A stretch of DNA of 64,000 nt from Aphrocallistes beatrix. Lineage: Eukaryota > Porifera > Hexactinellida > Sceptrulophora > Aphrocallistidae. The translations under genes were made by a program, and so were the position numbers. Positions 1 through 64,000 of this stretch are shown here, in pieces. Under the pieces are notes generated by a model, which saw only the letters and a list, made by a program, of their open reading frames with translations, did no database searches and was not told the DNA's origin. The number at the start of each line of letters is the position of its first letter. Positions within the stretch are counted from its first letter, which is position 1. The stretch is taken from NCBI GenBank assembly GCA_963281255.1, contig OY725490.1, positions 3,844,001-3,908,000 of the forward strand, written 5' to 3'.

Positions 1-39
1 TAGTGACAACCCTGAGATTCGAACTAATGCAGCGTCCCC

Positions 40-2115
40 ATTTTTCCGTTGTATCATGTCTTAGGAGTAACATACTAAAAGTTTACCGAAATCGGAGTAT
101 CAGAATGTGATTTGCCACGACCCCGTCGTTGACCCCGAACTATAAAAATCGCCGGTTTTGAAAATTGAGTTTAACCTTTCAAATGATTGCAAATCAGTTT
201 TTTATAATTTGATACATATATAGACTATATTTTGAGCAAAATTTTGGGCCCTCCCTAGCAACAGCCTGGAATGTAAAAATTCTGATCCCCAAATTTGGTG
301 TAAACCATATCGAGTGACCCCTTGTTTTTCTCGGCTATGCTTGCTGAGTACGAATTTCTTAATATATATAGTCTAAACGTTAGTTTTAAAATATTATGGT
401 TTGCGATTGGTGGTATTCATGTATTTTTAGCATAGATGGATTGATATGTTCACATTTCAATACCATCTTCGGTTTCGTCATCTGATGCAATTCCTTCTTT
501 CATATTGCCAATGTTGTTATCTTGGCATCGTCCGCATGCTTGAGAACAGTTGAGTCCTTGTTTGCTGCAGCTATATCTGAGACTACTACTATAGCTGTGG
601 AACAGTTCCAGTGGATTATTTTCAGGAGTGCTTCGGGTGCAGGGTTACTCTCCAACATGACTGGGATTAGGCTGTTATCTTGGCAGTTCCATCCCCATTC
701 GGTGACCTCCATACCATCAGCCGTGCCCATCCACATCATCACCTGGAAATAGCACCTCAGAGAGTGAAATTAGTGGTGGAGGCTGTAGGTGACAGTCTTC
801 CGGGTGTAGCGAAGCTTTTGGCTGCACTCACTTTCTTGCAGAGGATAGTGTATCTCAAGTCGCGAAGACTGTCCCCAGGTTTTGCATTGAACAACGCGAT
901 CATGACTTTACAACCAGTGCTTTATATCACAACTGGGTCTTGGTTTGGTGCTGAAAACACCCTAGCATCAGGTTTTTAAAATGGAATCCTCTTTGAACAT
1001 GTACAGAGCAGACTTCTTTCCAAGCCCGAAAATGCTGGAAGTGGTGTCACACCCGGTGAATGCATGCAGAAAAAGCAGGCTGTGTCAGATTTCGCCCCCA
1101 AGCACCTGCTTTATCACCTTGATATCATACACTACGGTTGGTTTCCCTTTATCCGAGCGGAAGTATATCTTATTTGCATTGTTGTTAGGAGTGTAGTGCA
1201 GCAACAGAACCATATATCCATATCCTCGCCTATGAGAGTTGTTGTCTTGAAGGAGGCCATTGATACTGCTGCCTTCACAATGTCAACATCGGCATCCTCA
1301 GCCTGTATTACATGGCACCCTCTTTCTCTCATACGTTCAGAAATTAGACGGATGAGGGGCTGTTTGTTGGCTTGATTGGAAAGGGAATCCTCCTTATTAC
1401 TACAGTCTCCGCCACGAAATTTCACCTTCTGAGGTGCTATTTCCAGATGATGATGTGGATGGGCATGGCTGATGGTATGGAGGTCACCCTGCACTCCTGA
1501 AAATGATCCACTGGACCTGTTCCACAGGCTATAGTAGTTTCAGATATAGCTGCAGAAAACAAGGACTCAACTGTTCTCAAGCATGCGGACGATGCCAAGA
1601 TAACAACATTGGCAATATGAAAGAAGGAATTGCATCAGATGACGAAACCGAAGATGGTATTGAAATGTGAACATATCAATCCATCTATGCTAAAAATACA
1701 TGAATACCACCAATCGCAAACCATAATATTTTAAAACTAACGTTTAGACTATTTATATTAAGAAATTCGTACTCAGCAAGCATAGCCGAGAAAAACAAGG
1801 GGTCACTCGATATGGTTTACACCAAATTTGGAGATCGGGATTTTTACATTCCAGGCTGTTGCTAGGGAGGGCCCAAAATTTTGCTCAAAATATAGTCTAT
1901 ATATGTATCAAATTGCCGGAAATTTGATGCTGAGCACGAATATGACAATAAAAAACTGGTTTGCAATCATTTGAAAGGTTAAACTCAATTTTCAAAACCG
2001 GCGATTTTTATAGTCCCGGGTCAACGATGGGGTCGTGGCAAATCACTTTCTGATACTCCGATTTCGGTAAACTTTTAGCATGTTACTCTTAAGACATGAT
2101 ACTACGGAAAAATGC
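40..2115. repeat. Large foldback (inverted repeat) element
   Basis: Bases 40-770 reappear as the reverse complement at about 1418-2115, at roughly 90-95% identity by eye. The left arm carries about 80 extra bases, and 770-1418 is mostly unpaired. The outer part (about 240-350) is also found in the 399-bp palindrome at 59720-60118, so the two share one terminal family. No target duplication is evident. A decayed gene lies inside on the minus strand, and its C-terminal part is duplicated in the right arm on the plus strand. Confidence 0.85.
500..1494 (-). pseudogene. Decayed gene: nuclease-like, GCDTTS and Cys-rich segments
   Basis: Read on the minus strand, N to C. First comes a segment with ADVDIVKAA and TTTLIGEDMDI, resembling the acidic core of PIN/XPG-like nucleases seen in uncharacterised invertebrate proteins. 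Next is FTGCDTTSSIFGLGK, a motif I recall from the same uncharacterised family. The C-terminal stretch has EWGWNCQDNSLIPVM and then a cysteine-rich tail. The right-arm copy near 1510-1620 (plus strand) keeps more of this tail (CRKQGLNCSQACGRC), which resembles a CXC/tesmin-type cysteine cluster. The frame is disrupted in several places, so it is a pseudogene. The gene belongs to the foldback. Function is unknown; a transposon-borne origin is inference. Confidence 0.5.
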
Positions 2116-2347
2116 AATAAAACAATTTCTTGCAATTTTTTGGGATCATGCATCATATTGACCTGACTATAGGTTAACCTAAAATTGAGAATGGAATGTG
2201 GTGACATTCCAATGCGTCCATTCCGTTGCTTGGGACAATATAGCCACGTGACTCAAAAGGCTGGAATAAAGGCTGATCATCAATTTAAGATATAAACTCG
2301 GTTAGAATTGATTTTATGAAGTCGTTATATTATTATATTATTTTTCT

Positions 2348-2384
2348 GTGGCTGGAAGTTTTTTCAATCAATTCGTCACAGATG
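2348..2384 (-). mobile_element. Helitron 5'-region scrap
   Basis: The stretch matches the reverse complement of the block (TAACGAATTGATTGAAGAA and flanks) that follows the 5' AT-rich run in the Helitron copies at 8.4-11.2, 49.5 and 56.9 kb. Only about 37 bases remain, next to a Tc1-like terminus near 2392. Confidence 0.55.
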
Positions 2385-2659
2385 GATAGATATACACTGC
2401 TTGAACACAAGTATCCGTTTCCTATTTTTGTTATTAATCAAATTCCACACATTAAATGATTGTCCAAACAGTAATAGTCCGAGTATACTGGCTGAAACTA
2501 CTTAAAATACTAGAGTGTAAATATCAATTGTATAAAGATAAATGATAATGAAAGAGTAATGAAGTTTTAACTTAAAATTTGTTTGCATTCTCTGTGGGAT
2601 ATTTCACTTATTGAATTAATGTCGAAAATGGGATACCGTCCCATTCTAGAGAGCGATTT

Positions 2660-2836
2660 TCAATTCGTGTAAATTCTTTGGGAGTAATACTCTTGCTTTT
2701 GTACTTTTTCCCACAATGTTTCGATGGGATTTAGATCTGGAATCTGTGCAGGCCAGCCTATTACTGATATATCTTTCGATTCTTTCAGGGGGAACCATTT
2801 TTGAGTTTGAGATGCCTGATGCACAGGGGCATTATC
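2660..2836 (-). pseudogene. Tc1/mariner transposase C-terminal remnant (DD37E-like)
   Basis: Minus-strand translation gives DNAPVHQA, later GWPAQIPDLNPIE and then TLWEKVQKQ, ending at a stop. This is the second catalytic Asp to Glu block of a Tc1/mariner transposase. I count 37 residues between the Asp and the Glu, unlike the two other Tc1/mariner genes here (35 and 34). The N-terminal half and first Asp are missing. A Tc1-like terminus (CACTGCTTGAACACAAG) near 2392 may be its left end; the right end was not found. Confidence 0.8.
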
Positions 2837-3418
2837 TTATTGAAGCTGAGAGAATTATGATCTGCTAAAAGCGGAAGATAACAAGTTGAATTTTGATAAG
2901 ACAATACGTTGGGGTAGATACTGTCATCTTCCCTTATTAAGCTATGCCTATGTATATGGTATATACTACAAATAAATATAAATCAAAAGTTTTAATAATA
3001 TACATTGATGGAGGATTTAATATCCCGTTTTTGATGACGTAATAAAAATTGTCCATATAAATTTAGATTTTAGAGAAGTTATAATATCTCGCCTAAGATC
3101 CTTCCCTCTATCTTCACTAAAAATAAAATTTATGCTGCAAGACAGAGGATCCTCTCTTGCCTTGTAGATGTGGGTCATACTCAAGTTCAGGGCGTCCAGG
3201 CGCATGGTGTTCAGTATCATTATAATTCTCCTTACTCTAAAGCTGCTCAGGTCTCTCTACATTTGGCTTATAAAACGCGACCTAAACCACCGACGATATT
3301 AAACACAATGGTAAGATAATAATAAACATATAACACTATTATTTCTCCAATAGGAAGTTAGTAGTATAGTACAGAGTGAAATTATTATTTACTAGCAACT
3401 TGTAATATTTTATCCTAG
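2837..3418. other. Non-coding 3' flank of the DNAJ gene
   Basis: No reading frame in this stretch resembles a protein. It is AT-rich and holds the probable 3' UTR of the DNAJ gene, but I see no clear AATAAA on the minus strand close to the stop. Confidence 0.4.
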
Positions 3419-4531
3419 CTACCCTCGTGACCTTAGCTGCTGGAGTTCATTCACATTAGAACAGGAAGGGGTTGCTAAATTCTGAGCTTGGTCAACTGCC
3501 TCTTGATTCTGGTAGAATTTTGCTGACATTATACGCTGCTGTTTAACATACATTTCGCGCTGACACTTCTGACCAAAGTAATCTAACAGATCTGATATCA
3601 CAGAATGTTCTACGTTTTTAATAGCTTCTTTGGTACGGAATTCTATCTCGAAGTCTCTATGCACATAATATACATAATTGCTCTCTTCGCCTAATCTTCT
3701 AGGCACCGAATAGTGCCTGCTACTCTGGAAGGAGTAAGGCGAGGAATCAGTGTAGATAAAACTATTGAAAATGGACCACAAGAGTAGGAACAGGAGTGGT
3801 AAGATGGGGAGGATGTTTGTCAGGTTTAAAGGCTGGGGTTGATCGCGTTGATGAGAGAAATTAGTGTAAACGCGTGTTCCTCCAGTCCTAGTGTGCACTC
3901 TGTAGCCGCGGTATGCTCTTCCATTGTTCAAAAATCCTCCACCAAGGTCCCCATTCATGAAAATATTAGCAAACAGATCAAATGGATCCATTTCCTCACC
4001 AAAGAAAGGATGCGAGTCGTGCTGAGTAGCTGAACCCGTGTCGTCTCCCATGACGTCATACCTCCTGCGTTTGTCTGGGTCAGAGAGAATGCCGAAAGAG
4101 CGCCCGATAGCTTTAAAGGCTTCGGTAGCTCGCGGCGCTGTGCACTTGTCAGGGTGGAACTTGAGAGCCAGCTTCCGGTACTGCTTCTTTATTTCGGGTT
4201 GAGAAGCGTCCTGCGGCACATTCAGAATGCCGTAGAGATTCTTGCAAGAAAGAATCCTGTTGATCTCTGACAGTGTCTCAGGGTCAGGACTGACGTTAGT
4301 AGCACCCTCCTGGTTAGATGAGGAACCACCAGCAACAGACGCACCTGTAGAAGCGCGTGATGAGGAATGCTCCGGTTTGGAAAGTTCTTCAATGAGGTCC
4401 TTTGCTCTCTGAGTTGGGAATAGTCTGTTCGATTTGATGGCAAGTTTAGCAGCTTTAGTCATATTCCCTTCGTCACGGGCTTTTAGAGCCAAATCTAAAC
4501 AGCGAAATGATTCTTCTCTGTTGCTCTCCAT
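3419..4531 (-). CDS. DnaJ (Hsp40) co-chaperone, DNAJB12/DNAJB14 type
   Basis: A 370-residue tail-anchored-type ER co-chaperone. Family members recruit Hsp70 to the cytosolic face of the ER for membrane-protein quality control. Seen: the N-terminal helix MESNREESFRCLDLALKA typical of the family; a low-complexity Ser/Gly linker; a J domain at about residues 98-165 (NLYGILNVPQDAS...YDVMGD) with the intact HPD tripeptide in LKFHPDKC; a Gly-rich stretch; one membrane segment (ILPILPLLFLLLWSIF, near residue 240); and a C-terminal DUF1977-like region (YYVHRDFEIEF). Length matches the family (about 370-410). The coding part is one exon. I chose the ATG at 4531: the upstream in-frame codons cross a splice-acceptor sequence and begin with TTG. 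Flanked on both sides by Tc1 debris. Frame intact, so probably a working host gene, although a retrocopy cannot be excluded. Confidence 0.93.
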   Translation of the reverse strand: MESNREESFRCLDLALKARDEGNMTKAAKLAIKSNRLFPTQRAKDLIEELSKPEHSSSRASTGASVAGGSSSNQEGATNVSPDPETLSEINRILSCKNLYGILNVPQDASQPEIKKQYRKLALKFHPDKCTAPRATEAFKAIGRSFGILSDPDKRRRYDVMGDDTGSATQHDSHPFFGEEMDPFDLFANIFMNGDLGGGFLNNGRAYRGYRVHTRTGGTRVYTNFSHQRDQPQPLNLTNILPILPLLFLLLWSIFNSFIYTDSSPYSFQSSRHYSVPRRLGEESNYVYYVHRDFEIEFRTKEAIKNVEHSVISDLLDYFGQKCQREMYVKQQRIMSAKFYQNQEAVDQAQNLATPSCSNVNELQQLRSRG

Positions 4532-4536
4532 TCTAT

Positions 4537-4550
4537 CTGAAATCAAATAT
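4537..4550 (-). promoter_or_regulatory. Probable 3' splice site just upstream of the DNAJ start codon
   Basis: On the minus strand TATATTTGATTTCAG lies five bases before the ATG. The T-rich tract ending in CAG fits a 3' splice site, implying a 5'-UTR intron upstream. This would explain why the coding sequence starts at the second possible codon and argues against a processed retrocopy. Confidence 0.45.
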
Positions 4551-4824
4551 ATAAAATATCACCAGGTCTGATCTATTAAAGTATAATAAAATATTAACAC
4601 TATGATAAGTTAGTGCGTCGATTTCAGAATTATGTTGGGAGGGCATTTTTTTCAAGGTTAAATTGTCCACCTTACCATGGATGTCAGGTTGCATCTAGCC
4701 ACCCCCTCAGTGGGGGATACCCCCCTGAAAATATTTTAGATCCCCTTAACTCCCCGCAGAGATCCAGGCCTGGATCCAACCATGGTATGTTACCGAGTCA
4801 GCTGAAAAAGAGACTGTACGTATA
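4551..4824. other. Upstream flank of the DNAJ gene
   Basis: No coding signal. A loose inverted pair (TACCATGGATG near 4673 and its partner ending near 4797) brackets a GC-richer block, possibly an old MITE. No promoter element could be fixed. Confidence 0.3.
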
Positions 4825-5203
4825 CACTGCCTAGCCAAAAGTACACCTTTTATTTAACACCTTTTATTGCATCATAAATAATACTAAAATGAAACTATCT
4901 ATAAAGCCTAACAGGTAATTAATATTGCTTCTGCCACTTTGATCCACTTGTTCTCATTATATTGCATAATAGTTGTGGCAAGTGGCAAGTGGCACAAGAT
5001 GAGACAGGTGCTAATAATTACGCTTTGGAAAAGATTAATCAATGGGAATCTTCTAAACTGAGCAATTTGAGTATGTAGATTTCGATTTTGGTGTAATATT
5101 TTCAGTACGTCGTGGTTTGAATGAATTGACCGCATTATAGGTTCATTTAGTATTATTTATTATGTGAATCAATAGTGTGTTCAAATACTTTTGGCCAAGA
5201 AGT
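4825..5203. mobile_element. Tc1-like MITE
   Basis: The left end TACACTGCCTAGCCAAAAGTA and the right end ACTTTTGGCCAAGAAGTATA form imperfect inverted ends next to TA. No transposase frame inside. The CCAAAAGTA core is a common Tc1 terminal motif. Confidence 0.55.
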
Positions 5204-5329
5204 ATAATGCAGTATAATAACGAGTAAATAAGTTTAATAACGTAGATAAATAAAATAAATTAGGTGTATTTAATCATACGATGTAGCATTTGATTATTAA
5301 TATTTAACTAATGAAACATGTATGATCAG

Positions 5330-5425
5330 AGCATTAAAGGACGCACTACTTTTGGAAGACAGGAGAGGAAGCCGGAGCGGCGCTCCTATTTTTGAGGAGC
5401 GTGCTCACTGTGGAACGCACTCTTT
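5330..5425. repeat. Dispersed repeat (second copy, inverted, at 61.5 kb)
   Basis: The run AGCGGCGCTCCTATTTTTGA and its flanks match, inverted, the sequence at about 61490-61575. Unclassified; likely one end of a hAT-type element. Confidence 0.4.
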
Positions 5426-5525
5426 TCTAATCAATTGATTTCAGAACATTTACTACCATAAATTATTTCAACAATAATTATTTTTTATTAGCAAATACTG
5501 GTTAAATATTTAGATCATATAGTAT

Positions 5526-5815
5526 TGTAACGATTTAAATCAGAAGAGTTACAATTAGTAGATTTAATGAGTAGGTCGATACAATGAAACTCCTAGAGTA
5601 CACCGAAAGAAATACGTAATTAAGTTAACCTACAGTAAACAATAGAAACTAAACTACTACAGACTATCCACTAGTACATCATGGCTTACTAAACGTATTT
5701 AGTTAGCCATGAGTACATATGTCTAGTGTGGAGTAAATAACTTCTTGGTGGCCATTCCAGGAAAGACCCGACTACTAGGGATACATGCATGCGATAACTA
5801 AACCTAAACATTACA
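5526..5815 (-). repeat. LTR, left copy (3' LTR of the minus-strand element)
   Basis: Direct repeat partner of 6931-7207 with TG...CA ends. Shared blocks include AGTAGATTTAATGAGTAGG and the GGGATACATGCATGCGAT segment. Confidence 0.75.
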
Positions 5816-6384
5816 TCACCCCCGTTCCTAAAAAATCTCTAGCTCAGGATGCATATGGAAAGTGTCCTATGAGGACTCGTCAGAAAAATCGTCAGGCCAT
5901 TCCTCATCTTGGAGCCATTTCGAACGATGTCTTTGTCTGCTCGACCGTCGAGGAGTCGCATACTCTCCTGGTTCCGATACATGGTCATCATTGCCATAGC
6001 TCGATTGGGTTCCTGGGTTACTGTGTGTATCTGTTTCTGACACGCCTGGTAATTGATCCGCCACCTCTAATCCGATTGGTAGGACAGTCCCGGGAGTGGA
6101 CATTTTTTGCACCTGTTCAGGTGAACTACCTTCTCTATACCATTCGGGAACCTGAATTTGATATTTGGTCCCTTTCTCGACAGTACTGGATATGGCCGTT
6201 GAAATGAACGCTTAGACTGCTGTTTCTTCTCTGGTTCCTCAAGTAAACCCAATCGTTTGGTCCAATGACTCCAATCTAGGTGTCGCTTTTTTCACTAATG
6301 TTGAATATAATACATTTTATTTAATTTCGCAAAAAAAGATATTTGTAGTGTATATATACTTATTGTTTTATGCATATGCGGTCG

Positions 6385-6889
6385 TAGGGTTGCCATATTT
6401 GGAATTGTTCAAAACCGGACAAATCAACTTGTATATTCTAATTAAAGTACAAGCACTTTTAAATCAATTCCCAGATGTTATTGTGGAAATTTATAGTTCG
6501 TGGTAAACGGGCTACTGTGTTTTAGGCTATGCCTGGTATGACCAGAAGTACAAAAACCACAGCAAAGGGATAATATTGTATGTGTTTATGTGCACATCAA
6601 ATGGGGGTGATTACCTGTCAAATATGGTTAATTAAATATATTGAATAGTGAAAATCAAAATTTGTGCAGTCTTGAGCTTATAATAAAATGAATCAAGGCA
6701 AGGGTAACCCAAAATGAACTCGTAAAAGAAAATGTGAGATAATAAATATGAAGCACTGATAATTGAATATTTCCCAAACTTGGAGTATCACCGAACATTA
6801 ACCGAACATTAGAAAATCCAAACCGGACGCCGGATAAATTACTCGAAAACCGGATAGTCCGGCACAAAACCGGACGCCTGGCAACCCTA
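6385..6889. mobile_element. hAT-like MITE inside the LTR element
   Basis: Ends TAGGGTTGCCATATTTGG and GACGCCTGGCAACCCTA are inverted repeats of a widespread hAT type. CCGGAC/GTCCGG blocks recur near both ends. No coding content. The flanking 8-mers are not an exact duplication. Confidence 0.7.
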
Positions 6890-6930
6890 ACGCCTCGTTG
6901 ATTTTAACATATGGAATAATTACGTATTTA

Positions 6931-7207
6931 TGTAACGATGTAAATCAGATGAATTACAATTAGTAGATTTAATGAGTAGGTCGATACAATGAGCAAACTC
7001 CTAGAGTACACTGAAAGAAATACGTAATTAATTAAGTTAACCTACAGTAAACAATAGAAACTACACTACAAGTACTACATACTATTCACTAGTACATATG
7101 TATATGTACAGATCTAAGAGTGGAGTAAATAACTTGGTTGATCCATTCCAGGAAAGACCCGACCTACTAGGGATACATGCATGCGATAACTAAACCTAAA
7201 CGTTCCA
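6931..7207 (-). repeat. LTR, right copy (5' LTR of the minus-strand element)
   Basis: Direct repeat of 5526-5815 with small insertions and substitutions; begins TGTAACGATG. Confidence 0.75.
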
Positions 7208-7360
7208 GGATAAATAAATTTATATTGGCTATTCTAGACTAAACCCATTCCTTTAAATTCCAAATCCTTTGAATCATTTTCAAATTACTACTATTGATTT
7301 TCGAAAATCTTAGATATGCATACGACTAATAAACATCTATACTGGAGAAACCAAAACCTG

Positions 7361-7448
7361 CATGCTCGTTAAGTCGAGAGAGCATGCTCGTTAGGTCGAT
7401 AGAGCTTGCTCGTTAGGTCGAGAGAGCATGTTCCTTAGGTCGAAATAG
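7361..7448. repeat. 22-bp tandem repeat, four copies
   Basis: Four head-to-tail copies of a unit close to CATGCTCGTTAGGTCGAGAG plus two bases, degenerating in the fourth copy. The rest of 7208-7670 shows no gene. Confidence 0.85.
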
Positions 7449-7670
7449 GATGTTCTACAAATGCTATTACCGTTACCAGGGCAGTAGATATGTCTTTAAT
7501 CAAGTATATGCATTCAATTGTCATTGGAGACGTCCATTGCTCAATTGTAAATTCCTCCTGCCATATATGAGTAAACAACATCTAAAAGGTTTTTATAAAC
7601 CACAGCATAATTGATAGGTTTTCTATTAGCTAATAGCTATCCCTTGGTACTATACTCCATTGGTTACCAG

Positions 7671-7894
7671 CAGGGTTTCATCCAGCTTTCCAAGGTCATA
7701 CGCCTAAATGGGAGTCACAATTTTCCTACGCGCCTAGACTCATTTTTATATAGTATTTTTATATATGTTTAAAGCCACGCGACTAAGTAGGCGTATGTCG
7801 CGCGCCTAGCCCCAAAAAATCATACGCCTAAGTATGATCCATGGGATCAAATACGCGCCTCTAGGCGCGCCCAGTACGCCTAGATGAAAGCCTG
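7671..7894. mobile_element. hAT MITE, copy 1 (8-bp TSD GTTACCAG)
   Basis: Ends CAGGGTTTCATCCAG and CTAGATGAAAGCCTG are inverted, and the element is flanked on both sides by GTTACCAG. The inside repeats TACGCGCCTAGG-type words in both orientations. A second copy lies at 11693. Confidence 0.9.
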
Positions 7895-7997
7895 GTTACC
7901 AGCATCATACCTACTTATAAAATTAAGTAATTACATATATGAACCATCTCGAACTAATTTAAACCAATTTTACATCATGATTTTTATAGGTGATACT

Positions 7998-8292
7998 TAG
8001 GGTTGCCAACTCGAATCATTTTGATTCCGGGAGATATTTATTTTCGGGGGGGGGCAATCGTGGGAGCTTCTTAGAAACAGAGAACAACGATTTATAGGCC
8101 TAAGTTTAATAATCCAGTAATAAAGCAAACTAACTAAAAAAGGTCTAGTGCTCCTTCTCTATTTCTGCTGCTTGAATGTATACTTCTGCTGAGATTTACG
8201 ATAAAACCTCCCGGATTGGATTTGCTAATTTCCGGGAGATTGGTTGAGATTCCGGGAGACTCTCGGCCAATCCGGGAGGGTTGGCAACCCTA
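7998..8292. mobile_element. hAT MITE (8-bp TSD GTGATACT)
   Basis: Ends TAGGGTTGCCAACTCG and GGGAGGGTTGGCAACCCTA are inverted. GTGATACT flanks both sides exactly. CCGGGAG motifs recur inside. No coding capacity. Confidence 0.9.
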
Positions 8293-8422
8293 GTGATACT
8301 CCGTACGGTAAGTACAGTATCTGGGCGCATGTAAAGTTTCAAATCAGTAAGTACCTTTTTGTGAATATAAAGAAGGTAGAAATGTAAGGAACATGCTCTC
8401 TCGTCTTTTCAATACCTCCAAA

Positions 8423-8905
8423 TCCTTATTTTTAAAACTCGATTAAAGTTTTATATATATATATATATATATATGTAACGAATTGATTGAAGAAACTGCC
8501 CGGCACAATAAGCTGATTTTTGGCATGTGGGAGTCTTTTGTCTATGGCTCCACTAAGTTCTGAGCTCAGACAAAATGTCGACTCATCATGGAATTATGAC
8601 GTTATTGTCACCTTTTTCATAATTAGAAATTTCCGTTTATCGACTATAACTCAGCCATTTTAGGTGATAAAAGGCTGAAAATTTAAGAGAATGTGCATAT
8701 TAATGTACCTCACATATGATGCAACTATCATCAAAAAGTGCTGACTCATCACCTTGTTATGATGCCATCATGACGCATAAAAAATTTAAAAATTGACAAA
8801 TTTGGTGATTTTTCGCGCAATATCGATTATAACAGTAGGATAGACGTATTTAGAGATATCATCTCCCCTATAATTAATCAATGTGACCTCAGCGTCTGTC
8901 CTACT
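8423..8905 (+). mobile_element. Non-autonomous Helitron copy H1 (3' tail missing)
   Basis: Starts with a diverged TCCTTA...TTTAAAACTCGATTAA 5' end, then (TA)n, then the family core (GTAACGAATTGATTGAAGAA ... ATTATGACGT). It stops at about 8890-8905, where it meets an inverted copy; the GC-rich 3' hairpin tail is absent. Confidence 0.75.
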
Positions 8906-9513
8906 GTTAAAATCGATATCGCACGAAAAATCACCAAATTTGTCAATTTTAAAAATTTTGATGCGTAATGATGACGTCAGAACAGAGTAATGAGTCATCA
9001 TTTATTGATGATAGTTACATCATACGTGAGATATGTTAGTATACAGATTCTATTAAAATTTCAGCCTTCTATCTCCTATAATGGCTGAGTTATGCTCGAA
9101 TAACTGTATTGCTTAACTTTTAAAAATGTGACGTCATAATTCCATGATGAGTCGACATTTTCGTCTGAGCTCAGAATTTAGTGGAGCCATAGCCAAAAGA
9201 CTCCCACATGCCAAAAATCAGCTTTCTGTACCAGGCAGTTTCTTCAATCAATTCGTTACAGATATATATATATACAGTCGACTCCGCTTAATAGGGTCAC
9301 TGTTTAATCGGGTCAACCGCTTAATCGGGCCACTTTTGGCAGGACCGGAATAGCTCTCACACATAGAAGCTAATACAAAATATTTTCGGTTAATAGGGTT
9401 CTCCGCTTAATCGAGTCAAATGTCCTCTGACCGATGTGACCCTATTAAGCGGAGTCGACTGTACTATATACCACACAAACAAACAAACATTAATCGAGTT
9501 TTAATAGTAAGGA
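8885..9513 (-). mobile_element. Non-autonomous Helitron copy H2, inverted to H1
   Basis: Minus-strand copy whose 5' end (TCCTTACTATTAAAACTC) lies at 9513. The core is split by a pogo-type MITE at 9275-9461. H1 and H2 meet tail to tail near 8890, giving an inverted repeat of almost 800 bases. Confidence 0.8.
9275..9461. mobile_element. Pogo/Tigger-type MITE (TA TSD)
   Basis: Inverted ends CAGTCGACTCCGCTTAATAG and its complement, flanked by TA. AATAGGGTC/AATCGGGTC words repeat near the ends. Inserted within Helitron H2. Confidence 0.85.
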
Positions 9514-10014
9514 TATACAAGTATATACGTATATCTGTAACGAATTGATTGAAGAAACTGCCGGGCGCAGAAAGCTGATTTTTGGCTATGGCTCCACTAA
9601 GTTCTGAGCTCAGAGCAAAATGTCGACTCATCATGGAATTATGACGTCATTGTCACATTTTTAAAAATTAAGCAATAGTTATTCGAGCATAACTCTATTA
9701 TAGGAGATAGAAGGCTGAAATTTTAATAGAATATGCATATTAATATATCTCACATATGATACAACTCTCATCCAAATATGATGACTCATCACTCTGTTAT
9801 CACGTCATCATTACGCATCAAAATTTTAAAAACTGACAAATTTGGTTATTTTCGTGTGATATCGATTATAACAATAGGACAGACGTATTTAGAGATGTTA
9901 TCTCCCTTTTAATAAATCATTGTGACCCCAGGCGCCCGAAGGGCGACTCCGGCGGACACAAAGTGTCCGCCAGCCGCGTAGCGCAAGCAAGCGAAGCGCG
10001 ATTGTATTAATACA
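9514..10014 (+). mobile_element. Non-autonomous Helitron copy H3
   Basis: Family core from TAACGAATTGATTG to the GC-rich 3' tail with the perfect stem GGCGGACAC-AAA-GTGTCCGCC, ending in ATTG in place of the usual CTTG. Its 5' end abuts that of H2. Confidence 0.8.
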
Positions 10015-10070
10015 AAAGAGGTGGGAAATTGTTATAGTTCTCTCTCTTACTACAAAGTAACAAATATAGT

Positions 10071-10251
10071 AGAACTCGCTTAGTACGTACCCCTCCGGGA
10101 AGCGTAAAAAAGTACGTACTATCCGTAAGTACGTACTAACCGAGTTGATTTTACATAGGAATCTATATAATAAATGAATTTTGGTTCAGAGAAATGAGTA
10201 CGTACTAAGCCGAAGTACGTCTTATCCCGAGTACGTACTAACCGAGTTCTG
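10071..10251. mobile_element. MITE with GTACGTACTA subrepeats
   Basis: Inverted ends AGAACTCGCTTAGTACGTAC and GTACGTACTAACCGAGTTCT. The palindromic word GTACGTAC recurs several times inside. Probably pogo- or mariner-related; no clear TSD. Confidence 0.7.
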
Positions 10252-10520
10252 ATGCATACGAATAATCCTTCATATTAATCATGACCCAATCTCCCGTGGT
10301 TATGTTGGATGTTTCTTGCCTTTATCATACTTTTTCTAGCTTCTTTGCCCCCGATTGGGTGCACTCCTGGTTTTCTCGTACAATTTCACTCAATTATTGC
10401 CTCTTCTTTACCGTTATATCGATTGGTGATCTCGGCTGACGGCCAAACCCCAACATGTGCGGAGATAATTTACTCGACGCGTTGTCCAGATTATTGCAGG
10501 AGAAAGTAATCTCTTGAAAC
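10252..10520. other. Unassigned spacer between Helitron copies
   Basis: A short open frame (10309-10509) encodes a hydrophobic peptide, but I see no homology, start context or conservation to support it. Confidence 0.3.
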
Positions 10521-10996
10521 AACAGAAACTGCCAGATACAGAAAGCTGATTTTTGGCATGTGGGAGTCTTTTGGCTATGGCTCCAGTAAGTTCTGAGCTC
10601 AGACGAAAATGTCGACTCATCATGGAATTATGGCGTCATTGTCACCTTTTTTAGAATTAGAAATTTCAGTTTTTCGACCATAACTCAGCCATTTTAAGTG
10701 ATAGAAGGCTGAAATTTTAATAGAATCTGTATATTAATATATCTCACAAATGATGCAATTATAATCAAAAATGATGACTCATCACTCTGCTATGACGTCA
10801 TCATTACGCATCAAATTTTTAAAATTTGACTAATTTGGTAATTTTTCGAGTGATATCGATTTTAACAGTAGGATAGACGGTTTTAGAGATATTATCTACC
10901 TTATAATTAATCAATGTGACCACAGGCGACCGAAGGGAGCCTCTGGCGGACATAGTGTCCGCCAGCCGCGCAGCGCAAGCAAGCGAAGCGCGCTTG
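10521..10996 (+). mobile_element. Non-autonomous Helitron copy H4
   Basis: Begins within the core (GAAACTGCCAGATACAG) and runs to an intact GC-rich 3' tail ending GCGCGCTTG at 10996. The 5' end is missing. The next copy starts at the following base. Confidence 0.85.
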
Positions 10997-11245
10997 TCCT
11001 TACTATTAAAACTCGATTAATGAGTATATATATATACGTATATATATATTTATATATCTTTAACGAATTGATTGAATAAACTGCCAGGCACAGAAAGTTG
11101 ATTTTTGGGATGTAGGAGTCTTTTGGCTATGGCTCCATTAAGTTCTGAGCTCAGACGAAAATGTCGACTCATCACTCTATTATGACGTCATCACACGCAT
11201 CAGAAATTTTGTGATTTTTCATGCGATATCGAATATAACAGTAGG
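10997..11245 (+). mobile_element. Non-autonomous Helitron copy H5 (5' half)
   Basis: Begins TCCTTACTATTAAAACTCG directly after the CTTG end of H4, with no spacer, so H4 and H5 are joined head to tail. The copy stops at about 11245 without the hairpin tail. Confidence 0.85.
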
Positions 11246-11269
11246 TTAAAGGTTAACTAATGATCAATT

Positions 11270-11400
11270 TAACATTTTTCCCTTTCTATTTGATATACTC
11301 TTAACCATAGAAGTTCAATTTTAATTAGCAAACAAACATAATACATTCGAAATAGATTCATAGCACAGTACAGCAAGGCTAACAATTAGACACTAAGTAC
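11270..11400. repeat. Dispersed repeat shared with 60.65-60.86 kb (inverted)
   Basis: Words such as CGAAATAGATTCATAGCAC and the ATTAGACACTAA block occur in reverse complement near 60640-60860. Nature unknown; it may be part of a longer element at 49-60 kb. Confidence 0.55.
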
Positions 11401-11456
11401 GGATAGTCATTATTGAAATCGTGAATTAAATGAGTAATAACTAGTAAACTGAGGGA

Positions 11457-11504
11457 TGTTATGATGTTATGATGTTATGATGTTATGATATTATGATGTT
11501 AAGA
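11457..11504. repeat. 8-bp tandem repeat (GTTATGAT)n
   Basis: About six tandem units of TTATGATG/TTATGATA. Confidence 0.85.
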
Positions 11505-11692
11505 TTAAGGAAGATCAAAACGTAATTATTCCGTTAGACATCACTTCTCTTGCTTCATCATTTATCGGGTCTTGTCACAGCATTCCTAAGAAAAAGAAGA
11601 ATTATTATACTTTTGAAGTTTAGAGTTGTCTGTTTTTGACATTAGAGCAATATTATAATTCTTAATTTTTTTAGCGAGGATACGGTTACACA

Positions 11693-11904
11693 CAGGGTTT
11701 CATCCAGCTTTCCAAGGTCATACGCCTAATTGGACGTCACCATTTTTCTACGCGCCTAGACTCATTTTTATATAGCATTTTTATATATGTTTTATGCCAC
11801 GCGCCTAAGTAGGCGTATGCCGCGCGCCTAGCCCCAAAAAATAATACGCCTAATTATGATCCATGGGATCAAATACGCGCCTCTAGGCGCGCCCAGTACG
11901 CCTG
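11693..11904. mobile_element. hAT MITE, copy 2 (8-bp TSD GTTACACA)
   Basis: Same family as 7671-7894. GTTACACA flanks both sides. The right end is shorter than in copy 1, lacking about 12 bases of the terminal repeat before CCTG. Confidence 0.88.
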
Positions 11905-11912
11905 GTTACACA

Positions 11913-12400
11913 TGGTTATTACAATTTTTATGACTATGTCCTATCGTCATGCATCACAACAACAAAACTCTCTCCACGTATCAATCCATTTGTCTTCAAC
12001 TATGATTAAAATTAATACTAGTAATTTAGTACGAGTTGAACCGAGGTAAAATTGTTTTCGAAGAACTTCAGTTATCAATTTGAATGAAAGTTGTATGGAT
12101 AATAGTAATGTAGTCGCTAACAACAATAGATGGATACACAAGTGAGCCTCTGTCTAATAAATCCACGAGAATCTATTGAGACTCTATACCATTTGATACT
12201 TGCATCGTTTTATCAGTTGCAGTTAAAAATTTGCCACAATCTGGACACAGGTTAGATTTTTTTATACAAGAGAAACTGCATAACCAGTTACGTAATTTAG
12301 GCACTCAATTTGTGAATCATCAAATACAGGTCAGCAATTTATTTTATTTGCAACAACTCCAAATTAAAATATTTTATACGTATATTAAAATGCAATAGTT
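11913..12400. other. AT-rich spacer, nothing recognised
   Basis: No coding or terminal-repeat signal beyond short chance frames. Confidence 0.3.
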
Positions 12401-12404
12401 TTTT

Positions 12405-12545
12405 TGTTTTATTTTGTGCAGAATTGATTGAGGAACTGGGAGGTGGTAGAAAAGTGAAATTCGGCACACAGGTAAATAATAATGAGTCTACGATTAAGTT
12501 CGAAGATATAAGCAAAATCTTCGCCGAGATAGGTGACAATTTGTG
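12405..12545 (+). mobile_element. Second Helitron-like subfamily, fragment 1
   Basis: GAATTGATTGAGGAACTGGG and about 120 further bases match 39520-39660 closely. The lead-in resembles the H-family core but differs, so this is a sister subfamily. A second copy with a 5' end is at 39497. Confidence 0.5.
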
Positions 12546-12809
12546 CCGACCAATGAAATTCGTTTCTTTTATAATGCAAATACATTAGGATCAAACAGTA
12601 GTGACTTATGTATACAATCAAAAGGACTATTTGTGATTGAAATTCATTGGTTCATGTGAGAACCAATCAATCATTAGACTTTTATAATGCGATTCACACG
12701 ATTCTATTTCATATAAATGATTGAATACAGTTATTTTGAGTCTATAATTTGATTGTTAAAAGCATAGCCTACTGTATATAAGGCCTCACAGTAACTTGCG
12801 GACTTGGGA

Positions 12810-12990
12810 CTAGGGATGCGGTAGAAGATGGTTGAACTATTACATGAGCTGCCTTAAATCATTAACAAAGCACAATAGAGCTTAGGAATGTATTACCATC
12901 ATATATAAATATGGTGTCAAAGTACTCATATCCGCTGTTAAAATTTAGATTAGTCACCATATGGTTGCGCGCACTTCTAAGTGTTTTATC
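12810..12990 (+). repeat. Direct repeat partner of 15287-15520
   Basis: From GGGATGCGGTAGAAGATGG through CACTTCTAAGTGTTTT the sequence parallels 15290-15520 in the same orientation at about 75-80% by eye. The two copies lie on either side of Helitron H6. Confidence 0.6.
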
Positions 12991-13430
12991 ACAAGATTTT
13001 TCGCATAGAACTGAGATATGAATGGGTTATAATACGAAAAATTTGGAATTATTTCATTGAATGTTGCTACATTCAGTGTTGCTATAGAAATGTGTTTTGG
13101 TCAATTGGAATCATATCTTGAAAACCGAGATAGCTAGACATTCAAATGTAATTCCATTTGATAGCCAATAGACTATTTCCTATTAAGTGATAATATAATC
13201 TATTTGTCTAAATAATATGATCGCTTAATAGGAATAGTCTATTCGCTATCAAATGGGATTACATTTGAATGTCTAGCTATCATGGTTTTCAAGATATGAT
13301 CCCAACTGATCAAAACACGTTTCCATAGCAGCATTCCATGAAAAGATTCCAAATTCGTATTAAAACCCATTCACATCTCAGTTCTATGTGAAAAATTTTA
13401 TAATAAAAACACTTAGAAATGCCCTTAAAC
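12972..13430. repeat. Palindromic foldback, about 220-bp arms
   Basis: The arm CACTTCTAAGTGTTTTATCA onward (12975-13195) returns inverted at about 13215-13428, with a spacer of roughly 20 bases. No coding sequence. The left part is shared with the direct repeat at 15.3-15.6 kb. Confidence 0.8.
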
Positions 13431-14030
13431 GACCTCTGAAAATCACAAAATTTGTCAATTTTTAAATTTTTTGATGCGTAATGATGACGTCATAACACAG
13501 TGATGAGTCATCATTTTTTATGAGAGCTGTATCATATGTGAGATATATTAATATACACATGCTATTAAAATTTCAGCTCTTTCACCTCACCTAAAATGGC
13601 TGAGTTATAGCCGAAAAACTGAAATTTCTATTCATGAAAAAGGTGACAATGACGTCATAATTCCATAATGAGTCGACATTCTCATCGAGGTCAGGGGCCG
13701 TATTCACTAACATTTTAAGTTCGTACTTAAGTTCGAAGTTAGTACTTAAGTACTGAGTTCGAGCTTAAATGGTATTCACTAAGATCAGTTTAAGTTCGAA
13801 CTTAAGTACGAACTTTAAGGAACCTAGTTAAGCACTAAGTGCGAACTTAACTCGTTTTTGCCGAGATCGGTATTTACTAAGATTTAAATTTGTGCTTAAG
13901 TTTAAACTTAAAAACAACTTTAAGTAACCTCCAGAGGTCGCTTAAATATGTATTCGTTAGCTTCTAAATCGACATATATAGTCTATTTTTCTTTGAAGTA
14001 TCAACACTTATGACATTGTATTACTTGTTA

Positions 14031-14471
14031 GTACTGTTGCGTGATATCTTGAGATCGTAATATTTTGAGATATCGTAGCATTCTGAGATTTTGTTTGGCT
14101 TACTCAAATGGCCTTGTGGTTCAATCGGTTTCATTGTAGCACTAAATTGTGGCACATGACAAAATTTGATGGCACGCGACACAATTTAGTGGCACGAGAC
14201 ACAATTTACTATGTTAAAACCCCATATGGACAATGGATTAATTATATTTTAATAATTTATGGTCCATATGGGGTTCTACCATAGTAAATTGTGTCGCGTG
14301 CCATCAAATTTTGTCATGTACAATTTAGTGCCACAATGAATTCGATTGAACCACAAGGCCATTTGAGTAAGCCAAACAAAATCTCAGAATGCTACGATAT
14401 CTCAAAATATTACAATCTCAAGATATCACGGTACTAAATCATCCATGGTTAAAGATATCACGCAACAGTAC
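14031..14471. mobile_element. Nested palindromic MITE
   Basis: Ends GTACTGTTGCGTGATATC and GATATCACGCAACAGTAC. The arms extend about 200 bases (CTTACTCAAATGGCCTTGTG and its complement), with GTGGCAC... and ACACAATTTA words repeated. The right arm has a short local duplication of AGATATCACG. Confidence 0.8.
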
Positions 14472-14493
14472 TATTTAATCATGTGCTCTAGTA

Positions 14494-14992
14494 CGAGGGG
14501 AGTTCAATGAGTAATTAGCATGAACCTGAACAACTATATTTACGAAACTTTTGTTGTTTATTTTTCAATATAATCGCCTAGAACATCAATGCACTTCTCC
14601 CAACGTTTGATTCAGGTTTCAAATCCACTATGGAAAAAGGTCTTAGGTTGCTTGTCAAAAAACCTAATTACAGCTTCGACCAACTCTTCGTCACTGCCAA
14701 ATTTCCAAATTTTCCAAAAGCTATTGATATAAGAAATTTGGAAATTTGCCAAATTGCATAGGAGCTGAGTCACCGTAAACGTTAACTAGCCTTTGGTGGA
14801 TGTCCATCGGCGCAAAAGAAAAAAAATGAAGAGCTGTATTATAAATTGATAAATTAGAAAGGGAAAATATAGATAAGAATAGGTTGAAGTTGAAAATTAG
14901 TTGTGTACATGTTGACAAACAACTATGCTTAATTTCATTCATCAATAATAAAGAGAAGTCTGGTAGGCTAAGAACTTATTGAACTCCCCTCG
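14494..14992 (-). mobile_element. Internally deleted mariner element (TA TSD)
   Basis: Inverted ends CGAGGGGAGTTCAATGAGT and its complement, flanked by TA on both sides. It keeps a transposase C-terminus at the left end (minus strand). The 499-bp length implies that most of the gene is gone. Confidence 0.88.
14558..14701 (-). pseudogene. Mariner transposase C-terminal remnant
   Basis: Minus-strand translation includes FGSDEELVEAVIRFFDKQ, later KRWEKCIDVLGDYIEK and a stop. This is the typical end of a mariner-clade transposase. One in-frame stop follows HSGFET. The catalytic region is absent, so it is inactive. Confidence 0.85.
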
Positions 14993-15286
14993 TATATTGA
15001 TAATAAAAGTTAGTGCTTAAGTTCGAACTTAAATCTTAGTGAATACGGGTTTTGCTCCGACTTAACTAAGTTTAAACTTAATACTTAAGTTCGAACTTAA
15101 ATCTTAGTGAATACGGGTTTTGCTCCGACTTAACTAAGTTCAAACTTAATACTTAAGTTCGAACTTAGTGCTTAACTTCTTAGTGAATACGGCCCCATAA
15201 CTTAGTGGAGCCATGGCCAAAAGACTCCCACATGCCAAAAATCAGCTTTCTGTGCCTGACTTCTTCAATCAATTCGTTACAGACTG

Positions 15287-15520
15287 GGGATGGGGTAGCA
15301 GATGGTTAACTAATACATTAGGTGCTTTTAAAAATCATTAACCACGCAGAATAGAGATTAAGAATGTATTACCAGAATATATACATATGGTATCAAAGTA
15401 CCTATATCCGTTGCTAAAATCTTGATTAGTCATCATAGGATTGTACAATAGGTTATATTTATGACGAATTTAGTGATTTTCAGATGCAGGACACTTCTAA
15501 GTGTTTTCAATATAAAGTTA
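15287..15520 (+). repeat. Direct repeat partner of 12810-12990
   Basis: Starts GGGATGGGGTAGCAGATGG. The similarity to 12.8-13.1 kb continues weakly to about 15600 (ATTTGGAATTTTTTCATGGA). Confidence 0.6.
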
Positions 15521-15615
15521 CTTGCATCGAAATGGCTGTGAATAGGATGATGTAAACGATTTGGAATTTTTTCATGGAATGCAACGGGTATAGATACTTG
15601 GATACCATATTTATA

Positions 15616-15789
15616 CAGTGAAGATTGGATATAACGACAAATCACAAATAGCGACCATTTTTCCTTGCCCAGAGCGAAATCCTAATCGTATATTGTGTTT
15701 GTGACCCTAAGATCAGATATAGTGACAGATCGCAAATAACGACATTTTTCTCTTGCCCGATCGTACGTCATTATATCCAATCTTCACTG
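15616..15789. mobile_element. Pogo-type MITE (TA TSD)
   Basis: Ends CAGTGAAGATTGGATATAAC and its near-complement, flanked by TA. AACGACA words are internal. No coding. Confidence 0.85.
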
Positions 15790-16327
15790 TATATGCTGGT
15801 AATACATTATTAAGTTCCATTGTTCGAGGTTAATAATTTTAGGCAGCTCATGTATCGGTTCAACCATCCTCATCTGAGTTACTGTTTGGACTTATATGTA
15901 GGGTCATGTGGAAACCAGAATAAAATTTTGCCATGGGGAGCCATTGCTCCCCTTTGCCCCTCCCATAACGACGTCCTGTTCATAAACTGGGGCGTGCCCA
16001 GAGGCGTAGCCAAGGGCCTGCCACGGCCTGCCGGCAGGCCCACACTAAAAGTCCGCAGGCCCACTGCAGGCCCTTCATTAGGTCCATCTGCAGTCCCTAT
16101 TGCTACCCCAGACGAATTTCAGATTTTTTGACATTTACTACTAATTATTTCCATGAACCTACATCATGGAACCCTCCATACAAACTATCTGCTTATACAG
16201 ATATGAATCTCTATTTTGGTTGTTGTCTTTCCCATGTCACTTATTATTGTCCCATTGCTTAATAGTATTTGTGGAAAGTGACATATTGAAGCTTGTGTAT
16301 GCATCTATTCAGATCTTCCTTTGAATA

Positions 16328-19099
16328 ATGGCTTCGAATAATCAGAATGTATTTTGTAATGAATTAATGTTTTCAGTGGATGACAACGACAGCGACAACA
16401 TTGAGGACGACATTGTTCCCACTCCCAGAGCTGGGGTTGGTTAACCGATTTTATGGTTCGGTTATTTTGGTTTCCTCCAGGGCGGTTAACCGGTTAACCG
16501 ATGCTAGTATTAATTGGTTGAAGTATGTATTTTGGACTAAGCTTTAATCTGACATTGAAAAAATTGATAATTTTCAGTGGTTTCGAAATATACTTTGTGG
16601 TTAGAAAATAGGAATTCTATTAAATTAAAAAATTTTTAGAAGTAATATTCTTGAATCTCCTTCGAAAAACAAAGAAATTAGTGTGAATATTTTGAAAATA
16701 AAGCAGATCGGCTAACCGATCTAAGATTTCCTTAACCGTTAACCGAGATTGACGGCGGTTAGCCGGTTAACCGGTTAACCAAATCCAGCCTTGCCACTCC
16801 AAATAAGCAGGGGAGATTTGATGACATTGTTCATCTCATACCTGAAGATATATCACTGGACAAACTACAGACTCCATGTCAACCTGAACCGGCTAAGCAT
16901 TTGCTATTAGCAGATAAGCATGGTAAAACGTTCCAGGTGAAGTGGTACACTGACAGATCCTGGTTGGAGTATTCCATGTCAAAATCTCGAGCTTTCTGCT
17001 TTTGTTGTCGGCATTTTCCCACTCATCGCACCGGCATGTTATGGACGAGAGATGGATTCTGCAGCTGGAATAATGGGAAAAAGGCAATAGCTAAGCATGA
17101 AAAAGGAGACGGACACAAAGATTGTATGGCAGCTTGGACTGCCATGAAGACCGCAAAGCCTGGGATCAAGTCTCTGGTGAACGAATTATATGCAACAGAA
17201 ATCAAACAAAACCGAGAATATCTCGGAGCAGTTATTAATGTTGTTCTTCTGCTCGGGAAACAAGGATTGGCCTTCAGGGGACATCTAGAAGGGCAATCTA
17301 GCAATAATAAAGGCAATTTTCTGGAAGTTTTAGGCCTTTTATCAAAGTATTCAGCAATTGTGGATCAAAAACTAAAGAGAAAAGATGTTAAATACACATC
17401 CCCAGACATCCAAAATGATCTCATTAAGATTATAGCCTCTAGAGTGCGGTGTGAGATCGTGAATGAAGTTCATTCTGCTCGATTCTTCAGCCTACAAGTT
17501 GATGAAACTAAAGATCTTTCCAAAACTGAACAAATTTCAATTTGTTGAGATACATTCTGAATAATGAACCACATGAAGAATTCCTCAATTTCAAACTTGG
17601 TAATGAGCTGAATGCTCAAAGTCTGTTTGATGTCATTTTGGCAACTCTTTCCAAAGAAGGTGTCTATATACAACAGTATGTTTCGCAGTCTTACGACGGA
17701 GCTTCAGTGATGTCAGGGCACTTATCGGGCGTAAGGAGACTTATGACCGATATGGTTCCATGCTGCTTCTACATCCACTGCAATGCACACAAGATGAATC
17801 TTTGCATAGTTGACTGTGTTAAAGGTATTGGTAAGGTTGCTGATCTTTTGGAAGTTCTTCAGAGACTATACATATTCATGAGTGGTTCTGCGGTTCATAA
17901 AGTATTTTCAGAAAAGCTATAGGACGCTAATAAGGACCACAAAGCTGGTGATGAATTCAAACTAACCTTAAAAAGGCATTCTGATACTAGATGGACAAGT
18001 CAGTTTGAGTCATGCAGAGCAGCACGCTCTTCCATGGAATTTATTGTCGAAACCCTTGAGCAGTTCTCCAGTATTGATGAGAGAAACGCTGAAAGAAGAA
18101 ATGTAGCCGACAGACTATTATCAGAGATTACTTCAACATTCATGATACATCTTGTCATGTTTGAAGATATTTTAAGAACCACATCCACTCTTGCAAGGTG
18201 TCTTCGGGGCAAGACATTGGACCTCGCCAGTGCTTTGCATCAAATCGAAAATGTTGAAATACAATTCGCTACCGCTAGGCGTGATGTCGTATCGCCAAAC
18301 AGTCTTTGGCAGACCATTTGGGTAACTGCTCAATCTATCATTAGCAAAATGGAGTTACCAAAACCTGTTCCTCGTTTCTTTCGGAAGACGAGATACCAGA
18401 CTACGGCTGAACATGAAAATCCTAACACAGAGGATGATTATCTTCCCGCTTCACTTCTTTTCTATCCAGTTATAGACCGGATCCTGATTGAATTCAGAAC
18501 TAGATTTTCACACAGAAATATGGATGTCTACAAAGGGCTTCTTGCGCTGAATCCATTGGATCGAACATTTCTCGACTCAGATGCTATTCTTGGTTTGGGA
18601 GCACATTTTGCGGAGCCAACTGGTCCCATTAAAATGCAATATCTCAAAAATGATGTTGCTGCAGTCGGAAGAGTAATTGAAAGCCGCAAGGCTACTGGTC
18701 AATATATTCCCAAGAGCATGGTCGAGATTCTTTTATCTCTTCATTATCTTAAAGAAGCTATCTCAGAATTCTATGTTCTTCTCAGGATAGCGATAACGTT
18801 TCCCATCACTACTGCATCCTGTGAGAGAAGTTTTTCAGTATTGAAAAGGATTAAAAATTGGTTTAAGAACGACTAGTACTGATGATAGGTTAGGAGATTT
18901 GGGTGTTTTAGCTATTTGTTCACAACGCGATGAAGCAATAGCAATAGCTGACATCATCTCTGATTTCAAGGCCCTGTTGCATGAAAAAATGCCCCCACCA
19001 TGGATATTCTTGAGTTTAACACTAAATATTGCTGATACTATTTATATACGATACATTTATGAAAGTCATTGTTATTACTTCACACGACTAGTTTGTTGA
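16328..19099 (+). pseudogene. hAT transposase, ZMYM1-like (TTF zinc finger + DUF4371 + dimerisation)
   Basis: The likely start is the ATG at 16328 (MASNNQNVFCNELMFSVDD...). After a MITE insertion the frame resumes with NKQGRFDDIVHLIPED. Seen in order: a TTF-type zinc-finger region (WYTDRSWLEYS, AFCFCCRHFP, KHEKGDGHKDC); the catalytic hAT core of DUF4371 type (SLQVDETKDLSKTEQ, SYDGASVMSG, HCNAHKMNLC); a long alpha-helical insertion; and the C-terminal hAT dimerisation block (TTASCERSFSVLKRIKNW). Breaks: the MITE in the first exon, a one-base shift near 17545, an in-frame stop near 17920 and a one-base shift near 18866. Otherwise nearly complete and not spliced, so the loss of function looks fairly recent. 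Confidence 0.9.
16427..16793. mobile_element. hAT-type MITE inserted in the transposase first exon
   Basis: Ends near CAGAGCTGGGGTTGGTTAACC (left; its first one or two bases belong to the junction) and GGTTAACCAAATCCAGCCTTG (right) are inverted. The flanks CCACTCCC (16419-16426) and CCACTCCA (16794-16801) form an 8-bp TSD with one mismatch. GGTTAACCGG words recur near both ends. It splits the reading frame between VPTP and NKQGRF. Confidence 0.85.
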
Positions 19100-19250
19100 T
19101 TTGCAATGCTTTAGTAAACGAATAGAAGCCAAATAGCATTCAAAATGTTTTGTATAAGCATTGGCATACTTTAGAATATCCATGGTGGGGGGCATTTTTT
19201 CATGCAACAGCCCTAGGGCCAGGAGGGGAAAGAAAAATAGCCCTTTAGAG

Positions 19251-19816
19251 CAGGGTTGGGTTCAATTATATTTTTATTTTCAATTACAATTACAATTACA
19301 ACTAATTCGAATTTACAATTATAATTATAATTACAATTACAAGCAACTTTAATTTCTAATTATAATTACAATTATAATTATAATTGAGAATATATTCACA
19401 ATTACAAATACAATTACAATTACAAAAATGATGCGTGTATATATTTGGTGAACATATTTATAGTGCACAGGAACCATGAAAAAGAGAGAATCCATATGCT
19501 CACTCGTAAAGTTGTCAACTTACACTTACCGATTCCCGAGAAACACCAATCACAACGAAATCAAAACAATAATGTAAAGAATTAACGCATGTATAGGAAT
19601 TGTAAGCGTGGCTTTAGCCTTTAGGTATAATTTAGACGTAATTACAATTATGTACTTCAATTACAATTACAATTATGGCAATTTTTTCGAATTACAATTA
19701 CAATTACAATTACAAAATTTTTCAATGATCAATTACAATTACAATTACAATTATGTACAAAACGTAATTAATTGTAATTAATTAATTAATTACAATTATA
19801 ATTGAACCCAACCCTG
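19251..19816. mobile_element. hAT MITE made of (AATTAC)n, TSD CTTTAGAG
   Basis: Ends CAGGGTTGGGTTCAATTATA and TATAATTGAACCCAACCCTG are exact inverted repeats. CTTTAGAG flanks both sides exactly. Much of the inside is AATTAC/GTAATT hexamer arrays. Nested in the 3' non-coding part of the hAT element. Confidence 0.93.
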
Positions 19817-20074
19817 CTTTAGAGTGCTGATTTGGTTACCACTATTTTTATATGTTTATTCATATCAATCATTCAATATACGTACTACTGCAATACTTAT
19901 GTAAACAATTAATATTTTGTATGGATCTTAAAAAATATTTTGCAGGCCCTGCAGCAAATCCGCAGGCCCAAAGAAGGGCCACTCAGCAAAGCCTGGCTAC
20001 GCCCCTGGGCGTGCCGCAAATTATTAAACATAACTCATTATATTTTTCCATGCATCATGGGTTTTTCGAATATA

Positions 20075-21356
20075 CAGTCTGTCCCATAATTATTGAGAAA
20101 ATGTTAAATCGAATATCCTTAGTATTTGAAACGAAATTTCAATACCTATTCGTCTAAATCTTAGATATTCCTCTATTTGATGGATATTTTTCTATAATTA
20201 GTATGGTATAAACTTGGTTTTTTTTAAAAATTATGCAAAAATATGTGATGCGTCATCATTACTTAGCACTATCTGACTAATGTTAGTTTGTTGTGAATTT
20301 CTAAAGAGCTTAGATACACTAGTTATTGAGATGTCTCAAGTTTCAAAGAGGAATGAAATTCGAACCCTCTGGACCTCAAAGATATACAACCCGAAACAAA
20401 TTAGCCGAGCACTCGACGTTTCCTTAGCGACAGTCTACCGTGTAATTCGCCGTATTTCAGAACAACAGTCACTAGATCACCATCGTGGTGCCGGGAGACC
20501 GGCTATAGTCTATCAGGCGATTAAGAAAAGTGTGGTTAAGCAAATCAGAGATGATCCAAAGGTCTCCATTCGCAATTTCATCAGTTACGTCCATCGTTGT
20601 CTTAAAAAGTTGGATTATTCAAAGCCCTTCCGAAGAAAGTTCCCATGTTGTCTGAGAAAAATCGTATCAAACGTCTAGATTGGGCAAGAACTAATATAGA
20701 CAGACCGTGGAATCAAGCAATTTTCGCGGATGAAGCATCCTTTTGGCTTTTTGGTGGCTCAGTGAGGATGTGGACTAAGAATAGTGAATTCAGAGTTGCC
20801 CCCACTGTTAAGCATAGTTTTTCTTCAATGGGGACATTCCCACTCTGCATTTTCGAACACAATATGAACGGCGAATTCTTTGTAAAGATTCTAGAGGTTC
20901 ATTTCCTGGCGCAAGCAAATGTTTTTCATGAAAGAAATTGGTTTTGGTACAGGATAATGATCCCAAACACACTTGTAAGAAGGCAAGGGATTGGATGCAG
21001 CAAAATATGCCTCAAAACACCTTTGGTTGGCCTAGTCAGAGTCCTGATATCAATCCAATAGAGAATCTATTCGGATGGATAAAGCATAACCTTAGTAGAG
21101 ATCGACCAAGAACAAAATCAGACCTTAAAGATCGGTTTTCTGTCATATGGGATTCCATAACCCCGGAGTTTTTGGAACCTTACTGGTCTTCAATGCCGAA
21201 AAGGTGTCAAAAAGTGATCGACAGCAATGGTAACAAGATAAATTACTGATCATCAGACACATATAGTAATATTCTGCTTAAAATTATATAATGGAATTGA
21301 ATAATTGATATTCATTTTAGTACTTAGGTGATTCTCAATAATTACGGGACAGACTG
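20075..21356 (+). mobile_element. Tc1/mariner transposon, about 1.28 kb
   Basis: Ends CAGTCTGTCCCATAATTATT and AATAATTACGGGACAGACTG are inverted. The left flank is TA; the right flank is CA, a decayed TA. It contains one transposase gene with frame breaks. Confidence 0.93.
20331..21249 (+). pseudogene. Tc1/mariner transposase, DD35E spacing
   Basis: The start at 20331 (MSQVSKRNEIRTLWTS) opens an N-terminal paired-like helix-turn-helix region (ISRALDVSLATVYRVIRR, then a GAGRP AT-hook-like motif). The catalytic core follows: AIFADEASFWLFGG (first Asp), VLVQDNDPKHT (second Asp) and SPDINPIENLFGW (Glu). I count 35 residues between the second Asp and the Glu, against 34 in classical Tc1. The core continues in other frames after about 20640 and near 20930, so at least two frameshifts inactivate it. 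Confidence 0.9.
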
Positions 21357-21639
21357 CAAATGTTGGGCTCCCTCTCTTTATCAACTCTTCTGCGGGTTTG
21401 TAATTTGGCCAAATGATTATATATATAAAAATCAGTGGGGGGATGTGGTTCAAGTGGAACCTGTGAACAATGCCAAGTACGCCCATTGATTTTTGCAGAG
21501 CGCATTAAGCGCGCTTAGTTTTCAAATAACGTGCTTTTGTTGTTAAATAATGCATTTTAAACAAATTGACTACTCAAAAATTGCAAAAATTAACACACTT
21601 TCCAAAAATCCTGAAAGAAGCACTGGGTACGGCCCTGAT

Positions 21640-21972
21640 ATAATCTCTTAAAATCTCTATCACCTAAATCAGCGCTGTCCAACAGGAGGCCCGTGGCCTT
21701 GCTTTGTGCGGCCCGCGTTGCGTCCAAAATGCCTCTATCCATACCCATCCCGCGTGCACGCCCCTGTATTGCGGCCCGCCACTAAATGGAATGAAGTAGT
21801 TGCGGCCCGAAGTAAATATAGTTGGACAGCCCTGACCTAAATGGTTGAATTATAGTCAGAAAACTGAAATTTCAAAAAATAAAAATGGTGACAATGACGT
21901 CATAATTAGCCATAGCCAAAAGTCTCCAATATACCAAAAACCAGTTTTTTGTGCCTGCCAGTTTCAATTCGT
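21640..21972 (-). mobile_element. Helitron copy H7, fragment
   Basis: Inverted core pieces (TTGAATTATAGTCAGAAAAC through TTTCAATTCGTTATT) of the H family, split by a hAT MITE at 21670-21834. Both Helitron ends are missing. Confidence 0.7.
21670..21834. mobile_element. 165-bp hAT MITE, copy 1 (TSD ACCTAAAT)
   Basis: Ends CAGCGCTGTCCAACAGG and GTTGGACAGCCCTG. ACCTAAAT flanks both sides. GC-rich interior with GCGGCCCG words. An equal-length copy is at 58129. Confidence 0.93.
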
Positions 21973-21981
21973 TATTATATA

Positions 21982-22206
21982 CAGTGGAACCTCCGTAATC
22001 CGACACATCTGTAATCCGACATTTCTCTAAACCGACATTATTTCTGTTCACGGATCGTTTTTCTATAGAAAACAACCTCTATAATCCGACTCCTCGCTAT
22101 TCCGGAATCCGACAATTTAAAGATTTTCCAGTAATGCAAATTAGACCTGTATAATCCGACATTTTTTTCGTCTCCCATTGAATGTCGGATTATGGAGGTT
22201 CCACTG
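21982..22206. mobile_element. Pogo/Tigger MITE (TA TSD)
   Basis: Ends CAGTGGAACCTCCGTAATCC and its near-complement, flanked by TA. TAATCCGAC words are tandem near both ends. Confidence 0.9.
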
Positions 22207-23406
22207 TATACATACACAAGTAAATAAACTTTTCAGACTTTCGAGGCTTTTTGAATATGTTTTATCGGGAACAGGTGTATTGGATGTACATCAGGATCTG
22301 ATGTTGCTGATGTAGACAAATACCTATAATCGAAATAGGAATTTTAGGAATTTAGTATGAGAAAGAAATATGGGAAGTAGGAAAATGACCTAAAATTGGA
22401 GGGAGAGAGAAAGTGAGCGTTTTGGAAAGTGATATGTATAAGAACTTAAGTGTGCATTTTAGGCTGAAATAGTGCCCAATTGATTGTGAAAGTGGCATTT
22501 ATTTCGTGAGCGGGCTACTGTGTGACATTTTACGTTTTGTTATAACATTGGTGGTATGCCTGCAACAAATTTCGAATTTATGTCTTTTTCATACATCCTA
22601 AATTTCTTTAGGTCAAATTCCTCATTTGAATTTAGGTCATTTTCCTACTTCCCAAATTTCTTTAGGTCAAATGTCAAAAAAGTTATTGCATCTATGCAGA
22701 TTAAATTTCGTTATCTATATGCGACCAAAACTGGTAAAGTTCTTTCTGGATAGGGAGAGATGCACTCAAGCTAATATCTGAACATCGGAGTTGAGGATCC
22801 AACCAGATCAACTCTAGCTCTAAACTAATTCCGCGAAACTGGTGAAAACTGTCCTCCGCTAATCTAGGTGCTAATAAGATAATGGGCAGTTTACTCCAAA
22901 CTGATTTGGACTGTGTCTGTCTCCCTTTTTAGGGCTGGCTTCAATCTATACTTAAATTGTCATATTCTATAGAAGGAGAGATGCGAAATTGTTCGACTGA
23001 TGGCATACATTGGAAACTAAAGTAAAGTTATATTCATAAAATATATAAACCAAAATCGGTATATTGAAAAAAATACCAACTCACCAGAAGAATGGAGATG
23101 TGTTTATAAAAGTTGAATCGTTTAAAAGAAAAAAATAAGTACTTGTAGTAGTTATAAGTCAGATATTTGAGAATAATGAATAGTTAAATTGTGAAGATAA
23201 ATGCCACGAAGTTGACAGCCATCTAATATAGTAACCAAGAACTTGTCATAATGATTAATACGAACTCTAGTAAAGTAGAACCTCCATATGTGGGGGAGCT
23301 CGGGGATGGCGAAAATATACTTACTCCCCCATTCCCTATTTATGATTTTGTACCGTAATCACAAAAATATAAAATTCAAATCATTTTAGCTTTGGTCAAT
23401 AACATC
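22207..23406. other. AT-rich spacer with a small local inverted repeat
   Basis: No gene recognised. Around 22340-22400 and 22600-22670 the words AGGAAAATGACCTAAA and its complement (TAGGTCATTTTCCTACTTCCC) form a loose inverted pair, perhaps an old MITE. Confidence 0.35.
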
Positions 23407-23637
23407 GTAAACTGGGGCGACTTTGGCCCTAAGAGGTTGCTTTGTCCCACAATAGCAATTTTAATAAAATATACTCAAACTTATGAATCAATGTAATCAC
23501 ATTGATAATATGTTGAACGAAACTCTCAATATATCCAAAGGTATTTAAACCGCAATATTTCTAAGTTTGAGTGTATTTTATTAAATTTGCTATTGTGGGA
23601 CAAAGCAATCTCTTAGGGCCAAAGTCGCCCAGTTTAC
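23407..23637. mobile_element. MITE with about 75-bp inverted arms
   Basis: GTAAACTGGGGCGACTTTGG and its complement bound arms that also share AATAAAATATACTCAAACTTA-like sequence. No coding. Superfamily unknown. Confidence 0.85.
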
Positions 23638-23641
23638 CATA

Positions 23642-23955
23642 CTGTCCAACCCTCCCGATTTCGTTTGTCTATCCCGACTCCCGACGCAAGTCCCGCCGGG
23701 AGCTATATAATCCCGATTTGACCTATTTTCTCCCTATTTAACTCGATATTCTACATTGTTAATTCAATATTTCCCTCAACTTTAAGACAATAACCAATAA
23801 TTGACAAATAATTACTTAGAAATTTGAATATAGGCTATATAAAAATTGAATATCCATAGTCTGCCATAAATAATATAACCCAAATTTTGGGTTCCAAGTT
23901 TACGGTCTGGCCAACATTAGAAATCCCGATTTGAAGTAGCTACTAGGTTGGACAG
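23642..23955. mobile_element. MITE with CTGTCCAACC ends (TA TSD)
   Basis: Inverted ends CTGTCCAACC and GGTTGGACAG, flanked by TA. Inside are AATCCCGAT blocks near both ends. It adjoins the preceding MITE. Confidence 0.7.
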
Positions 23956-23956
23956 T

Positions 23957-25036
23957 ATGGTTTACGGTACATCTATTTCGTTCATTTTCTGACTATCTTA
24001 AAATTACTGACTATCTTAAAATTATTAGGTCAAGTCAAGAGCCGACCTTGTTACAAGCTGCAAATTGTATCTAGAAAGCCGCTCTCTTACCACTTCTCAC
24101 CCCGATTAAAGAGGTTACATAATTTGAATGGGAAAATAATTTCTGAAATATTTAGCTGCCCCACCGCACTTATAGAGATTCATTTGTATGAAAACGAAAA
24201 AAAATAGCCCAAATTTCCCTACATATTGCGGTTCCCCATGTATCCAGACCCTACTTGTAGAGGTTCTATGTACTGTATTTACTTTATCAATAATATGAAA
24301 AAATACAGTATTAGTAGGGTAATTCCATATCAAACCATCCAATGATTTCACCAACCATCTTCGATTTGTCCGAAACTATGCACATTGCAAGTCTCTTACT
24401 AGTCTATAGTATCCTAAAAGTTATAGCTCATTCCATTCAATAGTTTATGAGAAATTCAATTTTGATTTTCCGAATATTTCCCAAAAAATTACAAATTCGG
24501 GCATTTTTGGAATTTACCCCCTCTGACAAAATATTAATATCTTTGTTTTCAAATGTTCAATCTTGCTGAAAATCGAGTCTTAAGTAGATTAAATATCATA
24601 GAATACGATGCAATTGTTTTCAGACTGATTTTGGATCATTTACATAGATAAATTTTGAGTTGAACTTGGTACATGTTCACTTTTACGAAATGTCGCATAA
24701 CGCCGTAAGGATTCATAAGGAGTGGTTCTAACTTATCAGGATTCTTATCCTATGGGATACCTCAATATGATAAAAAATTTGGGAGGTTTCCATAATTTCC
24801 CTCTGAGTTATACATAATGACGTCAAATTGCCCCCTCCCAAATTTGGTGACGTAATCCGAATTTTGTGAATTTATTCAGATTATATTCTAATATTACTGT
24901 TCTAAGACGCTTATACTTTCTCTGCCACATCTCTCTCACTAGAAGGATAGACCTAATTACTCAGATCATTATATATATTTGGCTTGGTGCATGTTTTTTC
25001 TTAACTATTTCTTACATTTTCATCTGGTTTTGAACT
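23957..25036. other. Non-coding AT-rich spacer
   Basis: I see only short frames and no homology. A hAT- or Tc1-like scrap cannot be excluded. Confidence 0.35.
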
Positions 25037-25039
25037 TAA

Positions 25040-26962
25040 GGATACCGCCCTCGAAAAACATCGCCTGACATAAAAAAAAATGGTGAAATTTTTTATTGTT
25101 AATTCCATCGGATTAGTGAGTAGTCTACCATCTAATCGTACTTGTTGGACGGTATTTATTTTGATATTCTAGAAATGAGCACCTAAAGCTCAGTAGTACT
25201 AAAAATCGGATAGTTATTCGTGGTTTTGCAGCGCAATCATCAATTATTTTCCAGCTTATCTGATATTTTTTCAATTATATGAACCTCAAAATGGTTTTGG
25301 CCCCTTTAAATATTATAAAACAGATGAATTTAGAAAAAGAGGCACTCAAAATCCAATCAAAAATATCTTTATGAGGGACTTCATTTCAAAAATGCTCGGG
25401 AAATGGCCGTTGTGATATTAGCTATTGTGTATAGAAAAGAATTCTGAACATTTTAAAAAAAGATTTGTTCAGATCCGACCATTAGTTCGTAAGTTATAGT
25501 ATATTGTATGTAAAGTTCGGACATCAAACCTCTCTATGGCCCCGAAAGTGCTCGATGTCAATGCTTAAAAACTATTGATGATATGTAATCTATTATAATC
25601 TTAAATGAAAGGCTATATATAAGAATATATAGGTTCCTCAAACATCTCTTTGTCAAAAAGTAAATATTTCTTGACTTATCATCGATTTTATTGTAATACA
25701 AATTCTATAGAGAACTTTGAATATATTAGAAAATGGCGAATCTTGTCCTGAAATAAGTTCCCAAAAGTAGCTATTATATTCAAAAAACAATGCAATAGTC
25801 ACTAGCAATGCATACAGAAATTTTGAAGCACTCAACATGATTATTTTTGAAGTTCAAAGCATTTATCTCCAAAATTCGGTCAAAGCCCCCCATTTATGGT
25901 CCAAAAACAGATTCCTCCATATCTCGGGAAATATACACCCAAATTCTGCTCTCAATTCCTAATATACTTTTCAAGACGGTATATATCTGATTCTTAAATA
26001 ATAAGTGTACTACATGGAATGGAATGCTTAGTTTTAAATTTTTAACAGGTGATGACGTAGCATTTTTCGAAAATCCTAACTTGAAAACTAAAAGTCGTAG
26101 ACTCTCGCTCTAACTTCCTAATATACTTTTTAGAAGCTCTTTATTCACTCTAAACCGATGAATTATACTTTGTAGTGCTAGGAATATGAATTATATTCCC
26201 TAATTGGTTCAAAATATTCGGGGTTAGAGGCCTCAAGGTAATTTGTGAATTTTCAGTATAATTTTGCTATTTTCACCAAAATCTGTTGGAATACATCTAA
26301 TTCAATAGTATACATGCGATTAAATGCCCATGGATGCTTTTATTTATCGTTAACAGCTCATTTACCATCGTTCTTAACATCAAAACTTCAAATCCCTACA
26401 TCTCGGGACTTTAAAATTCCAAAATTGACCGTCTTTCAAAAATTTTAACTCAAAATTGCCTTGAGATAGAGGTTTGAAAATTTCAGGAGTTGTTCCATAT
26501 CATTAGGCAATGAGCGGCACTCGATTTTCGATATCTTACAAATTTGTGATTTTATTTCTGATTTCCAAAGAAAATCGGGCTTTTTTCGCCGTTTTTTGGC
26601 CCTTTTTATTCGGACACCGATAAAATTTACAATTTTTCTAATTTAAACTTTCTTCTGGTCCTATGAAGTGGCAAATATGATAGACTATCTATGAATAAAT
26701 TTTCGAAACATTTGATCCAAACATGTGCTTTAAAAAAATCACAGAGTGGAGGAGGGCTTACCATTAAGATGTGCTAGGGAAGAACGGAAAAAAACCGACT
26801 TTGAGACGCTGTAACTCAAAAACTAGAAATGCGAACCAAAAACTGTTTGGCATGTCTCAATATTTTTTAATTGCACTACCTGCCCACGCTTAACATCTTA
26901 TATATCTCTATTCTTGATATATGCTGTAAGCCAAACCTAAGGATTTTTCACGGGCGGTATCC
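25040..26962. mobile_element. TTAA-flanked TIR element without coding capacity
   Basis: Ends GGATACCGCCCTCGAAAAA and TTTTTCACGGGCGGTATCC are inverted, with TTAA on both sides (25036-25039 and 26963-26966). TTAA duplications are known for piggyBac and Kolobok. No transposase frame or domain is visible in 1.9 kb of AT-rich sequence. Confidence 0.8.
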
Positions 26963-27221
26963 TTAATTCAGGAACTGTCATGCCAAATTTATACTTCATA
27001 TTGATGAAATTATAAAAGCATTTATACTAACTAGTAATGCAAATAACATTCTTTTATCTATTCTATTACCACAACACTTATAATTATGCTAACCGCTAGA
27101 TTCGATTTTAGGCGTATTCTGTCTAGTTTGATCTTGCAAAATTATATAAGTGATGAATAGATTTCTTTAATGTTCATAATAGTAAGTCTAAATTTATATA
27201 TATTTTCTACTCGTACAAATA

Positions 27222-28060
27222 TTATAGTAAGGCTCTAACAATTGTTTTGAAATCATCTGGAGAAATCTTATATTTTCTACTTGTGACTGGTGTTGGCGCC
27301 GATATTTTGCACAGGATGTGATTTTGAGGGATATAACACACGTCATCTCTTGCAGGCCAGAATATATTTTTTGGGTATCTCCAACCTGATCCTTTTGGAT
27401 GCATAAATCTAATGTTTAAATCACCTTCATCTTTACAGACTGATTCAACTACACCGATGTACCAATCATGATCATAGGTGCATGCTACATAATCGCCAAT
27501 AAGGTAAGCAGATTATGAATGTGTAATTCCACTACAGTTAGATTTTCCTCTGCAGAATTCAAAGAGTGGTGTGAATTCAGTTTGCTCGCTTATACGCTTG
27601 GCTCCGACTAGTGTTTCATGTATTGGTGTAAATTGGTGGTAGCTCCGCGTACTGGGCAATGTCTTGATATCTATAAACCTAAATTACAATTAATAAATCA
27701 TATTTCCTAACTGATACATTGTAAAATTGTTTTTTATATTTGTGTCTTACCTAGTAGCAAAAGGTGTACTCATTTCGACCACATCATGTTTAGGTACCGT
27801 ATATAAAAGAATTTGATAGATGAGAGACTTGGAGTTGTGTTGCAAAATTTAAACATGTCTGATGGTGTTACGATATGATGTTCTTTATGTCTTTGTAGAC
27901 TAGTTCGTGCAGTAATCCTTTTAATTGTTCCACCTAAGCCATCACAGGGAGATTTACCATGAGAAGTAGCGAAGAAATTCCACTCAGCTTGTAACCCGAT
28001 TACCTTCTGATGTTGACACAAGTTATATAAGTTATATCATAGCCTACTACATACAGGCCG
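27222..28060 (-). pseudogene. Transposase-like gene, C-terminal half, with one intron (copy 1)
   Basis: Minus strand. The first exon includes GLQAEWNFFATSHGKSPCDG with LGG, the hallmark of a large uncharacterised invertebrate family whose acidic residues suggest an RNase H-like DDE/D fold (inference). A 72-bp GT-AG intron lies at 27679-27750 (donor GTAAGA, acceptor TTTAG) between FATR and FIDIKTL. The second exon encodes YHQFTPIHETLVGAKRIS, DYVACTYDHDWYIGVVE and a Trp-rich end (MHPKGSGWRYPKNIFWPA). At least one stop and one frameshift disrupt it. A second copy with the N-terminal and central parts is at 53389-54060. I cannot name the superfamily. Confidence 0.65.
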
Positions 28061-30100
28061 TTTCACTACTTTAGACCAGGGATAAGATAAAGTCGAGTTT
28101 TTAATACAATGAAATTTAACACAATATCATTTTGATATATTTAATATCGTGTAATTATACATCCTCTACCCCACAATAATGATATTACTGACTGCTGGCA
28201 TAATTTAGTTGACGGACAAGGAATACTACATAAATATATAGGTGTATATATATATACATATATTAATTAGAGGTAAGTATCTTCCTTTGAGTATCTTTGG
28301 GACAAGAGGTGGTAGAAGTAATATTCTTGGCCTTGTTGTTGAGTAAATAGTTACTTGAAGTCATTAAAATACAATGTAGCATATCTTTTCCGTCAATACA
28401 GCAATCACTACACTCAAAAGCCCAATCCTCACATTCTTCATCCTCAATTTTTAGAATAGTCAACTGAGCCTCATCCAAATGCTCCAGGTGCGTATCGAAA
28501 CTGGGCGAGTGGACACATGTGTCATCAACAAACGCCTGTACATTCGGACACCTTCGTAGAGCCTGGTCTACCGCTCGCTGATAGGTAGCCTGTGAGTTTG
28601 ACAATCCAAAAGGCATGCGGTTGAATTCAAACTGGCCGCGAGTTGAAACAAACGTAGTGAACTCCCTATGCTTTTCCTTCACAGGAACGCTCCAGTATGC
28701 GGATGCCCCATCCAGTGTAGAGAATACAGTTGCCCCTCCCATACGATCGAAAACATATCGGGTATCCGGCATCGGATAGGCATCTCGCTTCGTTACATCG
28801 TTGAGATCCCGGAAATCTACGGCAAATCGATGGGTCCCGTCTTTTTTCTTCACTAAGATCACTCGACTCGCCCAAGAGGAAGAAGAGGGACGTATGATCC
28901 CATTCTCGAGCATTTCATCTATCTGCTTGGATACCTCCGCCTCAATTTCCGGAGAAACACGCAACGGCCGGCTTCTGATCGGCCGCTCATCCAGAAGAGT
29001 GATAACGTGTTCCGCGGTTCCAATTTCCCGCGGGCTCTTCGGGTTCTCCGCGAAAACGTCTTTCCATCTCGACAGCACCTTGCGTATGGCTGTCTCTTCT
29101 CGCGGTGATAGTTTCGGGTTTATATCGAACCTGGCCTCCAAGCTATCTCCCTCCTTTCCCATCTCAGTCTGCATAATTTCTGCTCTAGTCGCCGCGTATC
29201 CCCGCGTGCCGCAGCTAGAGGTTTTCCAACAACCACCTAGCCTAACTCTCATGTTTTCCCAATCGAAAGTAGTATTCTTGAAGCGCGCGAGGAACCTTCG
29301 CCCCAATATAACCACCCTATTGTTAGTATCGAGTATTTCGATTTCGTGTTCTAGTGGTCGACCATCCCCCACATCCATCGCCACGCAGGCCGTACCACAG
29401 ACCGCAAGCGCTGTCTGCCCTAGCCCATACACTTGACTGTACTTTGTGCTGTAAGGAATATTCATCTTTTGTACGGTGCCTCTGTCCACCACCGAAGGAT
29501 CCGCCCCCGTGTCCATCATTACATTGATGGGTTTGCCGTTCAATTTAACTGGTACCACAACCGCCGTCTCATGTACAACACTATGCTGCGTCGTGGCCTG
29601 AAATACCCCTCTTCGACTTCGTGTATGTAGGCAATAGCGGACCTCGTGTCCTCTTTCGCCACATTTCGCACAGTGCCGTTCCGGGCATTGGGCCATAAAG
29701 TGCCTGTTCGAGTCGCAAATAAAGCACCGACCCTTCTTAGGGAATTGGCTTGCCGGATACTTCCTTGTAGGTCCATCCCGCCTCCCCATTGCCCTTTGCT
29801 GCGTGGCGCATCCTTATATGTATAGAAACAGTTGAGAGCTAACATTCAAGAACAAATACAACGTAAAAGTAAAAAGGAACCATATAGCAGAGAAAGAAAA
29901 TAGCCATAACATTGATATATAATTTATTGGAACGTAGACTAGTTTCATATACTTATGCATCAAACAAATGATGAATTAGCAGATTTGGAACAAAAATTAT
30001 TTATTCATATTATGGGTGCGTAAGAAAATCCACTTTATCTTATCCCTGGTACCATGGAAAATTGTTCAGTGAAACGGCCTGTATGTAGTAGGCTATGACA
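28032..30100. repeat. Inverted-repeat-bounded unit enclosing a gypsy fragment
   Basis: About 60 bases at 28032-28095 (including CAGGCCGTTTCAC) return inverted at 30033-30100 (GTGAAACGGCCTG). The outermost bases TCATAGCCTACTACATA mirror TATGTAGTAGGCTATGA, so either the inverted ends are long or the element sits at the TA centre of a palindromic target. Confidence 0.75.
28263..29789 (-). mobile_element. Ty3/gypsy pol fragment (fossil)
   Basis: Minus strand. Parts seen in order: two gag-type zinc knuckles (CFICDSNRHFMAQC and CAKCGERGHEVRYC), an aspartic protease with DTGADPSVVD, and a reverse transcriptase region with RVILVKKKDG and VDFRDLNDVTKRDAYPMP through QAFVDD. Direct LTRs were not found; the fragment sits inside the inverted repeats 28032-30100. 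RNase H and integrase were not seen. The element is broken. Confidence 0.9.
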
Positions 30101-30269
30101 GTACGAATTCTAATATACAAACTATGTTTTAGGAAATATAATTATTTTATAAATAAGGATCAGTATATATGGACAAATAGGAGCCGACAATTATGGAGAA
30201 ATTATCAAGTTTCATGTATCAAATTCACCAATGTGAGAGCAAATAAAGAGAAATTATTGTATCTAGAAT

Positions 30270-30371
30270 GATAATGTCACGAATGTAATGTCACGAATTG
30301 TAATGTCACGAATTGTAATGTCACGAATTGTCGGTGTCACGAATTGTAATGTCACGAATTGTCTGTATCCC
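30270..30371. mobile_element. Orphan right end of a MULE-like element (15-bp repeats)
   Basis: About six copies of AATGTCACGAATTGT run to GTCTGTATCCC at 30371. This is identical in design to the right end of the complete MITE at 48451-48790. No matching left end was found. Confidence 0.75.
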
Positions 30372-30902
30372 TAAAATAAATACATGTTACATCACAATGG
30401 CTTCTTCCTAGAAGTAATCATAGCCATAGGCAGATCCTATGTGCTTGTATATAATGCTAGATTTCATCTTGATTGTCATTTCGACTATCTTACATTATTT
30501 CAGCATTTATATTTTCATCTATTTCAATCATTCTACTTTCATTCTCTACTTCTTTCATTAAATTCATTTTCTATCTATCACTATCGATCTTGGATAAGCT
30601 AAGTTATTAAACTTCATATTTTCTAATGTTATTCTCAAGCTATAAACGATTGTTCTTTATAGGTATGCCTGTAAATTTTAGCGACGACAAATTCCTAGAG
30701 GCCCTATTGTCCGCTCTTTATGTAAGAAAATTGTTGCAGATGCTAAATGTAGTGACAAACCTATCACTATGCCATCTAAAAAGAGACCCATATTATATAG
30801 TAAAAAACGGAAGAGATTATCTGATTTAAGAGAAGAATCTACACCTAAAATTAGAAGGTTAGCTCAATCTAATATATAATCACTGATAGCGAGTTGGTAG
30901 AA
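30372..30902. other. Spacer and possible N-terminal remains of the OTU gene
   Basis: A lysine-rich stretch near 30770-30860 (MPSKKRPILYSKKRKRLSD in one frame) may belong to the OTU gene that follows; the link is uncertain. Confidence 0.3.
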
Positions 30903-31526
30903 ATGGATGTAGTGCACTATGATTTGCCTGGATTTAGGCCTCCAGATTTAGCCTGGCAAATAGCTACGTGTAAAAATAATAATATTCCTTTTTTTCTTCT
31001 GTTAAATATTCGTTTGACCCTTCTATTAAAGAGGAAAATCTAAGGAATTTTTTTCCAAATCTAGTGGAACCTATTAATGCTGACGGTAATTGTTATTTTT
31101 CAACCTTGTCATTTATAATCACTGGTAGTAAATGTTATCATAAACAGCTTAGAGCATTAATCGTAGATAAAATGCTAACTGTATTAAAGGTAGATTGTAG
31201 TAAATTTGTAAGTTCTAAGTGTTTGTATCAACAAGGGAATTATCGAAATATTCAAGATTGGGTCAACAAGACTGGAATGAATAAAGCTGGTACTTGGGCG
31301 ACGGATCTGGAGATATTTGCTACGGCCTTATCATTAGAGACTGATATTTGGGTATTTTTGGGACAGGAGGGGACACGATGGGTTGGGTTTTCGGGTAAAG
31401 GATATAATTAGATAGGTTTTTGCAGGAGCCAACTTCTCATGGAATATATATTCGAAATTTGGGTTGCCACTATGAACCTATATTATCACTTCAGCCAAAA
31501 CCAGATATCTCTCTTTCGAATATCTA
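30903..31526 (+). pseudogene. OTU-like cysteine protease, degenerate
   Basis: An OTU (deubiquitinase-type) domain. Seen: PGFRPPDLAWQIA; a catalytic-Cys loop PINADGNCYFSTLSF; HKQLRALIVDKM; the helix WATDLEIFATALSLETDIWV; and a C-terminal HGIYIRNLGCHYEPIL whose His fits the second catalytic residue. The pieces lie in more than one frame, so it is not a working gene as it stands. OTU domains of this type are common in transposon- and virus-related proteins as well as in host genes, and the origin here is not settled. Confidence 0.75.
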
Positions 31527-31669
31527 GCCTAGCACTAGATATTGGGAGGGATAGTATATCTCACTCTATTACCAGCTTTCTCCAAAAAGGCACCCTACAT
31601 AAGATGAGATATTCCTAGATGGGTATATTTTTTACTTTTTTTACCCAATACAAACACAATTGCTCACGA

Positions 31670-31725
31670 TTTCAATCAACCTAATGGAGCCCGTAGTTCA
31701 CTCCCCTCCATTAGGTTGATTGAAA
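31670..31725. repeat. Perfect 20-bp-arm hairpin
   Basis: TTTCAATCAACCTAATGGAG and its exact complement surround a 16-base loop. No coding; isolated between MITEs. Confidence 0.85.
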
Positions 31726-31873
31726 CCGTAATTAGGGAATCCGAAAATATGATTTGCGAACTTTTATTTCTTAATATATCATATGTAGAAGGAAATTTTT
31801 GCATATTATACTACGTTTTCTGTTTCTGAGGCCCCACCTCTCCTTTTTCAATATTAGTATTATTTTAATTATA

Positions 31874-32044
31874 CAGTGGAATTCGCTTATTAGTAACTCG
31901 AGTTTTACTTATAAAATGGTTGCTAATACGCGAAGTTGTTAATAAGGGAACATAATTAACACAAAATTAACACAATAAAAAAAGATTGGTTGCTAATAGA
32001 GCAATATTGCTAATAAGAGAGTTACTAATAAGCAAATTCCACTG
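31874..32044. mobile_element. Pogo-type MITE (TA TSD)
   Basis: Ends CAGTGGAATTCGCTTATTAG and its near-complement (GCAAATTCCACTG), flanked by TA. TTGCTAATA words recur. Confidence 0.85.
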
Positions 32045-32156
32045 TATTGCACAGGAACTCATAATCTTTCTCCCCTAAATCGAATCCGCATTTATAGCTA
32101 TATTTTTGGTCAACTGACTTTGTAGAACCTGGGCCCTGAATACAATAGTATGTCTA

Positions 32157-32744
32157 CAGGGTGATCCAAAAGTTCTGCAACAAATTTTGCAGTATTATAC
32201 TTACACAAGTGGATCTAACATCCGACATTTCGTTTTACTTGAAAATTCTAAGGATTATTTTAATTATTTTGCAATCCAATTGCCTGTATTTCTGAATATA
32301 TTTGCTGGGTGGATCATAAATGTTTGTGTATTTAGAAAAAAGAGTAAATTCAAAAGAAAAAAATTTCGAATGCTATGTACATTCTATGATCATATACTTT
32401 AAAAATTGTTGTTCTAATTGGTGATTTCCCGTCTATAAACTAAAAGAAATGATCCTAATTTAGTATTTTAAATTAATAACTGACTATAGGAAGATAAAAA
32501 TATATTTAATCAGGAGAAAAAAGTTATTTTCGAACTTGACATTTTGAGATCAGATTATTGGAGTCCCGGGTATGTAATATTTCAAAAATTTGTTTAAAAA
32601 ATATTTTGCGCAATGAATAGTGTTCATTTCTAAACAGAAGGGTGGTAGATTCCATAGTTGCAAACCGATTCAAAGTTAAACTAAATTATCTTAGTCAAAT
32701 CAATGAAAAAAAATTTATCGTTGCAGAACTTTTGGATCACCCTA
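32157..32744. mobile_element. Mariner-type MITE, 588 bp (TA TSD)
   Basis: Ends CAGGGTGATCCAAAAGTTCT and AGAACTTTTGGATCACCCTA, flanked by TA. No transposase similarity in the internal frames. Confidence 0.85.
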
Positions 32745-33127
32745 TATATATTTAGATTATATCGGAAATACCTATGTTTTTATTTAACTTATTTTATTTC
32801 TTTCCTTAGTATCATGTCTTTCAATTTGTATCTTCATTATTTTTGATTCATTAATTGTTTGTATTTGTCTTGATGTTTTTACCTCTTCATAGTTAACATT
32901 AGAATATCTTTTTATTTAATCTCAAAGTATGCAAGAACAAAGGGCGGTGAGTGACTCAAAAGGATGACTCATTACTATGCACTTCCTGCTTGAATTATGA
33001 TTACTCGACTCCTATAATATACTCATCGCTTAAAAAGATCCAAGAGTCAAGACTAGTCATTTGAAAAAAGCCCATTACCTATGGAATTCTTAAAAACAAG
33101 CTTAAATATTTATACGTATTGCTTAAT
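32745..33127. other. AT-rich spacer, nothing recognised
   Basis: No gene or terminal repeat supported. Confidence 0.3.
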
Positions 33128-33246
33128 AACCCTAATTGAACTTGGAATGTTGAAGTGAAAGTGAAAGTTAATTGAAAGTGAACTGAAAGTGAAAATGAAA
33201 GTGGGAATTTTCTATTTATACCTTTGACCCCAAGTCCAAGTAGGGT
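33128..33246. repeat. GAAANNGAAA foldback, copy 1
   Basis: Short inverted ends (AACCCTAATTGAACTTGG and CCAAGTCCAAGTAGGGT) enclose GAAAGTGAAAGT-type tandem words and then CTATTTATACC. Related copies at 46438, 55413 and 55567. Confidence 0.8.
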
Positions 33247-33639
33247 GAAATATGCATTAACTATTATTGAAATTATAATTCACTTAACAAATTAATTACC
33301 CTCAATACTTTATATTCTTCATCTTATCGCTTTATAGAAGTCGTGTAGCTTCAGGGATAATACAAATGCTGATGACTATTTCGAAGTTAGACGACTAATG
33401 GGAAGGACTTATGAATTGATTCATGTTTCCTGATTTTAGCGCTGATTATTAGTCACGCGTGTTCGTATTTTGTTAGACTGAAGAAGCCCAATGGGCCAAA
33501 GTTAGTAATCGAACTCCAAAATAGCCAAAAAGCGTGTTAAACTCCAAGAATGACATATTAGCCTTGGTATTTTTTTCATTTCTCAACTTGTAGAGATCAA
33601 GCAGTTTATTATAAATAAAAACAGTTCAGTTGTACAGTC

Positions 33640-33949
33640 GTCGGAAGCTCATAATAAATGGTAGGGCGGGTATGGCTAGCCTAGGTCCACCAACCCTATT
33701 GCTATAGTATATGCAACGTAGAAACTAGATCATCGTTCGGATTAAGGATTGTAGTAAACACAATTCTAAACATGAAGTGACCGGTTGTTAGTTTTTGTGT
33801 CCACAAGGGACCGAAAAATGGTGGTCTCGTTGAGCAGGTGATCGTTATACACGGTTCAATATAATAAGAAATCGAGACTGTTCTTAGGTGGACGCTATGT
33901 CCAAGTGACTGATATTATATAGAGGGGGCCGCTACGACAGGTTCAACTA
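33640..33949. mobile_element. Possible pogo-type remnant
   Basis: TACAGTCGTCGGAAGCTC near 33635 and CGACAGGTTCAACTACAG at the right end look like pogo/Tigger termini but do not pair well. No coding. Confidence 0.3.
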
Positions 33950-34133
33950 CAGTCAGGGTCGCTTATTGTGAACCACCAGGGGACCAAATAATCTGTTCAT
34001 AATAGAGATACTTCATATTAAGCGAACTTGGTTCAATCAAATCCTATCTAAAATATGAAATTGAGGCCAGGAGGTTAGCTCATAATAAACGAATGTTCAT
34101 ATTAAGCGGGCTCATAATAAGCGACCCTGACTG
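33950..34133. mobile_element. Pogo-type MITE (TA TSD)
   Basis: Ends CAGTCAGGGTCGCTTATTGT and ATAATAAGCGACCCTGACTG, flanked by TA. Confidence 0.88.
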
Positions 34134-34893
34134 TATATTTGATAGAGCGAGGTGTTAAAAGAATCGAACACTTATGGCGTAACCATTCATTATCCCATTA
34201 TGGACAAATATGTGTTCAATCATTTATATTAGATTGAACTTTATTTTTGCATTATGATGTGTGCCTAATATGTACAGTATGATAGTCATATACACAGTGT
34301 ACTATTTTATCCTATTTTCTATGTAAAAGTAGTGAAAAGTTAGACATTTGTAATTTTCTCAAAAGTGCGTATTTTTATCTGAAATTTTAAACATAAAGTC
34401 TCCCAAGGGTAGATATTAACTGTATTTAAAGAAAATAATTTTAGATGGATATTTTTCAAGTTGATAACTGTTATCTGTGACATGGACAAAATGTACCCAT
34501 CCATGGTCACCATATGATATTTTGATTTTTTGAGCATGATATATGAATCTCCAAACCCTCCCCTATACGTTGGTATAATTAGTTTTTTTCTGACATGCGA
34601 ATCCGCTACTAAGATAACGCTCGTCCATTTTTGGCAATGGACCCCTTCCATTGGCCGTGATAATGATATTTTTCCCGTGGGCCCCAGATTGGGAACCACT
34701 GACCAAGTGGACTGCTACTACTACTGTCAGGTAAATGGATTCACCCGTCGTGGGGGGTAGCATCGTTTACAATTAGGAGTCATGGTTACTCGTAGCAACA
34801 AGACAGATAGTATTTATAGTCATGCGTATAAGTATTGTTAGTATGTACTCGTTTCTTGTATTGTCTTTGTATTCAAATTAGATTTTTCACATA
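34134..34893. other. Spacer with an isolated hAT terminus
   Basis: GGGCCCCAGATTGGGAACCACTG (in part 34681-34701) resembles a hAT right end (CAGTGGTTCCCAATCTG in complement), but no left partner was found. No gene. Confidence 0.35.
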
Positions 34894-35262
34894 CCGTATT
34901 GCTTCGAATAAGCGCCCGGGCGCTTATTTATTTCGTGCACCCTTTAGACCCGGCGCTTATTCAAGCCCCGGCGCTTATTTTTTTCATTCGCTATTTTGAC
35001 CCGGCGCCCTTTTTTTTGTTTACTACATTGACTGGCACTTTTATTTTTGCCACAACTGAGAATGTTAGTTCTACTAAAAAAGGATAATGTAATGTTTCAA
35101 AAAGCACTTGTATCTATGCCACTACTGAGAATACTAGTTTGATATGATGTTCAGAGAACTAAAATGCCCCGGCGCTTATTCGAGCCCCGGCGCTTATTCA
35201 AGCCCCGGCGCTTATTTATTTCGTTCACCCTTTAGACCCGGCGCTTATTCAGGGAAATACGG
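34894..35262. mobile_element. MITE with GGCGCTTATTC repeats (TA TSD)
   Basis: Ends CCGTATTGCTTCGAATAAGC and GCTTATTCAGGGAAATACGG, flanked by TA. The interior repeats CCCGGCGCTTATT. Confidence 0.85.
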
Positions 35263-35321
35263 TACTTAAGTCTGCTAAGTATCCCGGCATAATCTAGTTT
35301 CATCACACTACTAGTATGCAT

Positions 35322-35410
35322 ACACATAGCTCGCTTCGCTTGTTTGCGCTGCCCGGGTGGCAGACACAAAGTGCTGCCAGAGGCGCCCTTTGGTCATATT
35401 GTACCATTAT
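35322..35410 (-). mobile_element. Helitron 3'-tail remnant (H12)
   Basis: Minus-strand GC-rich tail with GCTCGCTTCGCTTG and a stem GGCAG...CTGCC. Here a G-C pair of the family stem is replaced by A-T on both sides. Confidence 0.75.
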
Positions 35411-35495
35411 TTATGAATAATAAATACATTCGAACAACCTCTTTCGATGTCGATTGTTCAAGGGACGTCTAGCGTTCGAATCTATACATACGATC

Positions 35496-35660
35496 AGTGG
35501 CGGCTCCATAGATTTTAGTATAGGGAGGCTAACTGAAATTCGATTGTCCAAGAATTAGAAGACCAGCGTTAGGCAGGCGCGTAGCCATGATTTTGGATTG
35601 GGGTCATAAGCGAGCAAATTAGGGATTTTGGGGGGCTTGGCCCCCAGAAAATTTTCGAAC
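35496..35660. mobile_element. Two hAT left-end scraps
   Basis: CAGTGGCGGCTCCATAG (35496) and CAGGCGCGTAGCCATGATTT (near 35576) look like hAT termini; GGGGGGCTTGGCCCCC follows. Right partners were not found. Confidence 0.45.
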
Positions 35661-36296
35661 TTTATACTCGAAAATATCAATCTACAGCTATTCTAACCAT
35701 CTATGGAGCACTAATTTTGATAAAATTTATCTTATTATTCATTCATTTTGATGCATAAAAATCAAGACAAAAAGTAGGAAGCAACTTTATTACTTTATTT
35801 GGGGGCTACTACTGCATATTACAGAGGCCGGCAACCTTTTAAATGAAGTGCCATCAATTTAGCCTCGCATGGCATAGGTTGCCGACCCCTGGCATACGAG
35901 ATACTACCTGACTAATAGAAAATGTATGTACTACATAAGGCCAGAGTATTGTAATTAATATAATTAAAGGTTAAATAGAATCGCTAAAACTCAATTTGAT
36001 AGCCCGATTGAAGAATGTAGTGTTTACGCCATTGCAATTAATTCTTCAATTATGTACTCCTAAATGATCCTATAGGAACTTCAATGTAGTACAAAAACCG
36101 TTATTTACGTATTAATATGTAGTCCAAATCATTTATATTGAAATTAGTAAATTGTTATTATCATATAAGGATTGAAAGTACAACTAATTTACTACCTAAT
36201 ATTAAATATGTAAGATAAAGTAGAATTTTGTGACCCCATGATACAACTAAGCAACAGTTTTTACTTTCAACATGAGAGAAAGAAAGTGTCTTCTAG

Positions 36297-36303
36297 TATA
36301 AAA
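36297..36303 (+). promoter_or_regulatory. TATA box for the unknown gene
   Basis: TATAAAA lies 38 bases before the ATG at 36341, leaving room for a very short 5' UTR. Confidence 0.5.
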
Positions 36304-36340
36304 TGATTCATCTCATCTTAGAACAAACTCAAGTTAAAAT

Positions 36341-37447
36341 ATGGCCTACATTAAGACCTATTCCGAGGTATCAACCTATCCAGCTACTTCTGAGACACTG
36401 AGACAACAATTCAAGGAACAGCTAGGATTCACTATCACTTCCATCAATTCACAAGACATCATAGAAGCTGTCAATCTATTCACGGATGATTTGTTTCTCA
36501 TATGTGAGAGAGGTGGGAAAGAACTAGTAGATCTATTCAACCTCGATAATCATAGTTCTAAAGCTACTCTGCATTCTTTTTCTAATCACATCCTCAATAG
36601 TAGCAATAGCATTCGATATGTGAGTTTGGAAATACAATTCCTCCATAACACTTTCCCACCCAACCCAAGTTACGCTCGCGCAACAACGGACAGTTGTACA
36701 CAGACATTGGGGTCCAGTATTTTGAAAAGAGATCAATTAGCTCAACACATATCCAATTTGATACAAATTGCCACTGGCCTACCTAAACACTTGATCTACA
36801 GGCATCTGAGTATCAGTGCAGTACGCTGGGAGTATGGTACTGTGTTTGTGAACCTGTCGTTGTCAGCAGTACTGGGATGCCTTGCAGTAAAGGGGTTCAC
36901 GTTCAGCCCCAAGTGGAATGTTCAAGCGTATGACAACCTTTTCAAACGGGCCCTCCTCACGACCAGTTGTAAACACGATCAGAAGGACGAGAGAATTAAT
37001 GATCTTGCTAATATCCAGAATTTCAGCACAGGTACAAAAAGAAAATATGCCACACCAAAGCTAAGTCTTCCAATTCAAAATTCTGAGAGAGTCTATACTT
37101 GTCGCAAGCGCTCTCAGAGTCTTCTTGAATCAAAAAATTCAGTGAACTTGCTCTCAACTCCCGATTACAGTGTTGATGAGTTGTCAAATTTTAGCAAGAA
37201 GAACCTGTCAATCCTACAAGAAAATGGAACGGGATCTACATACCAGAATCCTCAGGCTGGTAGCAACATGGCTTTGATTGGCATGATGGAGATGCTAGGA
37301 TTCTCAGTTATAGGCGAGCCATTGCGGATTAAAGGAACGTTGCTGGCAACACTCTCCCTTGAAAAGGGAACGGCAATGAAATTCAAGATGAAATTTGATC
37401 AAAGTTGTAAGACTGAAATTCCTCAACGGAAGATGAGTAGTGTTTAA
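36341..37447 (+). CDS. Intronless gene of unknown function, 368 residues
   Basis: I do not recognise this protein. The frame is uninterrupted from MAYIKTYSEVSTYPATS to KMSSV. The N-terminal half (about 1-210) looks globular and helical, with FTDDLFLICERGGKELVDLF and, near residue 165-190, SAVRWEYGTVFVNLSLSAVLG. The middle is basic and Ser-rich (GTKRKYATPK, CRKRSQSLLE), possibly a nuclear-localisation region. The C-terminal part has NMALIGMMEMLGFSVIGE. No signal peptide is evident. A TATAAAA lies 38 bases upstream, and AATAAA overlaps the stop codon, so the transcription unit is very compact. The RWEYG helix faintly recalls a Bcl-2 BH1 helix, but the match is too weak to claim. It could be a lineage-specific gene or an exapted mobile-element gene. 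Confidence 0.7.
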   Translation: MAYIKTYSEVSTYPATSETLRQQFKEQLGFTITSINSQDIIEAVNLFTDDLFLICERGGKELVDLFNLDNHSSKATLHSFSNHILNSSNSIRYVSLEIQFLHNTFPPNPSYARATTDSCTQTLGSSILKRDQLAQHISNLIQIATGLPKHLIYRHLSISAVRWEYGTVFVNLSLSAVLGCLAVKGFTFSPKWNVQAYDNLFKRALLTTSCKHDQKDERINDLANIQNFSTGTKRKYATPKLSLPIQNSERVYTCRKRSQSLLESKNSVNLLSTPDYSVDELSNFSKKNLSILQENGTGSTYQNPQAGSNMALIGMMEMLGFSVIGEPLRIKGTLLATLSLEKGTAMKFKMKFDQSCKTEIPQRKMSSV

Positions 37448-37452
37448 ATAAA
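37447..37452 (+). terminator. Polyadenylation signal AATAAA overlapping the stop
   Basis: AATAAA begins on the last base of the TAA stop codon of the unknown gene. Confidence 0.5.
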
Positions 37453-37834
37453 AATTAATTTACTTGATTCAATCGCGCGTTTTAAAGCTTGCTATTATTT
37501 TGCATTTTAATAATTGTATAGGCTTAAATATTTTTTTTAATTGCTTGGGAGCATAACCAGAGTCACTTAGTTACTCTATCTTCAATGTGAAAAATCCCTA
37601 ATAAGTTTTGTAAATGATATTGGGGACGGACTCGCCAAGCACCCATAATCATAAACATAGCGGATATGGTACCGAGTGGCTAAGGTAGACCCGCAGTGGG
37701 CTTACTCGGCTTGGGATCTATGAAAGGAACTGTATATCCTCGAATAGTTGCCGGGAAATTAATTTACGAGCGCGTCCGCTTGATTACGCTGCGCGGCTGT
37801 TAGTGTCGGTCAGGCTATATAAAATATCACTGTA
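37453..37834. other. Spacer; possible SINE-like segment
   Basis: CCGAGTGGCTAAGG near 37672 resembles a tRNA box A, but no convincing box B follows. A GC-rich segment near 37770-37800 resembles decayed Helitron tails. Otherwise nothing. Confidence 0.3.
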
Positions 37835-39100
37835 CGGTCGGTCTGTTTCATGATTATTTGCAATTTTTGAGGTGATTTTGAATGACCACAACTTACAATG
37901 TAATCTGTTAGGCAGTACTTCAATGCAATTTTTCTCAACTATACAGTGATTCTAACGATATCTATTGATATCTTTCCAACTCTTTGATACCCAACTTTTT
38001 TAAAATAATTTTATTCACTTCCGGCGGGCTTTTTTCTCGCTTTTTGGTCTCGAAGTTAATTCTGACAAGATAGTTAAGGTAATTCAACAAATTTTCAGCT
38101 TATAATGCAGGAGCAACGTAGAGAAGATGTGGCAAAGCTCATTGAAACTTCAAAACTTCCAATGAAAGACATTGCTTCTATGTGCGGTGTCACCCTGAAG
38201 ATGGCTTATAATGTTAAGCAACGGATTTCAGCGGGCGAATGCATTGAACACGGGTGGAGCTGGGCCTAAAAGGCGCCTCAACAAAGGAGACAGGATATCA
38301 CTCTCTCTAAATATTAAAAACAATCCCCGAATTTCTTTGTGGACTATGCAGAGTAGTCTAAAGGTTTCACGAGGAGTTGATGTGTCGTATTCAACGGTGA
38401 GGAGATGCATCAAAGAGATGTCCTATTCCAAGAAAACTGCCATCGAAGGACCAAATATTACTCCCTCCCATGAAGCATTGAGAGTTTTATGGGCTAAGAA
38501 ACACAAGTTCATCAATTGGAACAAGGTCTTCTTTACGGATGAGTGTTCCATTTGGCTTTATGGCGGGAAAGTACAGATGTGGACCAAAGGTACTCAAAAG
38601 CCCGTCATCAACATTCCGAGACATTCACCCAAGATCCATATTTGGGGAGGGATATCTACTCGAGGAACTACTCCTGTGCATATTTTTTTAGGGAGAATTT
38701 CAATTCTATCGCATATTGTAATGTGATAAATGAATGTTTGACAGAGACAGCAGACCTACTCTATCCAGACGGTTAGAAACTTCATGATGATAATTCGAGT
38801 ATTCATAAATCCAAGCTCTCTGTCTCATACAAAGAGGAACGCGCCATTAGATGCATATATTGGCCATCCTGCAGCCCTGATTTGAATCCTATAGAGAATT
38901 TATGTGCTGTTCTGAAGAAACGGATTCTAATCAGGGCTCCTAAGACGATCGAAGATGTCAAAAACTATGTGGATATAGAGTAGGGAACCTTTGATCAAAA
39001 TATATGCGTGAGCGGTGCGACCTTGTGATTTCTCCTTAAGACCAACTTGAGATCAAGTTGCATTGTGTATAATAATTGTAAATAATTATGAAACAGACTG
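37835..39100 (+). mobile_element. Tc1/mariner transposon 2 (TA TSD)
   Basis: The right end AATTATGAAACAGACTG and the left end with GGTCTGTTTCATGATTA are inverted. TA flanks both sides. The left end has a 4-base duplication (CGGTCGGT). It is inserted into a MITE of the 40384-40544 family, whose remaining right end follows at 39101-39120. Confidence 0.88.
38105..38990 (+). pseudogene. Tc1/mariner transposase 2, DD34E
   Basis: The start at 38105 (MQEQRREDVAKLIETSK) leads into a helix-turn-helix region (MKDIASMCGVTLKMAYNV). In other frames follow GGAGPKRRLNKGDR, the first catalytic Asp in FFTDECSIWLYGGK, the second in HDDNSSIHKSK and the Glu in SPDLNPIENLCAVLKK. I count 34 residues between the last Asp and the Glu. 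Frameshifts near 38250 and 38690 and a stop near 38775 inactivate it. Confidence 0.88.
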
Positions 39101-39120
39101 TATCCAATATCTACTGTATA

Positions 39121-39268
39121 CAGAGGCGTAGCCAGGGTGCGGCACATGGGGCCTAGGCCGCAACCTCAAAGGCTGTAAAATTTCACAAATTAGCATTGGG
39201 TGCCGCAACCCTCTCGCGAAACGGAATGGAATTGCCGCACCCTAAAAATTGGGCTGGCTACGCCTCTG
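39121..39268. mobile_element. 148-bp hAT MITE (TSD ACTGTATA)
   Basis: Ends CAGAGGCGTAGCCAGGG and GGCTGGCTACGCCTCTG. ACTGTATA flanks both sides exactly. The ends match those of the 4-kb hAT at 15999-20007, so that element's transposase family may have moved it. Confidence 0.93.
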
Positions 39269-39290
39269 ACTGTATATACGTAAATACACA

Positions 39291-39314
39291 TTAATCGAAT
39301 TTTAATAGTAAGGA
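39291..39314 (-). mobile_element. Helitron 5'-end scrap (H14)
   Basis: TTAATCGAATTTTAATAGTA plus AGGA is the inverted H-family 5' end; nothing else of the element follows. Confidence 0.65.
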
Positions 39315-39496
39315 TAAATCCTATTTACTTCCTGATAAAAGTAAACATATCAGATATGAGACTTTGAATCACAGGACGAATAAATGCATAAATGGTATGA
39401 GGAAAGAATTAGCAGCAAAAAATATTCTAAGGGATGGGAAAAAATAAAGGTACTTTCTTTAGGGGGGGCGGCTACTATTCTTGTATATACGGTATA

Positions 39497-39690
39497 TCTT
39501 ATATATTAAAACTCAATGGGTTTTTTGTTTTGATTGAGGAACTGGGAGGTGCAGAAATGTTAAATTTGGCACACAGGTAAATAACAATTGAGTCTATGAT
39601 TAAGTTCGAAAATCTAAGCGAAATCTTCACACCAAGAATCCAGCAGATTGTCAAATTTCATTTTTTTCCATGAACAGACTTGAAAAAAAT
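39497..39690 (+). mobile_element. Second Helitron-like subfamily, fragment 2
   Basis: Begins TCTTATATATTAAAACTCAA, a Helitron-like 5' end, followed by GATTGAGGAACTGGGAGGT as at 12405. No 3' tail found. Confidence 0.55.
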
Positions 39691-40383
39691 TATATACTGA
39701 TCGAATTATCATTTCTAGGAAACATAAAAATGTTGCTAAGTCTTAATACATAAAATGTGATTAAGATTTGTTAAGTTAACCATCCAAAGTAATTGAAATG
39801 CAATTTTTGAAGAATTTACAACCTGTAGATGTAGAAAAATGGCTAAAAATAAATGAATTGTTTAAAGAAAGAAAAGTTAATTTATCTGCTTTGAACGCAT
39901 AGATTATTTGTCAGATCATAGTCTTCTCTATATAAATCGTGGCATCAATTATACCGAAGTGGAGGGCGAGGAATTATTAATTAAGTTGTCAAAAATCCTT
40001 CGGTTCAATTTATTAAAAAAGTTCAGAAACATAATTCTTTAAGTTAATTGATCATCTAAAAGATAATATGATAGATTTTTTTACTGTTTATCATACTGCT
40101 TATACCTAGAAATCAACCGTGCAAGCTATACCAGTATAATTATGACAGGAGGTGGCAGAACAGGACCAACATTTGAACATTCCATGATTTGAAATATATG
40201 CACCCCCGGTAGGCAATACACCCCACCCTGACTTAGGGGTGTTTGGTACCCATTGTCTGAACCAATTGCGTTTTATTTCCGTTAGTGCACAACAATATTC
40301 TAGGAATAAAGATAGTTTTTATCTATTTTCTTTTTGTTCAGTCATATTATAATGGATATCTATATATATATGATTGAGAAATA
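39691..40383. other. AT-rich spacer
   Basis: No recognisable gene or repeat. Confidence 0.3.
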
Positions 40384-40544
40384 CTGTAGATATTGGATAT
40401 AGTGATATTTTGGATTAAGTGATAATTTTGTCGGATTTGAGGTACCCCAGTCGATGACATTCCATACTAATTTTATTGGATATAGTGATAATATGACCAA
40501 AAATTCCATGTCCCCGGCACTATAACTATATCCAATATCTACTG
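40384..40544. mobile_element. MITE with GATATTGGATATAGTG ends (TA TSD)
   Basis: Ends CTGTAGATATTGGATATAGT and CTATATCCAATATCTACTG, flanked by TA. A second copy, interrupted by Tc1/mariner 2, lies around 37815-39120. Confidence 0.8.
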
Positions 40545-40881
40545 TAATTTTATTCTTGAAATGTCCAAGAGGGGACCTATTATAACTGATATGTATTTTA
40601 TAGCATGGCCTTATGTTATTCAAATGCAGGTGTTGTCAGCGTATAAAACTTCTTTACTAGGTTGTTTAAATATTCTGCTTGTTAATAGGCTTATAGCAAA
40701 GTAATAATAGAAAAATTAATTATTTATGCATAATAGTTAGTTAATATTTAGACATAAAAATACTTTCCACTACATGTTCAATTCTTGTATTGATAGTATG
40801 AGTTTCTTTTTTGTGATTAGATATTTATTTTGCTACTTGAAATCTTATTCTACCTACTTCGTTATTATGTTATTATGGTTA

Positions 40882-41004
40882 CAAGCGCGCTTCGCTTGCC
40901 TGCGCTGTGTGGCTGGCGGACACTTTGTGGGCGCCTAGGCTCACAATGATTAATTATAAGGTAAGTATACTTCTCTAAATACGTTTGTCTTAACGCATTT
41001 CTAA
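40882..41004 (-). mobile_element. Helitron 3'-tail remnant (H13)
   Basis: Minus-strand CAAGCGCGCTTCGCTTG end with half of the GGCGGACAC stem. It abuts the truncated left side of a hAT gene. Confidence 0.75.
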
Positions 41005-43218
41005 ATACGGGTTTTGACAACTGGAAGAAGGCGAAGGAACGGTTCAAGGAACATGAACTCTGTTAATTACACAATGAGATCTTAATGAAGCTTAAGTCTT
41101 TACAATACCCATCTGCCGCTGTTAGACTTTCAACTGAAATTGGAAGTGACCAGAAGTACAGAAGAGAAATGCTAATGAAATAATTGTCATCGATAAGATA
41201 CTTAACTCAGAAGAAGGGGGTAACTTCATGCAATTATTGAAATGCCGAGCAGATGATGTTCAAGGATTTAAGTCGTGGATACGTGATGGGCGTTACTTGT
41301 CTCATGATATTGTCAATAACTATTGGAGATTATGGCTCACAAGATTCTTCGTGCCCTTCTGGATAAAATTAGAGAAGCTGAATGGTTTGCATTGATTGCT
41401 GACGAAACGCGAGGTATCAGTGGGGGTAGAACAATTTTCAATTTCTTTACGTTGGGTTGATACTGAATATGTTGTTAATTAATGAAGCCGTGATTGCATT
41501 CGCGTCAGTTGAACAGACTGATGCTGTAACCTTGACAAGTACTCTGAGAGATTCTCTCATTCGAAGTAACCTCCGGCTGGCACAATGTAGAGGGCAAGCT
41601 TATGATGGAGCGTCAAATATGTCTGGGCGTCTCAATGGAGTTGCTAGCCAGATACAAAAAGAGCAACCGAGTGCACATTACGCTCATTGTGTAGCTCATT
41701 CATTGAATCTCTGCCTACAAGACTGTGGGAAAAAAGTGCCTGTATCAGAGACGCCTTGGATTTTCAAACGAGTTAGTCAATCTTTTTAGAGCTTCTCCAA
41801 AGCGATTAGCACTGTTTTATCATTTGAAATATCAGCTAAGTCCAGATTCTCCTGGGTTGAAACCTCTCTGTCCAACACGGTGGACCATGTGCTCTGGTTC
41901 AATTGATTCAATTCTAAGGAACTACAATGTTTTGTGCGAGGATTTGACACAAATAGGGGAAAATTCTTGTGGCGAATCCTCTACAAAGGCAGTGGGATTG
42001 CTTGCTTTAATGGAAATGTTTTCAACATACTTTGGACTTAAACTCTCCCATCTTGTGTTTGGAGCCGCCGAACAACTTACCACCACTCTACAGTATAAGA
42101 ATATCAATGCACAGGTTACATCAGCCGTAAGTGCAGCATTAACATATTTGCAGAGGCAAGGTTTGGATTCAGCATTTGATAAGTTCTATGAAACTTCATT
42201 CAAGGGCAGTGAGGGTCTCCCTCAAGAACCTGCTCTACCTCGGCAAAGAAAACTCGAAAGATTTGAAAATGGAGCTCCAGAGTCAGAGGCTCATCCTTCT
42301 GCAAAGGAATACTTCCGTCAGCAATACTTTACATTTCTAGATCTGATCATTAGTGAACTCAAACGTAGGTTTGATCAACCATCTTTCTCAATCCTTCGTG
42401 AAATAGAGACTCTTATTTTAGGCTCATGCAATGGGGTTGGAAAAGAACCATCTTGCACCTTCAGAGAAATGTATGGTGGAGATTTAAATATGGATAACCT
42501 TGTTACAGTTAGCAATGCTACCAGATGTTGTGAGAACTGCCAATACAGATCATCACCTAGGAGTTTACAAAGTGACTTCGATAAATACAGTTTGTGAAAT
42601 ATTTAACATTTGTAGATTTGCCAAAACAATGTTATGTGAAGTGGATCGATTGGGGCGCATCTACCTAACAATTCCATTAACTTCTGTCACGACAGAAAAG
42701 TCATTTTTATCTTTACGTCGCCTCAAGTCGTATCTACGTTCAACGATGACACAAAACCCCTTAAATCACCTACTACTACTACATACTCTTGACTTAGAAT
42801 TGGAAAAGGTCGCCAAGGAATAGTCGCAGTAGATTATTTTTTGGCCATTATTGTTAAATGGATTAACTGATGTGTTTTAGTTTACATTTATATTGTGTAT
42901 CTTATCTACTTGTAGCCATGCAACACTTTGAACAATAGTCCAAGAAAATCTACTAGCTCTAAGATCCCTTATTTTGAAGGATCACCAGTTCGTTTATACC
43001 CGATTTGTGTATATTATAATTTTGATAGCAAAATGAATAAGAAACATAATTTTTATCTTTTATAAGCGAATTACATATCTAAACTGGCCTCTGAGTGTAT
43101 AGGGGCCCAATTTATTTCAGGGGGGCTTGCCCCCCAGACTCTCAAAAAAGTCGCTCGCTACGCTCGCGCCGTGTCCTATTCCCAGCTCCCTAATAATAAT
43201 TTGTTTCCACCGCCACTG
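41005..43218 (+). mobile_element. hAT transposon 2, left end lost
   Basis: The right end TTTCCACCGCCACTG at 43218 is a hAT terminus, preceded by GGGGGGCTTGCCCCCCAG. The left part stops at a Helitron tail, so the left terminus and zinc-finger N-terminus are missing. Confidence 0.8.
41010..42823 (+). pseudogene. hAT transposase 2, ZMYM1-like (DUF4371 type)
   Basis: Seen in order: the end of a TTF-type region (DNWKKAKERFKEHE); a DUF4371-like core with FSISLRWVDTEYV and the signature CRGQAYDGASNMSG then HCVAHSLNLCLQDCG; LCPTRWTMCSGSIDS; a C-terminal dimerisation block with TTEKSFLSLRRLKSYLRSTM. It spans several frames, with breaks near 41400-41480, 41750 and 42510. Same class as, but clearly diverged from, the hAT at 16-20 kb. 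Confidence 0.88.
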
Positions 43219-43547
43219 TATAAATAGTATATATATATACAGTGGAACCTGAATGTTCTAGCTTAGAATTAACAACTCAACAAAATCTTGCTGCAGAATA
43301 TTTTTAGGCCCCCCCCACTTGATCCGGAGCTCAGGTGCAATTCACACTTTACACTATAATTACTAGTCACAATCAATGCCACCTCCCTCCCCCCTTCCTA
43401 CGCCTCTGCTCCCAAAGTACACATGTTGAGAGCAAATCGGATGAATATCGAAGATGCTTGATGCACATCATCAAAATATAAAAATTCTTTACGCTTTAAA
43501 TATGCTCAAATCTAGTAGAAGAAACAAAGTTTTCGTAATGCCATATA
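42824..43547. other. hAT 3' end plus flank
   Basis: Holds the 3' non-coding part of hAT 2, a lone pogo-type terminus (CAGTGGAACCTGAATG near 43241) and no gene. Confidence 0.4.
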
Positions 43548-44291
43548 CAGGGTGACCCATAAGTTATGTTACAAGCTTCATTAGGTATAAAATTTCTTAT
43601 ACTCAAACGATCTTAGTTATTATGGTCCTTAGAGATTGTAATTCGAATATCCTCAATGATTTTAAAAGATTTTTCGATTCTATGACTTAGAAATGTGTTT
43701 TGTATGGTGAGTTTTGAGAAAAAAAATGTGTCCTGGTCCGCAGCGAAAATCGTGAATCAGGGCTCACTGCTTTTCAAGTTATCTTCCCAGAGTCTTCAAA
43801 TTTTAGGAAAAATTAGCTCACACATTTTCCTCGAACACTCTAAATTTGTAGAGATATAAGATGTTCAGATCAGTGCATTTTGAAGACCAATTGGATCAGA
43901 ATTTTTGTGATGTGAAAAAAAGTGCCATTTTGGGGAATTTTGCAAAATGTACCTAATTTGAACTGCGACTGAATAACTTTTTCTCGTTTCTGATAACGAA
44001 TTCAGTGGATTTATGAAATATTTCTATGGCGAATGAAAGGTACCTGGTGCTAAATCGTCATGGGACATCGATTATGGAGACATTTTTACAGAAGCAGTGG
44101 GTCCTGATTCACGATTTTCGCTGCGGACCAGGACACATATTTTTTTCTCAAAACTCACCATACAAAACACATTTCTAAGTCATAGAATCGAAATATCTTT
44201 TAAAATCATTGAGGATATTCGAATTACAATCTCTAAGGACCATAATAACTAAGATCGTTTGAGCTTGTAACAGAACTTATGGGTCACCCTG
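43548..44291. mobile_element. Mariner-type MITE with about 220-bp arms (TA TSD)
   Basis: Ends CAGGGTGACCCATAAGTT and AACTTATGGGTCACCCTG, flanked by TA. The arms pair far inward (GGTCCGCAGCGAAAATCGTG and its complement). No coding. Confidence 0.9.
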
Positions 44292-45757
44292 TATATACAT
44301 GTATATATATATATATACTTCATTCATATGCAGAGAAACATATTCTGGTCATGGAGGAGACAAGTTCAGGATTTTCTATTGAGGGTCCTTAGTATCCAGC
44401 TAGCAGCTGGGCTGGGGGTCTGAGGGGCGCTGTAAGCCCGCCAATGGGGTCCAGGGGCTTTGCCCCTGGAAGTTAACAACATTTGGTTATAATTTCCCCA
44501 GATTCTTCTAATTTTGTCGTTCTAAAAATATCAATTCGCTCCGAGTTCCCCCTCTCATCGGGGCGACTAGGCTCTGATTACTGGGTGATCATATTCCTAG
44601 CAGGGTGGGCATCAGTGCTCCCTCTAAGCTTTTTCGGCGATAAATCGCTGAAAAATAGCGGATTCGGAGCAGTCACCGCCGATTTTTAAAGGAAATCTGG
44701 AAAGCCGGATTTTAAGAGGCCCAATAAAATTCCTAATCAGAGTATGCACTTGTACTACTTATAAATAATACATTATAGATCAATTGCGGCTCAACCAGTA
44801 TATAGCGGCCCCCTTTTGGTCTACCTAAAAATTCTCATTAATGTCCATGTTTCTAGATATCCATGTGTAATAGCACTAAATTTTTTAGGAGAATATGTTT
44901 GTTTTTTATCACCTAAAATTTTTTCACCTACTTTCGTAAAGCTTTATAGCGGGAAATATTGATTACCTTAATGAATGAACTGGATTTGTTCAGCTTTAAC
45001 ATTACAAAAGTTGTATCCATTAATTTATTGCTCGTGACATCAAGTCGTAAATGTTTTAATTATAGAATGTAGAAATTCTGAACTTGCAGATCATTATATT
45101 CATAGAACAAAATTTTGGTTCTAAAACCAAAAAGGCTGAAGACTCCAGCTGGTCTGCAGAACTTTTACATCTAAATGCAAATATTTTCATTCCAATTACT
45201 TAATGTCCGCTGTGTCATTTTACGTTCTTATGAACTTGCAACTTTATTAATTCACTGGACGTAATCAATCAGTATTGTTCAAGTGTGTAAGAATTGCTAT
45301 ATTTAGCAGCTTAATTAATGAACTCAAAGACAAAACTGCAAGTTGATTGATATTTGTAAGCATATAATGCTTATAAATACGACTACTTATATTCTGATAT
45401 TTTTGGATGTTAATTATGTATGGTGGGTGTTACGTACCCTTTCTAATTCTATAAACGAGTACAGACATTAATTGTCCATGTGGTATTTTATTCCAGCAAA
45501 ACTTATTCCAACTAATATATGTAATTATTTTACGACCATATTGTATTATTCAGATTTCCTCATCTACCTTACTTTACGTAGTATACGTAAGAAATTATAA
45601 TTTCTTACGCCAATAAACCTTCCTTAATACTGACTTGAGAATTTAATATTGGTAAATTGGAGTATATAAGTTTTTCGATTGCTGATGGAATCTGCCTACT
45701 CTAAGAGCATAACTGACAACGAAGAAAAGGTAGACAAGTTCTTAGTTCATTTTCAGT
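44292..45757. other. Spacer with hAT-like debris, no gene
   Basis: GGGGTCCAGGGGCTTTGCCC near 44450 and CAGTGCTCCCTCTAAGC near 44611 look like hAT debris. From about 44750 to 45750 I see only AT-rich sequence. Confidence 0.35.
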
Positions 45758-46437
45758 GGCCTTATTCTCAGATCGACTTAAACTTAACTTAATTAAACTA
45801 AGTAAAAACTAATTTGGTATTCACAGCACAAAACTAAGTAAATACTTAGTTTTGGTTGAATACTTAGTATTTACTTAGTATTACTTAGTTTTTAGCTTAA
45901 ATTAATATAGTATTTTTAAGTCGACTTCGAAGCTGACTTAACTCACAATTTTATTAAGAAAATATTACTTCCTTGCAAAGGGAAAGATGTGAAAATAAAT
46001 GTAATATTAATTATTGGTGAGAACAATACGATCCAATTTTATCGCAATTAGAACTCTATTTATTTGTTGTAGTCACCATTAGCTGTAGTATGGTTTTACG
46101 ACGTTGATTTGATTTACAGTAATTACCACAAAAATGTCTTCATCACTCAATATCTTACGTAAACGCAGTGGCGGAACTAGTACACCCGGGCCTGTGCCCG
46201 GGTTAATGAAAAGTGTCCCCGTGTAGCTAAGATCTGAAATAGGTGTAAGTCTATTTTTACTAGATTATTCTTAATTCCATACTTTTAACCACAATCAGAC
46301 CCTGTCACCCTATGTTAAAATATTTAGAGTACATACGCAATGCGTTTGTTTCATTTTTATCAACCCATATTGTATATTCTAGGATGATGTAATATTGAAT
46401 ACTTGATCAAGGCGATTCAGAAGCTCTCTTGGATTTT

Positions 46438-46539
46438 AAAACCCTCGCCTGGCTAGGTCTCAAAAGTATAAATAGAGAAAACCCCACTTTCATTTTCACT
46501 TTCAGTTCACTTTCAACATTCCTAGCCAACCGAGGGTTT
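46438..46539. repeat. GAAANNGAAA foldback, copy 2 (inverted)
   Basis: AAACCCTCGCCTGGCTAGG and CCTAGCCAACCGAGGGTTT pair. Between them, on the minus strand, run GAAAGTGAAC/GAAAGTGAAA words and CTATTTATAC. Confidence 0.85.
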
Positions 46540-46589
46540 AATAAGCGAAACGGCAATGTAGTCATATAGATTTCTCTACTGCTGCTGAT

Positions 46590-47317
46590 TTAGTCTCCGC
46601 CACAACTTTGACTTTAGAAGAATTACGCTCTATTAAAGAGTGGGAAAGAATTATTTCTTATGTTCGGGATGTTGCGAACTTAAATGCCATTGATTTCTGT
46701 TTTCCTTCGCAACCAAGACAAAGACAACTACCTGGCTCTTTGAAAAATTATGAAATTTCATCTCCCTTAGGTAATCGATCCATCCTTTCTACGGGAGAAC
46801 AATTCAGGAACAGTTTATATCTACCACTCATTGATAGACTGTTAGCAGAACTAAACCATCGATTTAATCCAAATAGTAGAGTACTTATGAAAGCAATTCA
46901 AGCCTTCACAATTTCAGCTAACTTTCTAGAAGCAGCAGAAATGAATTTGCCCAAGCTTATAGCATTTATTCCCATCATTTGAATCTTGAATCAAAGCTCG
47001 CAAAGCGTACAATGACAGTATTCAAATTAGAAAGTATCAATAGCTTATTACTGAAGCTTTTATCTCTAGAAACTGCCTTTCCAAACTTATTAAAGGCCAT
47101 ACGGATCGCAGTGACCATTGATGTTAGCAGTGCACATTCTGAGAGATCTTTTTCTACACTCAAACGTGTGAAAAACTATTTAAGGACAACAATGGGTAGC
47201 CAGCGGATAACAGACCTCTGTATTTTAAGCATCGAGAGTACATTCTCAAACAATCTAGATTTAGATGAGATAGTTCAGAAGTTCTCTTCAAGTAACATCA
47301 ACCGTAGGATTAAATAA
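46590..47317 (+). pseudogene. hAT transposase 3, C-terminal third
   Basis: Contains SLYLPLIDRLLAELNHRF and then, in a shifted frame, the dimerisation block SSAHSERSFSTLKRVKNYLR with LCILSIES. The zinc finger and catalytic core are absent, and there is a frame break near 46980. It cannot encode an active enzyme. Confidence 0.85.
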
Positions 47318-47529
47318 GTATGACTATTATAGTTTTGTATTTGTGATCGAAATTATTTACTCAAAATATAATGAGAAGAATAATTTATTATACCCCACTA
47401 GATTTGAATACAGACAATAATGTGTATTCACTAATTTGATTTGTTTTTATTAGTGTGCTTCCTATAGTATTATTATTTTGGATCTATGATCCAATATAAT
47501 AATATAGTAGCACAGTACTAAAATGAGTG

Positions 47530-48170
47530 CTGGTGTATGGCCGGCCGGCCGTAAGTGGTGCACAGACTAGAGTTTAAAAGATATCGCCCTGAAATCTTTT
47601 GTGAAGCTGCGGACATATATGTCGATGTGCACCTACTCATACGATTTTCAATATATGCTAAATCATCATCATTACGTAGCATTTTGTAATTTCATTCTTT
47701 TGCTTATTGCACAAAAACTAGAAGAGCTAGAAACTTTAGATTGGTAACACTGGTGAAATATGAGGCCCTCTAAAACCTATTTCATTCCTAGATCCATCGG
47801 ACATAGACCTCTGAGAAATTTGCGTTTAAAAATGTTGTCGCGTTATCATCGCCTAATTTTAATGATAAATGCCTATTAGAGCTCAAATTTTAATAGTTTG
47901 AGATAAACAATTGTTCAATGAAGTGTTCAATATGGATGTCTCAACAAAATTATCTTAATTAATTATGCTTACGTCATCATGATGACACAGCAATAATTAT
48001 AAATGGCTAATAGAGTTAAAATGATAAGAAATAGAAATAAACATATGTTGTAGAAAGTGTTCAGTGTAGATGACTATACAAAACTATGCTAATTAATTAT
48101 GCTGACGTCATCATGATAACACAGTCAAAATTTACATCCACAATTTTCATCCTACAAACTTTAATTGATG
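47530..48170. other. Non-coding 3' part of hAT 3
   Basis: No gene. A block containing AATTATGC(T/G)(T/G)ACGTCATCATGAT occurs twice about 140 bases apart (near 47965 and 48098), a diverged tandem duplication. Confidence 0.5.
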
Positions 48171-48175
48171 TATGA

Positions 48176-48288
48176 GAAGCCCCTCACAAACGGGCTAGAA
48201 GTGTGCTTCCAAATTCCTTGGATGACATGTATTGTGTCATCATCCAAGGAATGTGGAAGCACACTTCTGGCCCGTCTGTGAGGGGCTT
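48176..48288. repeat. Long near-perfect hairpin, about 49-bp arms
   Basis: GAAGCCCCTCACAAACGGGC onward pairs with GCCCGTCTGTGAGGGGCTTT-type sequence, ending in a 14-base loop at about 48226. A few mismatches and a one-base bulge. Located inside hAT 3. It could be a MITE or fold as an RNA precursor. Confidence 0.85.
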
Positions 48289-48450
48289 TTTAGGTTCAAT
48301 CTATAGGTTGTTGGACTTTGTTCCCGGGGAAATAAAATGCCTAGTTCCGCCACTGCGTAAACGTGAAGCTGCTGGATAATGAACATGTTACGAGTAATAT
48401 GGTGATGATTATTATAAATTCAATATCGTTGAGTTGATGGGATTTGAGAC

Positions 48451-48790
48451 GGGATACAGACAATTCGTGACATTACAATTCGTGACATTACAATTCGTGA
48501 CATACAATTCGTGACATTACAATTCGTGACATTCTTGTAGTCGTGTAAACAATCATTAGTTGAGATTAAAGAGTTTCATTCAACTTTTTTTGATTAATTA
48601 AAGATGAAAGACAATTACAACTAAAAGAATTACTTCCCGAGAGAGAAATTCATTCTCACATTCTAACATTGAATTCATCAATTCTATGTTGAATAGTCAC
48701 AAATAGCAATGTCACGAATTGTAATGTCACGAATTGTATGTCACGAATTGTAATGTCACGAATTGTAATGTCACGAATTGTCTGTATCCC
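48451..48790. mobile_element. MULE-like MITE with 9-bp TSD ATTTGAGAC
   Basis: Ends GGGATACAGACAATTCGTG and its complement. ATTTGAGAC flanks both sides exactly. Each end is an array of the unit AATGTCACGAATTGT, about five copies per side. The 9-bp TSD and GGG start fit Mutator-like elements; Merlin (8-9 bp) is the alternative. Confidence 0.9.
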
Positions 48791-49052
48791 ATTTGAGACA
48801 TTTGACCTATCTCTAAATACCCTTGATTGGCCAAACTATTAAAAACTTAGTTTATATGTCAAAATGAAACAAAAACTTAATACTGTTTGTGATTATTAAA
48901 CTAAGTAAAGGAATAAGTAATAAATTAAGTAAAAACTAAATAATTTTCTAAACTAATTAAATACTAAGTAATTCTTAAGTTCGACGCATAAACTAAGTAT
49001 TTACTTGGTAATTACTTAGTTTCGAGCAAAAAACTAAGTATGGATTTAAATG

Positions 49053-49508
49053 ATCCATTAAAACGAGTGTTATCTTATCGCTTATAACTCGAAAAGTATT
49101 CGCCCTAGATCAAAAATAATTATACCAGTGGAAAGAAGAGGGTTGGTGTATTTCATTTTTATGTTTAAATTTTTACATTTTTACAAAATGAGCTAGCAGT
49201 TCAAATTTTGGACTCAGTTTTTGGTTAATATCTCATGAAATATTTATGATACAAACTTTTCCTTTAAACTACGTTTATTTCAGCCTTGGTGTATTTTGTG
49301 TTTCAAATTTCAAATTAAAATATTAATTATTGAACGAATTATTAATATTTGAATTTTACATTATAATAATGTGATATCACCGGGATTGTATCTATCAATA
49401 ATATCTTATTTTAATCACGCCAGATCATAATTTGATTGTTGAATTCGTGTCCGCACTAAATATCCAGCGATTTGATATATGGGTCATCCTTACTATTAAA
49501 ACTCGATG

Positions 49509-49557
<49 letters not shown>

Positions 49558-50735
49558 GTAACGAATTGATTGAAGAAACTGCCGGGCGCAGAAGGCTGAT
49601 TTTTGGCATGTGGGATTCTTTTGGCTATGGCTCCAGTAAGTTCTGAGTTCAGAGCAAAATGTCGACTCATCATGGAATTATGACGTCATTGTCACATTTT
49701 TAAAAGTTAAGCAACACAGTTATTCGGGCATAACTCAGCCATTATAGGAGATAGAAGGCTGAAATTTTAATAGAATCTGTATACTAACATACCTCACATA
49801 TGATGCGACTTTCAACAAAAAATGATGACTCATCACTTTGTAATGACGTCATCATTACGCATCAAAAATTTTAAAATTGACAAATTTGGTGATTTTTCGA
49901 GTGATATCGATTAGCACAGTAGAACAGACATATTTAGAAATGTTATCTCCCTTATAATTAACCAATGTGACTCCAGGCGACCGAAGGGAGCCTCCGGCGG
50001 ACACGAAGTGTTCGCCAGCCGCGCAGCGCAAGCAAGCGCGAAGCGCGCTTGTTCTATATGAAATCGACAGAAAATTTCAAAATGTTTCTTCAATATCTCA
50101 GAATGGCTTTATAATTTGCATGTGAGTTATATCACAAGGTATAAAAAACTATAATATTAATTATTTATTTACGTCACAGCTCCCCAAAATCATCATAATG
50201 AAAATATTTACTCACCAAGCGTGCCAAACTTCTACACCAGTTTATATACATAACAAGTAATTTTTGATGCAAGTTTTAGACAATATCTCCTACTGTTTCT
50301 TCGAGATGAGGAGCTTAACAGCAGGAATATCTGTATTTTTGCTGATTGATACAATCATGACAAAAACTCGATGTCTCCTTAGGTTGAGAACTAAATCTCT
50401 AATGACATTTTATTGTGTTATATATGTTCCACAATTGTGTTGTTGATTTATAGAATGTAGTTTAAGCTATTTCCAATTTAATCAACGATTATATGTAATT
50501 GTCGGACAGGAGTCCCCTTTTGAAATATTTCTGTGTTTAATAAAATTGATGTATGTACCTAGTCTGTACCTAATACTGGTTGCACCAGGTGATTATTTGC
50601 ACTTTATATTTACCTAACTCAAATATATGAGCTATTATTATCTTGGGTAGTCAGAAGTCTTAGACATTTTTATGTGATGTCATCGGTATTGTGCAAAAAT
50701 TGAATATTGTTCAAAAATTTTTTGGCTTACGTAAG
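49053..50735. repeat. Left arm of a large inverted duplication
   Basis: Matches 58987-60595 in reverse complement at about 90% by eye, from GAACGAGTGTTATCTTA-like sequence to GGCTTACGTA. It carries a Helitron (49487-50051) that the right arm lacks, and lacks the palindrome found in the right arm. Confidence 0.85.
49487..50051 (+). mobile_element. Full-length non-autonomous Helitron (H8), 565 bp
   Basis: The 5' end TCCTTACTATTAAAACTCG is followed by (TA)n, the family core, and the GC-rich hairpin tail ending GCGCGCTTG. The flanks are A and T with no duplication, as expected for Helitron insertion. The right arm of the inverted duplication preserves the empty site. Confidence 0.92.
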
Positions 50736-53260
50736 AAGTTTCCAGAGTCTGAGAGCATATCTGGTAAGGGAACCTCAACATTTGGATTTCCCAGATTGGC
50801 AGATTCCGTTTTGCGTGGAAACCGATGCGTCAGGTATTGCGGTTGGTGTGGTACAGAGTGGACCATGGGTCACTGGGTCATGGGTCATGGGTCACTTGGG
50901 TCACATAAATCGCTGGGTCAGTTGGGTCATGGGTCACGACCTCTTGACCCAGTGACCCAGTCACTGGGTCACTGGATTACAGGGTCATGGGTCACATGGG
51001 CCACATAAGTCAATGGGTCATAGGTCACAACCCCTTGACCCAGTGACCTATATATATAATATATAATATATAGCCGCTCATTTTTATAGTTGGCGACTAT
51101 ACTAGTGTATAGTCGCAAACAAACGATTCGAAAACTTCTTTATAATTAAAGTGTTTGTAGGTAACCACAACAAATTTATGTGATTGAGTATTACACTGGG
51201 TCACGTACTGGGTCACTGGGTAACGTACTGGGTCACTGGGTCATGCACTGGGTCACTGGGTCACATACTGGGTCACGTACTGGGTCACTGGGTCACATAC
51301 TGGGTCACGTACTGGGTCACTGGGTCATGGGTCACACATGCAATGGGTCAGATGGGTCATGGGTCACTGTAAGTGACCCATGGTCCACTCTGGTGTGGTA
51401 CTCACCCAAGACGATGGAAGTGGCAAAAGAGAGTTCTGGAGTTTTTCTCTAGTAAGTTGAATGATGCACAACGGAAGTATTCAGCTGGAGAATTGGAAAC
51501 CTACGCAGTAGTTGCGGCGCTAAGGAAATGGGAAGTTTATTTACAGGCCGCGGATAAAGTCGTGCTAATCACTGATCACCACCCATTGAGAAGTGGTTGA
51601 GGCAACAAAGGGATCCAAGGAACAAGTACGCTAGATGGATTCTTGAATTTGAACCGATTAACTATGAAATTCGTTATCGAAGGGGCCATGAAAATGGAGC
51701 GGTGGACTATTTGAGTCGGATACCGGGGAACATGGATGAAGCGGTTAGTGACGAAGGAAGTTTTGAAAGATGTGTATATGTGTTGGATCAAGAATTGAAC
51801 ACGTTGCGAAACGATTTACTGAAGAGTCAGCTCAATGATCAGAGCATCGCGAGATCAGTCAAGCAGTTGCGAGAAAAGGGAGAGATAACGTTTGGGCCAT
51901 TTAAGAAGCAAGAAGGAATGAGAGTAGATGGGGAAGGAAGGCTTTTTCGGAAGAGAGCATTGGTCGTGCCGCGGAACCGGAGAACAGGAGTTACAGAGAT
52001 AGCACACCGGGTCACGCATGCTGGGATAGAAAAGACGTACGCGTATTTGCGAGATCGTTTCTACTGGATAGGTATGAAGAAAGACGTAGAACATTGTTGC
52101 AGAGCGTGTGTTGTGTGCCTCGAGAATAAAAGGTCTACGAAGAAGAAAGAACCGTTAAAGCCAATCATTTTAGATCGCCCAGAACCAACAAGAGCGATAG
52201 CAGCTGATATCGCAGTGCTACCTTGGGGCGCTGAGGGCTATCGTTATATGCTGATAATCGTAGACTTATTCTCGAAGTTCGTAGAGATCGTAGCTATGCG
52301 AGACCAGACAGCGGAGTCCGTGCGGAGTGGATTGGAAAATTGGTGGTTGTATAGGTATGGGATGCCAGACTCCCTTTTAACGGATCAGGGGAGGAACGTT
52401 GACGGAGAGTGTATCCGGGAAATGTGTGAAATTTGGGATACACAAGAAGCATTCATCGGCTTATCATCCCCAGGGTGACGGGCAGGCGGAACGTGCGATC
52501 GAGAGTGTAAAGCAGGCTGTCCGCTGTTTCCTTGCGATGCATAAGCTGGATAAGAGTCCTTTAACATAAATTCGTTAAAAAGCAGTGCCACAAAGTTCAC
52601 CCCACACGAACTGATGTTCGGAGTAAAGATTAGGACACCGATAGATCAAATCGTAAGAGATCTTAACAACACGAGTATCGACGACCCAAATCAAGTCAGA
52701 TGGGGAGAGAAAATAAGGGAAGCGACAGGAAATACAGCTTACGCCAAGGCCCAATCCAAAAGGTACTACGACAGAAATGCAATGGATAAGCCTACATACT
52801 TTAGCACGGGGCAAAATATCTTGCTTAGGAACTTTACACGAGGGGATGGACTTGCACCGACGTACATGGGACCTTACACGGTGCATGATATGAGGTATCC
52901 TAATGTAAAGATTAGAAGAGGAAGCAGGTATTCTTGGGTTCATCTCAATGATTGCAAAGTAGTTCCGGTGTCCCCTACGGAAGCGTTACAGTCTCGAGGG
53001 AGATGATGAACCGGAATCTGAACAAGAGTACGCAGAACCGGAGAGGACAACAGGTTGGTGATACACAGTCTCAGTCACAACTAACGAGCGATGAGGAAGA
53101 ATGTAACGCGTCGAGGGATGAGGCCCGCAAAGAGGCATCTCCTGAACAGACTACGTTTTTACGACGTCAATCTAGGATACGCAAGGAGCCGGATAGGTTT
53201 GGTACTCCGGTATATTGGTCGTAACAGTTTTGTTTAGAAGGGAGATGATGTCACGGATTG
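50736..53260 (+). mobile_element. Ty3/gypsy pol 3' fragment (fossil)
   Basis: Plus strand. Parts seen: the end of reverse transcriptase and RNase H (FCVETDASGIAVGVVQ, YSAGELETYAVVAALRKW, ITDHHPL); an integrase with zinc-binding region (VTHAGIEKTYAYL ... CRACVVCLENK) and core (IVDLFSKFVEIVAMRDQ); a C-terminal segment (TYMGPYTVHDMRYPNVKIRR). A polypurine-like AGAAGGGAGATGA followed by TGTCACGGATTG near 53250 may mark the start of a 3' LTR. Interrupted by a hAT MITE (50854-51392). The element is broken, with several breaks, and no 5' part is present. Confidence 0.88.
50854..51392. mobile_element. hAT MITE swollen by GGGTCA arrays (TSD GTGTGGTA)
   Basis: Ends CAGAGTGGACCATGGGTC and GACCCATGGTCCACTCTG are inverted. 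GTGTGGTA flanks both sides exactly. Most of the 539 bases are GGGTCA words spaced by one or two bases, in both orientations, with an AT-rich core near 51045-51180. Confidence 0.93.
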
Positions 53261-53388
53261 TACTAGAGAGCTAGACTATCTCATGCAACCGTAATTATCT
53301 TAGTGACTCCCTTTGTAGAATGAGATTTAGGACTTAGCAAATTCATAGTCTTTGTTTTATCTTAATTATATTTCTATTGAACTAAAGT

Positions 53389-54060
53389 CTACCTTTCGTT
53401 GATTTGTACCAGTTCATTCAATACACCGTCACAGACATTTTTTCTATCTGACGTCGCAAAAAAATGACACTCCGCCTTCAAACCAAATTCTCTTTCATGA
53501 TGGAGAAGATTGTTGATGTTTTTGAAGTTCTTATATTGTGAAGCAGCTCCATCAGTGAAATAAAAATTCGACAATTGAGGATGTGTTTGTGATAAATAAG
53601 AATTACTTTAATAAAGCTGTGTACTGCTATTGAGTCATGTATCAAACAATCACTAATCACACACATGTAGCGTATTTTGCAAATCTCTTCGTTAGGTTCT
53701 CTATAATACATTGCAAATGGGTGGATGGTAGACTGGGAGTTATTCCAATGGAAGCCTTGTACGGCGTCCTAGACTACAAAACTACGTATACTTCTCTGAG
53801 AAGTCTAATATTATTATAGCTTCATAAAGTTCCAGATTTTCTTTCAAAGAATTTAAAAAAGCAGATTGATTTTTTGCAATGTAATGATGTGTAGTCAATC
53901 TATCAAAGGAGACTGAGCATACGAGTGGTTTCATTACATCATGATAAGTTAGTTTTTCAACGAATGGCAAGGCTGCACTGATGAACTTAACATTTTGATG
54001 TATTTTGCATAGACATACAGAATGTGTACCTTTAGAACCAACAGTTATGTAGTACTTGGG
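53389..54060 (-). pseudogene. Transposase-like gene, N-terminal and central part (copy 2)
   Basis: Minus strand, N to C: GSKGTHSVCLCKIHQNVKF; TTHHYIAKNQSAFLNSLKEN; IIILDFSEKYT; NAVQGFHWNNSQSTIHPF; MCVISDCLIHDSIAVHSF; YFTDGAASQYKN; and ECHFFATSDRKNVCDG. These are the conserved blocks of the family seen at 27222-28060. The acidic residues in DFSE, TDG and CDG are candidates for a DDD catalytic set (inference). It spans several frames and lacks the C-terminal part. Confidence 0.65.
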
Positions 54061-54104
54061 CTGAAGATCTCAAAATTTAGATATTCCAGTTTTCATATCT
54101 ACAA

Positions 54105-54190
54105 GTAGATTACACCATAGCATTTTATACACTAAGGCAATGGCGCGCTTAACATTTTTGGGACCAGGGATTGGTTAGTTAATTAAGGAA
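54105..54190. repeat. Dispersed repeat, three copies
   Basis: CACTAAGGCAATGGCGCGC and the following block recur inverted at 58030-58112 and, more diverged, at 60880-60960. It may be a terminal or UTR segment of the neighbouring transposase-like element. Confidence 0.6.
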
Positions 54191-54568
54191 TCTGCCATAT
54201 GCGATTATGATATATATTGTTTTTGATAAATATCATAATAACTAGGTTTATCACCTTTACCATTAAGTTAGAATAATTTAGAAACATATTAGAGAGGTAG
54301 TTTAATGTTTTTCTACACCTTTTTTACAAACGAAGAATGATAAATATAAATACAGTAATAATAAAACAAGCAATAACAATGATGTAGAATGTCGTATTTT
54401 AGTATGTATTGATATAGAGTATTTCTTGAAATAGAAAGATTCTGTCCTCGCCTAGCTGTGAGAACTGAGTTTCTTAACTAATTGATGTTTCGCTCATCGT
54501 CTAGTTTTTGTAAAAGCTGTTGTGAACTTTGGCACTATTTAAGTTTGAATATCTAGAAGAAAGAAGAA
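54191..54568. other. AT-rich spacer
   Basis: No coding signal seen. Confidence 0.3.
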
Positions 54569-55330
54569 TTAGGAAGCAAATTTCTGAAGTTTGGTATTAT
54601 CGCGACCCAATAACAGTGTTATTAATTTTTTTACTTTCTTAGATAAAATGCAATTTGCGACTGTTGTGAATAACTTCTTAAGAATATCCAATTTTGATGT
54701 CATACACACACACCACCCCCTCCAGATATCGCTGGAATTTCTCTCAGTTTCAAGTAGCGTAATCTCAACTAATTTTCTACTGCAGGGTCCCTCATAAAAT
54801 CGACGACTTAAAATAGGATGATAATCTATCTTACTGAATATTTCGTTGAGGTGTAAGCTTACCTTAGTTGATGGAATAGCTCTCCAACAATTAAGCCATT
54901 TAACGATGCTTTCCAAAAACAATAATCTTTCGTCGTTGTGGCGCAGTGGGGATATATATGGATTATTGAAACGAATGTCTTTCCCTACCTAATTAACATT
55001 GAAAATGCTCCAGATATGATTTATCAAGTTGAGGAAATCAACGGTTTGATGGGTTTTACCAATGTTTCTATGATTAATAAAACTAGAAAGACCTGCAGCT
55101 GTAGACTCATGAAAAATTTTCAAGGCCAAGTTTACATTTTGTCGCTCTAATTGAGATAGCCAACATGATTTCGAGGTCAATTTTGGGGCTCTCTTAATGA
55201 CAGAAATTTGTCAGCTTTGAACAGGGTTCTAAGATCGTCAAATGCTGTATAGCATATTGGGGGATAACTAGACTTCGTCAGTTGCGTGGCATTCGAAATA
55301 ATATTGGGAGTAGGTACAGAAATTCTTAAC
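54569..55330 (-). pseudogene. P-element-like (THAP-type) transposase remnant
   Basis: Minus strand. PNIISNATQLTKSSYPP leads to FKADKFLSLREPQ, then (other frame) LERQNVNLALKIFHESTAAG and TVDFLNLINHIWSIFNVN, then FLESIVKWLNCWRAI. LERQNVxLALxIFHEST and the following hydrophobic-Trp block are typical of the middle of P-type transposases. No THAP finger or full catalytic set is visible. Multiple breaks. Confidence 0.65.
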
Positions 55331-55390
55331 TGAGTGCAAGATGGATTTGCGGATTGTGTTAGTAAATATTAGGTCAATTGGAATTCTATA

Positions 55391-55412
55391 TCCTTACTAT
55401 TAAAACTCGATT
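55391..55412 (+). mobile_element. Helitron 5'-end scrap (H15)
   Basis: TCCTTACTATTAAAACTCGA and two more bases, cut at once by a GAAANNGAAA foldback. Confidence 0.7.
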
Positions 55413-55526
55413 AAAACCCTAGCACGACTTGGCATATTGAAAGTGAAAATGAAAGTAAACTGAAAGTGAAAATGAAAATGGGGTAATCCCTATTTATACT
55501 TTTGAAGCTAAGTCGTTCCAGGGTTT
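55413..55526. repeat. GAAANNGAAA foldback, copy 3
   Basis: Ends AAAACCCTAGCACGACTTGG and AAGTCGTTCCAGGGTTTAA. The interior has GAAAGTGAAAATGAAAGT-like words and CTATTTATAC. Confidence 0.82.
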
Positions 55527-55566
55527 AATTAATTAATTAATTAATGTGTATATATCACTACTTCTC

Positions 55567-55671
55567 CCAGGAATGTTGAATTGAAAGTGAAAGTTAATTG
55601 AAAGTGAATTGAAATTGAAAATGAAAGTGGGGTTTTTCTATTTATACCTTGGACCCCAAGTAAACGTAGGG
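55567..55671. repeat. GAAANNGAAA foldback, copy 4
   Basis: GAATGTTGAATTGAAAGTGA onward parallels copy 1 closely, ending with CTATTTATACC and a partial right end. It lies 40 bases from copy 3 in the same orientation. Confidence 0.8.
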
Positions 55672-55681
55672 ATATCTATAT

Positions 55682-55714
<33 letters not shown>

Positions 55715-55719
55715 TAATA

Positions 55720-56316
55720 CAGGCGGCCCTCGCCGTTCACGGGTTTGCCATTCGCGGTTTCGACTATTCGAAATTTTTTTGAGTCTTGTTTTGCTATTCG
55801 CGACTCGTTCCCTCGACTATTCGCGGTTTTCGTTGCTCTCTTCAGTAGTTTCATGGGCTACCATAAGTCTATAACCTTATACCTATCTTCATATTATCCT
55901 GGCAATAGCATTTAGTACTGTTTCTATTGTTCCATACTAATACTAGACTCTATTGTTTCTACTTATACTCATAATTTTCTACTTAATAATTACATCATGC
56001 ATAAAAGGAATTTGGTTGGTGATTGAAAGGTTAGACTTTACTATTTAGGTATGGTACTTAGGTTTGCTACTAGGGGATTTATATCTTTCATTTATCACTT
56101 CATTTATTATTACCATTTCACTTGTGCCAGTGTTTGTATAAGTATTACAGCTTAACTATTGACTCAATAATGTATTTAGCAAACTGTATCTAGCGTCGTT
56201 TTTATAATCTAGGAACGTAACCCCACGATTCTCATTGAACTAACGTCTTGCCGTTCGCGATATTGCCATTCGCGGCAATTCTCAGGAACGTAACCCCCGC
56301 GAACGGCGAGGGATAC

Positions 56317-56319
<3 letters not shown>
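55720..56319. mobile_element. Pogo/Tigger-type element, 600 bp (TA TSD)
   Basis: Ends CAGGCGGCCCTCGCCGTTC and GAACGGCGAGGGATACCTG, flanked by TA. ATTCGCGG words are tandem near both ends. No transposase. Confidence 0.88.

Positions 56320-56375
<56 letters not shown>
56320..56375. repeat. (TA)n microsatellite
   Basis: About 28 uninterrupted TA units between two TA-inserting elements. Confidence 0.95.
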
Positions 56376-56378
<3 letters not shown>

Positions 56379-56852
56379 TGCCCGGACAAAAGTATTCGAC
56401 CACCACAGAAACTGCCATACAAATAGTATTAAAGTGGGTGTATTCATAAAGGAATATGTACTCAAACTGTAAGGAATACTCTATTTTTTATTTCAAATTC
56501 GTAAACTACACATTATAATTACTCATAATTGATAGCCTCAGCTTAATTACTAACTCCCAAGTTGAGAAATATCAACATTTGCTACTCGATGCTACTTGTC
56601 CCAAGTCACGGCTATTATATATGGTGGCGTTTAGTGACACAAAGTGGCATAGGTTGATAATTTCTACAGAAGAATAAGTGATTGAGTTGAAACTGTCAAT
56701 TATGAGTAATTAGAATGTGTAGATTACGAATTTGAGCTAAAAAATAGAGTATTTTCTACTGTTTAAGGACATGTTGCTTTTTTAATAGATCTAATTTAAT
56801 ACTATTTGTATGGAAGTTTTCGTGGTGGTCGAATACTTTTGTCCGGGTAGTG
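56376..56852. mobile_element. Tc1-like MITE with long ends (TA TSD)
   Basis: CAGTGCCCGGACAAAAGTAT and its complement begin arms of about 60 bases that include CCATACAAATAGTATTAAA. TA on both sides. Confidence 0.9.
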
Positions 56853-56877
56853 TATATATATATATATATATATATAT

Positions 56878-57355
56878 ATGTAACGAATTGATTGAAGAAA
56901 CTGCCAGGCACAGAAAACTGATTTTTGGCATGTGGGAGTCTTTTGGCTATGGCTCCACTAAGTTCTGACCTCAGACGAAAATGTCGACTCATCATGAAAT
57001 TGTGATGTCATTGTCACCTTTTTTTAAAATTAAAAATTTCAGTTTTTCGACCATAACTCAGCCGTTTTAAGTGATAGAAGGCTGAAATTTAAATAAATTG
57101 TATATATCTCACATATAATACAACTACCATAAAAAAATGATGATTCATCACTCTGTTATGAGGTCATCATTGCACATCAAAAAACTTTTATAATTGACAA
57201 ATTTGGTGATTTTTCGTGCGATATCGATTATAACAGTAGGGCAGACGTATTTAGTGATGTTATCCCCATTATAATTAATCAATGTTACCACAGGCGCCCG
57301 CAGGGCGCCTTCGGCGGACACAGTGTTAGCAGCGCGAGCAAGCGAAGCGCGCTTG
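56878..57355 (+). mobile_element. Non-autonomous Helitron copy H9
   Basis: Family core from TAACGAATTGATTGAAG to a shortened tail ending GCGCGCTTG. The main stem is partly deleted (GGCGGACACAGTGTTAGC). The 5' end is missing. Confidence 0.85.
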
Positions 57356-58128
57356 TACGGTATAAAACTATAAATAAATAATTCCAATTGAATACCTTTA
57401 TATGTTTGTTGTCTTCATAATCCTTCCTTGATCTGGGAATGGCTCTGAACCATTGTTCGCGTAATCACTAATCTTTGGGAAATTAAAAATTGAGGTTGAT
57501 TTATCTTCACCCAAATAGTTAGATCTGCAGCCTGGGACAAGACAGGACATCTGAATAGTCAAAATAAGTTGTAGTTAAAAGTAGTAAGTTGAGGATAAAA
57601 GTGGTAATGAGAATAGAACGTTCTAAGGTATTGGTATAAATTTTGTAAATATACATTATGGGTGGATAAAAAACAAATCGCATTCGAATCTGTACTTGAT
57701 TGTTTTGATGTGGGAAGTGATATCTCGAAGTAAAATCTGCACAAGCCAAATAATGTTTAAAAATAAACATTATTTGGCTTTTGTATCATACTTTAATTAA
57801 ATCATCACTAGACCTAATGATTGATAAACTTCTTTCACAATCATTATGGCGTCAATTTCTTAAATATTAATGGAATATTGGAATTGCAATAAAACGTAAA
57901 AGTGAAATTAAAGTATGGATTCAAAAATATTCTAATATGGTTTATAAGATGTCTAAGGTGTGTAGTTAGTTAATAAATTTAACATCAAATTTCAAATTTC
58001 CCAAGACGATTTAGAAAATATCAACATACAACATCTAATTAACTAACCAATCCCTGGTCCCAAAAATGTTAAGCGCGCCATTGCCTTAGTGTATAGAATG
58101 CTATGATTACACCTTTTATATTCTAGAT
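57356..58128. other. Spacer with a perfect 17-bp hairpin (57743-57780)
   Basis: AAGCCAAATAATGTTTA and its exact complement surround a 4-base loop. The right part (58030-58112) is a copy of the repeat at 54105. No gene. Confidence 0.5.
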
Positions 58129-58293
58129 CAGCGCTGTCCAACAGGCGGCCCGCGGCCTTGCTTTGTGCGACCCACGTTGCGTCCAAAATGCCTCTATCCA
58201 TACCCATCCCGAGTGCACGCCCCTGTATTGCAGCCCGCCACTAAATGGTATGAAGCAGTTGCGGCCCGAAGTAAATATAGTTGAACAGCCCTG
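58129..58293. mobile_element. 165-bp hAT MITE, copy 2 (TSD TTCTAGAT)
   Basis: Same family and length as 21670-21834. TTCTAGAT flanks both sides exactly. Confidence 0.93.
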
Positions 58294-58528
58294 TTCTAGA
58301 TAAAGCTCATTTAGATTGATCAACCATAATCTTTTTTGTTTTGCAAACGTTTGCCATCAACCTTAATAGAGATAAAGTCCTTTTTTCCAGGTAATATACG
58401 AGAGTAATCTTCACTTTCATAAAACTCTCTTACTCTCTCGGTTACATTAACAGGTAGCCTTACAACAACCGCGTTGTGGTTGTTGCTGGGTCCACATAAG
58501 TTAGATAACTATCACTGTGTCTCATAGT

Positions 58529-58980
58529 CAGGGGTGTAGTGTAGGGGGAGCGGGGGGGAGCAGTGCTCCCCCACTACAAATTCAAGGGGGAGCGGTGCTC
58601 CCTCACTACAAATTTGAGGGGGATCGGCGCTCCCTCACTTTAACTTGACGATTGTTATTACCTATAGAATCGTTTGGCAAGAATGGATTGCGGAGTCGAC
58701 TGTTTTATAATGTACTGAAAGCATACATGCCAACCTCTCATGCAAAATAACGGGACATAAGTAGTATCATAATTCTGCCTCGGTGTGTCGAAGTTTGAAA
58801 TATAAAACATCTGCATCGAAGAAGGACAACATTATTTGGAAGTATTTTTAGTTTATGTTACTCGTAATGTGGATTACAACATGTTTCGGTGTTAGAAAAG
58901 TAACTTCGTTTTACCAATTTTTGCTTAATATATTCTTTTATAAGCGCTCCCCCAAAAGAAATTTGAGCACTACACCCCTG
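58529..58980. mobile_element. hAT MITE (TSD CTCATAGT)
   Basis: Ends CAGGGGTGTAGTG and CACTACACCCCTG are exact inverted repeats. CTCATAGT flanks both sides. GGGGGAGCGGTGCTCCC-like words repeat near the left end. Confidence 0.93.
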
Positions 58981-58986
58981 CTCATA

Positions 58987-60595
58987 GTACGTAAGCCAAA
59001 ACATTTTTGAACAATGTTCAATTTTTGCACAACACCAATTACTTCTGACTACCCAGGATAATAATAACTCATATATTTGAGTTAGGTAAATATAAAGTGC
59101 AAATAATCACCTGGTGCAACCAGTATTAGGTACAGACTAGGTACATACATCAATTTTATTAAACACAGAAATATTTCAAAAGGGGCTCCTGTCCGATAAT
59201 CACGTATAATCGTTGATTAAATTGGAAATAGCTTAAACTACATTCTATAAATCAACAACACAATTGTGGAATATATATACCATGATAAAATGTCATTAGA
59301 GATTTAGTTCTCAACCTAAGGAGACATCGAGTTTTGGTCATGATTGTATCAATCAGCAAAAATACAGATATTCCTGCTGTTAAGCTCCTCATCTCGAAGA
59401 AAAAGTAGGAGATATTGTCTAAAACTTACACCAAAAATTACTTGTTATATATGTATATAAACTGGTGTAAAAGTTTGGCACGCTTGGTGAGTAAATATTT
59501 ACATTATGATGATTTGGGGAGCTGTGACGTAAATGTCGAACATAAAAGATAAAAATATTACAAATTTTTCAACAAGCGGTTTTTCAAAAACAACTTAAAA
59601 TAAATAATTAATATTATATAGTTTTGGATATCTTTAGTGATATAACTCACATGCAAATTATAAATTCTGAGATATTGGAGATTTAAGGTTGTTGATTGCA
59701 TTGAATGACCCATATATATTGACCATATTTGGAGAATTTTTTGGTTGTCCGTTCCTAGCAACGGCCAGGAATGTTGAAAAATTCCGATCTCCAAATTTTG
59801 GAGTATCCATACCGAGTGACCCCTTGTTCTTCTCGGCTAGGTTCAGCGAGTACGAATATGTTAATTAGAACATGTAGAATAATGAAGCTTTTGTGGTATG
59901 CCATAGTGGCTGGTATAGTTGAATGTGGTAAACCTTCATCTATTCCACATATTATATTTTGGAGAGTTCTAATTAGCATATTCGTACTCACTGAACCTAG
60001 CCGAGAAGAACAAGGGGTCACTCGGTATGGTTACTCAAAAATTTGGAGATCGGAATTTTTCAACATTCCTGGCCGTCGCTAGGAACGGGTAACCAAATAA
60101 ATTCTCCAAATATGGTCAATATATATATCATATCGCTGGAAATTTAGTGCTGGACGAATTCAACAATAAATATGATCTGGTGTAATTAAAGAAGATATTA
60201 TTGATAGATACAATCCCGGTGATATCACATTATTATAATGTAAAATTCAAATATTAATAATTCGTTCAATAATTAATATTTTAATTTGAAATTTGAAACA
60301 CAAAATACACCAAGGCTGAAATAAACGTAGTTTAAAGGAAAAGTTTGTATCATAAATATTTCATGAGATATTAGCCAAATACTGAGACATAAATTTGATG
60401 TGTCACAGCTAACTCATTTTGTAAAAATTTAAAATTTAACCTTAAAAATGAACTATACCAACTCTCTTCTTTCCACTGGTATAATTATTTTTTGATCTAG
60501 GACGAATACTTTTTTCGAGTGATAAGCGATTAAGTGTGACTCCGAATCCGCCGCTGAATCTGCTGCTAAGATAACACTCGTTCCATTAAAGCTAA
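58987..60595. repeat. Right arm of the large inverted duplication
   Basis: Reverse complement of 49053-50735. It contains the palindrome 59720-60118, absent from the left arm. The inner end is at TACGTAAGCC, where the hAT MITE 58529-58980 also stops. Confidence 0.85.
59720..60118. mobile_element. 399-bp palindromic MITE related to the 0-2 kb foldback
   Basis: Ends TGACCATATTTGGAGAA and TTCTCCAAATATGGTCA. The arms share AGTGACCCCTTGTTCTTCTC with the foldback at 40-2115. The left arm of the duplication shows the uninterrupted site, giving an AT-rich duplication of about 6-8 bases. Confidence 0.88.
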
Positions 60596-60639
60596 ATAAA
60601 ACATCATTTCGGCTTATATTGTCAGATATCTAGTTCAAA

Positions 60640-60960
60640 CTATAGTTTTAGTGTCTAATTGTTAGTCTTGCTGTGATGTGCTATGGATCTATTTCGAATG
60701 TATTATGTTTGTTTGCAATTAAAACAACTTATTATGATTATAAACGCTCATTGATTAAATGCTTACCTTTTGAACCCAGTGATATGAATTTAATAATTGT
60801 GGTATAGAGGAGTACTATATCAAATAGAAAACGAATAAATGTTAAATTGATAATTAGTGAAAAAATCACTTAGCTCGTTTAACCAATCCATGGTCCAGAA
60901 ATTATAGTTGGCGCCATTGCCTTTGTAGTATATTAAAATGCTATGGTTATTCCTTTGAAG
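60640..60960. repeat. Dispersed repeat block
   Basis: 60640-60860 mirrors 11270-11400. 60880-60960 is a diverged copy of 54105-54190. No gene. Confidence 0.55.
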
Positions 60961-61019
60961 TATTAATGACAACGGCAGTCTTTTGTCGTGTCATACGATG
61001 ATTAATATTTTGAGAGTGA

Positions 61020-61394
61020 AGCCATATACATACACTAACCGGACGAAAGTATTTGAACATTTCATTATTTCCTACAAATAGTAGTATATTGGATCTCATG
61101 AAGGGAAATACATTCACACTTTATAAGATACTAGGAGTCTGATTTCATTTTCGAAATCGACACAAGTTCTAACAAACGGCTCGATGACTCGGTGACTCGC
61201 GAGTCATGACTCGATGAATCTGATAAATGACTCGTGAGTCATCGAGTCATATGACTCGTCAAAATTTCTAATGACTCGAGTCATCGAGTCATTTGACTCG
61301 TTGGAAATTTTGATGACTAGTCATCGGGTCTGACTCGATGACTCGTGATGACTCACGAGTCATTGAGTCAATCAAATGACTCGTGAAAAGCCCT
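61020..61394. mobile_element. Tc1-like end plus GACTCG-rich element
   Basis: TACACTAACCGGACGAAAGT (61031) looks like a Tc1 terminus. From about 61185 to 61385 the words GACTCG, GAGTCAT and CGAGTCAT alternate in both orientations, ending near AAAAGCCCTA. This is a MITE-like array; no TSD was identified. Confidence 0.55.
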
Positions 61395-61399
61395 ATTGA

Positions 61400-61575
61400 G
61401 TGTAGGGGGGGAGCGCGCTCCTAATTTTGAGGAGTGCTTGATGTTCTGTTGATAATAAAAATCTTATTTGGCCCGGGCAAAAATGGATATTGGCGGCCCT
61501 AGATTAGGAGCGCTGCTCCGACTTCCGCTTCAGCCTCACTTCTCCAAATAGGAGCGTGCTCCTTTAATAATATTG
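61400..61575. repeat. GGAGCGC/GCGCTCC repeat, partner of 5.33 kb
   Basis: Inverted GGAGCGCGCTCCTAATTTTG and AGGAGCGCTGCTCC blocks. The right part matches 5330-5425 inverted. Confidence 0.5.
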
Positions 61576-62058
61576 CTCTGAATATCAATGGTTATTATAA
61601 GTCTCAAACATGAAAAAAGTAAGTACTTTATTGTTATTCATTGTACATAATATTGTTTACAATTCCCAGTTACAGGGCTTCATATACCCGGGTATCGAAT
61701 AGTAATCGAAATCTTACACCAATGAATTGTCCGGGCCTTTGAGAACCAGATTCCAACCATAGTAATAATTGTACAATGAAAACTTTGAAATCTTTTTGGG
61801 AGGGGGGGGCGACCGCACGTTCGCCCCCCCTGGTCTATTCCATTAATTGCTTGAATTAATACTCACAAAAATGTCACCATATATACTTAATACGTAGAGT
61901 CAATTCTATTTAAAAACACACATACTAGATACATAGATATTTGACATAGTGATAGTGTCAGGAACAGGAAATTTTGGGTCAAATTATCACTTTTTCCAAT
62001 AAAATTAGTATGGAATGTCATCGACTGGGGCAGCTCAAACCCCAATAAATTATCACTA
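61576..62058. other. Spacer with a hAT-like GC patch
   Basis: GGGGGGGGCGACCGCACG near 61803 recalls hAT subterminal sequence. No gene. A short stretch near 61995-62050 resembles the MITE at 40384-40544. Confidence 0.35.
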
Positions 62059-62493
62059 CAACGCTTCGCTTGCTTCCGCTCCGCGGCTGGCGGATACAAA
62101 GTACCCGCCAGAGGCGCCCTGCGGGCGCATAGGCTCACAATGATTAATTATAAGTTAGATAACATCTCTAATTACGTCTGTCTTACTGTCACAATCGATA
62201 TCACTCGAAAAGTCACAAAATTTGTCAATTTTTTATTTTTGATGAGTAATGATGACGTCATAACAGAGTGATGAGTCATCATTTTTTGATGATAGTAGTA
62301 ACATATGTGAGATATATTAATATACACATTATATTAAAAATTTAGCCTTCTATCACTTTAAATGACTGAGTTATGTTCGAAAAACAAATTTCTAATTATA
62401 AAAAAGGTGATAGTGGCATAATTCCATGATGAGTCGACATTTTCGTCTGAGGTCAGAACTTAGTAGAGCCATAGCCAAAAGACTCCCACATGC
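62059..62493 (-). mobile_element. Non-autonomous Helitron copy H10
   Basis: Inverted copy with hairpin tail GGCGGATAC-AAA-GTACCCGCC. In this stem one C-G pair is replaced by T-A on both sides. The core runs to about 62493 (CCAAAAGACTCCCACATGC), where the 5' end is lost. Confidence 0.85.
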
Positions 62494-62699
62494 TTTCTAT
62501 AGATTAATCCTTTCCAAAGCGTGACTACTAGCATATGTGTCTACTTGTGCAGTTTGCCACTTGTTATTACCAGTATATATTTTTGGAAGAAGTGGATCAA
62601 GGTGGCACAAGCGATATTAATTACCTTTTAAACATAATTGATATATAGAAAACTTCTAAACTGAGTAATTCGAGCGTGTATTTTTCGAACTTAATGTCA

Positions 62700-62800
62700 G
62701 ATTTTTAATTAATCAATGTGATCCCATGCACCCACAGGGCGCCTCCAGCGGACATAAAGTGTCCGCCAGCCGCGCAGCGCAAGTAAGCGAAGCGCGCTTG
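62700..62800 (+). mobile_element. Helitron 3'-tail remnant (H11)
   Basis: TAATTAATCAATGTGATCCC through the stem (CAGCGGACA...TGTCCGCCAG) to GCGCGCTTG at 62800. The Tigger element follows after TATA. Confidence 0.8.
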
Positions 62801-62806
62801 TATATA

Positions 62807-64000
62807 CAGTCGAACCTCCGAGATCCGGACCTCCAAGATACGGGCACCTCCCTCAACCGGGCACCCATTTTTCTTCAATTAAAAATGAAATCCCAACTTT
62901 ATATAATTTTTTCCCGGATAACAAAGCTGACTTGGGTAATTAATGTCAAACGCATTTCTAACCTGGTAGTACATGCCAATGTAATTTTCCATAACTTAGA
63001 AAATATACATTTTTTGGTACGTATTATCCATATAATGTGTGAATATGAAATAAGATGTGGATCTAATGATTGAGAAATTGACGAATTGATAATTGGGTAT
63101 ATGTTCTTTCCACGGCGGGCCTATCTCTCCACCTCTTGACGAGTAGCAAGTACTCGATATCAATGTCACCTAAATAATCTAGCTACTCCAATGCAACACC
63201 TAAAGCTTCATATGCCTCTGAAGGTGTCACTAAGCTTTGAATTTGTTCATTATCCGAGTCAGGATCAACTTCTGTTTCAGTTCTCTCGTTTTGAACATGG
63301 GAAACAATTTCTTCATCAGTTATGATTTCATATCCCGGATCAAGATAATCATCATTCAACCAATCTTCTGTTTCTGAAGAACCCAATTCCTGGAATAGTT
63401 CAGAAATTTCAGCTGATTCAGTGTCTGATTCTATATCTCTAGCAGCCATCATATGATCATCTGGTTTGAGTTATTCCAACCCCGTGATAAACAATCAGTG
63501 GATGTTTCACTCCATGCTTGTGCTGCCCAATAGACAGCATGTTTTATTGTTAGCTCTTTTAAAACTGCAGGAATAGATAGATGTGATGTTTTTTCTTCAA
63601 GAATGAGGTGCCGCAAAAGTAATTTTTTGTATCTCCTTTTCACTGATTCTATAATGCCTTGATCCATAGGTTGTACGAGTGAGGTTGTGTTGGCAGATAA
63701 AAACATGGTAGTTACGGTCCTATCTTGAGACTGTAGTTTATCAGCAGAGGGATGTGCTTGGGCATTATCGAGGAGAAGTAGAATTTTACATTCTATACCT
63801 ATTTCGTGACAAAATTGTTTCACATGTGCTACAAACTTACGTTGAAACCACTCTAAAAACACCTTGGAATCCATCCATGATTTATGTTGTGTGAAGAGTA
63901 GTGAACAGGAAGACTTTCCATGTTCGTGTGCTTGAAACATCGAGGCTTACTACTTTTGTGGATAAATGTCAAAGGGAGACGACAACTTCCAGAGGCATTT
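62807..64000 (-). mobile_element. Tigger/pogo transposon (continues past the window)
   Basis: CAGTCGAACCTCCGAGATCC at 62807, preceded by TA, is one terminal repeat, with TCCGGACCTCC and CCGGGCACC words behind it. The transposase reads towards this end on the minus strand. The other end lies outside the window. Confidence 0.85.
63183..64000 (-). pseudogene. Tigger/pogo transposase, C-terminal half
   Basis: Minus strand. SSKPRCFKHTNMESLPV near the window edge is followed in a shifted frame by SWMDSKVFLEWFQRKFVAHV, the DDE_1 core LLLLDNAQAHPSADKL and TMFLSANTTSLVQPMDQGI, and then AVYWAAQAWSETSTDCLSRGW. A further shift near 63450 leads into an acidic C-terminal tail (LFQELGSSETEDWLNDD). The catalytic Asp in LLLDNAQAH is present; the first Asp and the DNA-binding CENPB domain would lie beyond the window. 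At least two frameshifts, so inactive. Confidence 0.9.

What the first reader, a model, noticed from the sequence alone, without database searches (positions are those of the whole stretch)
9930..62800. Helitron 3' tail is a cassette of GC-rich hairpins with compensatory changes
Copies ending at 10014, 10996, 50051 and 62800, and the inverted ones at 35322, 40882 and 62059, share a roughly 70-base GC-rich tail in an AT-rich genome. It holds a hairpin GGCGGACAC-loop-GTGTCCGCC between two smaller ones. Stem bases co-vary: at 62059 a C-G pair became T-A, and at 35322 a G-C became A-T with a bulge. The loop reads AAA in some copies and its complement in others. Helitrons usually show a single short 3' hairpin, so a conserved multi-hairpin end with covariation suggests selection on structure.
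Basis: partly seen in the sequence, partly recalled or inferred. Interest (0 to 1): 0.72.

Follow-up and report, generated by a model that had tools for sequence, protein, structure and literature searches.

The report
Helitron tail hairpins whose loops flip
The tail of this very abundant jumping gene can fold into DNA hairpins; in the sampled copies the stem letters hardly co-vary, but in several of every hundred copies the tip of the main hairpin has been flipped in one step, a likely trace of copying across a folded DNA strand.

Summary
The tail is real and is the 3' end of a Helitron. The genome (100.5 Mb, unnamed) has 7664 matches to its core. Two elements with long Helitron_like_N frames end in it; insertions lie between A and T.

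The claimed covariation is largely unsupported. In 98 distinct copies not chosen on hairpin H2, no stem pair is significant against a tree-based null. The clear compensated change, G-C to T-A at the base of H2, is one family difference; a small pooled excess remains.

The loop remark is the real find. AAA to TTT is an inversion: TTT outnumbers one-step intermediates, GAA becomes TTC, H1 also flips. TTT is 6 of 101 copies not chosen on H2 and 64 of 633 exact 51-base tails. TTT copies scatter over trees as shuffled labels do. No flip was found over the doubly mismatched H1 form.

Best reading: recurrent spacer inversion by template switching across a formed hairpin, perhaps during transposition. 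The process is known; I found no paper reporting it in a Helitron end.

The parts
9534..10004 (+). Non-autonomous Helitron copy from TCTGTAACGAATTG to ...ATTG (its true 5' TC may lie further upstream); H1 9931-9947, H2 9951-9971 (loop AAA 9960-9962), terminal hairpin H3 about 9975-10000
10916..10996 (+). Tail of a second copy (5' start not found by the search); H2 10945-10963 with shortened loop; followed directly by TCCTTACTATTAAAACTC, the 5' end of another Helitron (head-to-tail junction)
49965..50051 (+). Tail of a copy with loop GAA and a G.T pair in H2 (start approximate)
56877..57355 (+).
62714..62800 (+). Tail of a copy whose 5' start was not found; H2 loop AAA beside a C to T change (CATAAAGTG)
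62059..62142 (-).
40882..40955 (-). Tail of an inverted copy that lacks part of H1 and the outer left arm of H2 (GGCGCCCACAAAGTG); start approximate
35325..35400 (-). Tail of an inverted copy with flipped loop TTT, an A-T pair and a missing base in H2; start approximate

Best explanation
The tail is the right end of a Helitron family. Two elements with long open frames (1947 and 1970 aa, Helitron_like_N) end in it, so they are probably the autonomous partners. The tail carries three hairpins: H1 (7 bp), H2 (9 bp, 3-base loop) and a terminal one next to the 3' tetranucleotide, which is usually CTTG. In several of every hundred copies, about one in ten of the well-kept tails, the 3-base loop of H2 has been replaced by its reverse complement, apparently in one event and again and again in different copies. 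The likely cause is DNA-polymerase template switching across the hairpin arms (inverted-repeat spacer inversion): a nascent strand that has copied one arm pairs with the equivalent arm on the other strand, copies the loop backwards and returns. That needs good stems, which fits frequent flips in H2, fewer in H1, and none found over the doubly mismatched H1 form. Shown: the inversion, its presence in several subfamilies, scatter over trees like shuffled labels, and no age difference in matched sets. Inferred: template switching, and that it happens at or near transposition, when the element passes through single-stranded DNA. Stem substitutions are mostly independent decay; conservation of H2 at the sources, more than covariation, is the sign that the hairpin matters.
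For: Loops: of the first 100 listed of 782 exact matches with a non-A first loop base, GAA 70, TTT 17, TTC 4, TAA 3, GCA 2, and TAT, TTA, CAA, GTT 1 each: the triple change exceeds its single-step intermediates and TTC is the reverse complement of GAA. Copies not chosen on H2: TTT 6 of 101, AAA 62, GAA 19, TAA 1, ATA 1, TTA 1. H2 TTT against AAA: 392 against 3821 at <=1 mismatch (both include one-step loop variants); exact 51-mers 64 listed against 569. H1: 58 matches to the flipped pattern at <=2 mismatches, by my count 27 TTT, 5 TGC (reverse complement of GCA), 2 TGT (of ACA), the other 24 not inversions, against 3133 for the unflipped pattern, which at 2 mismatches also admits the mismatched form. 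The exact doubly mismatched arms GGCGACC/GGGAGCC are in 31 of 101 copies, the perfect arms in 8 of 101, yet none of 19 matches of a pattern open to both has the doubly mismatched arms. Recurrence: 22 TTT copies need 21 steps on a tree of 129 copies without H2, 20.6-20.7 if shuffled; 35 ordinary columns of like frequency have a median of 0.67 steps per copy; 15 exact-51 TTT copies need 12 steps, 12.8 shuffled. Age: 29 of 100 listed exact-22 TTT copies are also exact-51, against 569 of 1700 for AAA (Fisher p 0.38); terminal branches 0.062 (13) against 0.065 (15) and 0.070 (25). Helitron identity. Known process: passages of PMC8604942 and PMC8794818.
Against: No intermediate of the switch is seen, and with perfect arms its breakpoints are invisible. 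[quoted passage not shown] here the stems are 9 and 7 bp, somewhat longer when flanking bases pair. Homogenisation of arms, the usual partner of spacer inversion, is weak here. Three of the 19 matches pair a flipped loop with a single arm change, so a perfect stem may not be strictly needed (or the change came later). GAA copies, which I take for a subfamily form that decays to AAA at a CpG, also scatter (17 copies, 15 steps, 16.2 shuffled), and a few ordinary columns approach one step per copy, so the tree is an imperfect witness. One age comparison gave TTT copies longer branches (0.061 against 0.039, p 0.008); it vanished when both sets had to match in H3 (7 against 23, p 0.56). Exact-51 tails are not all young (nearest-neighbour body distance about 0.07). 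The count of 64 comes from a capped list and may be a lower bound. No non-Helitron hairpin of equal stem was used as control, so a link to transposition is not shown. The two elements with long frames have a C.T mismatch inside H2.
Confidence: 0.7

Rival explanations
1. Selection on structure: compensatory substitutions keep the stems paired while their sequence drifts.
For: One compensated family-level change at the outer H2 pair (11 rows); low H2 stem change rate; H1 has 13 Watson-Crick doubles against 4.5 shuffled (0 of 1000), 2-8 when slid; H2 has 7 same-branch co-changes against 3.6 (75 of 2000).
Against: No stem pair is significant against a tree-based null; one-sided changes dominate (43 + 50 against 5 in the inner 8 H2 pairs); a common H1 form has two internal mismatches (31 of 101 with exactly those arms); two elements with long frames carry a C.T mismatch in H2. 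It does not explain loop inversion.
Confidence: 0.15
2. The inversions arise after insertion, slowly, by template switching in ordinary host replication; Helitron transposition has nothing to do with them. (A variant of the best explanation, not exclusive of its first half.)
For: Spacer inversion by template switching is documented in ordinary yeast genes (PMC8604942, passages); the flips look mostly private; one unmatched comparison had TTT copies older.
Against: A steady build-up would put about 11-16 of 100 exact-22 TTT copies in the exact-51 class; 29 of 100 were seen (P 1e-6 to 6e-4 under that simple model); in matched sets TTT copies are no older than AAA copies. The model rests on assumed age distributions of mine, so this is a leaning, not a proof.
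Confidence: 0.3
3. TTT marks one or a few old subfamilies amplified from flipped source elements.
For: 392 matches at <=1 mismatch is a large number.
Against: TTT occurs beside different subfamily markers of H1 and the upstream stretch; 21 steps for 22 copies and 12 for 15, as in shuffled labels; GAA has its own TTC form.
Confidence: 0.05

Closest known systems
Canonical Helitron (Helitron1), for example Helraiser/Helibat1 (PMC4778049, passages read)
   Same: 5' TC, insertion between A and T, 3' hairpin, Rep/helicase protein family, head-to-tail 3'/5' junctions
   Different: 3' tetranucleotide is CTTG in 105 of 114 scored ends, not CTRR; three hairpins, the last next to the end, instead of one about 11 nt upstream; in Helraiser a changed loop (with one neighbouring base pair) dropped activity to the level without hairpin, while here flipped loops occur in 6 of 101 to 64 of 633 copies
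Helitron2/Helentron group (PMC5148889, passages read)
   Same: Rep and helicase domains; more than one terminal hairpin is known there, one at each end
   Different: asymmetric terminal inverted repeats and an endonuclease domain were not tested here; insertion here is between A and T; an OTU-like domain was found in one element
Inverted-repeat spacer inversion by template switching (PMC8604942 and PMC8794818, passages read)
   Same: loop replaced by its reverse complement between paired arms, recurrent; in yeast long arms were preferred
   Different: reported there as 10 events in yeast coding sequence (arms over 9 bp) and 69 in rRNA histories; here a few hundred pattern matches in copies of one transposon end, with 9- and 7-bp stems

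Membership tests
Helitron (Helitron1 type) | Rep/helicase protein: Helitron_like_N plus PIF1 helicase | tested here: met
   PF14214: 106 matches in the genome, best E 5e-61, open frames of 1947, 1959 and 1970 aa, none in 14 control genomes. PIF1 (E 4.6e-75) and OTU (E 5.3e-5) were tested only in the 1959-aa element (L125), whose own 3' end I did not find; the two elements shown to end in this tail were tested for Helitron_like_N only. The HUH residues were not checked.
Helitron (Helitron1 type) | Insertion between A and T with 5' TC | tested here: met
   T follows the 3' end in 114 of 114 scored; A precedes 5' TC in 61 of 64 (family-1 type) and 7 of 8 (family-2 type), the rest G; 33 of the 64 are 5' ends without the known body behind them; head-to-tail junctions put G there at least twice
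Helitron (Helitron1 type) | 3' end CTRR | tested here: not met
   CTTG in 105 of 114, GTTG 4, TTTG 3, ATTG 2 (the search pattern itself required TTG)
Helitron (Helitron1 type) | A short hairpin 10-12 nt before the 3' end | tested here: inconclusive
   Hairpins are present, but the terminal one lies within about five bases of the end and H2 ends about 33 nt upstream
Helitron (Helitron1 type) | The tail belongs to an element with the protein | tested here: met
   Two elements with long frames (C2, C7) stay about 98% alike up to the tail ending CACTTG and within about 10 bases beyond it lose similarity; their 5' similarity begins within 4 bases of A|TCTTATATATTAAAAC. Activity is not shown.
Helitron2/Helentron | Asymmetric terminal inverted repeat, endonuclease domain | not tested
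   No protein phylogeny was made and the full protein was not examined
Template-switch spacer inversion | Spacer replaced by its exact reverse complement between paired arms | tested here: met
   AAA/TTT, GAA/TTC, GCA/TGC, ACA/TGT; none with the doubly mismatched H1 arms among 19 matches, three with one arm change
Template-switch spacer inversion | Homogenisation of imperfect arms | tested here: inconclusive
   5 Watson-Crick doubles against 2.0 shuffled in the inner 8 H2 pairs, 49 of 1000 shuffles reach it; 13 against 4.5 in H1
Structure under selection with covariation | Pairs that covary beyond phylogeny | tested here: not met
   No pair of H1 or H2 is significant; H3 was tested only, on rows mostly picked by an exact H3 pattern, and in one of two possible folds, so it says little there

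The most novel reading that the evidence does not exclude
Helitron transposition itself flips the hairpin: up to one new copy in ten leaves the single-stranded or rolling-circle stage with the H2 loop inverted, because the hairpin is folded then and is copied by switching between arms. Thousands of copies would then be a fossil record showing that the 3' hairpin physically forms as DNA during transposition, and the share of flipped loops would measure how often.
Probability: 0.35. Interest if true: 0.75.

Novelty: new variant of a known kind. Interest (0 to 1): 0.5.

Why it matters
Compensatory change is often read as proof of a selected fold. Here a hairpin with thousands of copies shows mostly independent stem decay together with recurrent one-step loop inversion, so mutation by template switching can be studied apart from selection. 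If the flips are tied to transposition they would be sequence evidence that the Helitron 3' hairpin folds as DNA, which the terminator model assumes. My searches (lists seen, four papers read in passages) found loop inversion in yeast genes and rRNA and the hairpin in Helraiser, but no listed paper that joins the two; most subscription journals and preprints are not held.

Tried and rejected
Rfam: no family in the window at gathering scores. tRNA/SINE origin: ARAGORN with the bacterial setting found no tRNA gene. The first alignment mixed orientations and was dropped. An idea that C5 lacks copies because it is foreign was dropped: C5 has only 33,681 bases. An idea that TCCTTACTATTAAAACTC is a separate palindromic MITE split by Helitrons was tested (no uninterrupted palindrome in the held loci; 16 of 40 copies have it upstream in direct orientation, 2 of 40 have both arms) and dropped in favour of a Helitron 5' end (A before it in 61 of 64). 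Lists of searches with many matches are incomplete (differ), so I used only the 100 rows for the exact-22 TTT class. The covariation test is my own R-scape-like script (FastTree, parsimony, 30 and 100 simulations), not R-scape. Rows dropped there: of 162 aligned tails, those chosen by similarity or by the TTT pattern and those with more than one gap in H2, leaving 101, 98 distinct; 11 family-2 rows were shifted by one column. CpG hypermutation was considered for the A-T pair at the CpG sites; window CpG o/e is 0.85, only mild depletion. The organism was not identified.
Full report
OBSERVATION. The core of the terminal hairpin occurs 7664 times at up to one mismatch, against 2 for the reversed control.

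WHAT IT IS. PF14214 (Helitron_like_N) has 106 matches in the genome, with open frames of 1947, 1959 and 1970 aa. Stretches behind two of these elements (C2, 1970 aa; C7, 1947 aa) are about 98% alike until the tail ...CACTTG and lose similarity within about 10 bases beyond it; their 5' similarity begins within 4 bases of A|TCTTATATATTAAAAC. The 1959-aa element carries PIF1 and an OTU-like domain; its own 3' end was not found. Over held copies the base after the 3' TTG is T in 114 of 114 scored, and the base before the 5' TC is A in 68 of 72, the rest G. Head-to-tail junctions, where another 5' end follows the CTTG directly, account for some of those G. So this is a Helitron family inserting between A and T, with CTTG instead of CTRR at 105 of 114 scored ends.

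ANATOMY. H1 is GGCGCCC-RAA-GGGCGCC, with exactly these perfect arms in 8 of 101 copies not chosen on H2; a commoner form has GGCGACC/GGGAGCC with two internal mismatches (31 of 101 with exactly those arms, 47 of 101 with both marker bases). H2 is GGCGGACAC-AAA-GTGTCCGCC. H3 is an interrupted stem next to the 3' tetranucleotide in some of the folds made. The two elements with long frames have a C.T mismatch in H2.

COVARIATION. From 162 aligned tails, 101 not chosen by similarity or by loop and with at most one gap in H2 gave 98 distinct rows. Against a tree-based null no pair of H1 or H2 is significant; the top-ranked pair is an unpaired subfamily marker in H1. After shifting 11 family-2 rows, the outer H2 pair (G-C to T-A) reaches rank 5 of 3570 with E 22, reflecting one family-level difference. 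Over all 9 H2 pairs there are 16 Watson-Crick doubles against 3.8 shuffled; without that outer pair 43 left-only, 50 right-only, 5 Watson-Crick double and 5 other double changes, against 2.0 shuffled (49 of 1000 reach 5) and 0-4 in slid pairings. H1 has 13 Watson-Crick doubles against 4.5 shuffled (0 of 1000) and 2-8 slid. Co-changes on the same branch are 7 against 3.6 in H2 (75 of 2000) and 29 against 26.7 in H1 (642 of 2000). H2 stem sites change less than the other sites compared (0.084 against 0.184), which suggests constraint at the source.

LOOP INVERSION. Of the first 100 listed of 782 exact H2 matches with a first loop base other than A: GAA 70, TTT 17, TTC 4, TAA 3, GCA 2 and four singletons. 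TTT is thus commoner than the steps that would lead to it, and TTC is GAA inverted. In the 101 copies not chosen on H2 the loops are AAA 62, GAA 19, GCA 6, TTT 6, ACA 2 and six singletons. At up to one mismatch the TTT and AAA patterns give 392 and 3821 matches, each count including one-step loop variants. In H1 the flipped pattern has 58 matches at up to two mismatches: by my count 27 TTT, 5 TGC, 2 TGT and 24 others that are not inversions of the known loops, against 3133 for the unflipped pattern. A pattern that also admits the mismatched arms finds 19 matches, none with the GGCGACC/GGGAGCC pair and three with a single arm change.

ONE EVENT OR MANY. On a tree of 129 copies with H2 masked, 22 TTT copies take 21 steps (20.6-20.7 when shuffled); 35 ordinary columns of like frequency take a median of 0.67 steps per copy and the two H1 markers 28 and 29 against 55 and 52 shuffled, so the tree does resolve inheritance in part. 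GAA copies also scatter (17 copies, 15 steps, 16.2 shuffled), which I ascribe to CpG decay of GAA to AAA, untested. Fifteen TTT copies with an exact 51-base tail take 12 steps (12.8 shuffled), and their nearest neighbours are TTT no more often than by chance (5 against 4.9; two of the 15 have unalignable bodies). Most flips therefore look independent.

WHEN. Among exact 51-base tails TTT is 64 listed against 569, or 10.1%. Of 100 listed exact 22-base TTT copies 29 are also exact over 51 bases, against 569 of 1700 for AAA (Fisher p 0.38); a steady build-up with age would predict about 11 to 16 under simple age models of mine. Terminal branches are 0.062 for 13 TTT and 0.065 or 0.070 for 15 or 25 AAA copies. 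One comparison with unequal selection had TTT older (0.061 against 0.039, p 0.008); with matched H3 it was 0.043 against 0.039 (7 against 23, p 0.56). The share is not higher in the less well kept sample (6 of 101). This leans towards flipping near the birth of a copy but does not prove it, because exact tails are not all young and no hairpin outside Helitrons served as control.

MECHANISM AND LITERATURE. Passages of PMC8604942 describe homogenisation of inverted-repeat arms and spacer inversion by intermolecular template switching, with 10 inversions in yeast genes, arms above 9 bp, spacers of 2-5 bp, and reversals. Passages of PMC8794818 list 69 loop inversions in rRNA histories. Passages of PMC4778049 report that the Helraiser 3' hairpin acts as terminator, that deleting it cut corrected transposition to 8.8%, that swapping the stem kept about 90% activity and that a loop change made together with one neighbouring pair behaved like the deletion. 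In that light flipped copies here may be poor sources, which would fit their scatter; this is inference. Passages of PMC5148889 give the Helitron1 and Helitron2 end rules. The other papers were seen only in search listings.

VERDICT. Ordinary: a Helitron end with hairpins. Largely unsupported: general covariation. New in scale and setting, as far as my searches go: recurrent one-step loop inversion in many copies of one transposon end.

Noticed in passing
window 10996-10997; L139 (C7) and L060: Head-to-tail Helitron junctions: 3' CTTG joined directly to another 5' TC, as expected of circles or tandem products.
   Followed up: partly
L133 2-700 with L161 (C2, 1959-aa element): The Rep/helicase frame of this Helitron ends in an OTU-like cysteine protease domain (E 5e-5).
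   Followed up: partly
L134 and L135, read on the - strand, about 1150-1650 and 1100-1480 of the reverse complement: A minisatellite of units like ATGCAGATACACCACGAGACGAATGT lies between the long frame and the 3' tail, apparently with different copy numbers in the two elements.
   Followed up: no
40882-40955 (-), L036, L012, L053, L079, L101: Recurrent deletions that remove H1, or H1 together with part of H2, with ends near the repeated GGCGCC or CCC of the hairpins.
   Followed up: no
G000 C2:1690896 and C16:1298769: Two flipped-H1 copies carry a perfect compensated pair (GGCGTCC/GGACGCC and GGCACCC/GGGTGCC), as a template switch that copies one arm from the other could leave.
   Followed up: no
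flanks listed; for example L001, L010, L032: Many copies sit in TA repeats, some beside what look like ends of other DNA transposons (CAGTCGA-type, recalled), so Helitrons here seem to land in TA-rich sites.
   Followed up: no
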